NCBI RefSeq assembly: GCF_900128455.1
Contig: NZ_LT635783.1
Coordinates: forward strand, 38,794 to 102,793
Length of the DNA: 64,000 nucleotides
Reading direction: 5' to 3'
Source: Bacteroides mediterraneensis
GTDB lineage: Bacteria > Bacteroidota > Bacteroidia > Bacteroidales > Bacteroidaceae
Every line of letters begins with the position of its first letter. Position 1 is the first letter of the stretch. The notes below the pieces were generated by a model that was not told the DNA's origin, did not search any database, and saw only the letters and a program-made list of their open reading frames with translations. The position numbers were made by a program, and so were the translations under genes. This document shows, in pieces, positions 1-64,000 of this stretch.

Positions 1-419
1 GTTGCGAATTTATTGGTGAAGGTATGCGTTGGAACGATTTGGTACGTTGGTCTTCAATGGACCAGTTGGTGAATAATAAGTTTATTCCTGAAGGATGTAA
101 TTTCTGGGCTAAAATGTATAAGACTGCCATTTATGATGGTGAAGGGTATGAAGCCACAAACGTCGTTACTTATATTGAAGGACCGACAGATGCAAAAGCC
201 AATATATCTTCACGTTCAGAAAGTACTTATATTCGTCCTTACAGAATTTTAAGCAACAATCCTGTATTTGATGGATATACCTGGATGAATGCACATTATA
301 ATTCTCCACTGCCGATTCGTGAGATTGAATTGCTTTCACCGGATGAATCAGTAGACACTTCTGTCCTTTATCAGACATGGGGTTGGCCTACAGTTCCGAA
401 TATGGAAGCGGAAAAATAA
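1..419 (+). CDS. SusD/RagB-family outer-membrane lipoprotein, C-terminal part (5' end outside window)
   Basis: The frame is open from base 3 and ends at TAA 417-419, so only the last ~139 residues are present. The translation begins CEFIGEGMRWNDLVRW, the E-x-x-GEG-x-R-x-x-DLxRW signature near the C-terminus of SusD proteins. The tail (LPIRE.ELLSP and a terminal WGWP) also fits the family. SusD proteins sit on the cell surface and bind glycan above a SusC TonB-dependent channel. The partner susC and any enzymes of this locus must lie upstream of the window. It is on the opposite strand from the second SusC/SusD pair at about 20-25 kb, so it is a separate locus. A strong terminator follows. Confidence 0.9.
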   Translation, partial: CEFIGEGMRWNDLVRWSSMDQLVNNKFIPEGCNFWAKMYKTAIYDGEGYEATNVVTYIEGPTDAKANISSRSESTYIRPYRILSNNPVFDGYTWMNAHYNSPLPIREIELLSPDESVDTSVLYQTWGWPTVPNMEAEK

Positions 420-441
420 ACTAAAGTTTTAATATTCTTTG

Positions 442-490
442 AGAGAGGTTGTTCCGAATTTACACAGGAACAACCTCTCTTGTTATTTTG
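442..490 (+). terminator. Rho-independent terminator after susD fragment
   Basis: Perfect 14-bp inverted repeat (442-455 with 467-480, 11-nt loop) directly followed by a T-rich stretch (TGTTATTTTG). It lies 22 bases after the susD stop, so it closes that operon. Confidence 0.85.
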
Positions 491-1072
491 TCCCTGTCCA
501 ATAAAGCCAATTAGACATAAAAAGTATTGCTCAACTATAACCTGCAAACACCTCATCTATACTACATTCCTACTTTTACAGCCATCCGAGAATAGTACAT
601 TCCTGATATAGTATATAGGCAAAAACAGATAAATTCAAATATAGCCACCAGCCGTCATTTGTTGGCACCGAAAAGAACTCTACACAAGAACGTGGAAGCC
701 ATAAACACATGACGGCTGAATAAAAGCACATAACAACAAGATGATTACAAGCATCGGAACCCTTTACATCGTATTCACCACCATATTTACATCATATCCA
801 AAGGATTGCTGACTTATCCAGTAATTTTATCACTCGACAATAGGGTGGTTGCCCGCTAAAATGCATACTTTTACCCATAAATAAGAATTTGGGAGTGACT
901 AAATTCTAAGGGATATGGACTGAGTTCGCAATTGAAGTCAGTCCTATTTTTAGGCCTCCGCAAAATCTTTATCAAACAACAACGAGAAAGATATCACTTG
1001 CAGACTACCTTTACCTAACAAACTTTTACAAAACATATCACACTTACAAATTAAACCTCCAATAAAAGTCCT
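491..1072. other. AT-rich stretch without a recognisable gene
   Basis: No convincing ORF. Two structures are visible. One is a perfect 10-bp inverted repeat, CAGCCGTCAT at 649-658 and ATGACGGCTG at 709-718, with a 50-nt loop. The other is a terminator-like hairpin at 917-944 (11-bp stem with one mismatch) followed by TATTTTTA. The second hairpin could end an unseen short transcript from within this stretch. Confidence 0.5.
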
Positions 1073-1080
1073 TACCTTTG
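1073..1080 (+). promoter_or_regulatory. Bacteroidota -7 box (TACCTTTG)
   Basis: TACCTTTG matches the Bacteroidales -7 consensus TAnnTTTG and lies 20 bases before the hydrolase start. No clear -33 TTTG is seen at the expected distance. Confidence 0.5.
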
Positions 1081-1099
1081 CTAGAAAAATTATTCTGCC

Positions 1100-2359
1100 A
1101 TGAAAAAAATTCTACCGTTCTTTATCGGAAGCTTATTTTTAGTTTCTACCCTCCACGCCCAGCAAACCAACCTGCAACGGGCCGCAACCATTCTGCAATG
1201 GATGAAAGACACCCAATGCGACAGTATCTATGCCTGTTTCGATGCAAAAATGCAGCAGGCCATTTCCTCCTCACAGTTAAAAGACATGTGGACACAGGTG
1301 GAGCAACAACTTGGCCCGCTAGAAAAAGAAAAAGAATGGAAACAGGATGCCATCGACGGTACGGTGGTCTACTATACTGATTTGAAATTCCAACGCGCTC
1401 CACTACGCTTGCTGGTGACCTTCAATGCAGATAACAAAGTGAGCGGACTCCGGTTGCTTTCGGTTCCTCCGGAAGAAAAACCATTGGTCGCCCCGTTCGA
1501 CAGTGTGCATCTGGAAGAATCCCCCATTGAAGTGGTTTCCGGAAATTACAAACTACCCGGCACCCTCACCCGTCCGAAAGGAAAGACCCACCTTCCGATT
1601 ATCATCCTGGTGCATGGCTCCGGCCCACAAGACAGAGACGGAAGTATCGGTCCCAACAAAATTTACCGGGACATTGCCTGGGGACTGGCCGCTCAAGGTA
1701 TAGCTGTACTCCGCTATGACAAACGTACGTATGTATATGGAAAAGCCTCCGTTCCGGAAGGCAAAGAGATTACTCCCGATGAAGAAGTGGTAGAAGATGC
1801 GGTTTCAGCCTGCCAATTAGCGGCCTCCCTGCCGTTTATCGACAAGCGGAAAGTATTCATTGCCGGACACAGTCTGGGAGGACTACTGGCCCCGCTTATT
1901 GCTACCCGCTGTCCGTCGGTCACCGGACTTATTCTGCTGGCCGCTCCTTCCCGCCCACAGGATGACATTCTTAAAGAACAAATACGTTATTTGGGCTCAT
2001 TGAACGGAAACACGGATGAAAAGCTTCTTGCCCAACAATACCAGCAAATAAAAGCCGCTGCCCCCCAAATCTATTGGGACTATCTGGACAAGTACGCACC
2101 TGTCATGACTGCCTGTTCCTTGTCTGTTCCGATGCTCTTCCTGCAAGGAGAACGAGATTATCAGGTAACGATGCAGGATTTTGCCATGTGGAAACTGGGA
2201 ATGTTCGGCAAAACGAATGCCACGTTCCAGTCCTACCCCACCTTAAACCACTGTTTCATGGAAGGTACCGGTAAATCGACGCCGATGGAATACAATCACC
2301 CCGCACGGGTATACGGAAAAGTAATGGAAGATATAGCAAAATGGGTCACCCAAGAATGA
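1100..2359 (+). CDS. Secreted alpha/beta hydrolase with N-terminal DUF3887-like domain
   Basis: The 419-residue protein starts with a signal peptide (cut near LHAQ, residue 20). A DUF3887-like domain of about 100 residues follows (about 25-125), then a serine hydrolase fold. Visible elements are the oxyanion motif HGSGPQDRDGSIGPNK (from residue 172), the nucleophile elbow GHSLGG (Ser258), Asp353 in ERDYQV and His384 in LNHCF, so the catalytic triad looks complete. It probably acts in the periplasm as an esterase or peptidase-like hydrolase; the substrate cannot be read from sequence. It is monocistronic, with its own -7 box, and converges on the S9 peptidase gene 34 bases downstream. Relation to the neighbouring glycan locus is possible but not shown. 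Confidence 0.85.
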   Translation: MKKILPFFIGSLFLVSTLHAQQTNLQRAATILQWMKDTQCDSIYACFDAKMQQAISSSQLKDMWTQVEQQLGPLEKEKEWKQDAIDGTVVYYTDLKFQRAPLRLLVTFNADNKVSGLRLLSVPPEEKPLVAPFDSVHLEESPIEVVSGNYKLPGTLTRPKGKTHLPIIILVHGSGPQDRDGSIGPNKIYRDIAWGLAAQGIAVLRYDKRTYVYGKASVPEGKEITPDEEVVEDAVSACQLAASLPFIDKRKVFIAGHSLGGLLAPLIATRCPSVTGLILLAAPSRPQDDILKEQIRYLGSLNGNTDEKLLAQQYQQIKAAAPQIYWDYLDKYAPVMTACSLSVPMLFLQGERDYQVTMQDFAMWKLGMFGKTNATFQSYPTLNHCFMEGTGKSTPMEYNHPARVYGKVMEDIAKWVTQE

Positions 2360-2393
2360 ATGACCCATTTTGCTATCTGTAAAACCGGATGAT

Positions 2394-4658
2394 TTATTTT
2401 CCGGTTTTGATTTTATCCCATGACGGAGGAGTGACTCCCATCAAATTACGGACAAAGAAATCATATCGTTTGTGTTCGCCAAAATCCTCTCCCATGGTAT
2501 GGTGAGCACCCGGAATCACCACCAGTTCAAAATCCTTATTGGCTTTTACCAACGCATTGACTACCTGCATCGTAGAAGAGGGGTCTACATTGTCATCCAA
2601 TTCGCCGACCACCAGCATCAGTGGACGAGTCAGCCGATAGGCATTGTCCACATTCGAACAAGCACTGTAAGACTCATCTACCGGATATCCCATCCAAAGT
2701 TCGTTCCACCAGATTTTATCCATCCGGTTGTCATGACAACCACAAGCCGAATAAGCCGCCTTGTAGAATTCTGGATGGAACAGTACAGCTCCTGTAGATT
2801 CCTGTCCGCCGGCTGAGCAACCAAAGATACCGACACGGTCAATGTCCATATAAGGATATTTCTGTGCAGCAGCCTTAATCCAGGCAATGTGGTCGGGCAG
2901 TCCGGCATCTTTCAGGTTTTTGTAGCACACTTCCTCAAATTCTTTGGAACGGAAAGAAGTGGTCATACCATCTACCTGTACTACGATAAATCCAAGCTCG
3001 GCCAAAGAAGTCATCCACCAGTTATAAGAAGAGAAAGTCTTCGGCACATACTGGTCGCCCGGACCGGAGTAGATGTACTCAATCACCGGATATTTCTTCG
3101 ACGAATCGAAATTGGACGGACGGTAAATCACACCCCACATGTCGGTTTTTCCATCACGACCTTTGGCTGTAAACACTTCGGGAGCCTTCCATCCGTTAGC
3201 CAGCAGTGCAGAAATGTCTGCCTTTTCCAGCTGCATACGGATTTTCCCATTCTTTGCCTCACGCAACACAGCTACCGGCGCCTGGTCTACCTTACTGTAT
3301 ACATCTACCAGATACTTATAGTCGGGCGAATACCAGCACTGGTGCATACCCTCTTCGGGAGTCAGTTCTACCAGGTTGCTGCCGTCGAAGTTGATTTTAT
3401 AATAATGAATCAAGTAAGGGTCTTCCTTTTTATTCATGCCATTGGCGGAGAAATAAATCACCCCGTTGGCCTCATCCACATACTGCACACCACGTACGTA
3501 CCATTCACCTTTGGTAATCTGGTTCAACGGTTTCCCTGTGGCCCGGTCGTACATATACAAGTGATTGTAATTATCCCGCTCGCTCGACCAGATAATCCGT
3601 TTACCGTCGCTCAGATAATTCCGGTAAATACGGGGATAATTTACGTATTTCTCTTCTTTCTCTTCAATCAACGGACGGACCTTTCCATCGACTGCCGACA
3701 TTTCCAACACCCGATACACCTTGTGTCCGCGTTCGTTGTATTCAAAAGTAATGCCTTTGCTGTCTGCATTCCACATCGGAGCCGACAAATCATACTGATG
3801 ACTAAACAACTCTGTAGAAGGAATCAACCGGCGACCGGATTCCACCTCAAAAATGCAGGGCACCTTGAAACGCAGCTCATCGCCCGGTTTGGCATACTCC
3901 TGCTTGTGCAGCTTCGGCTGTGACTGGTCGGCAGGAGAAGACTCCACATAATACACATAGCGCTTCTCTACCGGACGAATCCGACAAGACACCACCGACT
4001 TGGAGTCGGGCGACCATTGGATATAAGCAGAATAATAATTACTCAATGTACCGTCTTGGCTCAGCTGTTTCTCTTCGCCGGTCGCAATTTCACGCACATA
4101 CACATTGTCGTTCTTGATGAAAGCCACCCATTTACCGTCGGGAGAAGTCACCGGACGTCCTTCTTTTTCATCGTCCACTTCCATCCAGTGGCGTTCTTTT
4201 CTACGGGGAGGAACCGCACCTTCATCGAGCAAACGGTTGTGCTTGATGCTGTAAGCCCAGAACTTACCGTCAAGTTGGAAGCGCAACGTATCAAGAGACA
4301 CATTCAGCCGACAGTCCTGAAGCGGAAGATGATACGCATCCACCTTCCGACCTGACTGTTCAGATAAAGCTGTAGCCATTTTCTGCTGGTCGAACAAAGC
4401 TGTCCGTTTAGCCGATGCCGCATCCACCTTCACATACTCGTTTCCTTTCTCAGTCTGACGTACATACCAGAAAGAAGAAGTCTGTTCTACCCAGTGAGGC
4501 ACCACTCCTGCATAAAGTACCTGCTTCATACTGTATCTCTCCCGAAGCGCATAAGCCCGGTTATAATCTTCTACTGTACCCTGTGCAAAAAGCGGCATAC
4601 AAGCTGCACTTCCCAGCATGATGGACAAAAGTCCCGATTTCCATAAATTGTTTCCCAT
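2394..4658 (-). CDS. Secreted S9-family (DPP-IV-like) serine peptidase
   Basis: The 754-residue protein has a signal peptide (cleavage near PLFAQ, residue 26), an N-terminal beta-propeller of the DPP-IV N type (about 100-480) and a C-terminal S9 peptidase domain (about 500-745). Catalytic residues are Ser615 in GCSAGG, Asp688/Asp689 in GELDDNVD and His719/His720 in GAHH. The family cleaves after proline or alanine near the N-terminus. However, I do not see the DWxYEEE loop that anchors the substrate N-terminus in classical DPP-IV, and the elbow is GCSAGG instead of GWSYGG, so dipeptidyl activity is uncertain. It is the last gene of the minus-strand glycan locus, about 100 bases after a GH127 gene, which suggests trimming of proline-rich peptides freed of sugar. 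Confidence 0.88.
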   Translation of the reverse strand: MGNNLWKSGLLSIMLGSAACMPLFAQGTVEDYNRAYALRERYSMKQVLYAGVVPHWVEQTSSFWYVRQTEKGNEYVKVDAASAKRTALFDQQKMATALSEQSGRKVDAYHLPLQDCRLNVSLDTLRFQLDGKFWAYSIKHNRLLDEGAVPPRRKERHWMEVDDEKEGRPVTSPDGKWVAFIKNDNVYVREIATGEEKQLSQDGTLSNYYSAYIQWSPDSKSVVSCRIRPVEKRYVYYVESSPADQSQPKLHKQEYAKPGDELRFKVPCIFEVESGRRLIPSTELFSHQYDLSAPMWNADSKGITFEYNERGHKVYRVLEMSAVDGKVRPLIEEKEEKYVNYPRIYRNYLSDGKRIIWSSERDNYNHLYMYDRATGKPLNQITKGEWYVRGVQYVDEANGVIYFSANGMNKKEDPYLIHYYKINFDGSNLVELTPEEGMHQCWYSPDYKYLVDVYSKVDQAPVAVLREAKNGKIRMQLEKADISALLANGWKAPEVFTAKGRDGKTDMWGVIYRPSNFDSSKKYPVIEYIYSGPGDQYVPKTFSSYNWWMTSLAELGFIVVQVDGMTTSFRSKEFEEVCYKNLKDAGLPDHIAWIKAAAQKYPYMDIDRVGIFGCSAGGQESTGAVLFHPEFYKAAYSACGCHDNRMDKIWWNELWMGYPVDESYSACSNVDNAYRLTRPLMLVVGELDDNVDPSSTMQVVNALVKANKDFELVVIPGAHHTMGEDFGEHKRYDFFVRNLMGVTPPSWDKIKTGK

Positions 4659-4760
4659 TGTGTTTTATTTTAAAAATCGGGACTTCAGATATTCTTTCTC
4701 GTATCCAAGAATATCCAAAGCCCCGAGTCTGATTGCATTATTATCTATCAATTATCATGG

Positions 4761-7169
4761 TCATTTCACTTCCCATTCGTACAAGCCTGAAGAGTTCTTA
4801 TCCGGCTGAACGACTTCCAGTTTTACAGCCTTGGTCTTTACCGGTTCAAATTCTACCGTGTTCGGATTACCTTTCTTCACGCCATATTCCGAGATGTTCT
4901 GTACCGGAGTCCAGTTGCCGGAAGCATCTTTGTAATAAATCTTCCAAGCTTTCGGCACACGGCAACCTCCCCATGGTGCATCGTCAAACCAGTAAACCGT
5001 AGAGCTGGAAACTTCCATCTCTTCCGGAAATTCGTAAGAAATCCATTCCGTAGTACCTTCTTTCGGCCACCAATGATAATAAGGAATGGTTCGGTCGTTT
5101 TCATCTTTCGGTACCAGCCCGTCGGTGATGGCAGACAAAGAAGTCACTTTATGAGATGCATCTATCTTACTCTTGGAAGCCAAGGTAGGAATAGCTACCG
5201 GACGAGTGGCACTTACTTCATTCGGCAACCATACCGCCATGTTACCGGCTCCACGGTGAGCCCATGCATAATACGGAATCATTGTCAGTGTATGATCTTT
5301 AGCCACCAGACGACCCGACTCATCGTATTCCAAGGTCTGGGCCTGTGTCTTGATTTCGTTAATACCATACAGCAAATCCGGTTTTTCTACCACTTCGAAC
5401 TTCGGCGTGCGGTTCATCAAGACACTCAGCACATCGAAATCGTTGTCCGGCCATTCCGCACAATAGACAATCGGGCCACGTTCTACAGACACCCGGCCAC
5501 GGTCAGCTTCCACTTTACCGTTGGCTCTAACCGTACGCACATTCATGTCGAAATGGATTTCCACCTTATCTCCCTTCTTCCATTTACGGTCGATAGTGAG
5601 ATATCCTTTCTCTAAATCCGATTTCACCTCTTGTCCGTTTACTTTCACACAGTACTTCGGACGACTTCCGTCGGTATAAGTATACAAATCGCTCGGAACC
5701 ACCTGATTGCGTACCCATCCCGGGATACGAATCTTCATGGCAAACTGTCCGGCTGAATTCCGGTCGACTGCCAACGTGATGTCTCCGTTCCAGGGATAAG
5801 AAGTGGTCTGTGACAAGGTCACCTTCTTGCCGTTTACTTTCAGCGTGGCATTGTTGGCAATGAACAAGTTGACATACACATCCTTGTCCTTCACTGCATA
5901 CACATAACCCGGTACAGAAGGAATGAAACGGCAGATGTTAGACGGGCAGCAGGCACAACCGAACCACGGCTGGCGCTGATGCTGTCCCATGGATTCCAAC
6001 GGATTCGGATAGAAGAATGAACCCCCATCCAATGATACGCCTGAAATCAGTCCGTTATACAATGTACGTTCCAGCACATCATAATACTTGGAATCCCCAT
6101 GCAAGAGGAACAGACGGTAATTCATATACACATTTCCGATAGCCGCACAAGTCTCACAGTAAGCCGACATGTTGGGAAGTTCATAATTTTTTCCGAAAGC
6201 TTCCCCATTGTTCGTTGCACCAATACCACCGGTTATATACAATTTCTTGGAAACGATGTTTTCCCAAATACGGTCAATGGCATGCACATACGCCGTATCT
6301 CCCGTCAAGGCAGCTACATCGGCCATACCAGAATACATGTAAGCCGCACGAACGGCATGTCCTACTGCCTCATCCTGTTCAATCACCGGCTTATGAGCCT
6401 GACTGTATTCATCCCGGCGGGAAGTGTAGCCACGCTTGTCCAGGAAGAATTTAGCTTCATCCAGATATTTCTGGTCACCTGTTACCAGATACAGTTTGGC
6501 CAATGCCATTTCGGCAATCTGATGGCCCGGTACACGTACCTGCTGTCCCGGTTTATCGCCGATTTCCCGGCAGACACAGTCTGCATAACGAATCGCAATA
6601 TCCAGGAAGTTACGCTGTCCCGTAGCCTGATAATGTGCAATGGCTCCTTCAATCATGTGTCCCAGATTATAGAACTCATGACTCAGTTCCTCCACCTTTT
6701 CCCAGCGTTTGCTACCCGCCCATTCATGCGGATGTTTGGGGTTCATGGTACGTGCCGTGTACAGATAGCCGTCGGGCTCCTGTGCGGCTGCCACAATCAC
6801 CAGTACACTGTCGATATACTTCTTCAATTTCTCATCCGGATACGTCTGAAGCAGATAGCTTGCTCCCTCAATAGTTTTGTACACATCCGTATCATCAAAC
6901 GAATACCCTGTCACCTTGTTGTTTTCACTCGGGTGAGCGGCCATTTCAAAGTTCTTGTAACGTCCGGTTTCTTCACATTTGCTGAAAGCCAGCGGAATCG
7001 TCACCTCACGGCTTGCTTTCAATCGTTGTCCCCAAAAAGAATCCGTCAGTTTTACCGAAGTAAACGGAACCGGATCAATCGGATAGCCATGTGCCGGAGT
7101 TTTCTTCTGTGCGTATGCCCCGCCTCCAATCAACGAAAAGAGCAGAGCTGAAATCACTAGTTTTTTCAT
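4761..7169 (-). CDS. GH127 beta-L-arabinofuranosidase-like enzyme, secreted
   Basis: The 802-residue protein has a signal peptide (GGGAYAQ, residue 21). Its (alpha/alpha)6 catalytic domain carries the GH127 (DUF1680) signature. The zinc/cysteine site is complete: CETC with Glu339 and Cys341, and GCACCP with Cys407 (nucleophile by analogy with HypBA1) and Cys408. Glu323 lies 16 residues before Glu339, as the HypBA1 acid/base Glu does. A beta-sandwich follows, and a C-terminal ~120 residues (WISYEFPEEMEVSSS onward) resembles an F5/8-type module. GH127 members release beta-L-arabinofuranose, including from hydroxyproline-linked chains; some act on rhamnogalacturonan-II instead. It sits 32 bases after the GH43 gene and is a paralogue of the GH127 lipoprotein at 24842-27280. 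Confidence 0.9.
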   Translation of the reverse strand: MKKLVISALLFSLIGGGAYAQKKTPAHGYPIDPVPFTSVKLTDSFWGQRLKASREVTIPLAFSKCEETGRYKNFEMAAHPSENNKVTGYSFDDTDVYKTIEGASYLLQTYPDEKLKKYIDSVLVIVAAAQEPDGYLYTARTMNPKHPHEWAGSKRWEKVEELSHEFYNLGHMIEGAIAHYQATGQRNFLDIAIRYADCVCREIGDKPGQQVRVPGHQIAEMALAKLYLVTGDQKYLDEAKFFLDKRGYTSRRDEYSQAHKPVIEQDEAVGHAVRAAYMYSGMADVAALTGDTAYVHAIDRIWENIVSKKLYITGGIGATNNGEAFGKNYELPNMSAYCETCAAIGNVYMNYRLFLLHGDSKYYDVLERTLYNGLISGVSLDGGSFFYPNPLESMGQHQRQPWFGCACCPSNICRFIPSVPGYVYAVKDKDVYVNLFIANNATLKVNGKKVTLSQTTSYPWNGDITLAVDRNSAGQFAMKIRIPGWVRNQVVPSDLYTYTDGSRPKYCVKVNGQEVKSDLEKGYLTIDRKWKKGDKVEIHFDMNVRTVRANGKVEADRGRVSVERGPIVYCAEWPDNDFDVLSVLMNRTPKFEVVEKPDLLYGINEIKTQAQTLEYDESGRLVAKDHTLTMIPYYAWAHRGAGNMAVWLPNEVSATRPVAIPTLASKSKIDASHKVTSLSAITDGLVPKDENDRTIPYYHWWPKEGTTEWISYEFPEEMEVSSSTVYWFDDAPWGGCRVPKAWKIYYKDASGNWTPVQNISEYGVKKGNPNTVEFEPVKTKAVKLEVVQPDKNSSGLYEWEVK

Positions 7170-7201
7170 GGTTTCATTGTTTATTTATAGGTTCTTGTTT
7201 T

Positions 7202-9616
7202 TCATTTATGTTCCAATGGAAGAGCTTCATCCCAAATTTTCAACGCATGCACATAACCACTAAACGGCCAATTGCCTTCCGCATTTTGTCCCAAAGTTAC
7301 AAATTGTATCGGTTTTATCAGCAACTGAATGTCTTTCGAGCTGATTAATTGGTCATTTATATACACTTTTTCTATTCTTCCATCAAAAACAACATAAATA
7401 TGTTGCCACTTCCCGGCCAAACTCTGGGCATCCTTATAACCCACGTCTTCATAAAAGCCGTAATGGTTCAGCATGCCGCAACGAGGTTCCGTCCCATTCA
7501 CCAACATAATCTTTTCCAACTCGTCATGTGAACTGGTAAAATCGGCTACACATTCATTTTCAGCCAGTTCCAGATTCAACACCCATGCCTCCAAAGTGTA
7601 AGGCGCATTGTCACGAAGAGTAGCCGGCAACATAAAGCTGGAGCGGAAGAACTGCTTGCCTTCAAAACGGAAAGCCTTCTTCCCTTGCACTTCCTCCACC
7701 ACTACCGGCGCTTTCCGTGCCTCGAAATAACCTTCCACTACGCCTTTGTTCGGGATATACGGCACAGTATCTCCTACGGCGAAATCTTCGGCTGTCATAG
7801 AGACCAGCAATCCTTTCTTTACACGGTCGGAAGCCTCCACACGTACCAGTCCCACTGTGGCATCGTATGCTTTTTCCACTTCTTCCTGCTTCCAGTTATA
7901 ATACCGGAAATTCGTCAAGACCAGTTCCCGGCCTGGAGCCTGAATCACCACTTTCCCGCGTTGCACATAGTCTTCTGCCGACTTGGAAGTCCAGCGGTTA
8001 TTTTCATATACCCAGACTGTGGCTGTATGTTCCTCTTTCGGATTGATGACCGGTGATTCGAATTCCAGCTGCGTACCCGGTGCCAAGACGATGGCTTCCT
8101 GTCCTCCTATACGCTTGCGGGAAACTTGTCCGGTCGTCAGTCGGAAGATGCCGCCCAGCATACCGCCGTCGTTCTTCCATTCCGTACCGTTCCAGTCCAA
8201 GCCTGAAAGCCCCATCCACAGCTGAGGAGAGGCCGTTTCATACGCCCCAAACACCTTGATATTCCACAATGCACCGGCAAAACCGTTTTTCTGTGTACCC
8301 GTGGTTGTCAATCGTACATAACGTGCATCCGTTTCTCCAAAATCCACCATCGGACTTCCAGCCAGATAATTGTGACGCTTGTCCGCAAAGACCTTCCATT
8401 GCTTTCCATCCACTGAGGTTTCAATCAGGTATTGATAATAAGATGTACCATATTCAAACTGCGTCCAGATGGTACGTATCTTTTCCACCTTCTGCAAATC
8501 AATTTCAATCCATTCCTGCCCCATCGTTTTCGGACGCCACAACGTACCGTTATTGTCATCCACCGCATATTCAGGCAAGAAATTCGCATCATAATACGAA
8601 GAAGCCTTGACCGGTTTCCCGTATGCCAAATTCTTCGATTTCAAGATACTCTTGGCAAAAGCACCGACTCCACTGTGTGTCCCTTCCACCGGTACAATCG
8701 AGCCATCGGCATTAAACTCCAGCTTGTCTATGCAAAGCTGGCGATGGAATCCCCGGTTGGAATGAGGATTGTCGTGACGATGATAGACAATGTAGTAATT
8801 GTCCCCTTCCTTCAGAATACTGTGATGCCCCGGACCATGCACCGTACCGTCGGCCGAGGTTTTCAGTACCGTACCTCTGTACGTATAAGGACCGAGCGGC
8901 CCTACTGTACTTGTGGCATATTGTACATGATAGGTGCTGTCATGACAAGAATCGGAGGAATACATGAAATAATAAATTCCGTTCCGCTTCATGACAAACG
9001 GAGCCTCGAAAAAGTCCTTGATTTCCGTATTGGGTATCAGCTTCGTTTCCACAAAACCTTTCATGTCGGGTGTCATTTTTCCTGCCCCGCAACCAAAGCC
9101 TTTGTAAATACCCCATGTTCCCCAATACAGATACACGGAGCCATCGTCATCTACAAACGACTGCCCGTCCAGCGTAATCGCATTTTTTACAAACCGGTCG
9201 GGTACCAGTACTGCTTCACTCTCGCCGAGCACGTTTTTCCACGGGCCACGTGGCGTTTCAGCCATTCCTTCATACACATTACACGGCTGGCAATAAAACA
9301 TCCGATACGTTCCATCCGTATGTTTCATCACATCCGGTGCCCAAATCCAGTGACTGTTCGGCCAGTTCATCGGCATAATGGTCCAGTTCTCAAAATCCTT
9401 GCTACACCACACCTGCGCAGGGCCAAAGCCGGCTCCACTTCCATCGGTTGTGGCATATACATAATACGTGTCTCCAAATTTCTTTACAGTAGGGTCTGCA
9501 AAATATCCCGGAATAAAAGGATTGCCTGCTCCCGGTGTATTCCACTCCACTTTCTGCGAATACACCGCCTGCAAGGCCATTCCTAGAAACAAACCTGTCA
9601 GAACTTGCTTTTTCAT
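7202..9616 (-). CDS. GH43-family glycosidase with F5/8 type C and LamG-like modules
   Basis: I start at the ATG at 9616, which gives an immediate signal peptide (MKKQVLTGLFLGMALQAVYSQ), rather than 12 codons upstream; the product is 804 residues. The five-bladed propeller (about 30-310) has the GH43 residues Asp41 (FADPT), Asp150 (TLDGQSF) and Glu204 (FFEAPF), plus the HGPGHHS motif near 260. A discoidin/F5/8C-like module spans about 330-457, an uncharacterised region follows, and a LamG-like fold occupies about 650-800. GH43 enzymes are mostly alpha-L-arabinofuranosidases, xylosidases or galactosidases. With two GH127 enzymes nearby, arabinofuranosidase is the best guess. It lies 19 bases after GH97 and 32 before GH127, so all three are likely cotranscribed. 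Confidence 0.88.
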   Translation of the reverse strand: MKKQVLTGLFLGMALQAVYSQKVEWNTPGAGNPFIPGYFADPTVKKFGDTYYVYATTDGSGAGFGPAQVWCSKDFENWTIMPMNWPNSHWIWAPDVMKHTDGTYRMFYCQPCNVYEGMAETPRGPWKNVLGESEAVLVPDRFVKNAITLDGQSFVDDDGSVYLYWGTWGIYKGFGCGAGKMTPDMKGFVETKLIPNTEIKDFFEAPFVMKRNGIYYFMYSSDSCHDSTYHVQYATSTVGPLGPYTYRGTVLKTSADGTVHGPGHHSILKEGDNYYIVYHRHDNPHSNRGFHRQLCIDKLEFNADGSIVPVEGTHSGVGAFAKSILKSKNLAYGKPVKASSYYDANFLPEYAVDDNNGTLWRPKTMGQEWIEIDLQKVEKIRTIWTQFEYGTSYYQYLIETSVDGKQWKVFADKRHNYLAGSPMVDFGETDARYVRLTTTGTQKNGFAGALWNIKVFGAYETASPQLWMGLSGLDWNGTEWKNDGGMLGGIFRLTTGQVSRKRIGGQEAIVLAPGTQLEFESPVINPKEEHTATVWVYENNRWTSKSAEDYVQRGKVVIQAPGRELVLTNFRYYNWKQEEVEKAYDATVGLVRVEASDRVKKGLLVSMTAEDFAVGDTVPYIPNKGVVEGYFEARKAPVVVEEVQGKKAFRFEGKQFFRSSFMLPATLRDNAPYTLEAWVLNLELAENECVADFTSSHDELEKIMLVNGTEPRCGMLNHYGFYEDVGYKDAQSLAGKWQHIYVVFDGRIEKVYINDQLISSKDIQLLIKPIQFVTLGQNAEGNWPFSGYVHALKIWDEALPLEHK

Positions 9617-9635
9617 TGTGTTTCTCTTTTTCTTA

Positions 9636-12365
9636 TTATAGGTGAACTTCATTCAAAATAGGTATCTCTATCTCATAAAAATACTCTTTCAACAACTGAT
9701 ACATCTCCGGGTCGTACGATTTCAGTTTTGTACGACGGTTCATGGAATTATGCACCTTGTTGGGAGTCTCCGAATAACGGTTGCAGTTGAAGAACGACTG
9801 CACACATTCTGCAAAATACTCTTCCTTGTTAGAAAGGGCATACGTATCTTTCCATAAGCCCTTGGCAATGGCATGCTGCATACATTTCTCCAAGCGCTCG
9901 TTGAAATCAGGTTCTACCCCCACTATACCGATGGTGTGGAACAAATGTGCGAACTCATGAATCAGGATATTCTCACCCACATACCGGTCGCCCGGCAAAG
10001 CCAACACGTTCTCTTCTCCGCAGCTGGCCGAGAAGTCATCCTCCGGTGCTCCGCCAAATCCACGGGCCCGCTTGTTCCAGAAAGCAATGTTTTCCGGCGT
10101 ATTGCAGATATGCGCATATTCAGGCAAGTCGCACACCTCTTCATGCTCTCCGATAATCATCACATGACAACCTTTGCTCACCATTTCTTTCTTGATGTCC
10201 GGACGCTTGGCCGTCATCAACGACACAATCTCATAAGCTTTTTCCAACGCCTCGTCGCGCACGTGTTCCGTAGACACAATATACAAACCGTCCACAGCCA
10301 GGTATTTCTTATAGAAAGAAGGTATTCCCTTTCCTTCCGGTACAGCCGAAGGCTTCACTTCTGCCACAAACGTGCGTTCCAGTTTCAAGGCGAAACCACC
10401 TCCCGAAGCCAGATGGATAGGTAGCTTCGTATTCGCATCTACGATGAAGGTCTGCTTTACGTAATCTTCCGCCTGACGAGAAGCATTGATACCGTCTTTA
10501 AACAACGTACATCTATACTTCTCCCCTTTGCCCAGGAACGAGAAGTCCAATGTGATATCCCGCTCGTCCCAATTGGTCATTCCACCGATATACCAGTTGA
10601 TATCTTTCTTGCGGACCGTCACAATCGACTCACCCAGCTTACCCGAGTAAACAAAAGTAGAATCTACCTCCATCGGAATCGAACTGATGAAATCCACACA
10701 TTCCTGCTCTTTCAGGTAATTCGTCGGCGCGTCGCACAACATCGTGAACGGTGAATCATGTACGATATAAGCTGCCAGCTGATGACAGCGCGTACCCATG
10801 CTGGCCGGTGTGGAATACATCGGCTGGAAGTCGCGTTTTGACAAGTTACGCATCGCTCCCGGCGTATAGTCTACATATCCCGCCATCAAGCGAATGTAGG
10901 GGAAAGTCACATCATAAAGCGGCATGTTCTTTTCCACCTCACTCCATTTCATTTCCTCCATGCCGAACACACTCTCATAGTTCACCACGTTCGGACACGT
11001 ACGGTTCAGCCCTGTCGGTTTGTAGATACCGTGATAGTCCAGCATCAGTTTATATTCTGCCGCTTTTGCCGCAATCCGATAAATCATCTCTACCGCCGTC
11101 TGGTCATCCCGATCCAAGAAATCCACCTTGAATCCCTTGATGCCCATCTCCGAATATTTCCGGCAAGCCTCATCCAACTGCGAATCCAACACGTTGAATA
11201 CCGTCCAAAGCACCAGTTCCACTCCCTTGCTCTTTCCATAGCGAACCAGCTCCGGCAAATCCAGTTCCGGAATCACCGTCAGCATGTCCCCGCTCTTCGG
11301 GTCGTACCATCCTTCATCCAGCACCACATATTCCAGTCCGTTACGGGAAGCAAAATCGATATAATATTTATACGTATCCATGTTGATACCCGCCTTGAAA
11401 GGTACCCCCTTCAAGTTCCAGTCATTCCACCAGTCCCAAGCCACCTTTCCCGGTTTTACCCATGAACAGTCGCCTATACGGTTTGGCGAAGCCAAGGCAT
11501 ACACCAGATTGTTCACTGGCATATCCGTATCTTTTTCCGTAATGGCCAGAATACGCCACGGATACGTGCGGCTACCTTTTACATACGCGATATAATCTTC
11601 CGTTTCCGTCACATACTCTTGCTTGCGCCACGGATAAAAATCCGTCTTTTTCGGATAAGGAGCAAACACCCCCTTCAAGGTCTGCTTCCCATCCGGCTGC
11701 ACGAACATACCCGGATACGCCTCCAAGTCCGACTCCAGCAACGTCACCTTCACCTGCCGGCAATCCACTGTGATCGGCAAGAAAGCCAGTTCCTGCGGCG
11801 CCTCCGACAACGGCTTCACCTCATACGTATTCTGGAATGCCATCGCCATCGGCTTTTCCTTGTTCGTGGAATAAGGCAGATAGGCCGTATAATCACCGGC
11901 AAACCGGAACTCCGCGATTTCGTTTTTGATAATCAGATTCTCTTTCGAAGAGGTATAAAAGCGATAAGCCACTCCTTCGTTGTAGACACGGAAATAAACT
12001 CCGTACCCACCTTTCAGCTTCAAGTCCATTTCATTGCAAATCGCACGAAACGACCTGAAGCGATAAAAAGGTGCGTCAATGTCCTGAATCATCTTTTTAG
12101 TCTTGGAAGAAATTACTTTCTCCACGCCGGATGAAGCCGACGTTTTTCCTTCTTGAATTAACCCTAATTTACTATCTACAACAATAAGAGAGTCTTTATG
12201 ATATATACAATAAGTCAAGCCATTTGCACCGGATGAGACCTCCACTTTCAGGTGTTTATCCGGCGACTGAACCACATACACTTTATTACTGGCTGCCATT
12301 GAAGAAAGGCAACCGAACAACCATAAAAAGGCACAACACAGAAACGATGTATTTTTCATAACCAT
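9636..12365 (-). CDS. GH97 retaining glycosidase fused to a C-terminal HExxH metallopeptidase-like domain
   Basis: Start chosen at ATG 12365 (MVMKNTSF, then a signal peptide); ATG 12359 is equally possible. In the resulting 909 residues, about 30-310 form the GH97 N-terminal beta-sandwich and 310-665 the (beta/alpha)8 barrel. Asp415 in FKVDF and Glu470 in SVFGMEE are 55 residues apart, as are the nucleophile and acid/base of the retaining alpha-galactosidase BtGH97b. The inverting SusB-type arrangement is therefore unlikely. GH97 should end near residue 670, but ~235 more residues follow. They contain HEFAH (His803, Glu804, His807) and a downstream NKEEYFAE segment (Glu848-Glu853) that could supply the third zinc ligand. 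This looks like a zinc-peptidase-type domain on a glycosidase. GH43 follows after 19 bases. Confidence 0.88.
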   Translation of the reverse strand: MVMKNTSFLCCAFLWLFGCLSSMAASNKVYVVQSPDKHLKVEVSSGANGLTYCIYHKDSLIVVDSKLGLIQEGKTSASSGVEKVISSKTKKMIQDIDAPFYRFRSFRAICNEMDLKLKGGYGVYFRVYNEGVAYRFYTSSKENLIIKNEIAEFRFAGDYTAYLPYSTNKEKPMAMAFQNTYEVKPLSEAPQELAFLPITVDCRQVKVTLLESDLEAYPGMFVQPDGKQTLKGVFAPYPKKTDFYPWRKQEYVTETEDYIAYVKGSRTYPWRILAITEKDTDMPVNNLVYALASPNRIGDCSWVKPGKVAWDWWNDWNLKGVPFKAGINMDTYKYYIDFASRNGLEYVVLDEGWYDPKSGDMLTVIPELDLPELVRYGKSKGVELVLWTVFNVLDSQLDEACRKYSEMGIKGFKVDFLDRDDQTAVEMIYRIAAKAAEYKLMLDYHGIYKPTGLNRTCPNVVNYESVFGMEEMKWSEVEKNMPLYDVTFPYIRLMAGYVDYTPGAMRNLSKRDFQPMYSTPASMGTRCHQLAAYIVHDSPFTMLCDAPTNYLKEQECVDFISSIPMEVDSTFVYSGKLGESIVTVRKKDINWYIGGMTNWDERDITLDFSFLGKGEKYRCTLFKDGINASRQAEDYVKQTFIVDANTKLPIHLASGGGFALKLERTFVAEVKPSAVPEGKGIPSFYKKYLAVDGLYIVSTEHVRDEALEKAYEIVSLMTAKRPDIKKEMVSKGCHVMIIGEHEEVCDLPEYAHICNTPENIAFWNKRARGFGGAPEDDFSASCGEENVLALPGDRYVGENILIHEFAHLFHTIGIVGVEPDFNERLEKCMQHAIAKGLWKDTYALSNKEEYFAECVQSFFNCNRYSETPNKVHNSMNRRTKLKSYDPEMYQLLKEYFYEIEIPILNEVHL

Positions 12366-12449
12366 AGAATCATTTTTCCGATTACAAAGAAAAAAGATAA
12401 ACGAATAAGTCCCTGACAGGGAAGTCTGAAACGATAACAATATCATCCC

Positions 12450-12485
12450 AAAATCTCTCCCCCTGCACCCAAGAGAAGAGATTTT
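12450..12485 (-). terminator. Terminator-like hairpin between EamA gene and GH97
   Basis: Inverted repeat AAAATCTCT (12450-12458) with AGAGATTTT (12477-12485), downstream of the EamA transporter stop on the minus strand. It may separate the susC-led transcript from the GH97-GH43-GH127-S9 group or reduce expression of the latter. Confidence 0.5.
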
Positions 12486-12519
12486 GTATTATTTTTTCAT
12501 CCGGCTGGACGATTTTTGC

Positions 12520-13410
12520 CTACTTCTTAGCCTTCACGAAGTACTGGTTGAACACGATGCCCAGCACAATCATCACCAGTCCGATGTAAGTGGTAAAGAC
12601 GATGCGTTCGCCCAACACCACGGAAATGAAGAACAACGACATGAAGGGAGACAAGTAACACAGCTGGTTTATCAACGCCGGATTGGAGGTCTTCCGCATG
12701 GCCAGTCCGAAGAAAATAAAAGGAATGCCCATTTCAAAACCACCTACATACATGCCCGACAACACTCCGGTCAGAGAATGCAGGTTCAATCCGCAGAACA
12801 AAGCGCCGACCGACAAATAAACCGAACCGAACAGAAAAGTCAGAAAGAGCACCACACTGCCGTCCGTCTGTACCTTATTCCGGTTGTTGAACATCCAGTA
12901 GGCAGCCCACAGCACCGCACTCAATGCCGCCAACAGGAAACCTTCGGCCGACACGGTCATTTCCCCCTCGAATCCGGTACCGATAGAAATCAATGCCACT
13001 CCAGCCAACGACACAAACATCCCGATATACTTCTTCTTCGGAATGGGCTGTCCGGCAAACAGCGCCAGCAAAATCAGCAGCACAATCGGCCACGCATAGT
13101 TGATGGGCTGTGCCACCTGTGCCGGAAGCAGTTCGTACGCCTTGAACAACACCAAGTAGTAGGCCACCGGATTCAGCAAGCCCAATGCGGCATAATATCC
13201 CCATTGCTTCCCGGTCAGGCCTCCCAGCAGTCTCCATTTCCGCTGTACGGTGAGCAACACCGTAAATATCACCAGCGAGGTCAGGCTGGCCACCCACAAC
13301 ATCTCAAAATGCGTCAGATAACGCAACGCCATCTTGAACGCCGTGGCTACCGTCGACCAGCTCAACACCGCCACACAGGCACACGCAATCGCTTTGTTAT
13401 CGTTCGTCAT
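12520..13410 (-). CDS. EamA/DMT-superfamily inner-membrane transporter
   Basis: The 296-residue hydrophobic protein has about ten predicted membrane helices arranged as two EamA repeats (about 5-140 and 150-290). These features define the drug/metabolite transporter superfamily, whose members move amino acids, small metabolites or toxins across the inner membrane. The start ATG overlaps the stop of the M24 peptidase gene in an ATGA arrangement (13407-13410), so the two are probably translationally coupled. The context suggests a substrate linked to peptide breakdown, such as an amino acid or imino acid exporter or importer. That is inference; the family alone does not define the substrate. 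Confidence 0.85.
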   Translation of the reverse strand: MTNDNKAIACACVAVLSWSTVATAFKMALRYLTHFEMLWVASLTSLVIFTVLLTVQRKWRLLGGLTGKQWGYYAALGLLNPVAYYLVLFKAYELLPAQVAQPINYAWPIVLLILLALFAGQPIPKKKYIGMFVSLAGVALISIGTGFEGEMTVSAEGFLLAALSAVLWAAYWMFNNRNKVQTDGSVVLFLTFLFGSVYLSVGALFCGLNLHSLTGVLSGMYVGGFEMGIPFIFFGLAMRKTSNPALINQLCYLSPFMSLFFISVVLGERIVFTTYIGLVMIVLGIVFNQYFVKAKK

Positions 13411-14792
13411 CTCATCGCCTCCACTTCTTCAGTTGTCAATGGAATTCTCTGCCCCAGCCGCCGTGCCCCGGTTGCCGTAATCAAGTAATCCTCTTCGTTA
13501 CGCAAGCCCGTAAAATCACGGTAACTCTCCAGTTTCTCGTAATTGATGAAATCCGTAAAGCGATGTTCCGATTTCCAATAATCTATCAGTTCCGGAATGA
13601 AATAAATACCCGGCTCAATGGTCAGCACGAACCCCGGCTCCAGCTTCCGCGCCAGACGCAGCGACTTCCGCCCGAACTGTGTACTCTTGGGCTGTCCGTC
13701 ATAACCTACCCACACTTCGCCCAAGTTCTCCATGTCGTGTACATCCAGTCCCATCATGTGGCCCAGTCCGCAAGGGAAGAACATCGCATGCGCTCCCTGT
13801 TCCACGGCATCCGCCGGATTACCTTTCATCAAGCCCAGCCCTTTCAAGCCTTCACAAATCACCCGGCAAGCCAAGTCATACACATCCCGGAAATACACTC
13901 CCGGCTTCAAAGCCTCCACTGCCGCCCCATGCGCTGCCACCTGAATGTCGTACACATCCTTCTGACGACTGGAAAATTTCTTCCCGGCACAGATGGTAGA
14001 CGACATGTCTCCGGCGTAGCCCATCTCCGTTTCTGCTCCCGCATCCACTAACAGCATATCGCCTTCCTTCACCGTATGTCCATAATAGTGGTTATGAAGC
14101 GTCTGTCCGCACACCGTAGCGATGGTCGGGAAAGACAAACGGCATCCGTTCGCCCGAGCCACAGCTTCCAAAGCCGCAGCCGCTTCATATTCCTTCATGC
14201 CGATGCGTAACACCCGCATGGCTTCCAGGTGCATTTCTGCCGTTACGTTGCAAGCCCGTTCAATCTCCGCAATTTCCTCTTCCGTCTTGTGATTCCGCAA
14301 GTTGACAATCCCTTTGATAAACGGTACAGAAGGCATCTCCGCTCCCGGTTTTACTCCCAGCAAATCCATCAGCTTCAACCGATGCTCCGCACGGTAGGGT
14401 GGCAAATAATGCACCATCCGCTTTTGTGCCACCACTTTCTGCACGTATGTCTTCAGTTCCGCCAACGGGCGTGTTTCCGTCACCCCTACCCGCTGTGCTT
14501 TCTCGTGCAAGGTAGGCTGCGTACCCATCCACACAATATGGTCGATGGTCAGTTCGTCGCCAAAAATGATTTCACGACCCTCATCAATGTCAATCACGGC
14601 AGCCAGTCCGGCATACGACAACCCCCAGAAATACAGGAAGGAAGAATCCTGCCGGTAATCGTACGTGTTGTCCTCATAGTTCATTCCACACTCATCGTTC
14701 CCTAAAAAGAGGAGCAGACCTGAGCCCACACTCTCCTTCAATTGCCGCCTGCGGGCGACATACGTTTCTTTTGCAAACATAGTTTTATCCAT
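13407..14792 (-). CDS. Cytoplasmic M24B aminopeptidase P (Xaa-Pro aminopeptidase)
   Basis: The 461-residue protein has an N-terminal creatinase/prolidase domain (about 8-150) and a pita-bread M24 domain (about 175-445). The dinuclear metal ligands are all visible: Asp250 and Asp262 (DAGAETEMGYAGD), His345 (GLGHMMG), Glu393 (TIEPG) and Glu433/434 (LRNEEDY). There is no signal peptide, so it acts in the cytosol, removing the N-terminal residue from Xaa-Pro peptides. Its start codon directly follows the stop of the DUF6055 gene (TAAATG), and its end overlaps the EamA gene by four bases. Embedding in the middle of a SusCD operon is unusual and points to import of proline-containing peptides. Start could also be four codons later (MFAKET). 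Confidence 0.9.
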   Translation of the reverse strand: MDKTMFAKETYVARRRQLKESVGSGLLLFLGNDECGMNYEDNTYDYRQDSSFLYFWGLSYAGLAAVIDIDEGREIIFGDELTIDHIVWMGTQPTLHEKAQRVGVTETRPLAELKTYVQKVVAQKRMVHYLPPYRAEHRLKLMDLLGVKPGAEMPSVPFIKGIVNLRNHKTEEEIAEIERACNVTAEMHLEAMRVLRIGMKEYEAAAALEAVARANGCRLSFPTIATVCGQTLHNHYYGHTVKEGDMLLVDAGAETEMGYAGDMSSTICAGKKFSSRQKDVYDIQVAAHGAAVEALKPGVYFRDVYDLACRVICEGLKGLGLMKGNPADAVEQGAHAMFFPCGLGHMMGLDVHDMENLGEVWVGYDGQPKSTQFGRKSLRLARKLEPGFVLTIEPGIYFIPELIDYWKSEHRFTDFINYEKLESYRDFTGLRNEEDYLITATGARRLGQRIPLTTEEVEAMR

Positions 14793-16145
14793 TTAGTCCT
14801 TTAAATCCGTACCTTTCAGTCTGATGCGATAAGGCCATTGTGCATCTTTTTCCCCGCTCCGAGGCGAAGGATTCATCCAATGCTCCTCCGGTGCCCCCAT
14901 CACTACGAGCCACAAATATACTAACTTCTCGCTTTCAGGTACCTTAAAAGTCAGTTTTCCTTTCTGCTTGGCACTCATTTCGCCATACAGACTTTTTCCG
15001 TCCGCCTTTACGGCTACAAAACCATACCGCCAGCCTGCCTTTTCCGGATGAACCGATACATACCCATCCTGCGGACCTTTCAATCCCTCAAATTGTAAAG
15101 TCACCTTCGTTCCCGGCTCCGGCACCACCAACGGAATGACATTGAAGCCGTAGTTTTCCGGACAAACCTCAGCAGGCACCTGATACCATCCATCAGCCTG
15201 CTTCGACAGCTTACAATCATACTGGTTGGCATAAGGCCGTGTATTCTTCCACACCCGTTCAAAATCCAGGTTCACCAAGTGACGGCTGGCATCGAACATC
15301 TCGTCGCAGAAAGCCTCCTGCGACAATCCCGTCAGCCGTTTATACGTCATTACCGGGTCTTCTCCCTTCTTTCCCTGCCGGAAAAGTTCAGCAATGATGG
15401 GACGTCCCCGCTTCACTCCCCAATACTCCAGAATGTACGGAGAGTGATAGATATTCTCCAAATGCAGATAGGCCTTGTGCGTCAGTTTCGTAAAGGCATC
15501 CCAGTGATAACGCTCGTCGGTCTGCCAGTCCGGATTGACCTGCCACAACATCCATTGCGAAGCCATCTCGAAGAAACCGGAACCTCCCCAGGCCTCTCCT
15601 TCCCCGTCACACGAAATCTGCGACTGAAAACTGTGGCCCAGCTCATGTGCCACACAGTTCAGCTTTTCATCCTGAATACGGTTGGGAGCCACCCACAAAG
15701 CTCCAATCTGCTGGTCATAATCCCCGCCGTAGGCCGTTCCCTCGAGCGAGTAGTTAATCATGACCATCATCCGGTAACGGTCGCTCTTCGACCCCGGTTT
15801 CGTGAATTGTAGGGAGTCCCGGAAAAAAGTATAGAAATGTTCCAGCTTGTCCGTCAGGTTGTTCAAGTCCACATGCATGTCGTGTCCTTCCAGCTGAGGA
15901 GGATTTGCCAGGTCATTGCCGAATCCCTTCTCCCAAAACACCGCCACATTGTCCGTGCAGCACATCCGCTGATAACTCCATTTGGAGTCCGGGTTATGAA
16001 GGTCCATGCCTTGCAAATCCTTGGGAATGTAAATTTCCTTCCCTCTCAGTTTGTTATTGCACAAATCAACGGGACACACCGATTGTGAAAAAGCGGCAGT
16101 ACACACTGCCGCTAAAAGAAATGCTCCGATAAATCGTTTGTTCAT
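14793..16145 (-). CDS. Secreted DUF6055-type protein with HELGH zinc-peptidase motif
   Basis: The 450-residue protein starts with a signal peptide (VCTAAFSQ, residue 21). From about residue 40 to 300 it matches the central part of the next lipoprotein. The putative zinc site is HELGH (His167, Glu168, His171), with Glu193 in FFEMASQW 22 residues later as a plausible third ligand. This is a gluzincin-like arrangement. Residues about 300-450 form a beta-rich domain. It resembles DUF6055-type families; I know of no proven activity. It overlaps the upstream lipoprotein gene by four bases (ATGA) and abuts the M24 gene, so it is tightly coupled to both. A role in cutting a protein backbone is inferred from the motif and neighbours. 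Confidence 0.75.
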   Translation of the reverse strand: MNKRFIGAFLLAAVCTAAFSQSVCPVDLCNNKLRGKEIYIPKDLQGMDLHNPDSKWSYQRMCCTDNVAVFWEKGFGNDLANPPQLEGHDMHVDLNNLTDKLEHFYTFFRDSLQFTKPGSKSDRYRMMVMINYSLEGTAYGGDYDQQIGALWVAPNRIQDEKLNCVAHELGHSFQSQISCDGEGEAWGGSGFFEMASQWMLWQVNPDWQTDERYHWDAFTKLTHKAYLHLENIYHSPYILEYWGVKRGRPIIAELFRQGKKGEDPVMTYKRLTGLSQEAFCDEMFDASRHLVNLDFERVWKNTRPYANQYDCKLSKQADGWYQVPAEVCPENYGFNVIPLVVPEPGTKVTLQFEGLKGPQDGYVSVHPEKAGWRYGFVAVKADGKSLYGEMSAKQKGKLTFKVPESEKLVYLWLVVMGAPEEHWMNPSPRSGEKDAQWPYRIRLKGTDLKD

Positions 16146-18400
16146 TTGATATGAATATTAAAGACAAAAGTTATCCGATACTGTTTCCCTCCTTCGGTAT
16201 AAACCAAGGCTTCCTTCACCGTATAAGTATCACCGGAGGCCGATTTGCCCGGATATTGTCCGATGGAGAAAATAAAGTTCTCCGCATCATATTCCACATA
16301 CACCTTACTGTCATTGTCACTACCCCATCCAATGGAATTACCCAGGCTGTCAAACCAGAAGCCATATCCGTTGGCTGTCGTATTATAGTCCAGACTACCG
16401 TCCGCCTTCACTGCAGCAAAGGCAATTTTTCCCTCTTGAGGCTCTGTTTTTGCCGACAACATGTACGATGCCAGCTGTGAAGGCTGCATGGTCAGTGCCT
16501 GTGCTACTTTCGTGAGATCTCCCACTTCAGAGATATTGACAGAAGTTCCATTGTAATCTGTCGCGCTCGCTGCAAAAGAAACGTCGTACGTCAGTGTCAG
16601 GTTCTGGGGCTCTGCATCCGGGTCAATCGTCACGTTCCCCAACAAATCCGTATGCTCGAACTTCACTTTATACGGGAACTGTTGGTCGGTCAATTCCTTT
16701 TCATCCCACGGATGAACCGTATAGGTCTGTGGAGCAGCCTGTACAATGAAATACAAGCTCTGCGTACCTGCCGGTACGTTAAAGGAAACTTTCCCGTTCT
16801 TGTCCGAATGCGCTTCACCATATTCCCGGCTTCCATCCTGTTTCAATGCCACGAAGCCATACATCCAGCCCATATTTCCGGCACTTCCTGCCGTATTGTA
16901 TTTCGTGGTTGTACCCTTTACAGCCTCCGATTCCATGTACTCACCCGGATCGTCCGCTGCCAAAGCTGCACCAGGTTCCAGTCCTACGAAATCGGCTGTC
17001 ACCACCGTATTGCCAGCTTCCGGCAGATTCAAAGGAATCACGTTGAAGCCAGTAGCTTCCGGACAATTGGCATAGGCCACCTGATAATAATCTCCACTCG
17101 AATAGAACGTCGTGTGATATCGTCCGAGATACCCATCGGAATATTCACGTACCCCATCGATGTCGAAAGTAGCCATCCGGCTGGCATAATCATACAACTC
17201 TTCTTTCGTCTTGTTCCAATCGTTGTTGCAATACAACCGTGTATAAGCCGAGATGGCATCCTCCGGATACACAGACTCTCTCCAGATATTACCAATCGTC
17301 TCAATGCCATGTTTCATGACCCAATAAGATTGTAACCAGTAGCTGGCATAACGCATCCATTCGTTTTCAAAATGACGGTGATTATTCTTCAACCACACAT
17401 CAAAATAGTAAGAGGTGAACATCTCTTCCGGATAATCCTGGAACGACTGCCATTGAGCACACTGCTCCCAGAAGCCACATCCACCATTGCTTCCTTCATA
17501 TCCGTAACGGAAACCCGATTTAAGATCATCATTTCCTCCCTGGCATAACTTATCGCAGTACACCTGATACTGGAAGCTATGTCCGATTTCATGTGCAATG
17601 GTAGACCCCACAGGCTGGCACGTACTTGGATTTACCCACAAAGCCCCGATGGTATTGTCGTACCCGGAACCCGTAGCGAGCCATTCTTCCTGATACAACA
17701 GATAGATTTCCATCTTGTAGCGGTCCAGAAATGATTTGCCCTGTCCGGTTTCCGCAAACTTCAGCTTTTCGATATTGGTCTTATAGAACTGCTCGGCCTT
17801 TTTCAAAAGGTCATCGATGTCTACCCGCAAATTGGCAGGTACCGTTTCCGCATTCGGGTCATCGCCAAATCCGGCTTCCCAGAACACGAAGAAATGCTCA
17901 CTCTGTTTGGAACGGAACCACGACCATTTGGCATCGCTGCGCAACATGTCCATACCTTCAAACTCTGCTGGCTTGTAGTATTTGTCGAAATCTTCCACCT
18001 CCGACTCGTCCATCACCTGCAAGGAACCTCCTCCCTGCGTGATGCCAATTTCTTTCACGGTACTTCCACAAGAAAGCACCAAAGTGGCCGTTCTCGCCGC
18101 CTCATTTTCATTGATGGAGAACGTCAGGTTCAACGTGATGGCTCCTCCTACTCCACTGGTTTCCGAGAGTGTAATCCAATCAGCTGCCGAATCCTCTTTC
18201 AACGATGCTTTCCACGACGATACGGCGGTAAACTTCACAGAGGCAGAAGTATCTTCCGCTTCCAATGTCAGTTGCGATGAAGTTTCATCTATTTTTATCT
18301 CTTCGCCTTGCACTTGCTCCTCTTCTTTACAGCTATTCAGCGAAACCACCCATAAAAATGAGAGCAAGCATAAGCCTATCCATCTCAATGTGCTTTTCAT
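16142..18400 (-). CDS. Surface lipoprotein: BACON domain, DUF6055-type HEIGH domain, C-terminal DUF4859
   Basis: The 752-residue protein has a lipobox (LNSC, Cys24) followed by acidic residues, typical of surface-exported Bacteroidales lipoproteins. A BACON beta-sandwich occupies about 40-123. A DUF6055-type region follows (about 135-460) with HEIGH (His270, Glu271, His274) and Glu312 in FWEQCAQW. A beta-rich linker leads to a DUF4859 domain (about 598-752) with the IGQYPGK motif. BACON domains are thought to act as spacers or binders on surface enzymes. The protein looks like an anchored putative zinc peptidase with glycan- or glycoprotein-binding ends. Its end overlaps the secreted homologue by four bases, and the triple-DUF4859 lipoprotein precedes it by 85 bases. 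Confidence 0.78.
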   Translation of the reverse strand: MKSTLRWIGLCLLSFLWVVSLNSCKEEEQVQGEEIKIDETSSQLTLEAEDTSASVKFTAVSSWKASLKEDSAADWITLSETSGVGGAITLNLTFSINENEAARTATLVLSCGSTVKEIGITQGGGSLQVMDESEVEDFDKYYKPAEFEGMDMLRSDAKWSWFRSKQSEHFFVFWEAGFGDDPNAETVPANLRVDIDDLLKKAEQFYKTNIEKLKFAETGQGKSFLDRYKMEIYLLYQEEWLATGSGYDNTIGALWVNPSTCQPVGSTIAHEIGHSFQYQVYCDKLCQGGNDDLKSGFRYGYEGSNGGCGFWEQCAQWQSFQDYPEEMFTSYYFDVWLKNNHRHFENEWMRYASYWLQSYWVMKHGIETIGNIWRESVYPEDAISAYTRLYCNNDWNKTKEELYDYASRMATFDIDGVREYSDGYLGRYHTTFYSSGDYYQVAYANCPEATGFNVIPLNLPEAGNTVVTADFVGLEPGAALAADDPGEYMESEAVKGTTTKYNTAGSAGNMGWMYGFVALKQDGSREYGEAHSDKNGKVSFNVPAGTQSLYFIVQAAPQTYTVHPWDEKELTDQQFPYKVKFEHTDLLGNVTIDPDAEPQNLTLTYDVSFAASATDYNGTSVNISEVGDLTKVAQALTMQPSQLASYMLSAKTEPQEGKIAFAAVKADGSLDYNTTANGYGFWFDSLGNSIGWGSDNDSKVYVEYDAENFIFSIGQYPGKSASGDTYTVKEALVYTEGGKQYRITFVFNIHIK

Positions 18401-18485
18401 AAAACTGTTTATTAAAAAAGAAAGATGTGCTTAACCATAAACAATCAAACACATCTTCCCCATTTTATTAATTAATCAACTATTC

Positions 18486-19976
18486 TCACTCTTCCACCTG
18501 AGGATCAATCTGCAATGTCAGGTTCACCGTCACTTTTCCACCGTTACAAGTAATGATGTAAGTAGTCTTCACGGTAGCTCCGGCTGTAGGTGATACATTT
18601 TCAGGATGGTTACCTCCATACAGGTACAGTTCTGTTTCACTGGTTCCCAAGCTTACCCAGCCAATACCTTCGGCAAACTTGACGGCCGAGCCATCTTCTC
18701 CCAACCAATATCCCGGAACATCTGCAGTATATTCAGGGTCTTCTGAAGATTCCTCCTTGCAATAGATTTTCAAATCACCTGAAACACGTGCACTGTGAAT
18801 CTGATAAGTCGTCATCTTAAAGGCTTGACGAAGCACATCCCGAATATCATATTGCACATTCGCATAATCAGTGGTATAATTCTTGGTCAGTGTCACATCG
18901 ATGGTCTTTTCTTCCGGTGTCCCTTCCGGAGCGGTTTCCGGGTCATTGTAAGCTACCACATTGACCGTGATTTCCATCATTACAATCTTATTGTTGGCCA
19001 GGAATCCATAGTTGAATGTATATGAATCTCCCACAGCTGTCTTGCCCGGATATTGGCCGATACCGATTTCATTTTCAACCCATTCATCACCTCCATAGGA
19101 TGTATAGATACGAGAGTTGTCAGAATATCCGCTGGCATATCCATCCACGTCGAACCAGAAACCATTTGTTCCGGCATCTGATTCCTGTGCATAGCTTCCA
19201 TCAGATTTCACAGCCACAAATTTCTCGATATCATCCATTGATGAGATACCCAAATCGGCTTTTACCTGATCGGCATCAAACTGTACATTGTTCAAATCGT
19301 ATGTACTTGCCGGATTCACGTCAATGCTGAGTTTCTGAGTAGAAACCACCGGTGCCGTAATGGCTGCCGCTCCATGCGCATTAACCGTGATGACTACAGC
19401 CACACGTTTTTCACCATACTTCAAACCTTCAATCACCTTTACAGTCTGTCCATCGGTCAGGTGGCCCGGATACTGCATCACATTGAAATACTTATCGTCC
19501 GTATTGAACTCACAACAAACCATGGCGGTAGTTCCCCATGCAACAACATCTCCTTTGGCGTCAAACCAATGCCCCCAAGTAGAGTTACTGTTTGAAGCCG
19601 TCATATTATCGGCATGGGTAGAACCTTCAATGGCAAAGCCCGTAATCTCAGGTGCTCCAGACTCCAAGGCGATACCTGCCAACAGGTCTTCTTCTGAGAT
19701 TCCAAACAACTCAGCTATTTTATCTGTCTCCACCGTAACATGAGCCCCATCATACGCTACGGTACTCAACGTGATATCTGCTGTATATTCCAAAATCAAA
19801 TCTGCATTAATCTGATTTCGTTGCGCTTCTTCGATGGAATCCTGACGCGCCATTTCTGCGATTTCAGCATCGGTAAGCACATGCTCTCTCGAAACATCTT
19901 CATTATCCCCGCAGCTTGTAACTCCCAAAGAACACAAACCACCCAATAATGCCGCATATAATAAATGTTTTTTCAT
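18486..19976 (-). CDS. Surface lipoprotein with three DUF4859 repeats (putative glycan-binding protein)
   Basis: I use the ATG at 19976 (MKKHLLYAAL); the open frame extends four codons further to a TTG. The 496-residue product has a lipobox (VTSC, Cys22) and an acidic tether, then three related beta-rich units at about 58-201, 214-342 and 358-491. The first two share W/F-F-D-x-x-G and QYPG-type motifs, and the third is divergent. The same unit ends the next lipoprotein. Its position directly after susD, eight bases from it, is where SusE/SusF-like surface glycan-binding proteins are normally encoded. That is my best guess for function. No catalytic motif is visible. Confidence 0.78.
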   Translation of the reverse strand: MKKHLLYAALLGGLCSLGVTSCGDNEDVSREHVLTDAEIAEMARQDSIEEAQRNQINADLILEYTADITLSTVAYDGAHVTVETDKIAELFGISEEDLLAGIALESGAPEITGFAIEGSTHADNMTASNSNSTWGHWFDAKGDVVAWGTTAMVCCEFNTDDKYFNVMQYPGHLTDGQTVKVIEGLKYGEKRVAVVITVNAHGAAAITAPVVSTQKLSIDVNPASTYDLNNVQFDADQVKADLGISSMDDIEKFVAVKSDGSYAQESDAGTNGFWFDVDGYASGYSDNSRIYTSYGGDEWVENEIGIGQYPGKTAVGDSYTFNYGFLANNKIVMMEITVNVVAYNDPETAPEGTPEEKTIDVTLTKNYTTDYANVQYDIRDVLRQAFKMTTYQIHSARVSGDLKIYCKEESSEDPEYTADVPGYWLGEDGSAVKFAEGIGWVSLGTSETELYLYGGNHPENVSPTAGATVKTTYIITCNGGKVTVNLTLQIDPQVEE

Positions 19977-19984
19977 AATCTTAA

Positions 19985-21703
19985 TCAATTACCAGAATAA
20001 CCTTCATTTTGTTTCAAACTAATATTCGCATCCAAAGCCGACTTCGGAAGAGGGAAATAATCCCATTTGGTTTCAGTAGTCGCATCCTTGCAGAACCAAG
20101 ATTTTCCATTGAATACATTCCGTCCATCTTGCATCTTGAAACGAATCAAATCCTGACGGCGATGGTGTTCACCTACAAACTCCCAGCCAAGATCATCCAG
20201 CAAACCACCGAGAATAATATCACTACCGCCTTCCTGTGTAGATACATAAGAAGCTCTGTCCCAGTTTGCAAAACCTTCGCAAGTATATTCACGGTGACCG
20301 TAATCATACACACTTCCACCTTTCAGCTGTGCCACAGTACGAGTGGCTTTTGCCACAGAGTCGAAAGAACGTTTACGAACTTCCGTAATCAAATCGGCAG
20401 CTGTCTGCTCTGTTTCACCGTTGTATCCGCCCAGTCTCAGCAGACATTCGGCCTTGATGAACATCGCATCGGCCAAACGAAAGAATGCCACATCGTTTCC
20501 ATACGTACCATCGGTACCTGAACAGATTTCACTCTTGACAAAACGGTAACCTTCCTGCTGGTAAGCACCCGGATTGTCAATAGAATGTACATCTTTATTA
20601 TAATTCAAGTATCCGGTACCCGACCAGTCATCTGCAGTAAACTCTATCGGATCACCAGCCTGCGGAGTATAAGTTCCATCGGAGTTCTTCACCGCATTTT
20701 TCTGAATGCCACCAGCCCAGGTATCAGTCAGACGTTTATCCTCTGCATCGTAAGTATCAATGAATTGAGGCACAGCGCAACTACCATTCTGAGCCGCACC
20801 GGTACAACCATACGCAGCCAAACCTGATTGCGGCAGACACTTACTGGACAGATAATTATGAGAGGCATGCGTAATATCCAAAGGAATGGCAAATATCACC
20901 TCTGGAGAAGAATCAATGTCATGTTTAAAGTTATCTAGATAATTTTCGGCCAACGAATAACCTCCATCGTTAATCACCTCATTTACTTCTGTATAAGCTT
21001 TCTCGTACCAAGAGTTATCATCACCCCCAAAATAAGCATTGTGGTTCAGGTACAATTTGGCCAATGTCATACAAGCCGCATAACGATTGGCATAGCCAAA
21101 CACGTGCTCTGTACCTAAATCATCTTTGATTTCTGAAAGCTCAGTCACACAGAAATCAAAAATATCCTGTGCCGAACTTTGAGTTGGAAGATATCCCTCG
21201 GGTACATTTCTTGTCGTCTCCAATGGCACATTGCGGAATGCATCCATCAACATATAATATACGGTAGCACGAAGGAAACGCAATTGGGCTCTATCCGCAG
21301 CATTTGCTTCCGGCAGGACATCCAGACACTGGTTACAATATCCGATGCATTTATACGCATAGTTCCAGAAACCATCAATGTGGCCCAAGTTATAATCCCA
21401 ATCATGTTTATGCATATTCACATACAGGTCACCCCAGCCAATGCCAATTCGTTTCGGGGTCATGTATGTATCACTACATTCTTCCTGCAAGTCAAAATAG
21501 CCATTCCATGCCCAATAAATGTAGCGGAATTGTGCAAAAGCTTGCCCCATCAATGCATTCACATCATTTTCACTGGTAAAGTCCAAGTTACTCTCGTTCA
21601 ACGAATCATATAAATTCTCTGACAAATCTGTACATGAACCAAATGTCAAACAAGAACTTGCAGCCAATCCTACCAATATATGTTTGAATCTCAAATTTTT
21701 CAT
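19985..21703 (-). CDS. SusD/RagB-family surface glycan-binding lipoprotein
   Basis: The 572-residue lipoprotein (FGSC, Cys24) has the alpha-helical TPR-type SusD architecture: a long helical N-terminal half (RFLRATVYYMLMDAFRNVPL is typical) and a C-terminal stretch ending in WDYFPLPKSALDANISLKQN. It caps the adjacent SusC channel and captures substrate at the surface. The gene starts 13 bases after the susC stop, and the next lipoprotein follows 8 bases later, so all belong to one operon. SusD binding preference cannot be read from sequence. Confidence 0.95.
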   Translation of the reverse strand: MKNLRFKHILVGLAASSCLTFGSCTDLSENLYDSLNESNLDFTSENDVNALMGQAFAQFRYIYWAWNGYFDLQEECSDTYMTPKRIGIGWGDLYVNMHKHDWDYNLGHIDGFWNYAYKCIGYCNQCLDVLPEANAADRAQLRFLRATVYYMLMDAFRNVPLETTRNVPEGYLPTQSSAQDIFDFCVTELSEIKDDLGTEHVFGYANRYAACMTLAKLYLNHNAYFGGDDNSWYEKAYTEVNEVINDGGYSLAENYLDNFKHDIDSSPEVIFAIPLDITHASHNYLSSKCLPQSGLAAYGCTGAAQNGSCAVPQFIDTYDAEDKRLTDTWAGGIQKNAVKNSDGTYTPQAGDPIEFTADDWSGTGYLNYNKDVHSIDNPGAYQQEGYRFVKSEICSGTDGTYGNDVAFFRLADAMFIKAECLLRLGGYNGETEQTAADLITEVRKRSFDSVAKATRTVAQLKGGSVYDYGHREYTCEGFANWDRASYVSTQEGGSDIILGGLLDDLGWEFVGEHHRRQDLIRFKMQDGRNVFNGKSWFCKDATTETKWDYFPLPKSALDANISLKQNEGYSGN

Positions 21704-21716
21704 AAATCTACATCAA

Positions 21717-24700
21717 TTAAAAGTTAACATTCAAGCCAAAAGTAAATGAACGAGTGGTCGGATATTTATCCTGATAATCAACACCTGGTGTCATAAAGGC
21801 ATTGTCCACTTCCGGGTCAAGACCTGAATATCCCGTAATACAGAACAGGTTCTGGCCTGATACATAAACTCGTAAATTATTAATATATTTCCGGAGATTT
21901 CCTTTCAACGGCACTGTATAGCCAATAGTTGCACTTGACAATTTTACGAAATCACCATTTTCAATATGGTCACTCCAATAACCCTGTGACATGGAATTTG
22001 AAAGACGAACCATCTTCTGTTCACCCGTAGCTTCGTCAATTACAGGAGTCATATCCGTATTGATTGCCGGATAATAGTTGGCGGCAGATTTCAAACGGTT
22101 GTAGGCAATGGAGTTGTTTTCGTAGAAACAACGCTGTGCATTCAAAATCTGATAACCGAACTGTCCGGTGAACTGCAAGCTCAAATCAAAACCTTTGTAA
22201 CGGAAGGTATGGTTCCATCCGGCATAGACCTTCGGCAGACCGTTACCCAAACGCTGACGGTTACTTTCCACATTCAAATTGGTATTGAAAGGTTTCACTG
22301 TCCAGTTTCCATTATCATCTTTTACTTCTACCAAGACAAATCCGTCTTTATCTACTCCCACGGACTTCAAGCCCCAGAAATCGCCCAAACGATGCCCTAC
22401 TTCCATACAGTGAGTAGGGGTACTGATCGGTTCACCCAAACCTCCATACAATTCTTGGAAGTTATCCGTCTCATACAAATCATTAGAAAGGCTTAACAGT
22501 TTGTTGCTGTTATGTGAAAGTGTCAATGTCGTACTCCATTCAAAATCTTTCGTCTGTACCGGAATGGCATTAATCATAATTTCAATACCACGATTACGCA
22601 TCTGACCTACGTTAGCAGTTGTTGTACCATACAAGTTAGGTGGTACAGGAACAGCGTAGTCATACAGCAAGTCAGATGTCTTCTTGTCATAGACATCGAT
22701 AGAACCGCTTAAACGGCCACTCAATACGCTCCAGTCCAAACCAAGGTTGAACTCACGAGTGGTTTCCCACTTCAGATTCGGGTTATAATTTTGGACAATA
22801 GCCAAAGTCTTTATCCATTCACCGTCTTGTGACATCACATCACCGTATGCATCATAATTATACAAATACAGTGACTTATAAGAATCACCCGGTATCACAC
22901 CTGTCACACCAAAACCGAATCTCAACTTCAAGTTGTCCAGCCAATGCTTGGTGTTCTGCATGAACTTCTCATTACTGATTGTCCATCCGGCAGAAGCAGA
23001 AGGGAAGGTACCCCATTTATTGTTGGCACCAAACTTGGAAGAACCTTCACGACGTACACTCACCATCAAATTATAACGGTCGGCATAACCATAACTGACT
23101 CGTCCGAAGAAACCAATCAATGTATTGTCGTTTTTATAAGACCCCATTGAAGCGTGAGGTGCTTTCTCATTTGTCAGATAATTACCCAAGCCCAAGTTGT
23201 TATACAAGTAGGCCTCAGTCGGGAAATCACCGTTTCCAGCACTAAATCCATCGTTTACGGTGTACAAGTAGCTATAACCGACCAATGCATTTACATGATG
23301 TTTTCCGATAGAAAAATCATAGTTTGATGTAAGTTCCAAGTTGTTGCTCCGGGAACTTCCTTCAGATTTCGAAGCATAACCGTTCACTTTCTGTTGAGCC
23401 TGGTCGTAATATTTACTTGAATAATACGTTTCTCCACGGGTTATATTCTCTTTGGTAGACAACATCAAGTTTGTTTTCCATCCCTTGATGGGTTCTACGG
23501 TAATATTTCCGGTCAATCGAGCCCAATTGACTCTTGTATCTCCAATCAGCTCATTCTGGATTTCTACCGGATTGTAGTAATACAGCTTGTCAAAGTTCTC
23601 ATTGTAAGAACCATCTTCATTATAGATTGGGGAAGACGGGTTACGGATGATAGCCTGACGATAGACATACGAGTTGTTATTGTTCGTATAGGTCTGACGG
23701 CCATACAACATATTGACGTTGAACTTCAAGATGTCATTCAAGGCATATTGAGTATAGTCCATCTGCATTTTCAGGTTCTGGTTGTCACTCTTCCGCATGA
23801 TACCCTGTTCATCGCTGAAAGTCACGTTGGCAGAATAAGTGGAATTTTTGGAACCTCCTTCAATAGACAAAGAATGATTATGTTTGAAACCTGCCTTACG
23901 GGTAACGGCTGCCAGCCAGTCTGTATCATAACCTTCGTATTCAAACGGAGTCAGCCCATAAATCACGTCGTGCGTATCCATGAAATCTGCTGTCTTAAAC
24001 CAGTCTGACAAAGAAACATAGCCTGAATATGAAACACTCGCCTTGGATTCACGTCTTCCCGTCTTGGTTGTAATCAAGATTACACCGTTCGCACCTCGTG
24101 TACCGTAAATTGCTGCCGCAGACGCATCTTTCAACACATCGATGGATTCAATGTTTTCGGGAGCCACCGTGGTAAGGGAACCTTCTACTCCATCCACCAA
24201 CACCAACGGAGTGACACTTCCCTTAATGGTAGTGATACCACGCAACATGATGCTGGAAGTGGCTGTCGGGTCACCAGAAGAATTGGTCACACTCAAACCG
24301 GCAATCTTACCTTTTACCAAGTCGGCTGCATCGGTAATCTTACCTGCCGTAAAATCTTCCGCCTTCACAGAAGCAATCGCACTGGTCACATCGCCTTTAC
24401 GCTGCGTACCGTAACCAATCACCACTACTTCATCCATCACTTCGGTATCTTCCTTCAACGTAATGACAGCTCCTTTCTTCAATTGGCTCACAGGAATATC
24501 CTGCGATTTATAACCAATGTAACTGATATGAAGTACCGCTTTCGCCGATACATTCAAACTGAATTTACCATCAAGGTCCGTAATCGTACCATTCGTGGTA
24601 CCTTTTTCCATTACATTCGCACCAATAATGGCTTCACCTTTTGAATCTACTACCGTACCGGAAATGGCTTTCTGCTGCAACACAGCCTCTACCACCGGTG

Positions 24701-24815
24701 CTCCATTGGATTCCGCATAAGCTGCCACAGGCAGGCAACCTGCAGAAAGCGCCACACATGCCGACATTTTTACAAATGCACGACTAAACAACATGCGATT
24801 TAAATGTGTAATCAT
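21717..24815 (-). CDS. SusC/RagA-family TonB-dependent outer-membrane transporter
   Basis: The 1032-residue protein has a long signal sequence (ending near AAYAES), a carboxypeptidase-like regulatory domain (about 50-125, ISGTVVDSKGEAIIGANV) and a plug domain (from about 130, VVIGYGTQRKGDVTSAI). A 22-strand beta-barrel follows, ending in an aromatic-rich strand (FTFGLNVNF). It imports oligosaccharides or glycopeptides into the periplasm with energy from TonB-ExbBD. There is no N-terminal STN domain, so it is not expected to signal to an anti-sigma factor; regulation instead fits the divergent hybrid two-component gene. It lies 26 bases after the GH127 lipoprotein gene and 13 before susD. Confidence 0.96.
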   Translation of the reverse strand: MITHLNRMLFSRAFVKMSACVALSAGCLPVAAYAESNGAPVVEAVLQQKAISGTVVDSKGEAIIGANVMEKGTTNGTITDLDGKFSLNVSAKAVLHISYIGYKSQDIPVSQLKKGAVITLKEDTEVMDEVVVIGYGTQRKGDVTSAIASVKAEDFTAGKITDAADLVKGKIAGLSVTNSSGDPTATSSIMLRGITTIKGSVTPLVLVDGVEGSLTTVAPENIESIDVLKDASAAAIYGTRGANGVILITTKTGRRESKASVSYSGYVSLSDWFKTADFMDTHDVIYGLTPFEYEGYDTDWLAAVTRKAGFKHNHSLSIEGGSKNSTYSANVTFSDEQGIMRKSDNQNLKMQMDYTQYALNDILKFNVNMLYGRQTYTNNNNSYVYRQAIIRNPSSPIYNEDGSYNENFDKLYYYNPVEIQNELIGDTRVNWARLTGNITVEPIKGWKTNLMLSTKENITRGETYYSSKYYDQAQQKVNGYASKSEGSSRSNNLELTSNYDFSIGKHHVNALVGYSYLYTVNDGFSAGNGDFPTEAYLYNNLGLGNYLTNEKAPHASMGSYKNDNTLIGFFGRVSYGYADRYNLMVSVRREGSSKFGANNKWGTFPSASAGWTISNEKFMQNTKHWLDNLKLRFGFGVTGVIPGDSYKSLYLYNYDAYGDVMSQDGEWIKTLAIVQNYNPNLKWETTREFNLGLDWSVLSGRLSGSIDVYDKKTSDLLYDYAVPVPPNLYGTTTANVGQMRNRGIEIMINAIPVQTKDFEWSTTLTLSHNSNKLLSLSNDLYETDNFQELYGGLGEPISTPTHCMEVGHRLGDFWGLKSVGVDKDGFVLVEVKDDNGNWTVKPFNTNLNVESNRQRLGNGLPKVYAGWNHTFRYKGFDLSLQFTGQFGYQILNAQRCFYENNSIAYNRLKSAANYYPAINTDMTPVIDEATGEQKMVRLSNSMSQGYWSDHIENGDFVKLSSATIGYTVPLKGNLRKYINNLRVYVSGQNLFCITGYSGLDPEVDNAFMTPGVDYQDKYPTTRSFTFGLNVNF

Positions 24816-24841
24816 CTTGTTTGTATTTAAGGATTAATAAA

Positions 24842-27280
24842 TTACTCTACTTTCCATTCTATAATACCTCCCGAAGCTCCTTTCTGAAGCTGTGCAGAGA
24901 TTTTCAATCCGGTAGTCTTGACCGGCTTGAAGTTGACTACGTTGTACTTGTCTTTTTCTACGCCATATTGATCATTAGTTTCTACTTCTTTCCAGGAATT
25001 TCCGTTCTTGTAATAGAGCTTCCAGCTTTGCGGTACGCGGAAATTGCCGTCGTAATGGTCAAAGTCGAGCCAGTAGACTTCTACTTTCGAAACCGTGTAA
25101 GGCTGGTCAAACTCGTAGGCCAGAGACTCCAGTGTTCCGTCTTTCAACCACCAGTAGAAATAAGGTTTGGAAGTATCGGAAGAACGTTTGGGTTCCCACT
25201 GGTCGTTCACGCCCCATGCGTATGACATCACAGCTGCCGACTCGGGTGCATCTTTCTGGATAGGAGCCTGGATGGTAAATGTCTTGGCCTTGGAAGCGAT
25301 GGTCGGTTCCGGTGTCGGAGTAGCGTATTCCTTGGTCTCCGGAATCCAGACTTCCATCTGGTCGGACCCGCGGTTATCCCAAGTAGAATAAGGGATGGCA
25401 CGGAATGGTACATCTTTCACACTGCCGTCCTTACCCAGTTCCTTAGCTGTTCCGCTTAATACCATCACCCCTTTCAGCAGGTTAGCATCGTAAGTGGCCT
25501 TTATCGGTGTGTCACGCGGAATGAACTTGTTGAAGACGATGCTGTCGGGCTGGTCTTTACCTTCCAGACAGAACATAATCGGACCGCGTTCCAAAGCTAC
25601 CATACCCCGGTCGACTTCCACTTTGTCGTTGGCCGTGATACGACGGACATCCATCGGCAAATTCAATTCAATCACATCGCCCGGTTTCCAGGTGCGGACA
25701 AGTGTTTCGTAACCGTCACCTTCCATGCCTTTTACGTCGGAACCATTAACTTTCAACGTATATTTCTTGGCGGCATCTGTATAAGCATACAGGTCGGAAG
25801 CTACCGGAGCCGATTTTGCCCAGCTGGGGATACGCAGACGGATGGCAAACTTACCTTCTTTCTCTGGAGTGACTTTGATGGCAATCTTGCCGTCCCACGG
25901 ATACTGAGTGGTCTGTTCCAATGTTACTTTATTGTCAGCCGTCTTCATCTCTGCTTTTCCCTGAATGTACAGGTTCACATAAATGTCGTTCTGCTGAGTG
26001 GCATATACATAATTGGAAACGGAAGCCATAAAACGGGTGATATTACCCGGACAGCAGGCACAACCAAACCAAGGCTGGCGGTCGTGTTGTCCCATGGATT
26101 CCAACGGATTGTCGTAGAAGAATCTGTCACCGCTCAATGACACACCCGAAATCACGCCGTTGTACAAGGCACGTTCCAGCACATCCATGTATTTGGAATC
26201 GCCGGTAGCCAGGAACATACGGTAGTTCCAATATACATTGGCAATGGCTGCACAAGTTTCGCAATAAGCGGTATGGTTCTGCAATTCATAGTTCGGTCCG
26301 AAGCCTTCTCCCTGTGCCCGGGAACCCATACCACCGGTGATATACAATTTCTTGCTCACCAGATTGTCCCACAAGCGGGTCAAGGCATGGAAATAAGCGG
26401 TATCCTTGGTCAAGGCTGCCACATCGGCCACACCTGAATAAAGATATCCGGCACGTACGGCATGACCTACGATTTCATCCTGCTGGAGAATCGGCTTGTG
26501 GTCCTGACTGTATTCGCTCAGTTTGTGACCGTCGGTACCCCGTCCGGTTTCTTCCACGAAATACTTCGCCATATTGAGGTATTTCTCGTCGCCCGTCACC
26601 TTATATAATTTACACAATGCCATTTCAACGATAGGATGACCTGAAGGCACGTGCTTCTGTCCCTCGCCCGGACCGAACACCTTGCATACCAGGTCGGCAT
26701 TCTTGATGGCCACATCGAGGAAGGTACGTTTACCCGTAGCCCGATAGTGTGCGATGGCTGCCTCGTACATGTGACCGCTGTTATACAGTTCATGGCTGTT
26801 CAGTTTTTCCCATTTGGAACGTCCCCACCATCCGGAAAGACGGTAGCACTTGTTAGTGACGCAAGTAGTCAGATAACCGTCCGGTTCCTGAGCCGCTGCA
26901 ATGATATTAATCACACTGTCCAGATAATGGTCCAGCTTCGGGTCATATTTCACAGCCAGTGAATAAGAGGCACCTTCTATTACTTTATAAGGGTCGGTAT
27001 CATCGAAAGAAAAATCCCCACGATGTTCTCCTTTTTTCAATCCACCCGCAATGGCGAAATTATCGAAACGACCGTTTTTCTCACATTCCTTAAAAGCAGA
27101 AGGAATAGAGACGGTACGGTTCGTTTCAATACGAGGCGACCAGAAACCGTCACTAATATGTACTTGGGTAAACGGGACCTCCTGAATCGGAGCATCCGGC
27201 TGTTGATAAGCAGGCTTGGTACAGGAAGTGATTCCCACCACTGCGATTCCGCTCATCAATATCAAAAGTCTGTTCTTCAT
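24842..27280 (-). CDS. GH127 beta-L-arabinofuranosidase-like lipoprotein
   Basis: The 812-residue protein is a paralogue of the enzyme at 4761-7169 but carries a lipobox (GITSC, Cys20) instead of a cleavable signal. The GH127 site is intact: Glu325, Glu341 and Cys343 in CETC, and Cys409 (putative nucleophile) and Cys410 in GCACCP. The C-terminal module (about 690-812) again resembles an F5/8-type domain. The two enzymes probably act at different places or on different linkages. It is the first gene of the SusCD operon, preceded by a TACTTTTG box, which is unusual because susC is more often first. Substrate is likely a beta-L-arabinofuranoside; an RG-II-type activity cannot be excluded. Confidence 0.9.
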   Translation of the reverse strand: MKNRLLILMSGIAVVGITSCTKPAYQQPDAPIQEVPFTQVHISDGFWSPRIETNRTVSIPSAFKECEKNGRFDNFAIAGGLKKGEHRGDFSFDDTDPYKVIEGASYSLAVKYDPKLDHYLDSVINIIAAAQEPDGYLTTCVTNKCYRLSGWWGRSKWEKLNSHELYNSGHMYEAAIAHYRATGKRTFLDVAIKNADLVCKVFGPGEGQKHVPSGHPIVEMALCKLYKVTGDEKYLNMAKYFVEETGRGTDGHKLSEYSQDHKPILQQDEIVGHAVRAGYLYSGVADVAALTKDTAYFHALTRLWDNLVSKKLYITGGMGSRAQGEGFGPNYELQNHTAYCETCAAIANVYWNYRMFLATGDSKYMDVLERALYNGVISGVSLSGDRFFYDNPLESMGQHDRQPWFGCACCPGNITRFMASVSNYVYATQQNDIYVNLYIQGKAEMKTADNKVTLEQTTQYPWDGKIAIKVTPEKEGKFAIRLRIPSWAKSAPVASDLYAYTDAAKKYTLKVNGSDVKGMEGDGYETLVRTWKPGDVIELNLPMDVRRITANDKVEVDRGMVALERGPIMFCLEGKDQPDSIVFNKFIPRDTPIKATYDANLLKGVMVLSGTAKELGKDGSVKDVPFRAIPYSTWDNRGSDQMEVWIPETKEYATPTPEPTIASKAKTFTIQAPIQKDAPESAAVMSYAWGVNDQWEPKRSSDTSKPYFYWWLKDGTLESLAYEFDQPYTVSKVEVYWLDFDHYDGNFRVPQSWKLYYKNGNSWKEVETNDQYGVEKDKYNVVNFKPVKTTGLKISAQLQKGASGGIIEWKVE

Positions 27281-27312
27281 ATTGTATAAATTGGGTTTTT
27301 ATTTTCTTTTAG

Positions 27313-27320
27313 CAAAAGTA
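27313..27320 (-). promoter_or_regulatory. Putative promoter -7 box of the GH127-susCD operon
   Basis: On the minus strand the sequence reads TACTTTTG, an exact TAnnTTTG match, about 33 bases before the GH127 lipoprotein start. It is the only such box close to the first gene of the operon. Confidence 0.55.
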
Positions 27321-27585
27321 GGTTTTAATAAGAAAGATGGGTAAAAATATCATCCATTCATCTACAAAAATAGTCGCATGGAAAGAAATATTTTAAAAAT
27401 ACACAATTCTCTATAAATCAATACATTACATAACTAAAAATAGATTTTTATAGCATATCTTCGGACGATTTTATCATCCTTTTCCAGACAGGAAGGGGGA
27501 TAGACTGCGCTGAAATTTCAGTTATCAATTCTTAAAGCTGAAAACGCCTTGATGCAAAAGCCACTTTCCTTTTTCGGTTTTTATG

Positions 27586-27661
27586 TTTCCCGTGCCGAAA
27601 ACGTAGGTTTTCGCATTGGAAAACGTACGGCTCCGCCACGGGAAACGTACGGTTCCGTACA
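27586..27661. repeat. Nested palindromic/direct repeat cluster between the PUL operon and its regulator
   Basis: Four repeat relations lie within 76 bases. GTTTCCCGTG (27586-27595) is inverted as CACGGGAAAC (27638-27647). CGAAAAC (27597-27603) is inverted as GTTTTCG (27608-27614). AAACGTACGG (27622-27631) is directly repeated at 27644-27653, and 13 of 14 following and included bases still match to the TCCG end. GTACGG/CCGTAC forms an inverted pair at 27648-27661. It is GC-rich inside an AT-rich spacer. It could be an operator for the hybrid regulator, a transcript hairpin, or a dispersed REP-like element. Confidence 0.6.
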
Positions 27662-27861
27662 GGGACCCCAACACAACACATCGGAACTCTACAAAAAAGA
27701 CAAAGAAAATCGACGAACAAAAGACATTCATCCGCCGCACGCGTTAACCAACCGACACCACCTTTCAGAATTAGACTTTTACATTATCTTTTTTAAATTA
27801 TTTTATATGCCTTATTCGTCTATTTTAATGAACTTTGTACAGTTTTTAAAAAGGTATACGT

Positions 27862-30800
27862 ATGAGGACACTTTATTGCTTATTCATTTTCCTGTCGGTC
27901 GGCCTATGGGGAAATGCCGCGCTTCCCACTCACTTCCAATTCCGTCATTACAACATCGAAAACGGGGTTTCTTCCAATGGCATATCCTCCATTCTGCAAG
28001 ACCAGAAAGGCTATATCTGGCTGGGAACAGAAAGTGGATTAAGCCGGTTCGACGGGAACCAATTTGTCTTCTACCAAAAAAGCAACCCACTTTATCCTGA
28101 CTTTCATGCCAGTTCTATAAATGCCATCTGCGAGACAAACACCAATGAATTATGGTTAGGCACAGAAAACGGAGTGTATATCTACAACCAGGTAAAAGAT
28201 ACATTTGCCCCCTTTTTGGAAAAGACAAGCAATAATACGGGCATCACCTCATGGATAACCCATATCATCCAAGACAAAGAGAAGAATATTTGGATTGCCA
28301 CCCGCAAGCAAGGCGTGTTTCAATACAACACCCAAACCTGCAAACTGATACAATATGAAATTCCTCAGAATGACAATATCATTATCCGTATATTGAACGA
28401 TGCTCAAAACAATATCTGGGTATCCGGTCCTTACCGTCTCTGCCGACTCAACAAAGCCCACAATACGTTTGAAGAATTTCCGATTAAAGGAGAGTCTGCA
28501 GGGGTATATTCCATGGCCCTGTGGGAAGACTCATCTCATAACCTTTGGATTGGCACTTGGGAAAAAGGGCTCTGGAAACTCAATCCGCAGACACATGAAG
28601 TGCAAAAGTTTCTGGTTTCCGAAAAAGGTATAGGCATACGCCATATCCATTCCATTCTGGAATACTCCCCCGAAATTTTCTTCATAGGTTCCGACGAAGG
28701 GATGACCATCTTTAACCCGATTACCCAAGAAAGTTTCCTTTACGACCAATACGGAGAGGGCAACGAGTCTTTATCCAACAAATTCATTTATCCGATGCTG
28801 AAAGACCGGGAAGGCGGTGTATGGATAGGTACCTACTACAACGGAGTAAATTATCTGCCTCCCTATTGTGGACAATTTCACGGATACTCCGGCACAGATG
28901 ATTTTCCCTTTTTCAACGGACAAATCATCAGCCGTTTCTGTGAAGGGGAGAATGGAGAAATCTGGATTGGTTCGGACGATGCCGGAGTAAGTTGTTTTTC
29001 TCCATCCAAAGGACAGTTTGTGAACTTTCCCGGAAGAGAACAGCTGACCCACAAAAATGTCCATGCCCTATGCCACACCGGAAAAGAGCTCTGGATTGGC
29101 ACCTACAGCGACGGGATATACGTTTTACAAACAGCCACCGGGCACATCCGAAGATACAGCGGAGAAAACGGACTGGATGAAAGCAGTATCTATTCTATTT
29201 TTCAGGACAGCCACGGACAAATCTGGACCGGCTCCATGAGCGGAGTCTGTTTATATAATCCGCAGAACGACCGGTTTACACGGGTCAAGAACCTGGATGC
29301 CCTGATTATCGAGATGAGAGAAGACGCAAAAGGAAATATCTGGATTGCCACCCAAGGGAAAGGGGTCTTTAAATACTCTCCCCAAAATCAGGTATGGGAA
29401 AAATATGGCCAGTCTGAAGGGCTGAACTGTCAGACCATCAACCATCTTTGCATCAATCGTGAAAATGAGCTGTGGGTAGCCACCGCAGAAGGACTTTACT
29501 TATTTAATCCTCTCAAAAACACCTTCTCCTATCATCCCCTGAACATACCCAACCAATGCATCAATGCCATTCTGGAAGGAGAAGACTGCCTGTGGCTCAC
29601 CACCGCCAAGGGACTGGTGAAATATACTCCCGCCACAAGGAGCGTACAGATTTTCACCAAAAGTGACGGGCTGCAAAGCGAAGCTTCCGTCATGGCTTCA
29701 GCCCTGAAAACCCGCAACGGGGAATTCTACATCGGCAGCATCAATGGTTTCAATACGTTCTATCCGCATTTGTTGAAACTCAACATGCAAAAGCCCAATG
29801 TAGTATTGACTGGACTGGAAATTTTCAACAAAAAAATAGAAACTCAAGAAGGAGGCATATTACCAGAAGCCATCGACCACCTGGAAGAAATCCATCTTCC
29901 CTACAAAGACAACGTCATCACACTGACGTATGCGGCTTTAAGCTACTGTACACCCCAAAAAAACCAGTACGCCTACATTCTGGAAGGTTTTGACAAGGAA
30001 TGGAACTATGTAGGTCCTCAACACAGCACCACCTACACCAACTTGCCGGCAGGCACTTATACCTTCCGGGTAAAAGCCTCCAATAATGACAACGTATGGA
30101 ACGAAGAAGGTACGTCCATCCGCATCATCGTGCATCCTCCGTTCTATTTCTCCCTGCCGTTCAAGATTGGCTATTTTCTGCTGTTTATCCTCGCTATCGG
30201 ACTGCTGCTGCGTTACGTGGTGCGCCGGAGCGAAAAGAAACATGCCAAGGCCATCGACGAATTGAACAGCAAGAAAGAAAAGGAAATCCATGAAGCAAAA
30301 ATCAATTTCTTCACCATGATTGCCCATGAAATCCGTACGCCGGTGTCACTCATCATCGGCCCGCTGGAAAAAGTGATGCAGTCCACACACATCCCGTCCA
30401 ACGAACGGCAGGAACTGGAAATCATCGACCGCAACAGCCAGCGCCTGCTTTACCTGGTGAACCAGCTGCTCGACTTCCGGAAAGTGGAACAGAAGGAAAT
30501 GCGGATGCACTTCACTTCACAATCCATACGGGAACTGATGGAGGGCGTGTGCGAACGCTTCTCTCCGACTCTACACCAGAAAGGAGTCAGTTTCTCCGTA
30601 GTCTATCCGGAAAAGGATTTCCATGCCGACGTAGACAAGGAAGCCATCACAAAAGTGTTGAGCAACCTGCTGACCAATGCCAACAAATATACGGAAAGCA
30701 TGATTGAAGTCCGCTTCCTGGAACAACCGGAACAGCAGACTTTCTCCATCCAGGTGAAAGACAACGGGAAAGGAATGAACGAAGAGGAACTGAGCAAAAT

Positions 30801-31845
30801 CTTCAAACCTTTCTATCAGGCGTCGGAAAACAAACCGGGCACGGGCATCGGACTGAGTATCGTGAAAGGCATCGTGGAAGCGCATCATGGCAAGGTGGAA
30901 GTGACCTCCCAACCGGGAATGGGCTCTGCCTTCATCATCACACTTCCACAGAAACAGGAGAAACAGACCAACGAAAACGGAGAAATCTTGTCGGCAGGCC
31001 CGCTACCCGAAGACATCATCCCCGAGCAACATGACTCTTCAGCCCCCAACAAGGTGCTGCCCATCATGCTCATTGTGGACGACAACGAAGACATGCTTCA
31101 TTTCCTGTCCTCCCATTTCCAGAACAACTATACCATTGTGACGGCCTCCGACGGCACCGAGGCACTGCATAAGTTGAAAGAGCAGGAAGTATCATTGATT
31201 ATCAGCGACTGGATGATGCCGCACATGAACGGTATTGACCTGTGCAAGGCAGTACGAAGCAACCAGATGACGAGTCATATCCCGTTCATCCTGCTGACTG
31301 CCAAGACAGGCACAGAGGCCAAAATTACCAGCATGAACTGTGGGGCGGATGCCTATATTGAGAAACCCTTCTCCCTGCAATACCTGGAAGCCTGTATCAA
31401 AAACCTGTTGGAACTGCGTCTGCAGCTGAGACAGAAATTCTCGCAGATGCCGACGGTTGCCATCAATTCCATCGCAGCCAACCAGACTGACAAGGTGTTC
31501 CTGGAGAAGATGAACCACCTGATTGAAGAGAACCTGAACAACGACCAGCTTTCGGTGGATTTTCTGGCTGAAAAACTGTGCATCAGCCGTTCGGGACTGT
31601 TCGTCAAACTCAAAGGACTGGCCAATACCACCCCGAACGAGATGATTCAGATTATCCGTCTGAAGAAGGCGGCCTCCCTGCTGCTGGAAAACCAGTACCG
31701 CATCAACGAGGTGAGCTACATGGTGGGATTCAATAACCCGTCGTACTTCAGCAAGTGTTTCCAGAAACAGTTTGGCATGAAACCGGGCGAATACATCGCC
31801 AGCCACACGTCCCAGCCTGCCGGTTCACCGACAGAGAAGGAATGA
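27862..31845 (+). CDS. Hybrid two-component system sensor-regulator (HTCS) of the PUL
   Basis: The 1327-residue one-protein signalling system has a signal peptide, then two seven-bladed propellers of Reg_prop repeats (about 25-635; recurring IWIGT/LWIGT motifs) and a Y_Y_Y domain (about 690-760). A transmembrane helix (about 767-787) precedes the HisKA domain with His822 (AHEIRTP) and HATPase_c (N941 region, DNGKGM, GTGIGLS, to about 1030). The receiver has the phospho-acceptor Asp1116 (SDWMMP), and an AraC-type double helix-turn-helix ends the protein (about 1220-1315). The periplasmic sensor normally binds an oligosaccharide made by the locus and the AraC part then activates it. It is divergent from the SusCD operon. 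The coding sequence for the sensor is visibly more AT-rich than that for the kinase-to-AraC half. Confidence 0.96.
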   Translation: MRTLYCLFIFLSVGLWGNAALPTHFQFRHYNIENGVSSNGISSILQDQKGYIWLGTESGLSRFDGNQFVFYQKSNPLYPDFHASSINAICETNTNELWLGTENGVYIYNQVKDTFAPFLEKTSNNTGITSWITHIIQDKEKNIWIATRKQGVFQYNTQTCKLIQYEIPQNDNIIIRILNDAQNNIWVSGPYRLCRLNKAHNTFEEFPIKGESAGVYSMALWEDSSHNLWIGTWEKGLWKLNPQTHEVQKFLVSEKGIGIRHIHSILEYSPEIFFIGSDEGMTIFNPITQESFLYDQYGEGNESLSNKFIYPMLKDREGGVWIGTYYNGVNYLPPYCGQFHGYSGTDDFPFFNGQIISRFCEGENGEIWIGSDDAGVSCFSPSKGQFVNFPGREQLTHKNVHALCHTGKELWIGTYSDGIYVLQTATGHIRRYSGENGLDESSIYSIFQDSHGQIWTGSMSGVCLYNPQNDRFTRVKNLDALIIEMREDAKGNIWIATQGKGVFKYSPQNQVWEKYGQSEGLNCQTINHLCINRENELWVATAEGLYLFNPLKNTFSYHPLNIPNQCINAILEGEDCLWLTTAKGLVKYTPATRSVQIFTKSDGLQSEASVMASALKTRNGEFYIGSINGFNTFYPHLLKLNMQKPNVVLTGLEIFNKKIETQEGGILPEAIDHLEEIHLPYKDNVITLTYAALSYCTPQKNQYAYILEGFDKEWNYVGPQHSTTYTNLPAGTYTFRVKASNNDNVWNEEGTSIRIIVHPPFYFSLPFKIGYFLLFILAIGLLLRYVVRRSEKKHAKAIDELNSKKEKEIHEAKINFFTMIAHEIRTPVSLIIGPLEKVMQSTHIPSNERQELEIIDRNSQRLLYLVNQLLDFRKVEQKEMRMHFTSQSIRELMEGVCERFSPTLHQKGVSFSVVYPEKDFHADVDKEAITKVLSNLLTNANKYTESMIEVRFLEQPEQQTFSIQVKDNGKGMNEEELSKIFKPFYQASENKPGTGIGLSIVKGIVEAHHGKVEVTSQPGMGSAFIITLPQKQEKQTNENGEILSAGPLPEDIIPEQHDSSAPNKVLPIMLIVDDNEDMLHFLSSHFQNNYTIVTASDGTEALHKLKEQEVSLIISDWMMPHMNGIDLCKAVRSNQMTSHIPFILLTAKTGTEAKITSMNCGADAYIEKPFSLQYLEACIKNLLELRLQLRQKFSQMPTVAINSIAANQTDKVFLEKMNHLIEENLNNDQLSVDFLAEKLCISRSGLFVKLKGLANTTPNEMIQIIRLKKAASLLLENQYRINEVSYMVGFNNPSYFSKCFQKQFGMKPGEYIASHTSQPAGSPTEKE

Positions 31846-31886
31846 GATTTTATAAGGGTACGACGGCGCGACTACGTAAAATTGTG

Positions 31887-31894
31887 TATCTTTG
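31887..31894 (+). promoter_or_regulatory. -7 box (TATCTTTG) for aroA operon
   Basis: Exact TAnnTTTG match 23 bases before the aroA start, in the gap after the HTCS gene. Confidence 0.6.
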
Positions 31895-31916
31895 CGATTC
31901 AAAGATTTGATTCAAC

Positions 31917-33149
31917 ATGAAGTGCATAACCATTACCCCACCGGAACGCATACAGGCAACCATTCTGTTGCCTTCGTCCAAGAGTATCTGCAACCGGGCA
32001 CTGATTATCCATGCACTGGCTCACAGCCAGTGCAAATTGGAAAACCTGTCCGACTGCGACGATACGCATGTCATGACCGAAGCGCTGGCTCACATGCCGG
32101 AAGTGATTGACATCATGGCGGCGGGAACTGCCATGCGTTTTCTCACAGCTTATCTTTCCGTTACACCCGGTACCCATACCCTGACCGGTACGGAACGGAT
32201 GCGGCAACGCCCCATCCAGATTTTGGTGGAGGCTCTGCGAAGCCTGGGAGCGGACATCGCATACATGGAGAACGAAGGCTATCCTCCTCTGAAAATTTCC
32301 GGACAGACGCTGAAAGGAAATTGTCTGACCCTTCCGGGAAATGTGAGTTCCCAATACATCTCTGCCTTGCTGATGATTGGTCCGATGCTGGAGAAAGGAC
32401 TGGACCTGACCCTCAGGGGGGAAATCGTATCACGTCCTTACATCAACCTGACGCTGAAAGTGATGCGGGATTTCGGAGCAGAAGTGGAATGGACTTCCGA
32501 TTGCAGCCTTCATGTGACTCCTACCCCCTATCAGGCTTTACCTTATTATATAGAAAGCGATTGGAGCGCAGCTTCCTACTGGTATGAAATAGTAGCCTTG
32601 TCGCCACAGGATGCCACCGTAAGCCTTCCGGGACTTTTCGCACAGAGTCCGCAGGGCGATTCAAAAGTAGCGGAACTGTTCGAACAACTGGGCGTGGGCA
32701 CGAAAAGAGAAGGACAGACCGTCACGCTCTACCAGACAAATTCCTGCGTAAAACACTTGGAATATAATTTTGTGAACCAGCCCGACCTGGCGCAGACATT
32801 CGTAGTGACATGTGCCATGCGGGGAGTCACTTTCCGCTTTTCAGGACTGCAAAGTCTGAAAATCAAGGAAACCGACCGCATGGCGGCCTTAATGGCAGAA
32901 ATGCGCAAACTGGGCTACGTACTGGAAGAAAGCGAAGGTTCTGTACTTGCCTGGGCGGGTGAACGGTGCGAACCGCAGAATCCGCCAGTCATCGACACGT
33001 ACGAAGACCACCGCATGGCCATGGCCTTTGCACCGGCAGTGTTACGCCAAGGCGCGTTGTGTGTGCGCAACCCACAAGTAGTCTCCAAATCATATCCCCG
33101 GTTCTGGGAAGATTTGCAGCAAGCTGGTTTTCATCTCACTCAAAACTGA
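31917..33149 (+). CDS. aroA: 3-phosphoshikimate 1-carboxyvinyltransferase (EPSP synthase)
   Basis: The 410-residue cytosolic enzyme makes 5-enolpyruvylshikimate-3-phosphate in the shikimate pathway. Visible motifs are the N-terminal substrate lysine loop LLPSSKSICNRAL (from residue 18), AGTAMRFLTA with the active-site region, VSSQYISALLM, LKIKETDRMAALMAEM and the C-terminal DTYEDHRMAMAFA. Length is slightly short of the ~427 typical for the family but all motif blocks are present. It heads a compact operon: the next gene begins 7 bases downstream. aroK lies about 17 kb away on the other strand. Confidence 0.95.
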   Translation: MKCITITPPERIQATILLPSSKSICNRALIIHALAHSQCKLENLSDCDDTHVMTEALAHMPEVIDIMAAGTAMRFLTAYLSVTPGTHTLTGTERMRQRPIQILVEALRSLGADIAYMENEGYPPLKISGQTLKGNCLTLPGNVSSQYISALLMIGPMLEKGLDLTLRGEIVSRPYINLTLKVMRDFGAEVEWTSDCSLHVTPTPYQALPYYIESDWSAASYWYEIVALSPQDATVSLPGLFAQSPQGDSKVAELFEQLGVGTKREGQTVTLYQTNSCVKHLEYNFVNQPDLAQTFVVTCAMRGVTFRFSGLQSLKIKETDRMAALMAEMRKLGYVLEESEGSVLAWAGERCEPQNPPVIDTYEDHRMAMAFAPAVLRQGALCVRNPQVVSKSYPRFWEDLQQAGFHLTQN

Positions 33150-33156
33150 TTGTATC

Positions 33157-33576
33157 ATGTGGATTTTAATCATCATATTAATTGGAGTCGTTCTCTTCGG
33201 ACTGGTGGCCGGATTTTTCTACAACCGCTCCGTACAAAAGAAGATTGACCGCGGAGAATTGACAGAAGCCCCGGAAGTCAAGACGGTGGATGGGGAATGC
33301 TGCGGACAGCATCAGGTCTGCGAAAAAGAAAGTTTGCTGGCGGCCGTCAGCAAACAGATAGAGTATTACGACGATGAGGAACTGGACCGCTTCAAGGGGC
33401 ATCCGTCGGATACTTATACGGAAAAAGAGATTGATGAATTCCGGGAAATCATGTACACCATGAAAGAGGAGGAAGTGGCTGGATGGTGCCGCAGCCTGCA
33501 ACTCCGTGGCGTGGAAATTCCCGATGAACTGAAAGACGAGCTGTTCCTGATAGTCGGAGAACGCCGTTTCCATTAA
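33157..33576 (+). CDS. Conserved membrane-anchored protein with a Cys cluster, function unknown
   Basis: The 139 residues begin with one transmembrane helix (about 2-22). A short linker with CCGQHQVC (about residues 48-55), which might bind a metal, leads into a soluble, acidic alpha-helical domain (EKEIDEFREIMYTMKEEEVAGW). I do not recognise a characterised family. It lies between aroA (7-base gap) and a metal-type ABC permease gene (17-base gap), all on one strand. An envelope role linked to metal handling is possible, but the sequence does not prove it. Confidence 0.65.
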   Translation: MWILIIILIGVVLFGLVAGFFYNRSVQKKIDRGELTEAPEVKTVDGECCGQHQVCEKESLLAAVSKQIEYYDDEELDRFKGHPSDTYTEKEIDEFREIMYTMKEEEVAGWCRSLQLRGVEIPDELKDELFLIVGERRFH

Positions 33577-33593
33577 CCCTCCCTCACTTGCCC

Positions 33594-34415
33594 ATGAATA
33601 TCCTCGATTTGTTGCATTATACTTTTTTCCAGCATGCGCTGCTGGGTAGCCTTTTTGCCAGCATTGCCTGCGGCATCATCGGCACGTACATCGTAACCCG
33701 AAGGCTGGTATTCATCAGCGGGGGTATCACGCATGCCTCATTCGGAGGCATCGGTATCGGGCTCTACGCCGGTATCTCTCCGATTCTGAGTGCGGCAGTG
33801 TTTTCAGTGCTGTCGGCTTTCGGCGTGGAATGGCTCAGCAAGCGCAGCGACATGCGCGAAGACTCGGCCATCGCCGTATTCTGGACGTTCGGCATGGCTG
33901 TGGGTATCATCTTCAGCTTTCTGGCACCCGGATTCACCCCCGACCTTTCTTCGTTCCTGTTCGGCAACATCCTGACCATCACGCGGGCGGACATCCTTTT
34001 GCTGGTGGTGTTGAGCCTGGCACTTACCGCCTTTTTCACCCTGTTTCTCCGGCCCATCACGGCCATTGCCTTCGACCGGGAATTTGCCCGTTCCCAGCGC
34101 ATCCCCGTGAGTGCCTTCGAATATACCCTGATGGCTTTCATCGCACTGACCATCGTGGCCTGCCTCCGGATGGTGGGCATCGTACTGGCCATTTCCCTGC
34201 TGACCCTTCCGCAGATGACGGCCAACCTTTTCACCTACAGTTTCAAACGAATCATCTGGCTTTCCATCGGTATCGGTTACCTGGGATGCCTGGGCGGGTT
34301 GCTGCTGTCATACCAGCTGCGGGTGCCTTCGGGAGCGGCCATCATTTTCGTGTCCATCCTGATTTATGTGGGAGCCAAAATATTATGCATGCTCCGCAAA
34401 AAACGAATGAGCTGA
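33594..34415 (+). CDS. ABC-3 family metal transporter permease (ZnuB/MntB-like)
   Basis: I start at ATG 33594 (MNILDLLHYTF), not at the TTG two codons earlier, giving 273 residues. The protein has about eight membrane helices and the ABC-3 permease pattern: FASIACGIIGTYIVTRRLVFISGGITHASFGG near the N-terminus and RMVGIVLAISLLTLPQMTA in the second half. The family carries Zn, Mn or Fe through the inner membrane with a separate ATPase and binding protein. Neither partner gene is adjacent; aroA and the Cys-cluster protein are upstream and tsaE downstream. The ATPase must be encoded elsewhere, and the metal is unknown. Confidence 0.85.
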   Translation: MNILDLLHYTFFQHALLGSLFASIACGIIGTYIVTRRLVFISGGITHASFGGIGIGLYAGISPILSAAVFSVLSAFGVEWLSKRSDMREDSAIAVFWTFGMAVGIIFSFLAPGFTPDLSSFLFGNILTITRADILLLVVLSLALTAFFTLFLRPITAIAFDREFARSQRIPVSAFEYTLMAFIALTIVACLRMVGIVLAISLLTLPQMTANLFTYSFKRIIWLSIGIGYLGCLGGLLLSYQLRVPSGAAIIFVSILIYVGAKILCMLRKKRMS

Positions 34416-34428
34416 GGGAGATTTATCC

Positions 34429-34436
34429 TAATTTTG
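34429..34436 (+). promoter_or_regulatory. -7 box (TAATTTTG) for tsaE
   Basis: Exact TAnnTTTG match, 33 bases before tsaE, after the permease stop. Confidence 0.55.
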
Positions 34437-34468
34437 TAACATAAGCATTCAAGTTAAAATCACAGTAT

Positions 34469-34897
34469 ATGGAAATAAAAATTGATTCACTGGAAAACAT
34501 CCACGAAGCTGCCAAGAAATTTATCGCAGCCATGGGTGACAACACGGTTTTTGCCTTCTATGGAAAAATGGGGGCAGGAAAGACAACCTTTATCAAAGCC
34601 GTATGCGAAGAACTGGGCGTGACGGATGTCATTAACTCACCGACATTCGCCATTGTCAACGAATACCGTTCGGATGAAAACGGAGAACTGATTTATCACT
34701 TCGACTTCTACCGTATCAAAAAACTGGAAGAAGTGTACGACATGGGATATGAAGACTATTTCTACAGCGGCGCACTCTGCTTCATCGAATGGCCGGAACT
34801 GATTGAGGAACTGCTTCCGGGCGATGCGGTCAGCGTACACATCGACGAGAACGAAGACGGTACCCGCACGGTACGTTTCGACGAGAATAACAATTAA
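34469..34897 (+). CDS. tsaE: tRNA threonylcarbamoyladenosine biosynthesis ATPase TsaE
   Basis: The 142-residue P-loop protein has Walker [10 protein letters not shown] (about residues 33-41) and the TsaE motifs [10 protein letters not shown] and HFDFYRI, followed by the FIEWPE block. TsaE works with TsaB and TsaD in making t6A37 on ANN-decoding tRNAs in the cytosol. Length is normal for the family. A small membrane-protein gene starts two bases after its stop codon. Confidence 0.93.
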
Positions 34898-34899
34898 AA

Positions 34900-35121
34900 A
34901 TGGAAGTACACTATTTCATACAGGCCTTGTTCGTCCTGGTGGGACTCCTGTCCCTGCTGGCGGCCATCTGCAACTGGAACTGGTTTTTCACGGCCAAAAA
35001 CACACAATTTGTTGTGAGAAACGTAGGACGGAAACAAGCCCGCTGGTTCTATGCCTTGATTGGTATTCTGATGGTGGGCACAGGAATCTTTTTCTTCTTG
35101 TCCATCCAGGGAACGGTGTAA
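34900..35121 (+). CDS. Small two-helix membrane protein, resembles Imm17 family
   Basis: The 73 residues contain two hydrophobic helices (about 5-25 and 48-68) around a short basic loop with conserved-looking aromatics (NWNWFF, RKQARWFY). This size and layout resemble the immunity-17 family, often annotated in Bacteroides, but no toxin gene is adjacent and I cannot run a profile search. Its start is two bases after tsaE, so it is cotranscribed with a housekeeping gene. That weakens a toxin-immunity reading. A long hairpin follows. Confidence 0.6.
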   Translation: MEVHYFIQALFVLVGLLSLLAAICNWNWFFTAKNTQFVVRNVGRKQARWFYALIGILMVGTGIFFFLSIQGTV

Positions 35122-35138
35122 AACAAACAGAGTTTTCA

Positions 35139-35178
35139 ACAGCTTGTTAATAACTTCGACGGGTTATTAACAGGCTGT
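35139..35178. terminator. Long hairpin between convergent tsaE/membrane gene and rnhB
   Basis: A 16-bp inverted repeat with one G-T wobble (35139-35154 with 35163-35178; loop TTCGACGG) lies between two converging genes. It is probably a bidirectional terminator, although there is no long T run. Confidence 0.5.
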
Positions 35179-35193
35179 GCTGTTTTCCACACC

Positions 35194-35796
35194 TTAAAAA
35201 TCGAAGGAAAGCTGGCCGTCGCCCAGCAGATTGAAGCTCATGCGATGATAGGGGGAAGTGCCGTAAGCGGCAATGGCGGCACGGTGTTTCTTGGTGGGAT
35301 AGCCCTTGTTGCTCTTCCAGTCATACATGGGATATTCTTCATGCAGACGGTTCATGTAATCGTCACGGTAGGTTTTTGCCAAAATGGAAGCTGCCGCAAT
35401 GGACAGGTATTTCCCGTCTCCTTTTACGATGGTAGTATGCGGAATGTCCGGATAAGGATTGAAGCGGTTACCGTCAATCAGCAGGTGCTGGGGAACCACC
35501 TTCAACTGTGCAACAGCCCTGTGCATGGCCAGGAAAGAAGCATTCAGGATGTTGATTTTATCAATCTCTTCCGGCGATACCACTCCAACGGCCCACGCCG
35601 TGGCTTCCTGCTCGATGACCGTACGCAACTCATAGCGTTGTTTCTCCGTCAGCTTCTTGGAATCGTTGAGCAGTTCATTCCGAAAGCCGGGAGGAAGAAT
35701 CACAGCTGCCGCATAGACCGCTCCGGCCAGACAACCTCGTCCGGCCTCATCACATCCGGCCTCCACCAACTCTTTATGCAAATAGGGCAACAACAT
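35194..35796 (-). CDS. rnhB: Ribonuclease HII
   Basis: Start chosen at ATG 35796 ([21 protein letters not shown]), as a -7 box (35823-35830) lies between it and the longer open frame; the product has 200 residues. DEAGRG supplies the first Asp-Glu pair of the active site, [11 protein letters not shown] and the LIDGNRF and AKTYRD segments follow as in the family. The enzyme removes misinserted ribonucleotides and RNA from RNA-DNA hybrids in the cytosol. It is monocistronic and convergent with the upstream membrane-protein gene. Confidence 0.94.
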
Positions 35797-35822
35797 ATCC
35801 ACCTCTTTCTTTTTTCGGACTG

Positions 35823-35830
35823 CAAAGGTA
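35823..35830 (-). promoter_or_regulatory. -7 box (TACCTTTG) for rnhB
   Basis: Minus-strand TACCTTTG, 26 bases before the chosen rnhB start; it argues against the longer upstream start. Confidence 0.55.
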
Positions 35831-35931
35831 GCACATTTTTTCCAGCCCACCACCTCCGGAAAGCAGAAGTTATCCCAAGGTTATCCACCGATTTTCCGCC
35901 GGATATATAATGAGTATTACAAGAAGATTCG

Positions 35932-35939
35932 TATCTTTG
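35932..35939 (+). promoter_or_regulatory. -7 box (TATCTTTG) for the DUF3109 gene
   Basis: Exact TAnnTTTG match 20 bases before the start at 35960. Confidence 0.6.
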
Positions 35940-35959
35940 CACTGCAAAACAGTGAAAAC

Positions 35960-36541
35960 ATGGTACAGATTGACGACGTAATAGTAAGTCTCGACATTTT
36001 CCGGGAAAAATTCCTGTGCGACCTGAACGCCTGCAAAGGAGAATGCTGCATCGAAGGAGATGCAGGAGCTCCCGTGGAACTGGAGGAGGTGGAAAAGCTG
36101 GAAGAGGTGCTTCCCGTTATATGGGATGACCTTTCACCGGAGGCACAAGCCGTCATCAAACGTCAAGGAGTGGTCTATACCGACCAGGACGGCGATTTGG
36201 TTACTTCCATCGTCAACGGGAAAGACTGCGTATTCACTTGCTACGATGAAAAAGGTTTTTGCTACTGTGCCATTGAAAAAGCATTCCGCGAAGGGAAATG
36301 CAGTTTCTACAAACCGATTTCCTGTCATCTCTACCCCATCCGGGTCAGTGACTACGGTCCGTATAAAGCCCTGAACTATCATCGCTGGGATGTGTGTAAA
36401 GCCGCGGTATTGCTCGGAAAAAAAGAAAACCTGCCCATCTACAAGTTCCTGAAAGAACCGCTCATCCGAAAATTCGGAGAAGAATGGTATCTGGAAGTGG
36501 AGAACGTAGCCAAAGAACTAGAAACCCAACACTTGATTTAA
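35960..36541 (+). CDS. DUF3109-family cysteine-rich protein
   Basis: The 193-residue cytosolic protein has many cysteines in family-typical places: Cys20, Cys25, Cys29 and Cys30 (CDLNACKGECC), then DCVFTCYDEKGFCYCAIE and CSFYKPISCHLYPIRV. This matches the DUF3109/YkgJ-like group thought to bind zinc or an iron-sulfur cluster. The biochemical role is unknown. It has its own promoter box and terminator, so it is monocistronic. Confidence 0.88.
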   Translation: MVQIDDVIVSLDIFREKFLCDLNACKGECCIEGDAGAPVELEEVEKLEEVLPVIWDDLSPEAQAVIKRQGVVYTDQDGDLVTSIVNGKDCVFTCYDEKGFCYCAIEKAFREGKCSFYKPISCHLYPIRVSDYGPYKALNYHRWDVCKAAVLLGKKENLPIYKFLKEPLIRKFGEEWYLEVENVAKELETQHLI

Positions 36542-36555
36542 TATAGGTCTTTTTT

Positions 36556-36596
36556 CCCGCCACTCGGATTAGTCGTCCGATGGCGGGATTTTTTTA
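36556..36596 (+). terminator. Terminator after the DUF3109 gene
   Basis: GC-rich stem (CCCGCCA..TCGGA paired with TCCGATGGCGGG, one bulged base) followed by a T run ATTTTTTTA. It lies between converging genes and may serve the lipoprotein gene as well. Confidence 0.8.
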
Positions 36597-36600
36597 TGTT

Positions 36601-37992
36601 TCATTTGGCCTTTTCCACCCGTACTTTCTTTACCAGACGCAAAGCATAGTCTACCGTTTCACCGGAATCGAGAATCTTGGTATTATAGAAACAGAAAGTG
36701 GAATTAAAATCATTGCACAGATAACGGCAGTCGTACTTATTGAAGGTATCCACCCCATTCTCCTGCAACATCTCGTTCAAGCTCTCAATGGTATCATCAT
36801 ACTGGTCGCGAAAGGCTTTGGCCTCTGCCGTTGTAAATGTCCTCCACCCCGAGATTCCATCCACTTCATACGCCTCGCAAACGGAAAGAGCTTCCGCTTT
36901 CTTTAACAGCCATTGACGGGGAGAAACCAGCGTGGCTTCCACTTCGCCGGAAGACAGAGGCTCTACCTTCCACACAAAGAATGGTCCCCAGATGGTTTCC
37001 GACTCCGGAAGGACCTCCGCCACCATCACATCCGTATCATTATCGGTTTCATTGTGATTTCCTCCGTTCTCCTCTTCCTCTCCCCCTGAGTTTCCATCTC
37101 CATCCGGGACATCCGGTTTCGGGTGCTCCCAATCCTCCTCAGGGGTCATGTTCTCGAAAGGAAATTCCTCAGAAACTTCGGGTGTCCAGCCCTCTATCTG
37201 CCCGTTTCCCTCCAATGAGACTTCGCCATCCCCCGTGCTGACAAACCTATACGGTTTTCCAGCCTCCAGCGGATAGCTGAAGAAATAACCATATACCGTT
37301 TCTCCGGAGGCGGTCTTGACGTTTAACGAGAGATGGGTCTGACTGCTTTCTGACGGGAAGACATAGACAGGCCCTGCTTTCCAGATGCCTCTTACTTTTT
37401 GGCACGGCACAGAGGCAAACTGCCCGTCATTGTTCCAATTCCCCTCTAAAGTTATTCCGGAACTTACCGGCGAGATGCGTGCCTCTACTGCGATAGCGTC
37501 GTCGGGCACACCGCCAAATGACAAATACAACGCTGCGACCGCGTACGACAAGTTCATGGATATCTTTACGTCGTTCTTCAGTTTCACGACATTTTTTCCT
37601 ATCACCAACGGCGTATCTGCACAGTTTCCTTGTGAGAAAGTCAACAGCTGCTTGGCGTTTAAGCTCATCGGAGGAAGATAGTCTTCCGACGAGAGTCCGG
37701 AAATGACCGTCAGCACATACTCCCCTGTCGGCTGGGACAAGACAGGCCATTCCGTCTGCGCCTGTACCTCTTCATTCCAGACAATCGCCCCCTTCGAATC
37801 GAACAGATAGAGCTGCAAAGGATAAAGGGACGTGAAAAGCGTTGCATTAGACAAGGCCACATCCATTGTATAGGGTCCGGGAGATTCTGTTGCTTCCGTA
37901 TCATCGTCTACCTGATAAGTACCACACCCCCACAAAAAAAGCATACAAGCCCACAAGGCGAAAAATAAATGCGTCTGAATACGTAGTTCCAT
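36601..37992 (-). CDS. Fimbrillin/FimB-Mfa2-like lipoprotein
   Basis: The 463-residue protein has a lipobox (LWGC, Cys23). The N-terminal two beta-domains (about 40-280) have the pattern of Bacteroidales FimB/Mfa2 minor-fimbria or anchor lipoproteins: YPLQLYLFDSKGAIVWNEE, PTGEYVLTVISGLSS, and a later domain ending in GQIEGW. An acidic, Gly/Asn-rich linker (about 285-330) leads to a unique C-terminal ~130 residues with no recognised domain. No fimbrial operon partners are adjacent. It lies 66 bases downstream of trkA on the same strand. The role in adhesion or fimbria anchoring is inferred only. Confidence 0.6.
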   Translation of the reverse strand: MELRIQTHLFFALWACMLFLWGCGTYQVDDDTEATESPGPYTMDVALSNATLFTSLYPLQLYLFDSKGAIVWNEEVQAQTEWPVLSQPTGEYVLTVISGLSSEDYLPPMSLNAKQLLTFSQGNCADTPLVIGKNVVKLKNDVKISMNLSYAVAALYLSFGGVPDDAIAVEARISPVSSGITLEGNWNNDGQFASVPCQKVRGIWKAGPVYVFPSESSQTHLSLNVKTASGETVYGYFFSYPLEAGKPYRFVSTGDGEVSLEGNGQIEGWTPEVSEEFPFENMTPEEDWEHPKPDVPDGDGNSGGEEEENGGNHNETDNDTDVMVAEVLPESETIWGPFFVWKVEPLSSGEVEATLVSPRQWLLKKAEALSVCEAYEVDGISGWRTFTTAEAKAFRDQYDDTIESLNEMLQENGVDTFNKYDCRYLCNDFNSTFCFYNTKILDSGETVDYALRLVKKVRVEKAK

Positions 37993-38058
37993 AATGTTTT
38001 TTATTTAGAACAACGCATCCAGACGCATCCGTCCACCTTTTCGGCTTAAAAATTGCAA

Positions 38059-39396
38059 TTAAAAATATTTTTCCAGCTTCTTAATCATCATTCCAAGGCA
38101 GAAAACCACCACATGATCGTTTTCCTGAATCATGGTATTACCGGTCACCAGAATACCTTCTCCATTCCGAATCAATCCACCGATGGTGGCTCCTTTGGGA
38201 AGTCCCAAGTCCTTCACCGGCTGCTTGGTTATCTTTGCCCCCGGCTTAACGGTAAATTCGGCCACATCGGCGTTGGCAAAAGTCAGACATTTCACATTCG
38301 ACACATCGGCATCGAGCATCATCTGATAGATATGGCTGGCGGCAATGAATTTCTTATTGATGACCGTTCCGATATCCAGGCTTTCGGCCATACTGATATA
38401 ATCCACATTCTCCACTTCCGCCACGGTCTTGGTCACTCCCATCCGCTTGGCGGCCAGACATGCCAGAATATTGGTTTCGGAGTTGCCGGTCAGTGCCACA
38501 AACGCTTCCGTATTTTTGATACCTTCCTCCAGCAGAAGTTGGATATCCCGTCCATCTCCGTTAATCACCATCACTCCATCGTCCACCAGTTCCGTCAGGC
38601 GGTTGCAACGGGCTATGTTGCTCTCAATAATTTTCGCTTTCATATACTCCGGCATATACTGTACGGTACGTACAGCAATACGGCTTCCACCCATAATCAT
38701 CACATTCCGCACATCGGCTTCATTTTCTTTTCCGGAGATTTTACGGATATAAGGGATATATTTCTTGGTAGTCGTAAAGTACACGATGTCGTTCAGCTTG
38801 ATGACATCATCACCCCGTGGAATGATGGTTTCGTTACCACGCTTGATGGCCACGATATGGAACGGAATGTTTCTTCCTCCCAGCTCGTGCAAAGGCACAT
38901 TCAGAATCTCCGCCTGTTCACGCATCTTGGTTCCCAGAAGTACCAGTACCCCTCCAGCGAATTCCCACCACTGCCGAATCCAGCTCATCTTGATGGCATC
39001 CACGATATCGCGGGCAGCCAGCATCTCCGGATAAATCAGGGAATGTACTCCCAGCTTGGCAAAAAACTCCTTGTGCTTGGGCAACAGATATTCATAATTG
39101 TCGATACGAGCCACAGTTTTCTTTGCCCCCAGACTGGTCGCCAGCATACAAGCCGTCATGTTACGGCTTTCGTCGGGCATAACCCCGATAAACAAATCGG
39201 CTCCAGACACTCCGGCCTCTTTCAGCCCGTTAATCGACGTGGGCGACAGATTCACGGTCATAAGGTCCAGGTTGCTTCCCATGGCACTCAGCTTGCTTTC
39301 GTCTTCATCCATCAGGATAATATCCTGTTTTTCACCGGAAAGCAGTTTGGCCAAATGGGTACCTACGGCACCTGCACCTGCTATAATAATTTTCAT
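38059..39396 (-). CDS. trkA: Trk potassium uptake regulator TrkA (two RCK units)
   Basis: The 445-residue protein has two RCK-N/RCK-C repeats. The first NAD-binding fold starts [13 protein letters not shown] (from residue 7) and the second [15 protein letters not shown] (from about 233). TrkA is the cytosolic nucleotide-binding partner that gates a TrkH/TrkG potassium channel. Its start overlaps the dxs stop by four bases (ATGA, 39393-39396), so translation is coupled to dxs. No trkH gene follows in the window, although dxs-trkA-trkH is the order I would expect in Bacteroides. Confidence 0.94.
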
Positions 39397-41300
39397 ATCT
39401 TGATAATCTGAGTAATTGTGTTCAATATACTTTCCTCATCAATGCCACAAATGGCATACAGGTCATTCACGGGACCATGCTGCACAAAGCGGTCGGGCAA
39501 GCCCAGACGTGTCACCCGAGGATAATAGCCATGGTCGTTCATAAACTCCAGTATGGCACTGCCCATACCGCCATTACGCACCCCGTCTTCTACGGTCAGT
39601 ATGCGCGTGAACTTCTGCCCCACTTCGTGCAGCAAGGCTTCGTCCAGCGGTTTCAGGAAACGCAAATCGTAGTGGGCAATGCTGCAGCCAAGTTCTTTTT
39701 CGGCCCGGGCAATTGCAGCAGCAGCCTTGTTGCCAATTGGCCCGATGGTAATGACAGCCAAATCGGTACCCTCTTTCAACTTTCGCCCCGTTCCAATCTC
39801 TATGGCTTCCAACGGACATTCCCAGTCGGTCAGCACGCCGCGGCCACGAGGATAACGGATGACAAAGGGTCCTTTATCCGGCAACTGAGCGGTGTACATC
39901 AATCGGCGCAATTCATGCTCGTTATAAGGAGAAGCGATGACCAGATTTGGGATAGGGCGCAAATAAGCCATATCGAAAGCCCCGTGATGGGTAGGACCGT
40001 CTTCCCCCACCAGACCGGCTCGGTCCAGGCAGAGTACCACATTCAGTTTCTGGATGGCTACATCGTGAATAATATTATCGTATGCACGCTGCATAAAAGA
40101 AGAATACACGTTACAGAACGGAAGCAAACCTTCCTTGGCCATTCCTCCTGAAAAAGTCACGGCATGGCCTTCCGCAATACCTACATCAAACACCCTGTCG
40201 GGCATCTCCTTCATCATGATGTTCATGGAGCAGCCCGACGGCATAGCCGGCGTCACCCCCACAATTCTATCGTTCTTGCGGGCCAGTTCCAGCAACGTAT
40301 TTCCAAACACTTCTTGAAACAAAGGAGGCATCCCGGTCGTGTCCGTCACGATACGTTCTCCTGTTTCCTTGTCGAAGATGCCCGGTGCATGCCATACTGT
40401 AGCCGCTTCTTCCGCCGGCTTGAAGCCTTTTCCCTTACGGGTATGAATGTGCAGAAGTTTAGGCCCCTTCATATCCTTTATTTCTTTCAATACCCTTGTC
40501 AGTGCGGTTACGTCGTGCCCGTCCACCGGACCGAAATAACGGATATTCAGCCCCTCGAAAATATTCTGCTGCTGCATCAGCATGGATTTCAGGCTGTTAT
40601 TGAAGCGTATGAGACTCTTGCGCCGTTCATCGTTCAGGATTCCCAAACGGTAAAGTTTACGGGATAAGGCGTTTCGTAGCCGGTTATACCCTTCGGAGGT
40701 ATGCAAGTTCATCAAATACTGCTTCATGCCGCCCACACTACGGTCGATGGCCATGTTGTTGTCGTTCAGAATAATCAACAGGTTATTGGGAGTGGAGGAA
40801 GCATTGTTCAAACCTTCGAAGGCCAGTCCGCCACTCATGGAACCGTCGCCGATGACCGCGACCACATGACGGTTATCTTCTCCTTTGCGGGCAGCCGCCA
40901 CAGCCATTCCTAACGCAGCAGAGATGGAATTGGACGCATGTCCGCACGTGAACGTGTCGTATTCGCTTTCCGCAGGAGAAGGGAAAGGACAAATCCCGTT
41001 CAACTTACGATTCGTATAAAAACGGTCGCGACGCCCCGTCAAGATTTTATGTCCGTAAGCCTGATGGCCTACATCCCAGACAATACGGTCGTAAGGGGTC
41101 TGATACACATAATGAAGGGCTACCGTCAGTTCCACAACCCCCAGACTGGAAGCAAAATGTCCCGGGTTGCAAGATAATTCATCTATAATTTTATTCCGCA
41201 ATTGATCACAGACCTCCGGCAACGCTTCGACAGAAAGTTTCCGTAAATCCTCAGGGCTATCTATCTTATTCAACAAATCGTATGAAGTTGTCTGTTCCAT
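39393..41300 (-). CDS. dxs: 1-deoxy-D-xylulose-5-phosphate synthase
   Basis: The 635-residue thiamine-diphosphate enzyme makes DXP from pyruvate and glyceraldehyde-3-phosphate, first step of the MEP isoprenoid pathway. It shows the transketolase-like N-domain with [16 protein letters not shown] and the ThDP motif [16 protein letters not shown], the central pyrimidine domain ([18 protein letters not shown]) and the C-terminal domain ([14 protein letters not shown]). Length is normal. A TATTTTTG box lies upstream at 41328-41335, and trkA overlaps its end. Confidence 0.96.
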
Positions 41301-41327
41301 CCTTGTTCTTCATTAACTTTAATCGTA

Positions 41328-41335
41328 CAAAAATA
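41328..41335 (-). promoter_or_regulatory. -7 box (TATTTTTG) for dxs-trkA
   Basis: Minus-strand TATTTTTG, 27 bases before dxs and divergent from the box at 41358. Confidence 0.55.
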
Positions 41336-41357
41336 GCACAAATATAGTGAATGTATT

Positions 41358-41365
41358 TACATTTG
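41358..41365 (+). promoter_or_regulatory. -7 box (TACATTTG) for the GSCFA-murF/alr operon
   Basis: Exact TAnnTTTG match 19 bases before the GSCFA start. Confidence 0.6.
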
Positions 41366-41384
41366 CAGTAAAATTTCTCTGATT

Positions 41385-42371
41385 ATGGAATTTAGGACTA
41401 AAGTTGAACTGCCCGTGAACGGGCCGAAACTGCATCATGCTGACAAATTGATGATATGGGGCTCCTGTTTCTCCGAACACATCGGCAACTTATTGACGGA
41501 AAACAAATTCACCTGCGACGTGAATCCTTTCGGCGTGTTGTACAACCCCCTGTCGATTATCTCTTCCATGCAGTGCCTGTGGGACGGAACCCTCTACGAG
41601 GAAAAAGACCTGCAACACACCGCAGACACATGGTACAGCCTGATGCACCACAGCAGTTTCTCTTCTTCTTCCATGGAGGAATGCCTGGAAAAAATCAACG
41701 AACGCATCCGTAAAGGACATGAGAACCTGCGGCAAGCCGACTGGATTCTCATTACCTGGGGGTCCTCATTCGTCTATACCTGGAAAGAGAACGGAAAAAT
41801 TGTGGGAAATTGCCATAAGCTGCCGGCTCGTCTCTTCGAACGGAAGAGAATCGGTACCGATGAGATTGTCGAAGCCTATCTTCCCCTGCTCCGCCAGATA
41901 AAAACACTCCGCCCGCAGCTACAGTGCCTGTTTACGGTAAGTCCCATACGGCACCTGAAAGACGGCCTGCACGGAAACCAGCTCAGCAAAGCCAATCTGC
42001 TGCTGGCCGCCGACAAGATTTGCCAGGAACTCGATTTCTGCCATTACTTCCCTTCGTATGAAATCATGATGGACGAACTGCGGGACTATCGCTTCTATGC
42101 TGACGACATGATGCACCCGTCTGCACTCGCCATCCAATACATCTGGGAATGTTTCAGCAATACCTACTTCACCTCCTCCACCCTCTCCTTCCTGAAAGAA
42201 TGGGAGAAGATACGGCGCGGACTGGCCCATAGGCCTTTCAATCCCGAAACGGAAGCCTACCAAACCTTTTTAAGTCAAATACTGTTAAAGATAGAGGAGT
42301 TAAAAGAAAAATTACCGTACTTAGATGTTCAAAAGGAAATAAAGTTATGTCAAGCACAATTGAAGAAATAA
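41385..42371 (+). CDS. GSCFA-domain protein (SGNH-like hydrolase fold)
   Basis: The 328-residue protein carries the defining GSCFSEHIG motif (from residue 27) and later blocks ITWGSSFVY, FTVSPIRHLKDG and YFPSYEIMMDELRDYRFYADDMMHPS. The last includes a Asp/His pair of the kind found in SGNH/GDSL hydrolases. It is probably a cytosolic esterase or O-acyl-processing enzyme. The 3' end overlaps the start of murF-alr by 25 bases, so the pair is cotranscribed and possibly coupled, hinting at a role connected with cell-wall precursors. Confidence 0.88.
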   Translation: MEFRTKVELPVNGPKLHHADKLMIWGSCFSEHIGNLLTENKFTCDVNPFGVLYNPLSIISSMQCLWDGTLYEEKDLQHTADTWYSLMHHSSFSSSSMEECLEKINERIRKGHENLRQADWILITWGSSFVYTWKENGKIVGNCHKLPARLFERKRIGTDEIVEAYLPLLRQIKTLRPQLQCLFTVSPIRHLKDGLHGNQLSKANLLLAADKICQELDFCHYFPSYEIMMDELRDYRFYADDMMHPSALAIQYIWECFSNTYFTSSTLSFLKEWEKIRRGLAHRPFNPETEAYQTFLSQILLKIEELKEKLPYLDVQKEIKLCQAQLKK

Positions 42372-44812
42372 CCTCCATCCTGGGGGCTGAACGCAGAGGA
42401 AACACGCCCGCTACCATCGACTGGATTTTAACAGACAGCCGGTCATTGTGTTTCCCGGAAGAAACTCTGTTTTTTGCCTTGAAAACAAAACGTAACGACG
42501 GACATAAATATATCCCGGACCTTTACCAGAAAGGGGTACGCAACTTTGTCGTGAACGAAATACCCGAAACAGCTTCCTCCTATCAGGATGCCAATTTTCT
42601 GATTGTCCCCAACCCGCTGAAGGCCTTGCAACGGCTGGCCTCCAAACATCGGGAACAGTTTCAGGTGCCAGTCATCGGCATCACGGGAAGTAACGGAAAA
42701 ACCGTTGTCAAAGAGTGGTTGTACCAGCTGCTCAGCCCGGATCGCGTCATCACCCGCTCTCCAAGAAGCTATAACTCCCAAATCGGTGTGCCCCTCTCCG
42801 TATGGCTCATGAATGAGCATACCGAGCTGGGTATCTTTGAAGCCGGTATCTCCGAAATGGGCGAAATGGAAGCCCTGCGCCCCATCATCCAGCCTACCAT
42901 CGGTATCCTGACCAACATCGGGGGAGCCCATCAGGAAAATTTCTCTTCTCTGCAAGACAAATGCATGGAGAAGCTCCAACTCTTTAAAGACTGTGACGTG
43001 ATTGTCTACAATGGCGACAATGAACTTATTGCCAGCTGTGTCACCAAATCTTTGTTCACGGCCCGTGAAATCGCCTGGTCGACCAAAGATTCCGAACGCC
43101 CGCTCTTTATCGAAAAGATACTGAAAGATGAAACCGGAACCACCATCAAATACCGTTATCTAGGATTCTTCAAGGAATACCGGATTCCGTTTATTGACGA
43201 TGCTTCCATCGAAAACTCACTCAACTGCCTGGCTGTAGCCCTTTACCTGATGGTACCACCTGAAACCATTGCAGAACGTATGCTCCACCTGGAACCCATT
43301 GCCATGCGTCTGGAAGTGAAGGAAGGAAAAAACGGCTGTACACTGATTAATGACAGTTACAATTCGGATTTTGCCTCTCTCGATATCGCACTGGACTTTA
43401 TGATGAGACGCTCGGAGGACAAGAACCGCAAACGCACACTGATTCTGTCGGACATGCTGGAAAGTGGACAAACCAGCAAACTGCTCTACAGACAGGTGGC
43501 CGACCTCGTACACAGCCGGAAAGTAGACCATATCATCGGAGTGGGCGAAGAAATCTCCGCAGCAGCCAACCGGTTTGAAATCCAAAAGGATTTCTTTCCC
43601 AACACCGCAGAACTTTTGAACTCAGGCCTGCTTCACCAATTGCACAACGAAGACATTCTGATAAAAGGGGCCCGCGTATTCCATTTCGATGAGATTACCG
43701 ACGCACTCGAATTGAAGGTGCACGAAACCATCCTCGAAATCAACCTGAATGCACTGGTCGACAATTTGAACCATTACCGGAACAAGCTGAAACCGGGAGT
43801 CAAGATGGTCTGCATGGTAAAAGCCTCAGCCTATGGAGCCGGTTCTTTTGAGATTGCAAAAACGTTGGAAGACCAACGGGTGGACTATCTGGCCGTGGCC
43901 GTAGCCGATGAAGGAGCCGATTTACGAAAAGCGGGAATCAACAGTTCCATTCTCATTATGAACCCGGAAATCACGGCCTTCAAGACCATGTTTGATTATC
44001 GCCTGGAACCGGAAGTGTACAGTTTCCATTTATTGGAAGAACTGATTAAAGCTGCCGAACGCGAAGGAGTGAGCAACTTCCCGATTCACATCAAGATTGA
44101 TACGGGCATGCACCGCCTGGGATTCGCTCCGGAAGAAATGCCTCAACTGGTACAACGCCTGCAAAAGCAGAGTGCGGTCATTCCCCGTTCCGTATTCTCT
44201 CACCTGGTTGGTAGTGACGCAGAACGTTTCGATGCCTTTACCCGCCATCAGATAGAAACCTTTGAAGCTGCCTCAAGCGAACTTCAGCAAGGTTTCAAGC
44301 ACAAGATTATCCGTCACATCTGCAACACGGCGGGCATCGAACGCTACCCGGGAGCACAGTTTGACATGGTACGTCTGGGAATCGGACTCTACGGCATCGA
44401 CCCGTTTACCAACAAGATGCTGCATAACGTCACAACTTTAAAAACCACCATCCTGCAGATTCACGATGTACCTGCTGACGACACCGTAGGCTACAGCCGG
44501 AAGGGAGTTCTCACTCGCGATTCCCGTATCGCTGCCATTCCTATCGGATATGCGGACGGACTGAACCGACATTTGGGTAACGGACATGGCTACTGTCTGG
44601 TAAACGGACAAAAAGCGCCTTATGTAGGAAACATCTGTATGGACGTGTGCATGATTGACGTGACCGACATCGACTGCAAAGAAGGCGACAAAGCCATCAT
44701 CTTCGGTGATGACCTTCCAGTCACTGTCCTGTCGGATATCCTCGATACCATTCCGTATGAAATCCTGACAAGCGTTTCCAATCGTGTAAAAAGAGTGTAC
44801 TATCAAGACTGA
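42347..44812 (+). CDS. Bifunctional MurF (UDP-MurNAc-tripeptide:D-Ala-D-Ala ligase) / alanine racemase
   Basis: The 821-residue fusion has a Mur ligase half (about 1-455) with ATP-binding GITGSNGKTVVKE (from 111) and a PLP racemase half (about 460-821) with Lys492 (VKASAYG) and Tyr716 (GYSRKG). The racemase makes D-alanine from L-alanine and the ligase adds D-Ala-D-Ala to the UDP-MurNAc-tripeptide, both in the cytosol. MurF-Alr fusion is well known in Bacteroidota and is not novel. The gene ends in a strong terminator. Confidence 0.96.
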   Translation: MSSTIEEITSILGAERRGNTPATIDWILTDSRSLCFPEETLFFALKTKRNDGHKYIPDLYQKGVRNFVVNEIPETASSYQDANFLIVPNPLKALQRLASKHREQFQVPVIGITGSNGKTVVKEWLYQLLSPDRVITRSPRSYNSQIGVPLSVWLMNEHTELGIFEAGISEMGEMEALRPIIQPTIGILTNIGGAHQENFSSLQDKCMEKLQLFKDCDVIVYNGDNELIASCVTKSLFTAREIAWSTKDSERPLFIEKILKDETGTTIKYRYLGFFKEYRIPFIDDASIENSLNCLAVALYLMVPPETIAERMLHLEPIAMRLEVKEGKNGCTLINDSYNSDFASLDIALDFMMRRSEDKNRKRTLILSDMLESGQTSKLLYRQVADLVHSRKVDHIIGVGEEISAAANRFEIQKDFFPNTAELLNSGLLHQLHNEDILIKGARVFHFDEITDALELKVHETILEINLNALVDNLNHYRNKLKPGVKMVCMVKASAYGAGSFEIAKTLEDQRVDYLAVAVADEGADLRKAGINSSILIMNPEITAFKTMFDYRLEPEVYSFHLLEELIKAAEREGVSNFPIHIKIDTGMHRLGFAPEEMPQLVQRLQKQSAVIPRSVFSHLVGSDAERFDAFTRHQIETFEAASSELQQGFKHKIIRHICNTAGIERYPGAQFDMVRLGIGLYGIDPFTNKMLHNVTTLKTTILQIHDVPADDTVGYSRKGVLTRDSRIAAIPIGYADGLNRHLGNGHGYCLVNGQKAPYVGNICMDVCMIDVTDIDCKEGDKAIIFGDDLPVTVLSDILDTIPYEILTSVSNRVKRVYYQD

Positions 44813-44837
44813 TTCGTCAATTACACAGATAAACAAA

Positions 44838-44887
44838 TACAGCCTCTGGCATGAAAAGATAATTCAATGCCAGAGGCTGTATTTTTA
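44838..44887. terminator. Bidirectional terminator between murF-alr and the lysine exporter genes
   Basis: Perfect 15-bp inverted repeat (44838-44852 with 44867-44881) followed by TTTTTAT on the plus strand, placed between convergent genes. Confidence 0.9.
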
Positions 44888-44906
44888 TCTATATAACAGA
44901 TATCTC

Positions 44907-45509
44907 TTAGAAAGAACAAAAGAAAGTGACCAGAAACGGCACGCTGAAGTCGGTCACAAAACCATGAAAGATGGACACAATCACAAACTGTTGCCCGGAA
45001 CAACGGGTAATGATGGGCAACGTGGTATCCATGGTGGTAGCTCCTCCCGAGGAGATAGGTGCCAAGTTACCAAACCAACGCACTAGCAAAGGAGCCCCCA
45101 ACAGCGTCATAATCTCCCGGAAAATATTCGACAACAAAGCCACTGTACCCAGTTCCGGTCCCTTATACTCAGTGATAAAAATACTGGATAACGAATAATA
45201 GCCCATGCCCGAACCTACCGCCATACAATCGGCCATACTCCGATGGGGTAGCAGGACACTCACCAAGGCCGCGGCAGTCAACGTACCCAGAATCGTGGCT
45301 ATGGGGAGAAACACCAGCCTCGGATTCAAAGCACGAAAGTTTCTCAAAGTCTGCGGGTCATTCCCGATGCTCAATCCCACACTGAACATCAATCCGCACA
45401 AAGCATAAAAACTGACATTCGTCTCACCCACGTCAAAAGGCAGCCAATGGAACGCCCCACACAGGGTGCCCAGCACGAAAAAGCCTATAATAATCAAACT
45501 CCCTTTCAT
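44907..45509 (-). CDS. LysO-family transporter, C-terminal part (split gene product)
   Basis: The 200-residue membrane protein has about six helices and matches the C-terminal two thirds of E. coli LysO (about 299 residues). Family-like blocks are CGLMFSVGLSIG, MAVGSGMGYYSLSS and GGATTMDTTLPIITRCSGQQFV. LysO exports L-lysine across the inner membrane. The N-terminal third is encoded by the separate upstream gene, and the two overlap by four bases (ATGA, 45506-45509). The two polypeptides presumably assemble into one carrier. Confidence 0.85.
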   Translation of the reverse strand: MKGSLIIIGFFVLGTLCGAFHWLPFDVGETNVSFYALCGLMFSVGLSIGNDPQTLRNFRALNPRLVFLPIATILGTLTAAALVSVLLPHRSMADCMAVGSGMGYYSLSSIFITEYKGPELGTVALLSNIFREIMTLLGAPLLVRWFGNLAPISSGGATTMDTTLPIITRCSGQQFVIVSIFHGFVTDFSVPFLVTFFCSF

Positions 45510-45784
45510 ACCTTTCCCCTCTTCCCTTTATACAGCCAATGCCACAATACCCAAGCCAAAGCACAGCTGCCCAACACGCAAGCCAGTGCAATGAAAAAAG
45601 CTTCTCCTCCTAGCGTGACCAAGCCTTCCACAATCCGGCGATTTCCGCCTACCTCCACCCCAAGCAGGAACAAAAGCACCCAAATCAATACGGTAATCAC
45701 CTTCCCAATCCAGGAAAGTCTCTGACGACGAAACAGAAAGCCTATCGCTATTCCACCGAACATGACACCTATTACTGTAAACAT
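45506..45784 (-). CDS. LysO-family transporter, N-terminal part (split gene product)
   Basis: The 92-residue protein has about three hydrophobic helices and fits the N-terminal third of LysO (RRQRLSWIGKVITVLIWVLLFLLGVEVGG has the family pattern). Together with the 200-residue product downstream it adds up to 292 residues, close to full-length LysO. No frameshift is needed to explain the split: both genes have normal starts and stops, with ATGA coupling. A TATTTTTG box lies 27 bases upstream. Confidence 0.8.
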   Translation of the reverse strand: MFTVIGVMFGGIAIGFLFRRQRLSWIGKVITVLIWVLLFLLGVEVGGNRRIVEGLVTLGGEAFFIALACVLGSCALAWVLWHWLYKGKRGKV

Positions 45785-45810
45785 GTAGTAACCTTATTCA
45801 AAATCTGCTG

Positions 45811-45818
45811 CAAAAATA
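45811..45818 (-). promoter_or_regulatory. -7 box (TATTTTTG) for the split lysO genes
   Basis: Minus-strand TATTTTTG, an exact TAnnTTTG match 27 bases before the first split gene. Confidence 0.55.
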
Positions 45819-45874
45819 ACGAAAAAAGTCTACTTCTTCCCCCTCCCCAAAGACGGTTATGAAAGACTTCAAAC

Positions 45875-45910
45875 AAAAAAGGATTACTGCTCACGCGGTA
45901 ATCCTTTTTT
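45875..45910. terminator. Bidirectional terminator
   Basis: Perfect 13-bp inverted repeat (A6-GGATTAC at 45875-45887 and its complement at 45898-45910) with A and T runs on both sides. On the minus strand it ends the sigma factor operon about 110 bases after the anti-sigma-like gene. Confidence 0.88.
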
Positions 45911-46018
45911 ATCTAGTTAGTAGATTAATTTTGAGAGAATTGAAACTTCACAGCCTCATTGTTGTTTTAAGTTCTAATAAGCACTAACTATATTTATATA
46001 AAAGCAAATGAAAATGTT

Positions 46019-46495
46019 CTATCTGTTACTGTTCTCCTCCAGCCTGGGCTTGGGAGAAGTTTCTTTCATCAGTGTCCTCACCGAATCGGCCTCATAAGCC
46101 ACCTGTGGGTCTGCCTGGCGATTCTCGAACTGATCATGTACATATACGATACCTGAAGCATCGCCCTCACCTGCATGCTTTACCACACCCCCAAGAGTGA
46201 AAAGCAAAATCATCATGGCTGCAGCCTTAAACAACGGCATAAAACGCGTATAAAGCGTCAACCGTCTGGCCTTTACCACCGGACGTTCAATTTCTGCCAG
46301 CACGCGCTTGTCAAAATCTTCACCCAGCTTCATTTCGCCCGCAGCTTCCTGGTAAGTAAACAAAGAACGGTAACGGCGCAAATGGGCGGGAAGTTCTTTC
46401 TGCTGAAAGAAAATCCGGAGAATCTGTTCTTCCTCCACGGAAGTTTCACAGTTCCAGTAGCGTTCCAGAAGTTGTTCAATGTACTTATAGTCCAT
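46019..46495 (-). CDS. Membrane-anchored, anti-sigma-factor-like protein
   Basis: The 158 residues comprise an N-terminal helical cytosolic part (about 1-80, MDYKYIEQLLERYWNCETSVEEEQ), one membrane helix (about 85-107) and a short extracytoplasmic tail. This layout, with an overlapping ECF sigma gene upstream (11-base overlap at 46485-46495), is typical of a partner that holds a sigma factor at the membrane. There is no FecR domain or zinc HCC motif, so the assignment is by context. No target operon is evident. Confidence 0.65.
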   Translation of the reverse strand: MDYKYIEQLLERYWNCETSVEEEQILRIFFQQKELPAHLRRYRSLFTYQEAAGEMKLGEDFDKRVLAEIERPVVKARRLTLYTRFMPLFKAAAMMILLFTLGGVVKHAGEGDASGIVYVHDQFENRQADPQVAYEADSVRTLMKETSPKPRLEENSNR

Positions 46496-46994
46496 AATCG
46501 TTTATTTCACTGTATTTTAATTTGATGCGTTGGCGAGCGCGGAAAAGGTTCACTTTCACTTGCTCTTCTGTCACCCCCAGCACATCCGCAATTTCTTTAT
46601 AACTCTTACCTTCAATATCCCTGAGCTGTACGATGGTTCGTTGCTTCTCGGGAAGTTCGTTTATCAGCCTGTGCACCAGCCGGAACTGTTCATCCCGTTC
46701 CATTTGGCTTTCAGGAGTCAATGCATCCGGCATTTCCTGCGTCTCAGGTGTCAGCTCCAGGTTCTGTGCCTCTTTTTTCTGGCTCCGGTCGATGGCCAGA
46801 TTGCGGACAACCGTCAGACAGTAGGCTTCGATGGATTCCAGTTGCGCCCATTCCTCGCGTTTGCTCCACACTTTAATCAGTGCATCCTGAACAATGTCTT
46901 CCGCCTCAGCCCGATTGAACGTGATGCGCAGGGCCAGTCTGAAAAGCTTGTCCTTCAGCGGTAGGATATCGTCACGAAAACTGATTTCTTGCAT
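46485..46994 (-). CDS. ECF-type RNA polymerase sigma factor
   Basis: The 169-residue protein has sigma region 2 (about 20-85, FRLALRITFNRAEAEDIVQDALIKVW) and region 4 with a helix-turn-helix (about 110-162, GKSYKEIADVLGVTEEQVKVNLFRARQRIK). No region 1 or 3 is present, so it belongs to the ECF group. It overlaps the membrane-anchored partner by 11 bases. A hairpin with 8-bp arms (47011-47018/47039-47046) lies between it and argB. Confidence 0.93.
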   Translation of the reverse strand: MQEISFRDDILPLKDKLFRLALRITFNRAEAEDIVQDALIKVWSKREEWAQLESIEAYCLTVVRNLAIDRSQKKEAQNLELTPETQEMPDALTPESQMERDEQFRLVHRLINELPEKQRTIVQLRDIEGKSYKEIADVLGVTEEQVKVNLFRARQRIKLKYSEINDYGL

Positions 46995-47058
46995 TGCTTT
47001 CTATAATAATGACGGGTGAGTTACCTAAAAGTTACACCCACCCGTCGATTTTTTTCAA

Positions 47059-47832
47059 TTATTTTCTGATAATGGTTCCCGAGTCTTTGTGAATGGCTGA
47101 TGCTAAGGTGATTACGACCTGCGACACTCCGGCATCCAAGGCCGAAAAAGAATTTTCCAGCTTGGGAATCATGCCTCCTTGTATGACGCCCTCGTCCACA
47201 TAACGCTTGAACAAGTCGGGGGTCAGTACCGGAATCACGCTGTCATCGTCATTCTCGTCGCGCAGCACGCCCTTCTTTTCAAAACAATAGACCAGTGTCA
47301 CCTCAAAATACTCAGCCAGGGCCTTTGCCGTTTCTCCGGCAATGGTGTCAGCATTTGTGTTCAGCAGGTTACCCTGACCGTCGTGCGTCAGCGGTGCCAT
47401 GACAGGCACAATCTGACGGTGAATCAGTTCGGTCAAAGCCGCTCCGTCCACCTTTTCCACGTCGCCCACATAACCATAGTCAATATCCTTTACCGGACGC
47501 TTCACGGAACGGATGACGTTCATATCGGCTCCCGTCAATCCGACGGCATTCACGCCTCTTGCCTGCAAACCGGCCACGATATTCTTGTTGACCAAGCCCC
47601 CGTAGACCATGGTCACCACTTTCAAAGTGTCGGCATCGGTAATACGGCGACCGTTCACCATCCGGCTCTCAATACCCAGTTGGGCGGCGATACGGGTAGC
47701 CGAACGGCCTCCACCGTGTACCAGCACCTTATAACCGGGCATGGAAGAAAAATCGTCCAACAGCTGATTCAATGTATCAGGCTCTTCTACAATCTTTCCC
47801 CCTACCTTTATGACTGTCAGTTTCTCTTTCAT
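47059..47832 (-). CDS. argB: Acetylglutamate kinase
   Basis: The 257-residue amino-acid kinase begins LTVIKVGGKIVEE and has HGGGRSAT (from about residue 38), the NAG-binding block NAVGLTGADMN and the C-terminal GGMIPKLENSFSAL. It phosphorylates N-acetyl-L-glutamate in arginine biosynthesis in the cytosol. The gene lies 16 bases after speA, linking arginine synthesis with its decarboxylation in one transcript. Confidence 0.96.
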   Translation of the reverse strand: MKEKLTVIKVGGKIVEEPDTLNQLLDDFSSMPGYKVLVHGGGRSATRIAAQLGIESRMVNGRRITDADTLKVVTMVYGGLVNKNIVAGLQARGVNAVGLTGADMNVIRSVKRPVKDIDYGYVGDVEKVDGAALTELIHRQIVPVMAPLTHDGQGNLLNTNADTIAGETAKALAEYFEVTLVYCFEKKGVLRDENDDDSVIPVLTPDLFKRYVDEGVIQGGMIPKLENSFSALDAGVSQVVITLASAIHKDSGTIIRK

Positions 47833-47848
47833 ATCTTATCTTCTTATT

Positions 47849-49741
47849 TTACTCCAAGTAAGTATAGCCATACAGGCCGGAACGGTAGTTGGCCAGGAAT
47901 TCCTTTCCTTCTTCCAAGGAAATACGTCCTTCCTTCACCGACTTGGTGACCCAAGTTTCCAGTGTACGTACCAGTTTCTTCGGGTTATACTGCACGTAGT
48001 CGAGCACCTCGGCCACCGTTTCCCCGTCAATTACCTGATCGATGCTGTAACCCTTGTCGTCCACACTCACATGTACGGCATTCGTATCCCCGAACAGATT
48101 GTGCATGTCACCCAGGATTTCCTGATAAGCTCCTACCAGGAACACACCGATATAATAAGACTCCTTCGCCTTGATGGTATGTACCGGCAAATCGTGGGCC
48201 ACGTTCCGGCTGGTCACAAAATTGGCAATCTTCCCGTCCGAGTCGCACGTGATGTCCTGCAGCGTAGCCGTGCGGTCGGGACGCTCGTCCAGGCGCTGAA
48301 TCGGCATAATCGGGAAAATCTGGTCGATGGCCCAGGAATCCGGCAGCGACTGGAACAGAGAGAAGTTACAGAAATACTTGTCGGCCAGCAGTTTGTCCAA
48401 GTTGCGGAATTCATCCGGCGCATGCTTCAGGCCCGAAGCAATCTGGTTGATTTCACGCGTCACCGACCAGTACATCCGTTCAATCTGTGCCCGTGTCTTC
48501 AAATCCACGATACCATGACTGAACAGGTCGAGCGATTCCTCACGAATCTGCTGCGCATCGTGCCAGGCTTCCAGCATCCGGCTCTGGTTCAGGTTGTCCC
48601 AAATCTGATACAGTTCCTGCACCAGTTCATGGTCGTCCTTGCTTACCACGAAATCCTCGTCCATGGAAGGCAGAGAAGCAGTTTCCAGCACCTCAAAAAT
48701 CAAGACCGAGTGATGAGCCGTGAGCGAGCGTCCGCTTTCCGTAATGATGTTCGGATGCGGAATGTTGTTCTTGTTGCTGGCATCGACCATGATGGAGATG
48801 GAATCGTTCACATATTCCTGAATGGAATAGTTCACACTGCTTTCACTGTTGGAAGAGCGAGTTCCATCGTAGTCCACGCCCAGTCCGCCACCGATGTCTA
48901 CAAACTCCACCGGGAAGCCCAACTGATGCAACTGCACATAGAACTGAGAAGCCTCACGCAAAGCTGTCTTGATACGGCGTATTTTGGTCACCTGACTGCC
49001 GATATGGAAATGAATCAGTTTCAGACAATCCTGCAAGTCCTTCTTTTCCAAGAAATCGAGTGCCTCCAGCAATTCACTGGAAGTCAATCCGAACTTGCTG
49101 GCGTCGCCTCCACTTTCTTCCCACTTTCCGCTACCGGAAGAGGCCAGTTTAATCCGGATACCGATATTGGGGCGCACGTTCAGCTGCTTGGCCATCTTGG
49201 CAATCAGCCGCAGCTCATTCAGTTTTTCCACCACCAGAAAAATCCGCTTACCCATCTTCTGTGCCAGCAAGGCCAGTTCAATGTAACTCTCGTCCTTATA
49301 GCCGTTACAGATAATCAGCGAATCAGAATCCGTGTTAATGGCAATCACTGCGTGAAGTTCCGGTTTCGAACCGGCTTCCAGTCCCAGATTAAACTTTTTT
49401 CCATGACTGATAATCTCCTCCACCACCGGCCTCATCTGGTTTACCTTAATCGGATAAATGATGAAATTCTCGGCCTGATAGCCATATTCTTCAGAAGCCT
49501 GATGAAAACAATTGGATATTTTTTCAATCCGGTTGTCCAGGATGTCCGGGAAGCGGACCAGCATGGGAGCCGTCACGTCTCTCAGCTGCAATTCGTCTAC
49601 CAGCTCCTTCAAATCGACAGCTACCCCGTCTTTGCGTGGAGTTACTACCACATGACCTTTGTCATTGATACCAAAGTATGAAACGCCCCACCCCGTGATG
49701 TTGTAGAGCTCTTCAGAGTCTTCAATACGCCATTTTCTCAT
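47849..49741 (-). CDS. speA: Biosynthetic arginine decarboxylase
   Basis: The 630-residue PLP enzyme belongs to the SpeA group. It shows the PLP lysine in YPIKVNQ (Lys99), EAGSKPEL, the barrel motif HFHIGSQ and DIGGGLGVDYDG, and the catalytic-cysteine-like region in EKILGDMHNLFGDTNAV. It converts arginine to agmatine for polyamine synthesis. Length is normal for the family. It lies between aroK (31-base gap) and argB (16-base gap). Confidence 0.96.
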   Translation of the reverse strand: MRKWRIEDSEELYNITGWGVSYFGINDKGHVVVTPRKDGVAVDLKELVDELQLRDVTAPMLVRFPDILDNRIEKISNCFHQASEEYGYQAENFIIYPIKVNQMRPVVEEIISHGKKFNLGLEAGSKPELHAVIAINTDSDSLIICNGYKDESYIELALLAQKMGKRIFLVVEKLNELRLIAKMAKQLNVRPNIGIRIKLASSGSGKWEESGGDASKFGLTSSELLEALDFLEKKDLQDCLKLIHFHIGSQVTKIRRIKTALREASQFYVQLHQLGFPVEFVDIGGGLGVDYDGTRSSNSESSVNYSIQEYVNDSISIMVDASNKNNIPHPNIITESGRSLTAHHSVLIFEVLETASLPSMDEDFVVSKDDHELVQELYQIWDNLNQSRMLEAWHDAQQIREESLDLFSHGIVDLKTRAQIERMYWSVTREINQIASGLKHAPDEFRNLDKLLADKYFCNFSLFQSLPDSWAIDQIFPIMPIQRLDERPDRTATLQDITCDSDGKIANFVTSRNVAHDLPVHTIKAKESYYIGVFLVGAYQEILGDMHNLFGDTNAVHVSVDDKGYSIDQVIDGETVAEVLDYVQYNPKKLVRTLETWVTKSVKEGRISLEEGKEFLANYRSGLYGYTYLE

Positions 49742-49772
49742 TTCACTACATAAAGTCTAGATTTATACTTCT

Positions 49773-50297
49773 TTAATTTATCAAGTTTTTCAAGCGGTTT
49801 ACCGCCCTGTCAATCTGTGCATAACTTTCAAGTTCTTCCGCATTGAAACGCCACTTTGCCTTCGTATAGTAGGGCAGCCGCTTTTCCAATGCCGAAGTAA
49901 TGACCTGCATCAGTTCCTCGTCCGTTTTGTTCGCCAACAACGGACGTTTGGCCTTTGCTATCTTTAAACGACGGAACAGTACCTCCGGAGATACATCCAG
50001 AAATACTGTTTCACCTGTATGATTCATATAATCCATGTTGTCGAAAAAGCAAGGTGTCCCTCCCCCGCACGCAATCAATACGTCTTCGAACTCACCGGCT
50101 TCATGAAGCATCCGCTGTTCCAGCAGCCGGAATCCTTCTTCCCCCCGCTCCGCAAACAAATCGGAGATGGATTTGTGCATGCGCTCCTCGATATACCAGT
50201 CCAAATCGACAAACTGCAGTCCGGTTGCCGCACTGTAAGCTTTTCCCAGTGTGGTTTTACCCGAACCCATATAGCCAATCAAGAACACCCTTTTCAT
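49773..50297 (-). CDS. aroK: Shikimate kinase
   Basis: The 174-residue P-loop kinase has GYMGSGKTTLGKA (from residue 8), the shikimate-binding DLDWYIEER and the GGGTPC loop (about 76-81). It forms shikimate-3-phosphate for aromatic synthesis. Its start overlaps the last base of topA (50297), so the genes are coupled. aroA is elsewhere in the window at 31917. Confidence 0.95.
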   Translation of the reverse strand: MKRVFLIGYMGSGKTTLGKAYSAATGLQFVDLDWYIEERMHKSISDLFAERGEEGFRLLEQRMLHEAGEFEDVLIACGGGTPCFFDNMDYMNHTGETVFLDVSPEVLFRRLKIAKAKRPLLANKTDEELMQVITSALEKRLPYYTKAKWRFNAEELESYAQIDRAVNRLKNLIN

Positions 50298-52627
50298 TAC
50301 TTCTTCTTTGCTTTTGCTCCTTTCACCTTACGCATCTCGGCTTTCTGGTTCTGCAGTTCAATGACCTTGAAGCAGGCTTCCAGATTCAAATCGACCGGAT
50401 TCACGTTGTTCGGAATCTTATAGTTTTTCTTTTGATAAGCAATGTAAGGACCGTAACGCCCGTTCAATATCTGCATATCCGGATTGTCCGGGAACTGCTT
50501 GATGATTTTCTGGGCCTCCTGTTCTTTCTTTTCTTTCAGCATCAGCTCCGCCTCCTCAAAAGTGACCGTCATAGGGTCTTTGTCCTTCGGGATGGAAACG
50601 AATTCATTGCCGTGACGCACATACGGTCCAAAGCGTCCCACACCGACCGAAACGGCCTGTCCGTCGAGTTCTCCCAACACCCGAGGCAGTTTGAACAGGT
50701 CGAGTGCCTCTTCCAGGGTAATGGTTTCCAGCGAATGTTCCTTATTCAGCTGGGCGAATTTCGGCTTTTCCTCATCGTCGGACGAACCAATCTGTACGAC
50801 CGGACCGAAACGTCCGATTTTTACAGAAACAGGCTTTCCTGTCTTCGGGTCCGTACCCAGCATACGTTCACCCACCTTGTGTTCGGTCTTCGTGGCCAAG
50901 GTGGTTTCCACCAACGGATGGAAATTCTCATAGAACACTTCCATCAGGTCGGTCCACTTCTTTTCACCTTCGGCCACTTCATCAAATTCTTTTTCCACGC
51001 TGGCCGTAAAGTTATAGTCCATAATCTTCGGGAAATACTGCATCAGGAAGTCATTGACCACACAACCTACATCGGTCGGTATCAGCTTGGACTTCTCGCT
51101 TCCGCTCATTTCCGTCTGAACCGTTTCATCTATGCCTTTTCCTGTCAGTTTCAACAGGAAATATTCACGCTTTACACCTTCCTTATTGCCTTTTTCCACA
51201 TAACCTCGCTGTTGGATGGTGGAAATGGTCGGCGCATACGTAGACGGGCGACCGATACCCAGCTCTTCGAGTTTACGCACCAGGCTGGCTTCCGTATAGC
51301 GTGCCGGAGCCTGACTGAAACGCTGTACGGCCGCGATTTCCTCGCGTTGCAGGTTTTCGCCTACCTCCATCTTCGGCAGTCCGGCCGTGTCCTCCTGTTC
51401 TGTTTCTTCATCGAATGACTCCTTATACACTTTCAGGAAACCATCGAATGTAATCACCTCGCCCACTGCCTGGAACTCATCCTCGCAGCCACTGATGCCA
51501 ATGGTAGCCGTAGTCTTCTCCAGTTCCGCATCGGCCATCTGTGAAGCCAGCGTACGCTTCCAAATCAATTCATACAAGCGTACTTCCTGCGAAGTGCCGT
51601 CAATCGACTCATTCGACATATACGTCGGACGGATGGCTTCGTGTGCCTCCTGAGCCCCCTTTGTCTTGGTGGCATACTGGCGTGTGTGCACGTAGCGTTC
51701 GCCCATCAAGGAAAGAATCGTATCGTGACTCGTAGCCAATGCCAGTTCGGAAAGGTTCACCGAGTCGGTACGCATATAGGTAATCAATCCACTTTCATAC
51801 AGGCGCTGCGCCAGCATCATGGTCTGTGCCACCGTATAACCCAGCTTGCGGGCCGCTTCCTGCTGGAGCGTGGAAGTGGTGAAAGGCGGTGCCGGCGATT
51901 TCTTCACCGGACGCGTCGTAATATCTTTGATGGTGAAATCCGCATTCTGGCACTTTTCAAGGAACTTCCGCGCTTCTTCCTTCGTCTTGAAGCGGCGTCC
52001 GAGCGTCGCACGGATATTGGCACCTTCCGCATCCTTGAACGTAGCGACCACTTTATACGAAGCCTCACTGGTAAATGCATTGATTTCACGTTCGCGTTCC
52101 ACAATCAAACGCACAGCCACCGACTGCACACGGCCGGCAGAAAGGGCCGGCTTGATTTTCCGCCACAACACGGGCGACAATTCAAAACCCACAATACGGT
52201 CGAGCACACGGCGTGCCTGCTGTGCATTGACCAAATCAATATTGATGTCCCGAGGATGTTCTATCGCCTTCAGGATAGCTGTCTTCGTAATTTCATGGAA
52301 TACAATTCGTCGTGTCTTCTTCGGATCCAGCTTCAACACCTCAAACAAGTGCCAGGAGATAGCCTCTCCTTCCCGGTCCTCATCGGATGCGAGCCATACC
52401 ATATCGGCCTTTGCTGCCTCTTCCTTCAATTCGGACACCAGCTTCTTCTTGTCTTCCGGTATCTCGTAAATCGGCTTGAAATGATTTTTTATGTCAATAC
52501 TGAACGCTTTCTGTTTCAGGTCGCGGATATGCCCGTAACTTGACAATACTTTATAGCCCTCCCCCAAAAACTTTTCGATTGTCTTAGCTTTTGCCGGAGA
52601 CTCCACTATGACCAGGTTATTTTGCAT
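50297..52627 (-). CDS. topA: DNA topoisomerase I
   Basis: The 776-residue type IA topoisomerase has a TOPRIM domain (NNLVIVESPAKAKTIEKFLG; ASDEDREGEAI near 80-90) and the catalytic Tyr284 in SGLITYMRTDS. The C-terminal part has topoisomerase-C-like repeats (GRFGPVVQIG and GRYGPYIAY at about 620-760) rather than classical zinc fingers. It relaxes negatively supercoiled DNA in the cytosol. It heads a run with aroK, speA and argB; a TACATTTG box lies upstream at 52662-52669. Confidence 0.96.
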   Translation of the reverse strand: MQNNLVIVESPAKAKTIEKFLGEGYKVLSSYGHIRDLKQKAFSIDIKNHFKPIYEIPEDKKKLVSELKEEAAKADMVWLASDEDREGEAISWHLFEVLKLDPKKTRRIVFHEITKTAILKAIEHPRDINIDLVNAQQARRVLDRIVGFELSPVLWRKIKPALSAGRVQSVAVRLIVEREREINAFTSEASYKVVATFKDAEGANIRATLGRRFKTKEEARKFLEKCQNADFTIKDITTRPVKKSPAPPFTTSTLQQEAARKLGYTVAQTMMLAQRLYESGLITYMRTDSVNLSELALATSHDTILSLMGERYVHTRQYATKTKGAQEAHEAIRPTYMSNESIDGTSQEVRLYELIWKRTLASQMADAELEKTTATIGISGCEDEFQAVGEVITFDGFLKVYKESFDEETEQEDTAGLPKMEVGENLQREEIAAVQRFSQAPARYTEASLVRKLEELGIGRPSTYAPTISTIQQRGYVEKGNKEGVKREYFLLKLTGKGIDETVQTEMSGSEKSKLIPTDVGCVVNDFLMQYFPKIMDYNFTASVEKEFDEVAEGEKKWTDLMEVFYENFHPLVETTLATKTEHKVGERMLGTDPKTGKPVSVKIGRFGPVVQIGSSDDEEKPKFAQLNKEHSLETITLEEALDLFKLPRVLGELDGQAVSVGVGRFGPYVRHGNEFVSIPKDKDPMTVTFEEAELMLKEKKEQEAQKIIKQFPDNPDMQILNGRYGPYIAYQKKNYKIPNNVNPVDLNLEACFKVIELQNQKAEMRKVKGAKAKKK

Positions 52628-52661
52628 GATATTCTGTATTCCGTTTTTATATTTTTCGGGA

Positions 52662-52669
52662 CAAATGTA
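52662..52669 (-). promoter_or_regulatory. -7 box (TACATTTG) for topA operon
   Basis: Minus-strand TACATTTG, an exact TAnnTTTG match 35 bases before topA. Confidence 0.55.
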
Positions 52670-52752
52670 AAAAAAAAATTATAACCTACACGATAAACAA
52701 ACTGAAAATAACTTACTTTGCAAGGGAATATCGCATTTAATTACCATAATTT

Positions 52753-53163
52753 ATGAACAACAAAAGTATCAACAGCAACAAGCAATTCATGATAGGCAAC
52801 GGAATCCTGGCCTTCGGCGTGTTTTTTATCGTATGTCTCTTTCTGTACCTGGGTTTCCGAGGCCAGTCCAAAGGAAACGAAAAGGACAAAACCTTCGAAG
52901 GTCTTTATGCCATAGAGATAGCCAATTCCTTCAGCGGAGACAGCCTTTCGGTCTATATCAATGACAGCCTGCTGTTTAACTCCACCCTTGGAAACAGTTC
53001 CGTCAAATTCCAGGTGAAACGTTTTGCCGAAGAGAGTACCCTGATGGTGGTAGACAACCGTACCGATGAAGTGACTCCCTTCAACCTGAATGCGGAAGGA
53101 AGCCAGGTACAGATTCAAAAGAAAAACGGAAAAACCTTCATTCAGGAAACAGAAAACGAATAA
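52753..53163 (+). CDS. Hypothetical membrane-anchored periplasmic protein
   Basis: The 136 residues have one N-terminal membrane helix (about 16-36) and a beta-rich extracytoplasmic domain (YAIEIANSFSGDSLSVYINDSLLFNS, STLMVVDNRTDEVTPF). I do not recognise the family. The pattern of short beta strands suggests a small binding or inhibitory domain. It stands alone between topA and the repeat-rich gap at 53164-53580. Confidence 0.6.
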   Translation: MNNKSINSNKQFMIGNGILAFGVFFIVCLFLYLGFRGQSKGNEKDKTFEGLYAIEIANSFSGDSLSVYINDSLLFNSTLGNSSVKFQVKRFAEESTLMVVDNRTDEVTPFNLNAEGSQVQIQKKNGKTFIQETENE

Positions 53164-53199
53164 AAGAATTTTCTCAGATTTCAGCCCGAATTCTCTGTC

Positions 53200-53280
53200 C
53201 CACACTGTGGGATACAAAAACCACAGTGTGGGATACATATCTCACACTGTGAAATACAAATCCCGCAGTGCGGAACAAAG
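53200..53280 (+). repeat. Four tandem, imperfect ~21-bp units with a palindromic core
   Basis: Four units (about 53200-53220, 53221-53242, 53242-53262, 53263-53280) each follow C-A-C-A-C/G-T-G-T-G then GGATACA-type spacer: CACACTGTGGGATACA, CACAGTGTGGGATACA, CACACTGTGAAATACA, CGCAGTGCGGAACA. The cores (CACACTGTG, CACAGTGTG, CGCAGTGCG) are near-palindromic, and the last unit differs but keeps pairing. Compensating changes in a palindrome suggest a protein-binding or RNA-hairpin element. It lies just after the stop of the hypothetical gene. Confidence 0.7.
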
Positions 53281-53284
53281 AAAA

Positions 53285-53390
53285 GACGCCCTCATTCCCT
53301 TTTTATTTTCTTCACATTCCATCTTTATCCTTTCTGCCCCCTTTATTTCTCCCTTCTCCTCCCCGCCCGGCAGCCCCTTCTTCAAATTGA
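53285..53390. other. Pyrimidine-rich tract on the plus strand
   Basis: About 100 bases are almost only C and T on the plus strand (CCTCATTCCCTTTTTATTT, then CTTCTCCTCCCCGCCC further on). No ORF, RNA gene or known element is visible. It separates the tandem repeats from the promoter at 53513. Confidence 0.4.
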
Positions 53391-53512
53391 AACAAATTGT
53401 CTACAGATTCTTTGAGAAAACACGTCCGTGTGCGTAAACGAAAAAAATGTTATTAAATGAGCAAAGTTTCGAAAATAAGGTCTTTCTAATTGGATATTAG
53501 AATAAAAGGCTG

Positions 53513-53520
53513 TATTTTTG
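53513..53520 (+). promoter_or_regulatory. -7 box (TATTTTTG) for the EIIC-kduI-MFS cluster
   Basis: Exact TAnnTTTG match 60 bases before the EIIC gene. The distance implies a 5' leader of about 50 bases. Confidence 0.55.
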
Positions 53521-53580
53521 ACACGCAATCAGATATTTTTAACCTAAAATCCATATAATAGAGAGAATAAAAGAAAAAAC

Positions 53581-54972
53581 ATGGAACAAGTTTTTAGTTA
53601 CATCATCGGGCTCGGGGCAGCCGTGATGATGCCTATTCTGTTTACCATTCTAGGAGTGTGTATTGGCATCAAATTCGGCAAGGCACTGAAAAGCGGCCTG
53701 CTGGTCGGAGTAGGATTTGTGGGGCTTTCCGTAGTAACGGCCCTTTTGACCAGCAGCTTGGGGGAACCGCTGAAAAAAGTAACGGAGATTTACGGACTGA
53801 GCCTGGGCATTTTTGACATGGGATGGCCTGCTGCCGCCTCCGTGGCTTACAACACCTCCGTAGGTGCCTTCATCATTCCGGTGTGTCTGGGTGTAAACAT
53901 CATCATGCTATTGACCAAAACCACCAAGACGGTCAATATCGACTTATGGAACTACTGGCACTTTGCCTTTATCGGTGCGGTGGTTTACTTTGCTACGGAA
54001 AACATCTGGTGGGGATTCTTCTCGGCTATCATCTGCTACATCATCACCCTGATCATGGCCGACCTGACTTGCAAACAATTTCAATCTTACTACGAAAAGA
54101 TGGATGGTATTTCCATTCCACAGCCTTTCTGTCAGGGATTCGTGCCTTTCGCACTGGTCATCAACAAGGTATTGGACAAAATTCCGGGATTCGACAAGCT
54201 GAATATCGATGCAGAGGGAATGAAACGGAAATTCGGCATCATGGGAGACCCTTTGTTTCTAGGGGTCATCGTAGGCTGTGTCATCGGGGCCTTGGCCTGC
54301 AAGAACACAGATGAACTGGTGGACGGCATTCCTGCCATCCTCGGACTGGGAATCAAGATGGGAGCCGTCATGGAACTTATCCCGCGTATCACCTCTCTAT
54401 TCATTGAGGGGCTGCGCCCGATATCCGATGCTACCCGCGAACTGATTGCCCGCAAGTTCAAGAACAGTGCCAGCCTGAATATCGGTATGAGTCCGGCACT
54501 GGTCATCGGCCATCCTACCACACTGGTGGTTTCCCTGCTGCTCATTCCGGTCACCTTATTCTTGTCTGTGATACTGCCCGGCAACCAGTTCCTGCCGCTG
54601 GCTTCACTGGCCGGCATGTTCTACCTGTTCCCGGCCGTACTGCCCATCACCAAAGGAAATGTCCTGAAGACCTTCCTCATCGGGCTGGTGGCGCTGATTG
54701 TTGGCCTGTATTTCGTGACCGACCTGGCTCCCTTCTTCACACAGGCTGCTCAGGATGTGTTCATCAGAACACACGATACAGCCGTACAGATTCCGAACGG
54801 ATTCCAGGGAGGAGCTCTCGACTTCGCTTCGAGCCTCTTCTCATGGCTCATTTTCCATGCGGTCTATCACTTCAAGATAGTAGGTTCGGCCATACTGGTC
54901 ATTGTGACCTTGGCCATGGCTGTCTACAACCGCCGCCGTATTATTAAAGAAGCAAAACACATTGAAGAATAA
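53581..54972 (+). CDS. Orphan galactitol-type PTS EIIC permease (GatC-like)
   Basis: The 463-residue membrane protein has about ten helices and the EIIC-Gat pattern: [69 protein letters not shown] and [19 protein letters not shown]. In enterobacteria this subunit carries galactitol while EIIA and EIIB phosphorylate it. Here no EIIA, EIIB, EI or HPr gene is adjacent, and most Bacteroidales lack sugar PTS. It may therefore work as a plain facilitator or exchanger. The kduI-like gene starts 23 bases downstream, which suggests a uronic-acid derivative as substrate. That link is inferred. Confidence 0.85.
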
Positions 54973-54995
54973 AACCAATCATAAAACAAACGCTT

Positions 54996-55916
54996 ATGAA
55001 AAAATTAGCAATGGCTATGATGCTGGGTGTGGCAGCTCTTTCGGCTAACGCCCAGGTAAACTACCGGATGCAGACTGCCTGCAACCCGCAAGACGTAAAA
55101 ACATACGATACACAAAGACTGCGCAGCAGCTTCATGATGGAAAAAGTGCTGGTAGCCGATGAAATCAACGTAACTTACTCCATGTACGACCGTTTCATCT
55201 TCGGAGGAGCGATGCCGGTCAGCAAGGAACTGACTCTGGAGACCATCGACCCGCTGAAAGCTCCTTACTTCCTGTTCAACCGCGAACTGGGTGTCATCAA
55301 CATTGGGGGTGACGGTATCGTTACAGTAGACGGAAAAGAATATGAGCTGAAATTCAAGGAGGCTCTTTACGTAGGCCGAGGCAAACAGAAAGTGACTTTC
55401 AAAAGCAAGGATGCCAGCAAGCCGGCCAAATTCTACATCAACTCTGCCATCGCCCACAAAGAATACAAGACACAGTGGGTTACCATCGACGGGCGCAAAG
55501 GTTCACTGAAAGCAAATTCTTTTGCTGCCGGCAAGATGGAAGAAAGCAACGACCGCGTCATCAACCAGCTGATTGTGAAAAACGTGCTGGAAGAAGGTCC
55601 TTGCCAGCTGCAAATGGGCCTGACGGAACTGAAACCGGGTAGTGTATGGAACACCATGCCGGCCCACACGCACAGCCGCCGCATCGAAGCTTACTTCTAC
55701 TTCAACGTACCGGAAGGCAACATGATTTGCCACCTGATGGGACAACCGCAGGAAGAACGCCTGGTATGGCTGGCCAACGAACAGGCCATCATGTCACCGG
55801 AATGGTCTATCCATGCAGCTGCCGGAACCAGCAACTATATGTTCATCTGGGGTATGGCCGGTGAAAACCTGGACTATGGCGACATGGACAAAATCAAATA
55901 CACAGAAATGAGATAA
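54996..55916 (+). CDS. kduI: 5-dehydro-4-deoxy-D-glucuronate isomerase (KduI) with a predicted export signal
   Basis: The 306 residues match KduI over residues ~25-306. Metal ligands are His224, His226, Glu231 ([11 protein letters not shown]) and His273 (WSIHAA), and the C-terminal [16 protein letters not shown] is typical. KduI interconverts 5-keto-4-deoxyuronate and 3-deoxy-D-glycero-2,5-hexodiulosonate in pectin and glycosaminoglycan breakdown, normally in the cytosol with ~280 residues. Here an extra 20 residues form a clear signal peptide ([20 protein letters not shown]). If cleaved, the enzyme acts in the periplasm. It lies between an EIIC and a hexuronate-type MFS gene. Confidence 0.92.
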
Positions 55917-55946
55917 CACACCCCTCTTCCTGACCGGAAGAAAATC

Positions 55947-56016
55947 ATGCCAGATTCCACAGACTTGTACAGCACTCGGCAAATGATGAGTCTGTAGGGT
56001 CAGTGGAATTTGGCAT
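55947..56016 (+). other. Large structured hairpin in the kduI-MFS gap
   Basis: The outer arm 55947-55960 pairs with 56003-56016 (13 of 14 bases). An inner arm ACAGACT (55959-55965) pairs with AGTCTGT (55989-55995). There is TTTTA just after it. It may be a terminator, an RNA processing site or a regulatory leader for the MFS gene. Confidence 0.55.
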
Positions 56017-56068
56017 TTTACCTTATGTTTACAGGAATTCAGACGAATACGGATTGAATTCTTATCCG

Positions 56069-56097
56069 TTTTTTACAAGCGGGACGCTTGTAAAAAA
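56069..56097 (+). other. Perfect 13-bp hairpin just upstream of the MFS gene
   Basis: TTTTTTACAAGCG (56069-56081), loop GGA, and its complement at 56085-56097. The next gene begins 23 bases later. The arms are T/A-rich outside and GC-rich at the loop, so it resembles a bidirectional terminator. An attenuator or RNase-processing site is also possible. Confidence 0.55.
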
Positions 56098-56119
56098 GTA
56101 TCTTTAATCTAATATCATT

Positions 56120-57574
56120 ATGAGTACATTAAAAACGACAAGCGAAAAAATGAGCAACTACCGGTGGATTATCTGCTCCATGCTGTTTTTCGCCACCACG
56201 GTCAACTACCTAGACCGTCAGGTACTTTCGCTTACCTGGAAAGATTTCATCGCACCGGAATTTCATTGGACAGACACACACTACGGCATCATCACCGCCA
56301 TTTTCTCCATCGTCTATGCGATTGCCAACCTCTTTGCCGGCCGTTTTGTCGACTGGCTGGGAAGCAAGAAAGGATATTTATGGGCCATCGCCATCTGGTC
56401 GGTCGGTGCCTGCCTGCATGCATTGTGCGGTTGGGCCACGGAAATGAGCGTGGGACTTCAGAATGTCAACGCCATGCTTTCCGCTTCCGGCGCACTGACC
56501 TCTACCATCGCCATTACCAGCGTATATTATTTCATCGCCGCCCGTATCGTACTGGCTGTAGGTGAATCGGGAAACTTTCCCGCTGCCATCAAAGTTACTG
56601 CCGAATATTTCCCCAAAAAAGACCGCGCATTCTCCACTTCCATCTTTAATGCAGGAGCTACCGTAGGTGCGCTCATCGCTCCGGTCAGTATCCCTTCACT
56701 GGCCAGCTATTTCAAAAGTATAGGGGTAGGCAACGGATGGGAAATGGCCTTCATCGTAATCGGTGCGTTAGGTTTCATCTGGATGGGACTCTGGCTGTTC
56801 GTGTACAAGAAACCTCAGGAAAATACGCATGTCAATGCCGCGGAACTGGCTTATATCCAGCAGGACAAAGGCAATGAAGAAACAAACCATTCAGAAGAGG
56901 AACCTAAGCTGTCACTCTGGCAATGCTTCAAATACCGCCAGACTTGGGCTGTCGCATTCGGCAAGTTCCTGACCGACGGCGTATGGTGGTTCTTCCTTTT
57001 CTGGACACCGGCCTATATTTCTGATGTATACGGGTTCTCGTCCGACAGCCCCACCGCCCAGCTGCTGATTTTTGTATTGTATGCCATCACCATGCTCTCC
57101 ATCTACGGCGGAAAACTGCCAACCATCATTATCAACAAAACCGGGAAAGACCCGTATGCTGCCCGTATGAGAGCGATGCTGATATTCGCCATATTCCCAC
57201 TGTTTGCCCTGTTCGCACAACCGTTGGGAAACATCTCCTACTGGTTCCCGGTCATCATTATCGGTATTGCCGGAGCCGCCCACCAGTCCTGGTCGGCCAA
57301 CATTTATTCCGTGGGCAGTGACATGTTCCCCAAAAGCGCTGTAGCCACCATCATCGGAATCGGCGGAATGGCCGGCGGAGTGGCTGCCTTCCTCATCAAC
57401 ATGTGTTCGGGTATTCTGTTCGATTATGCAGAAGCCACGCAGATGACCTTCCTCGGATTCCAGGGAAAGGAAGCAGGGTACTTCATCATTTTCTGCATCT
57501 GTGCAGTGGCCTACCTGATTGCCTGGTGCATCATGAAAGCCTTGGTGCCCAAATATGAACTGATCAAAGTCTGA
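56120..57574 (+). CDS. MFS transporter of the ExuT/anion:cation symporter type
   Basis: The 484-residue protein has twelve predicted helices. The N-terminal pattern YRWIICSMLFFATTVNYLDRQVLS followed by FAGRFVDWLGSKKG is typical of the hexuronate/phthalate ACS family. It imports hexuronates or similar acidic sugars with protons or cations across the inner membrane. With kduI 203 bases upstream, a product of unsaturated uronate breakdown is a likely substrate; 5-keto-4-deoxyuronate fits. Two hairpins separate it from kduI, so its expression may differ from that of the upstream genes. Confidence 0.88.
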   Translation: MSTLKTTSEKMSNYRWIICSMLFFATTVNYLDRQVLSLTWKDFIAPEFHWTDTHYGIITAIFSIVYAIANLFAGRFVDWLGSKKGYLWAIAIWSVGACLHALCGWATEMSVGLQNVNAMLSASGALTSTIAITSVYYFIAARIVLAVGESGNFPAAIKVTAEYFPKKDRAFSTSIFNAGATVGALIAPVSIPSLASYFKSIGVGNGWEMAFIVIGALGFIWMGLWLFVYKKPQENTHVNAAELAYIQQDKGNEETNHSEEEPKLSLWQCFKYRQTWAVAFGKFLTDGVWWFFLFWTPAYISDVYGFSSDSPTAQLLIFVLYAITMLSIYGGKLPTIIINKTGKDPYAARMRAMLIFAIFPLFALFAQPLGNISYWFPVIIIGIAGAAHQSWSANIYSVGSDMFPKSAVATIIGIGGMAGGVAAFLINMCSGILFDYAEATQMTFLGFQGKEAGYFIIFCICAVAYLIAWCIMKALVPKYELIKV

Positions 57575-57589
57575 TTCCCGTACGTATAC

Positions 57590-57629
57590 AAAAAAGTCAC
57601 GGCCTCACTTCCGACGCCGTGACTTTTTT
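57590..57629. terminator. Bidirectional terminator between MFS and 7TM-HD genes
   Basis: 14-bp perfect inverted repeat (A6-GTCACGGC at 57590-57603 and complement at 57616-57629) with flanking A and T runs between convergent genes. Confidence 0.92.
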
Positions 57630-57638
57630 CTGCCACTC

Positions 57639-59696
57639 TTATTTCTTCAGTTCCGGATAACTGATACGAGTGTGATACATGGTTTTCAGTTTTTCCTTGA
57701 ACACCGCCTTCACTGTCGCAATGTCCTTGAACGTAATCGGACATTCCTTGAAATACCCGTCTTGTACCTGACTGTCGATAATTTTCTCTACCAAAGCCGA
57801 AATGCTTTCCTCTGTATATTCCGGCAAACTTCGGGAAGCGGCTTCCACGGAATCGGCCATCATCAGGATAGCCTGTTCCTTGGTGAACGGATTAGGCCCC
57901 GGATAGCGGAAAGCCTCCTTATCGACTTCTTCATCGGGATGTTCATTCTGGTAAGATATATAGAAATACTTGGTCAGTCCTTTCCCGTGATGCGTGCAGA
58001 TGAAATCTTTTATCACCTGCGGCAAATCGTGCTTGTCGGCCAATTTCATTCCGTCGGTCACATGGCTGATGACAATCTGCGCACTCTGCTTGTAACTGAG
58101 CTGGTCGTGCGGATTCACGCCCGATTGGTTTTCCGTAAAGAAGGCAGGATTCATCATCTTCCCGATGTCATGATACATGGCGCCCGTACGTACCAGCTGA
58201 CTGTTGGCCCCGATACGGTTGGCCGCCGCTGCCGTCAGATTGGCCAGCTGAAGTGAATGCTGGAACGTGCCCGGTGCTACCTCCGACATCTCACGCATCA
58301 GCTTGTTGTTGATATTCGACAATTCCACCAGAGTGACATTCGAAGTAAAGCCGAACGTCTTTTCCAGGATGAACAGCAACGGATACGTAAACAACAGCAA
58401 GATACCGTTCAACATAAAGTTCATATACATGTGCGTGCTCAGCTGGGCCACTTCACTGACATGAATCAGGTCGAGTGCCAGATACATCAGTGCATAGGCA
58501 CACGCCACAATCAAGGCACTGCGGAACAACTGGGAACGCTGGGACAGTTCCCGCAAGCTGTAGATGCCGGCCATGCCTGCCGCCATCTGCAACAAAATAA
58601 ACTCATGAGGGGTACGCAGGCAGATGGAACACAACAGAATGGTAATGACATGGGCCATAAATGCCGTGCGGGAATCCAGAAAGATACGGATTATCAGCGG
58701 AATCATGGCAAAAGGTACAATATACACGCTCATAAAAGCATGCTCTACCATCACAGAAGAGATTACCGGGAAGGCAATGATAATGATAAAGAGCAAAGCC
58801 AGCGTCCGGTGCTTTTTGTAATAATCACTCCGGAAAAGCTCCAGGTAAATCATGAAACAGCCTATCAGCAAAGACACGAAAAGCAATTGGCCCAGCAAAG
58901 TCAAGCGTTTCTCCGACACCGTTTCACTGCGCTTGTCCCACTCCTTCTCCAGTGACTTCAAGATGTTGTAGGTACGACTGTCTATAATTTCTCCACGGTC
59001 GATGATTTTCTGGCCGTTCATCACAAAACCGTTGGCCCACGACAATCCGCCCAACAAATCCTGTTTGGCCGCTTCCGATTTCTGGGAGTCATACACTAGG
59101 TTCGGAGCAATGTATTCATTCAAGTTGCATCGCTGCAACAACAGCCGGCGGTAATGCAGTGTATCGGCAAAAATCAAAGTCTCGTAGGCCGTTTTGAAAC
59201 TGTAGAGTTCGTTTATAGCCACCTGATTTGCCGTATTCTTATCCACCAGCTGGATGGAATGCACGCTGTCCTTGCGCAATTTTTCCCAGTCATTGGGGGC
59301 AAAAACGCCTTTTTCATACACCACTTTCAGCAACCGTTCAATGTGATGCTGGTAGGCCGGTGCCGGAATGATACGATGCAAACTGTCGGTATAAGCTTTC
59401 TTGAACTGCTGTATCATCCGTTCGCCCACAGTCTTGTCCAATCGGTAATACGGGCTGTACAGACGCATGATACTGTCCTGCTCGCGCTGCACTTCGGCAT
59501 CTTCCTTATAGATAGGAAAGTCGAAGGAAGCCTGCAACAGGCCATACTTCCAAGGTTTGTTGATGTCAAATTGATAGTTAAACCGTCCTTCTCGTGGTAA
59601 AAAATAGACAATCACACTTACTGTCACAATGAATATGCCCAGTTTATATAACAATCCTTTATAGGAAAACTGTCGTTCGGTCTGTAAACTTTTCAT
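57639..59696 (-). CDS. 7TM-HD phosphohydrolase (PgpH/YqfF-like)
   Basis: Start chosen at ATG 59696 (MKSLQTERQFSY), eight codons into the open frame that begins with TTG; the product has 685 residues. It has an N-terminal membrane helix, an extracytoplasmic 7TMR-HDED domain (about 40-270), seven membrane helices (about 275-470) and an HD-GYP-like HD domain (about 490-640) with HSLQ, YHDIGKM, ISHVTDG and ICTHHG metal ligands. The family degrades cyclic di-AMP on the cytosolic side. It is divergent from gltX. Confidence 0.9.
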   Translation of the reverse strand: MKSLQTERQFSYKGLLYKLGIFIVTVSVIVYFLPREGRFNYQFDINKPWKYGLLQASFDFPIYKEDAEVQREQDSIMRLYSPYYRLDKTVGERMIQQFKKAYTDSLHRIIPAPAYQHHIERLLKVVYEKGVFAPNDWEKLRKDSVHSIQLVDKNTANQVAINELYSFKTAYETLIFADTLHYRRLLLQRCNLNEYIAPNLVYDSQKSEAAKQDLLGGLSWANGFVMNGQKIIDRGEIIDSRTYNILKSLEKEWDKRSETVSEKRLTLLGQLLFVSLLIGCFMIYLELFRSDYYKKHRTLALLFIIIIAFPVISSVMVEHAFMSVYIVPFAMIPLIIRIFLDSRTAFMAHVITILLCSICLRTPHEFILLQMAAGMAGIYSLRELSQRSQLFRSALIVACAYALMYLALDLIHVSEVAQLSTHMYMNFMLNGILLLFTYPLLFILEKTFGFTSNVTLVELSNINNKLMREMSEVAPGTFQHSLQLANLTAAAANRIGANSQLVRTGAMYHDIGKMMNPAFFTENQSGVNPHDQLSYKQSAQIVISHVTDGMKLADKHDLPQVIKDFICTHHGKGLTKYFYISYQNEHPDEEVDKEAFRYPGPNPFTKEQAILMMADSVEAASRSLPEYTEESISALVEKIIDSQVQDGYFKECPITFKDIATVKAVFKEKLKTMYHTRISYPELKK

Positions 59697-59747
59697 GTCA
59701 AAGAGATATTTTGCGTGCAAAATAAGAAAAAAACGGGAAAATTAGAT

Positions 59748-59755
59748 TAATTTTG
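59748..59755 (+). promoter_or_regulatory. -7 box (TAATTTTG) for gltX
   Basis: Exact TAnnTTTG match 26 bases before the gltX start, in the divergent gap. Confidence 0.6.
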
Positions 59756-59781
59756 CGGCGTATTTTTAGATAAAAACCACA

Positions 59782-61299
59782 ATGTCAGAAAGAAAAGTAA
59801 GAGTCCGTTTTGCACCGAGTCCCACAGGTGCGTTGCATATCGGCGGCGTACGTACCGCTTTGTACAATTATCTGTTTGCCCGCCAGCACGGGGGAGAACT
59901 GGTTTTCCGTATTGAAGATACCGACTCACACCGTTTCGTTCCGGGTGCTGAGGAATACATTATCGAATCGTTCAAGTGGCTGGGCATCAAGTTCGACGAA
60001 GGTGTCAGCTTCGGAGGCAACTATGGTCCGTACCGCCAGTCGGAACGCCGTGACATCTACAAGAAGTATGTGCAGGTGCTTCTGGACAACGGAAAGGCTT
60101 ACATCGCTTTCGATACGCCCGAAGAACTGGAAGCCAAACGCAAGGAAATTCCGAACTTCCAGTACGATGCTTCTACGCGTAATTCCATGCGCAACTCACT
60201 GACCCTTCCGAAAGAAGAGGTGGACAAACTGATTGCAGAAGGCAAACAGTATGTGGTCCGCTTCAAGATTGAACCGAACGAAGACGTGCATGTACACGAT
60301 ATCATCCGCGGAGAAGTGGTCATCAACTCTTCTATCCTCGACGACAAAGTATTATATAAATCGGCTGACGAACTGCCGACTTACCATCTGGCCAACATCG
60401 TAGACGACCACCTGATGGAAATCTCACACGTAATTCGTGGAGAGGAATGGTTGCCTTCGGCTCCGTTGCACGTACTGCTGTACCGTGCGTTTGGCTGGGA
60501 AGACACCATGCCGGAATTTGCCCACCTGCCGCTGTTGCTGAAACCGGACGGAAACGGCAAGCTGAGCAAGCGTGACGGCGACCGTCTGGGATTCCCGGTA
60601 TTCCCGCTTGAATGGCACGACCCCAAAACGGGAGAGGTTTCTTCCGGATACCGTGAATCGGGTTATCTGCCGGAAGCAGTCATCAACTTCCTGGCCCTGC
60701 TGGGATGGAACCCGGGCAACGATCAGGAAATCATGTCGATGGACGAACTAATTAAATTGTTCGACCTGCACCGTTGCAGCAAGGCGGGTGCCAAGTTCGA
60801 CTACGAAAAGGGAAAATGGTTCAACCATGAATATATCCTGATGAAGAGCGACGAAGAAATCGCCCAGCTGTTCATGCCGATTCTGAAAGAACACGGCATC
60901 GACGCCCCGATGGATAAGGTAGTTACCGTAGTCGGACTGATGAAAGGTCGTGTAAGCTTCATCAAGGAATTGTGGGACACCTGCAAGTTCTTCTTCGTGG
61001 CTCCGACAGAATACGATGAAAAGACGGTGAAGAAACGTTGGAAAGAAGATTCAGCCGAACGCATGACCGAACTGGCCAATCTGCTGGAATCATTGGATGA
61101 TTTCTCACTGGCTCATCAGGAAGAAGTGGTCATGAAATGGATTGAGGACAAAGGTTACCACTTGGGTAACATCATGAATGCTTTCCGCCTGACACTGGTA
61201 GGAGAAGGAAAAGGTCCCCACATGTTTGATATCTCAGCTGTACTGGGCAAAGAAGAAACAGTAGCACGTATGCGTCGTGCGGTAGAGGTACTCAAATAA
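59782..61299 (+). CDS. gltX: Glutamyl-tRNA synthetase
   Basis: The 505-residue class I synthetase has the HIGH-type motif [16 protein letters not shown] (from residue 13), the KMSKS-type [15 protein letters not shown] and a C-terminal anticodon-binding part. The substitution of the second KMSKS position fits the discriminating GluRS type. It charges tRNA-Glu in the cytosol. The next gene starts 8 bases after its stop codon. Confidence 0.96.
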
Positions 61300-61307
61300 A
61301 CAAAGAC

Positions 61308-62528
61308 ATGATTTATAATTTTATCATCGCCCTTTATACAAGTGCAGTCAGATTGGCTGCACTTTTTAATAAGAAGGTGGCCCTGATGGTCAAAGGGGAA
61401 AAGGAAGCGTTCGGCATATTGGAAAAACAAATTGTGCGCGGCGAAAAATACCTGTGGTTTCACGCGGCCTCTTTGGGAGAATTTGAACAAGGCCGTCCGC
61501 TGATTGAGGAAATCCGGAAAAAATATCCGCAATACAAGATTCTCCAGACCTTCTTCTCGCCTTCCGGATACGAGGTACGGAAGAATTACAAAGGAGCGGA
61601 CATCGTCTGCTATCTTCCGCTCGACACACCGGGCAACGTAAAGCGTTTCCTGGATCTGGCCCAGCCTTACATGGCTTTCTTCATCAAGTATGAGTTCTGG
61701 CAGAACTACCTGACGGAACTGAAACGACGGAATATTCCGGTCTACAGTGTGTCTTCCATCTTCCGGAAAGAGCAGGTTTTCTTCCGCTGGTATGGGAAAA
61801 GCTACCGCAAGGTGCTGAACACGTTTACCCACCTCTTCGTACAGGATGAAGCATCCGTGAAACTGTTGCAGTCCATCGGCATCACGAATACGACGATTGT
61901 CGGTGATACCCGTTTTGACCGGGTACTGGAAATCTGCCGTCAGGCCAAAGAGCTTCCTTTGGTAGAACGGTTCAAAGGAGAGCATACCGCCTTTGTAGCC
62001 GGCAGTTCCTGGGGACCGGATGAGGATATTTTCATCCCGTACTTCAACGCACATCCGGAAGTGAAGCTCATCATCGCTCCCCACGTGATTGAGGAAAGTC
62101 ATTTGAAAGAGATTATCGGCAAGCTGAACCGTACAGTCGTACGTTACACGCAGGCCACAGAGGAGAAGGTGAAAGAAGCCGACTGCCTGCTGATTGACTG
62201 TTTCGGTCTGTTGTCTTCCATCTACCGCTACGGAGAAATCGCCTACATCGGAGGTGGATTCGGAGTCGGTATCCACAACGTACTGGAAGCAGCGGTATAC
62301 GGCATGCCGGTTATCTTCGGCCCGAACAACAAGCGGTTCCGTGAAGCACAGGGTTTGTTGCAATGCAGAGGAGGCTTTGAAATACAGGGAGCGGAAGACT
62401 TCAAGAAAATCATGGACGAGTTCCTGACCAATTACGGAGCCTTGGACAAAGCAGGCAAGAAAGCCGGAAACTATGTACGAGACAATGCCGGTGCCTTGGA
62501 AAAGATTATGCATACAGTGACGCTATAA
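61308..62528 (+). CDS. waaA: 3-deoxy-D-manno-octulosonic acid (Kdo) transferase
   Basis: The 406-residue GT30 enzyme has an N-terminal membrane anchor and HAASLGEFEQGRPLIEE, typical of KdtA (Gly-Glu with the acceptor base). Later it shows YIGGGFGVGIHNVLEAAVYGMPVIFGPNNKRF, the donor-binding region. It transfers Kdo to lipid IVA during LPS core assembly on the inner face of the inner membrane. It is 8 bases after gltX and ends before a strong terminator. Confidence 0.95.
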   Translation: MIYNFIIALYTSAVRLAALFNKKVALMVKGEKEAFGILEKQIVRGEKYLWFHAASLGEFEQGRPLIEEIRKKYPQYKILQTFFSPSGYEVRKNYKGADIVCYLPLDTPGNVKRFLDLAQPYMAFFIKYEFWQNYLTELKRRNIPVYSVSSIFRKEQVFFRWYGKSYRKVLNTFTHLFVQDEASVKLLQSIGITNTTIVGDTRFDRVLEICRQAKELPLVERFKGEHTAFVAGSSWGPDEDIFIPYFNAHPEVKLIIAPHVIEESHLKEIIGKLNRTVVRYTQATEEKVKEADCLLIDCFGLLSSIYRYGEIAYIGGGFGVGIHNVLEAAVYGMPVIFGPNNKRFREAQGLLQCRGGFEIQGAEDFKKIMDEFLTNYGALDKAGKKAGNYVRDNAGALEKIMHTVTL

Positions 62529-62593
62529 TCCGTGCGCATAAAATAAAAAGGAGCTGTAGAAAGAAAAAACACTGTTCAGAATTTTGTAAAAAT

Positions 62594-62643
62594 AAAAACA
62601 GGATTCAGTTGTAAGTTCTTCTTATAACTGAATCCTGTTTTTA
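62594..62643. terminator. Strong terminator after waaA
   Basis: Stem of about 22 bp with one G-T wobble (62594-62615 with 62621-62642) and a five-base loop; T run follows on the plus strand. The long A/T ends make it bidirectional. Confidence 0.92.
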
Positions 62644-62644
62644 T

Positions 62645-62791
62645 TTACATAAGCATAAACTGGTTCCACTTGAAAAATCCGATAGAATTATTAAACGGTC
62701 CGACGTGTCCATCACAAACCATCGCTGCCTGACATGGTCGCAAACTGTGGCTGCCACGTCCCTCTTGTCGGTGAGACAGATAAAATGACAT
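62645..62791 (-). pseudogene. 48-codon ORF with an H-x11-DG/DGHV-like end, possible gene remnant
   Basis: From ATG 62791 to TAA 62645 the minus strand encodes 48 residues. The C-terminal half, MVCDGHVGPFNNSIGFF, reads like the tail of H-x-DG (pilin-like processing) proteins. There is no family start and no second conserved block, and the region is more GC-rich than the terminator beside it. It is directly downstream of the GntR gene. It could be a relic of a larger gene, a true small protein, or chance. Confidence 0.3.
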
Positions 62792-62818
62792 TAAGTTTAT
62801 CCATGCGAGGAACCAGAC

Positions 62819-63199
62819 TTACTCCGAAGCCTTTCTCCGTTCTTCTTGATAAGTTTTATACATTTCGGCCAAGGTTTCCATCGGGATATGTAACAAATAC
62901 ATTTCCTTGAACACATCGGGCAATACTTGCTGGAGAAAGGTTTCTTTCCGAAGCGCCACAATCTTCTGTGCAGCCCCGGTAGACACGAAATAGCCTAATC
63001 CCCGTTTGTTGTAAATAATGCCCTGATTTTGCAGGTAATCGTACGTACGAACCACTGTATTGGCATTGACTTCCACCACGCCCGCATACTCACGGACCGA
63101 CAGGATGCGCCCTTCTTCCTCATATACATGCTGAAGAATTTCATCCATGATACGATCGGCTATCTGCAAATAAATCGGTTTATTCTCTTTAAAAGTCAT
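62819..63199 (-). CDS. GntR-family (YtrA-like) transcriptional regulator
   Basis: Start chosen at ATG 63199 (MTFKENKPIYLQIADRIMDEIL), which overlaps the upstream gene stop by four bases; the product has 126 residues. The winged helix lies about 10-75 (SVREYAGVVEVNANTVVRTYDYLQNQGIIYNKRGLGYFVS). It has no large effector domain, as in the YtrA subgroup. Such regulators usually control ABC-type membrane operons, in line with the coupled membrane-protein gene. It probably autoregulates the operon. Confidence 0.88.
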   Translation of the reverse strand: MTFKENKPIYLQIADRIMDEILQHVYEEEGRILSVREYAGVVEVNANTVVRTYDYLQNQGIIYNKRGLGYFVSTGAAQKIVALRKETFLQQVLPDVFKEMYLLHIPMETLAEMYKTYQEERRKASE

Positions 63200-64000
63200 A
63201 GGCGCCACAGCTTTCGTTTAATTACTTGTGAACGGGTAAACAGTCGGTACGACAGCCACCAGTTGAAAAGAGTGAACAAGAGAAAGAAAACAGCAATTGA
63301 TGCCAACACTCCATCTACAAATTGGGGGGTATCCTGGAAGTGCTCCTTTATCCACTCTGAAAAACGAATTAAAGATCCTCCTTCTGCCAGACTGGCAAAC
63401 ATAATCCCTCCGAGAATCGTCACTGCCAGACAGGTTCCGATGGTTTTCAGGAAAGGATGCTTATACCAGAAACTTCCTCCCAAGATGAAGAGGGAATGAT
63501 TCCACAAACAGAATATCCATCCGAGCAGCTGCATCAGCCACCAAGAATATACAGGTTCGCCTGTTACGTCTACCGAGGCATGTGTAGCCCATTTCATGGA
63601 AAAGACTTCCACTAACAAAGACTGGCTATACACTGTCGGTAAATCAAACAAAGGCAACAACAGGTAATGAGTAAGTTCCAAGGCCAGCAAGGCTACCAAC
63701 ACCATCAACAACGTACCTATCGTCACCAATACCGCCCGTGAAAAGAACTTCTCCAGCTTCGTAGCCGGAAGCAGCAAATAAGAGATGCAGTTCTCCTTGC
63801 TGTCCATGCATTTCATAATTCGGGAAGCATAGAAGATCATCGCAAAACTCACTACCATGCCAATTACCCCTAACATATTGCCACAAAAACGATGAAAGGA
63901 ATAAACCTCCGGAAAACCTGTCTCTACCCAATCCTCTGCCGACCACAAAAAGCCCAACATCGGGAAAAAGAAGGCCGCAAAGATACCCAGCAAGCCATAA
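63196..64000 (-). CDS. Multi-spanning membrane protein, ABC-2 permease-like (5' end outside window)
   Basis: The frame is open to the window end (the visible part, 268 residues, starts YGLLGIFAAFFFPMLG) and no certain start codon is inside. About six hydrophobic segments are visible. The pattern ISYLLLPATKLEKFFSR, between helices two and three, is common in Bacteroidota ABC-2-like permease subunits. Its stop overlaps the GntR start (ATGA, 63196-63199), so the two are cotranscribed and coupled. An ABC ATPase would be expected nearby, but none is in the window. Confidence 0.7.
   Translation of the reverse strand, partial: YGLLGIFAAFFFPMLGFLWSAEDWVETGFPEVYSFHRFCGNMLGVIGMVVSFAMIFYASRIMKCMDSKENCISYLLLPATKLEKFFSRAVLVTIGTLLMVLVALLALELTHYLLLPLFDLPTVYSQSLLVEVFSMKWATHASVDVTGEPVYSWWLMQLLGWIFCLWNHSLFILGGSFWYKHPFLKTIGTCLAVTILGGIMFASLAEGGSLIRFSEWIKEHFQDTPQFVDGVLASIAVFFLLFTLFNWWLSYRLFTRSQVIKRKLWRL

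Follow-up and report, generated by a model that had tools for sequence, protein, structure and literature searches.

Why should a single gene cluster carry both glycosidases and a set of peptidases around one SusC/SusD pair, and what would such a set take apart? The cluster in question lies in a window (the whole stretch of DNA analysed) of 64,000 nucleotides on contig NZ_LT635783.1 of Bacteroides mediterraneensis. With a probability of roughly 0.8, it is a PUL-type locus directed at an arabinosylated, alpha-galactosylated hydroxyproline-rich plant protein, either extensin or a solanaceous lectin that shares its Ser-Hyp4 type. Deglycosylation combined with breakdown of a Hyp/Pro-rich backbone, as the sequence-only reading had proposed, is the best-supported account because of the relation of the DUF6055 proteins to Svx, a predicted PPEP fold, peptidase-glycosidase fusions in relatives and, in some relatives, neighbouring hydroxyproline dehydratase (HypD) genes.

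Gene content and predicted enzymes

Profile scans with Pfam and NCBIfam models confirmed a co-directional run of twelve consecutive minus-strand genes around SusCD, with gaps of -17 to 102 nt between open reading frames (Table 1). The run of twelve had been described before; the divergent regulator within the same span had not, and the DUF4859 and BACON domains of the locus were likewise absent from that description. By the Pfam scans, the locus has the SusC/SusD pair, enzymes and regulator that define a PUL.

Table 1. Genes of the locus, with positions in the window and the principal matches or motifs.
Gene	Position	Strand	Matches and motifs
S9 DPPIV-like peptidase	2394..4658	-	PF00930 159, PF00326 144.9 bits
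GH127b, beta-L-arabinofuranosidase type	4761..7169	-	PF07944 431.9 bits; 6ex6 1157.7 bits
GH43 + F5/8-type C + LamG-like; candidate alpha-L-arabinofuranosidase	7202..9652	-	PF04616 149.2 bits, PF00754, PF13385
GH97 retaining alpha-galactosidase + predicted PPEP-fold metallopeptidase domain	9636..12446	-	NF053844 837.8 bits; HEFAH@830, TYALSNKEEYFAE@868
EamA/DMT inner-membrane transporter, YddG-like	12520..13410	-	PF00892 twice
M24 Xaa-Pro aminopeptidase	13407..14792	-	PF00557 + PF05195 (AMP_N)
DUF6055b: putative Svx-related gluzincin-type peptidase	14793..16145	-	PF19527 546 bits; HELGH@167, E193
DUF6055a: BACON + putative Svx-related peptidase + DUF4859	16142..18400	-	PF19527 474.5 bits; HEIGH@270
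Predicted lipoprotein, triple DUF4859, candidate surface binding protein	18486..19988	-	PF16151 156.3 bits, 3 stretches; VTSC lipobox
SusD-type surface lipoprotein	19985..21703	-	PF07980, PF14322; lipobox-like FGSC
SusC-type TonB-dependent transporter	21717..24815	-	TonB barrel, plug, CarbopepD_reg_2
GH127a, beta-L-arabinofuranosidase type, predicted lipoprotein	24842..27280	-	PF07944 391.5 bits; ITSC at 17-20
HTCS, hybrid two-component system regulator, divergent	27862..31845	+	Reg_prop, Y_Y_Y, HisKA, HATPase_c, Response_reg, HTH_18

Both GH127 proteins match the PF07944 catalytic domain and carry YCETC (339 in GH127a, 337 in GH127b) and CACCP (407 and 405), the Glu/Cys metal-nucleophile motifs. 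Their nearest solved structure is 6ex6 (701.7 bits for GH127a; Table 1 for GH127b), which we take to be BT3674 of B. thetaiotaomicron. A substrate of RG-II with aceric acid is ruled out because both score far below the cut-off of 950 for the aceric acid hydrolase model NF049879 (504 and 483.3 bits). So is a bifidobacterial HypBA2-type system, because GH121 is missing: a search of the locus with NF041578 found no HypBA2, the C-terminal region of GH127b reaching 21.3 bits against a cut-off of 3200.

The closeness of GH127b to 6ex6 also lends itself to an alternative in which the locus targets an arabinogalactan protein or a pectic side chain bearing beta-arabinose, with the peptidases in an accessory role: BT3674 works with galactanases on larch arabinogalactan, and arabinogalactan is the primary substrate of PUL BT3674-87. 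AGP-type activity of the GH43 enzyme is possible, because its best structural match (5msx, 183.8 bits) does not fix the linkage and the family also includes exo-beta-1,3-galactanases. GH43 aside, however, family scans of the locus found no gene for an endo-galactanase, rhamnosidase or glucuronidase, enzymes that breakdown of type-II arabinogalactan would be expected to need, but an alpha-galactosidase and peptidases instead, and relatives encode peptidase-glycosidase fusions (below); we consider this alternative improbable. The arabinogalactan PULs of B. thetaiotaomicron (BT3674-87, BT0262-90) share the HTCS-bearing architecture and a related GH127 with the present locus, yet differ from our reading of it in having a polysaccharide substrate, and we know of no such peptidase set in them.

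Both DUF6055 proteins greatly exceed the PF19527 threshold of 27 bits, and both match the Svx/AvrXca model NF040510 (DUF6055b 76 bits, E 2.4e-21; DUF6055a 47 bits, E 1.5e-12). As these E-values are accompanied by scores far below the equivalog cut-off of 625, sequence comparison places them as relatives rather than members. In DUF6055b the gluzincin pattern HExxH-X(8-28)-E is present with a spacing of 21; in DUF6055a an insert moves the Glu to a spacing of 37, beyond that range, and inspection by eye points to a lipoprotein from Cys24, which follows LNS, with a lipobox pattern search giving no match. DUF6055b ends in a beta-sandwich, to which the weak CBM-like Foldseek matches of the fold search were confined, and its metallopeptidase relation emerged on a second look and not from that search. 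Reports on Svx (PMC13164431, PMC9266454) describe cleavage of extensin and recognition of Hyp-arabinans, with docking in which Ser-alpha-Gal is accepted as well. The DUF6055 proteins appear homologous by the NCBIfam model to Svx/AvrXca of Pectobacterium, Dickeya and Xanthomonas, and the gluzincin-type HExxH...E of that family recurs in DUF6055b, whereas the DUF6055 proteins sit in a nutrient-uptake locus of gut commensal type and the C-terminal domain of DUF6055b is predicted to be a beta-sandwich, where an acyltransferase-like second domain is expected of Svx. A literature search on DUF6055 gave a single paper, on a fungus, and one on DUF4859 gave none; apart from the triple-DUF4859 protein, this domain was seen on DUF6055a and on a CotH protein encoded within a HypD gene cluster.

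The GH97 protein, whose true start may be residue 30 (nt 12359), matches the retaining alpha-galactosidase model above its cut-off of 800 over residues 40-689, and is followed at 693-936 by a domain with a predicted ATLF-like/PPEP fold and an HExxH, which we read from the fold model as a PPEP-fold metallopeptidase. The protein scores 20.5 bits against the PF07737 (ATLF) threshold of 27.4, and precomputed PF07737 annotations occur on some of the domain's homologues among the 120 matches listed. Two residues of the domain, Y177 and E184, do not vary across an alignment of 32 rows and align with the Tyr and EEYFAE of PPEP-3 in a profile match with an E-value of only 0.021; the oxyanion-hole Tyr and zinc-side Glu of Pro-Pro endopeptidases thus both appear to be present. 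The available text of PMC12828418 describes, in addition, an S-loop Trp/Tyr and S1 pocket residues for these enzymes. The fold and HExxH are common to PPEP-1 to -4, from which the window's domain differs in its identity of ~15% and its fusion to an alpha-galactosidase. The nearest solved structure to the S9 enzyme is that of dipeptidyl aminopeptidase IV (2d5l, 177.5 bits), and no signal peptide was seen by eye on the M24 protein.

Gene order and fusions in relatives

Gene order recurs in relatives: GH127a through GH127b is identical in L034 and kept in L035 and L036 with the triple-DUF4859 gene undetected (in all three, S9 would fall outside the fetched stretch), and DUF6055b, GH97-PPEP, GH43, GH127b and S9 keep their order in L048, L083, L090 and L105, where M24 and EamA were not seen. 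The arrangement is therefore not due to chance. Fusions join peptidases and glycosidases directly. GH97-DUF6055 fusions occur in 5 of 80 named DUF6055 loci, in both domain orders; GH27-DUF6055 fusions in L066, L078, L079, L081 and L084, always with GH27 first and perhaps from one event; GH27 adjoins DUF6055 in L094; and single loci hold a DUF6055-GH43 (L168) and a GH127-PPEP fusion (L256). Among 92 GH97 genes of the NF053844 kind, 51 of them in genomes with DUF6055, 17 have a DUF6055 match no more than 500 bp away; seven of these pass 800 bits and the others score 733-795, while one DUF6055 neighbour is a fragment below its own cut-off.

Counts over the 80 DUF6055 loci weigh against the main reading: by phmmer, 44 gave no GH97, GH127 or GH43 match, reduced to 38 once Pfam found these families or GH27 in six of them; M24 occurs in 8 of the 80, EamA in 11, S9 in 6 and a PPEP-like domain in 9. 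A rival account sees a polysaccharide locus built on GH127, GH43 and GH97 in which the peptidases are mere passengers. GH127a+GH127b pairs have none of the window's peptidases within the fetched stretches of L268, L269 and L270, and DUF6055b-M24-EamA occurs without glycosidases in L037, L038, L045 and L144, both of which favour passengers, but absence is not consistent, as S9 stays with the GH127 pair where DUF6055 is not nearby (L265, L266). In L267, a further pair with no DUF6055 nearby, the stretch is cut short at the end expected to carry S9. With both peptidase types fused to glycosidases, and with the components that the L144 stretch lacks present at two other places of a genome of the same genus (L146 and L260 in G097), passengers are very improbable.

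Possible links to hydroxyproline use

Some relatives encode HypD, the trans-4-hydroxyproline dehydratase, in the neighbourhood of M24, PPEP-like or GH97-DUF6055 genes; in L067, M24-HypD-activase stands beside an HTCS-like gene, GH97-DUF6055 and GH127. The window's M24 groups with HypD-linked M24s on one side of a 100/100 split. Of 27 fetched HypD regions, six contain M24 (adjacent in five) and five a PPEP-like gene, and 21 contain neither, several of them ending at contig ends. DUF6055 is found in 26/27 genomes with HypD vs 17/94 without (so that 17 of 43 DUF6055 genomes lack it), and in 18/19 with a PPEP-like domain vs 25/102 without; Fisher values for both comparisons ignore kinship. Contrasts within genera g6 (G075 with both genes; G005, G033, G056, G108 with neither) and g11 (G038, G078, G110 with both; G010, G060, G095 with neither) favour the association, whereas g21 (G068 with HypD only, G047 with DUF6055 only), g30 (G053, G072, G105) and g17 (G083), the last two with DUF6055 only, count against it. 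HypD may also act on collagen-derived Hyp. A host mucin or other O-GalNAc glycoprotein, cut by GH97/GH27 alpha-N-acetylgalactosaminidases and a DUF6055 mucin O-glycopeptidase, is highly unlikely as substrate, for mucin contains neither the beta-L-arabinofuranose nor the hydroxyproline on which the accompanying GH127 and, in some genomes, HypD would act, and the GH97 passes the alpha-galactosidase equivalog.

The window's own genome differs from these in that HypD was not found at E<=1e-100, so hydroxyproline use by that route is set aside there. HypD is found in 0/11 genomes whose DUF6055 locus has EamA vs 18/39 without (Fisher p 0.004; the 50 genomes of the 80 named loci). That EamA exports hydroxyproline where HypD is missing is only a suggestion, because the 11 genomes form about two related groups and their completeness is not told. 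EamA reaches 59.5 bits against the cut-off of 300 for the YddG-type model NF050091, yet is closer to such exporters than to importers; the earlier proposal of glycopeptide import is retained, but more naturally assigned to SusCD.

Proposed pathway and known systems

From the gene content, families and predicted folds, together with fusions and neighbourhoods in relatives, we infer the substrate, and likewise linkages, compartments and an order of steps for glycoprotein breakdown. The HTCS would sense a product and switch on the operon; SusD, the triple-DUF4859 protein and probably DUF6055a would bind and nick the chain at the surface, and SusC would import glycopeptides. In the periplasm, GH43 would remove terminal alpha-1,3-Araf, the two GH127s beta-1,2- and Hyp-linked beta-L-Araf, and the GH97 half Ser-linked alpha-Gal, whereupon the PPEP-fold half and DUF6055b could cleave the chain once freed. 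Xaa-Pro dipeptides would be released by S9, and cytosolic M24 would split Xaa-Pro/Hyp peptides. More tentatively, and at somewhat less than even odds, GH97-PPEP may be a bifunctional glyco-endopeptidase (Ser-alpha-galactose removal with Hyp-Hyp cleavage) within a Bacteroidales-wide pathway of Svx-like, PPEP-like, M24 and S9 enzymes, then HypD or EamA export, converting plant HRGPs to arabinose, galactose and amino acids.

The notion of bacteria feeding on glycoproteins of this kind has precedents. HypAA/HypBA2/HypBA1 of Bifidobacterium longum and Xanthomonas euvesicatoria strip extensin Ara4-Hyp, according to the available text of PMC6085000, which also states that hypBA2 and hypAA homologues were not found in Bacteroides; GH43 and GH127 are common to that system and the present locus, which lacks GH121. 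For the Latescibacteria, HRGP degradation by GH127 on extensin Hyp-arabinose plus peptidases was proposed in silico (PMC4454575), resembling our reading, albeit in another phylum and from single-cell genomes, across which GH127 and peptidases of generic families are tallied as a whole; the available text describes no linked locus and no Svx-like, PPEP-like or alpha-galactosidase fusions. Among the matches listed, openly licensed literature showed no dedicated Bacteroidales extensin locus. What would be new is the linked set, with sugar-removing and proline-type peptide-cutting enzymes partly on one polypeptide. Extensins are structural proteins in plant foods; the locus, if correctly read, would widen the PUL concept from polysaccharides to a glycoprotein and the known diet of gut Bacteroidales from plant sugars to plant glycoproteins, give DUF6055 and DUF4859 a function, and link dietary plant protein to free gut hydroxyproline. 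Two of the relatives, Phocaeicola plebeius DSM 17135 (L035) and Bacteroides ihuae (L048), allow direct tests.

Gene content and predicted substrate

Twelve minus-strand genes run from 27280 to 2394 with intergenic gaps of -17 to 102 nt, in a host genome of 4.08 Mb on 18 contigs. The sequence-only reading proposed that this run may dismantle extensin-type hydroxyproline-rich glycoproteins. Pfam and NCBIfam scans matched the families it named, but it had overlooked DUF4859, a BACON domain and the hybrid two-component regulator (HTCS), and had not identified the HExxH domains. In its best segments, DUF6055b is 97% identical to a Bacteroides mediterraneensis copy and 91% to a Phocaeicola plebeius copy.

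Features of the window and of related loci (L-numbers)
Feature	Position	Remark
HTCS	27862-31845	divergent from the run
GH127a	24842-27280 (-)	
DUF4859 protein	18486-19988	three DUF4859 stretches
DUF6055a	16142-18400 (-)	single DUF4859 copy at end
DUF6055b	14793-16145 (-)	
M24 peptidase	13407-14792	
EamA transporter	12520-13410	
GH97-PPEP	9636-12446 (-)	alpha-galactosidase with PPEP-fold metallopeptidase domain
GH127b	4761-7169 (-)	
S9 peptidase	2394-4658	
Gene beyond operon end	1100-2359	opposite direction to operon
CotH-type kinase gene	L043:8640-9992; L046:8564-9931; L071:8402-9802; L113:8566-9951	between both DUF6055 genes
Tricorn-like S41 peptidase	L041:16210-19551	B. cellulosilyticus locus, downstream of HTCS
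HipA-like gene, PDDEXK transposase	L083:7116-9753	inside homologous locus, Phocaeicola intestinalis
DUF6055 gene, apparently broken	G013:C23:142594-143837 (L147)	same genus; two overlapping frames
CotH-DUF4859 fusion	L128:699-2555	within HypD gene cluster
DAO, Pyr_redox_2, Fer2, BFD protein	L128:4215-7610; L127:5886-9209	~1100 aa, between PPEP-like and M24 genes

According to the available part of PMC6085000, extensin and solanaceous lectins contain Ser-Hyp4 motifs whose Hyp residues bear one to four Araf; both are also said to carry alpha-Gal on Ser. On such a substrate GH43 would remove terminal alpha-1,3-Araf, both GH127s the beta-linked Araf and GH97 the Ser-alpha-Gal, whilst the peptidases would attack the proline/hydroxyproline backbone. 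Arabinogalactan is a competing substrate: the closest solved structure to GH127b is 6ex6, and the accessible parts of two papers describe a B. theta GH127, BT3674, acting on larch arabinogalactan together with galactanases (PMC10850190) and a B. theta PUL responsive to arabinogalactan (PMC3243724). Also counting against the glycoprotein reading, GH43 (nearest solved structure 5msx) may act on a different linkage.

As homologues of hypBA2 and hypAA are stated to be missing from Bacteroides (PMC6085000, in part), the window locus would represent another route. For Latescibacteria, single-cell genomes have already led to the proposal that hydroxyproline-rich glycoproteins are used, via GH127 and generic peptidases (PMC4454575, in part). 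Among the matches listed in openly licensed literature (titles and abstract openings), no Bacteroidales locus of this kind was found; the available part of PMC7761036 groups extensin with arabinogalactan and describes none. In the same literature DUF6055 turned up in a single paper, about a fungus, and no mention of DUF4859 was found.

Glycosidases and peptidases in relatives

Twelve further regions were fetched to probe the glycosidase side, and seven carry the GH127a+GH127b pair. Loci consistently lacking the peptidases, which would make these incidental, were not seen, as S9 (1176-1192 bits) accompanies the pair in L265 and L266; yet the pair is not bound to peptidases, since none of the window's was found in the fetched regions L268, L269 and L270. 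L267 and L271 also hold the pair, in regions ending at a contig end; L272, L273 and L276 have a single GH127, and L274 and L275 gave no matches. In the congeneric genome G097, the components occupy three separate sites: DUF6055b-M24-EamA (L144), GH127a-SusCD with a DUF6055 remnant (L146), and GH97-PPEP, GH43, GH127b and S9 (L260).

Eighty named loci centred on DUF6055, many of them incomplete stretches, were surveyed by phmmer (floors: GH97 300, GH127 200, SusC 100 bits). GH97 was present in 27, adjoining or fused in 19 and fused in five (GH97 first in L067; DUF6055 first in L089, L106, L110 and L111); GH127 was found in 21, GH43 in 11, SusC in 44, a second DUF6055 in 28, M24 in eight, EamA in 11, S9 in six and a PPEP-like domain in nine. 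None of GH97, GH127 or GH43 was found in 44 of these often incomplete loci, of which six dropped out after Pfam on selected ORFs, leaving 38. In the same Pfam scan, DUF6055 proved to be joined to a GH27 alpha-galactosidase within one protein in L066, L078, L079, L081 and L084; L094 has GH27 as the neighbour of DUF6055, and in L042 a GH127-family gene separates the two DUF6055 genes. Further fusions join DUF6055 to GH43 (L168) and a PPEP-like domain to a GH127a-type enzyme, with GH127b alongside (L256). Among the matches listed for 121 family genomes, 17 of 92 NF053844-kind GH97s (retaining alpha-galactosidase model) lie ≤500 bp from a DUF6055 match, seven of them passing the model's cut-off.

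Hydroxyproline dehydratase and the possible fate of hydroxyproline

Trans-4-hydroxyproline dehydratase (HypD) converts Hyp to P5C, with collagen and diet the Hyp sources named in the available part of PMC7077986. Its absence from the window's own genome (none found at E≤1e-100) weighs against the glycoprotein reading, and free Hyp would have to leave, remain in peptides or find another use. EamA occurs near DUF6055 only where HypD is absent (HypD in 0/11 EamA-bearing cases versus 18/39 others, genomes compared), and it is possibly a hydroxyproline or peptide exporter.

At E≤1e-100, HypD occurs in 27 of the 121 genomes. DUF6055 is carried by 26/27 of these versus 17/94 HypD-free genomes, and by 18/19 genomes with a PPEP-like gene (E≤1e-15) versus 25/102 others, both uncorrected for kinship; contrasts both for and against the HypD/DUF6055 co-occurrence were seen. 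Within an M24 tree of 20 hand-picked rows, a 100/100 split places the window M24, other DUF6055-operon M24s and HypD-region M24s on one side (15), opposite the second M24s of five genomes.

One region was fetched per HypD genome (n=27). M24 is present in six: it adjoins HypD in L127, L128, L130, L131 and L140 and lies ~3 kb off in L126. Five regions (L126, L127, L128, L130, L140) carry a PPEP-like gene; 21 regions showed neither M24 nor a PPEP-like gene. The order in L067 is M24, HypD, activase, then an HTCS-like gene, the GH97-DUF6055 fusion, a gene resembling GH127b and one of the alpha-L-arabinofuranosidase type. Its HypD scores 1149.3 with NF043068 (cut-off 1100) and 941.8 bits with 6vxc; NF043069 is the activase's best match, though at 308.5 below the cut-off of 425, and the GH97 part of the fusion, at 750.1, falls below 800. 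On a single strand, L128 carries CotH+DUF4859, tandem PPEP-like, FAD/Fe-S dehydrogenase, M24, HypD and activase; L127 has the same order, its first gene's DUF4859 matched by phmmer only. TIGR02494 is the top match of both activases, with NF043069 below cut-off. The DAO-containing protein of both loci resembles proline/hydroxyproline dehydrogenase complexes. In a further locus, L261, M24 occurs with an aldehyde dehydrogenase and a tandem PPEP-like protein.
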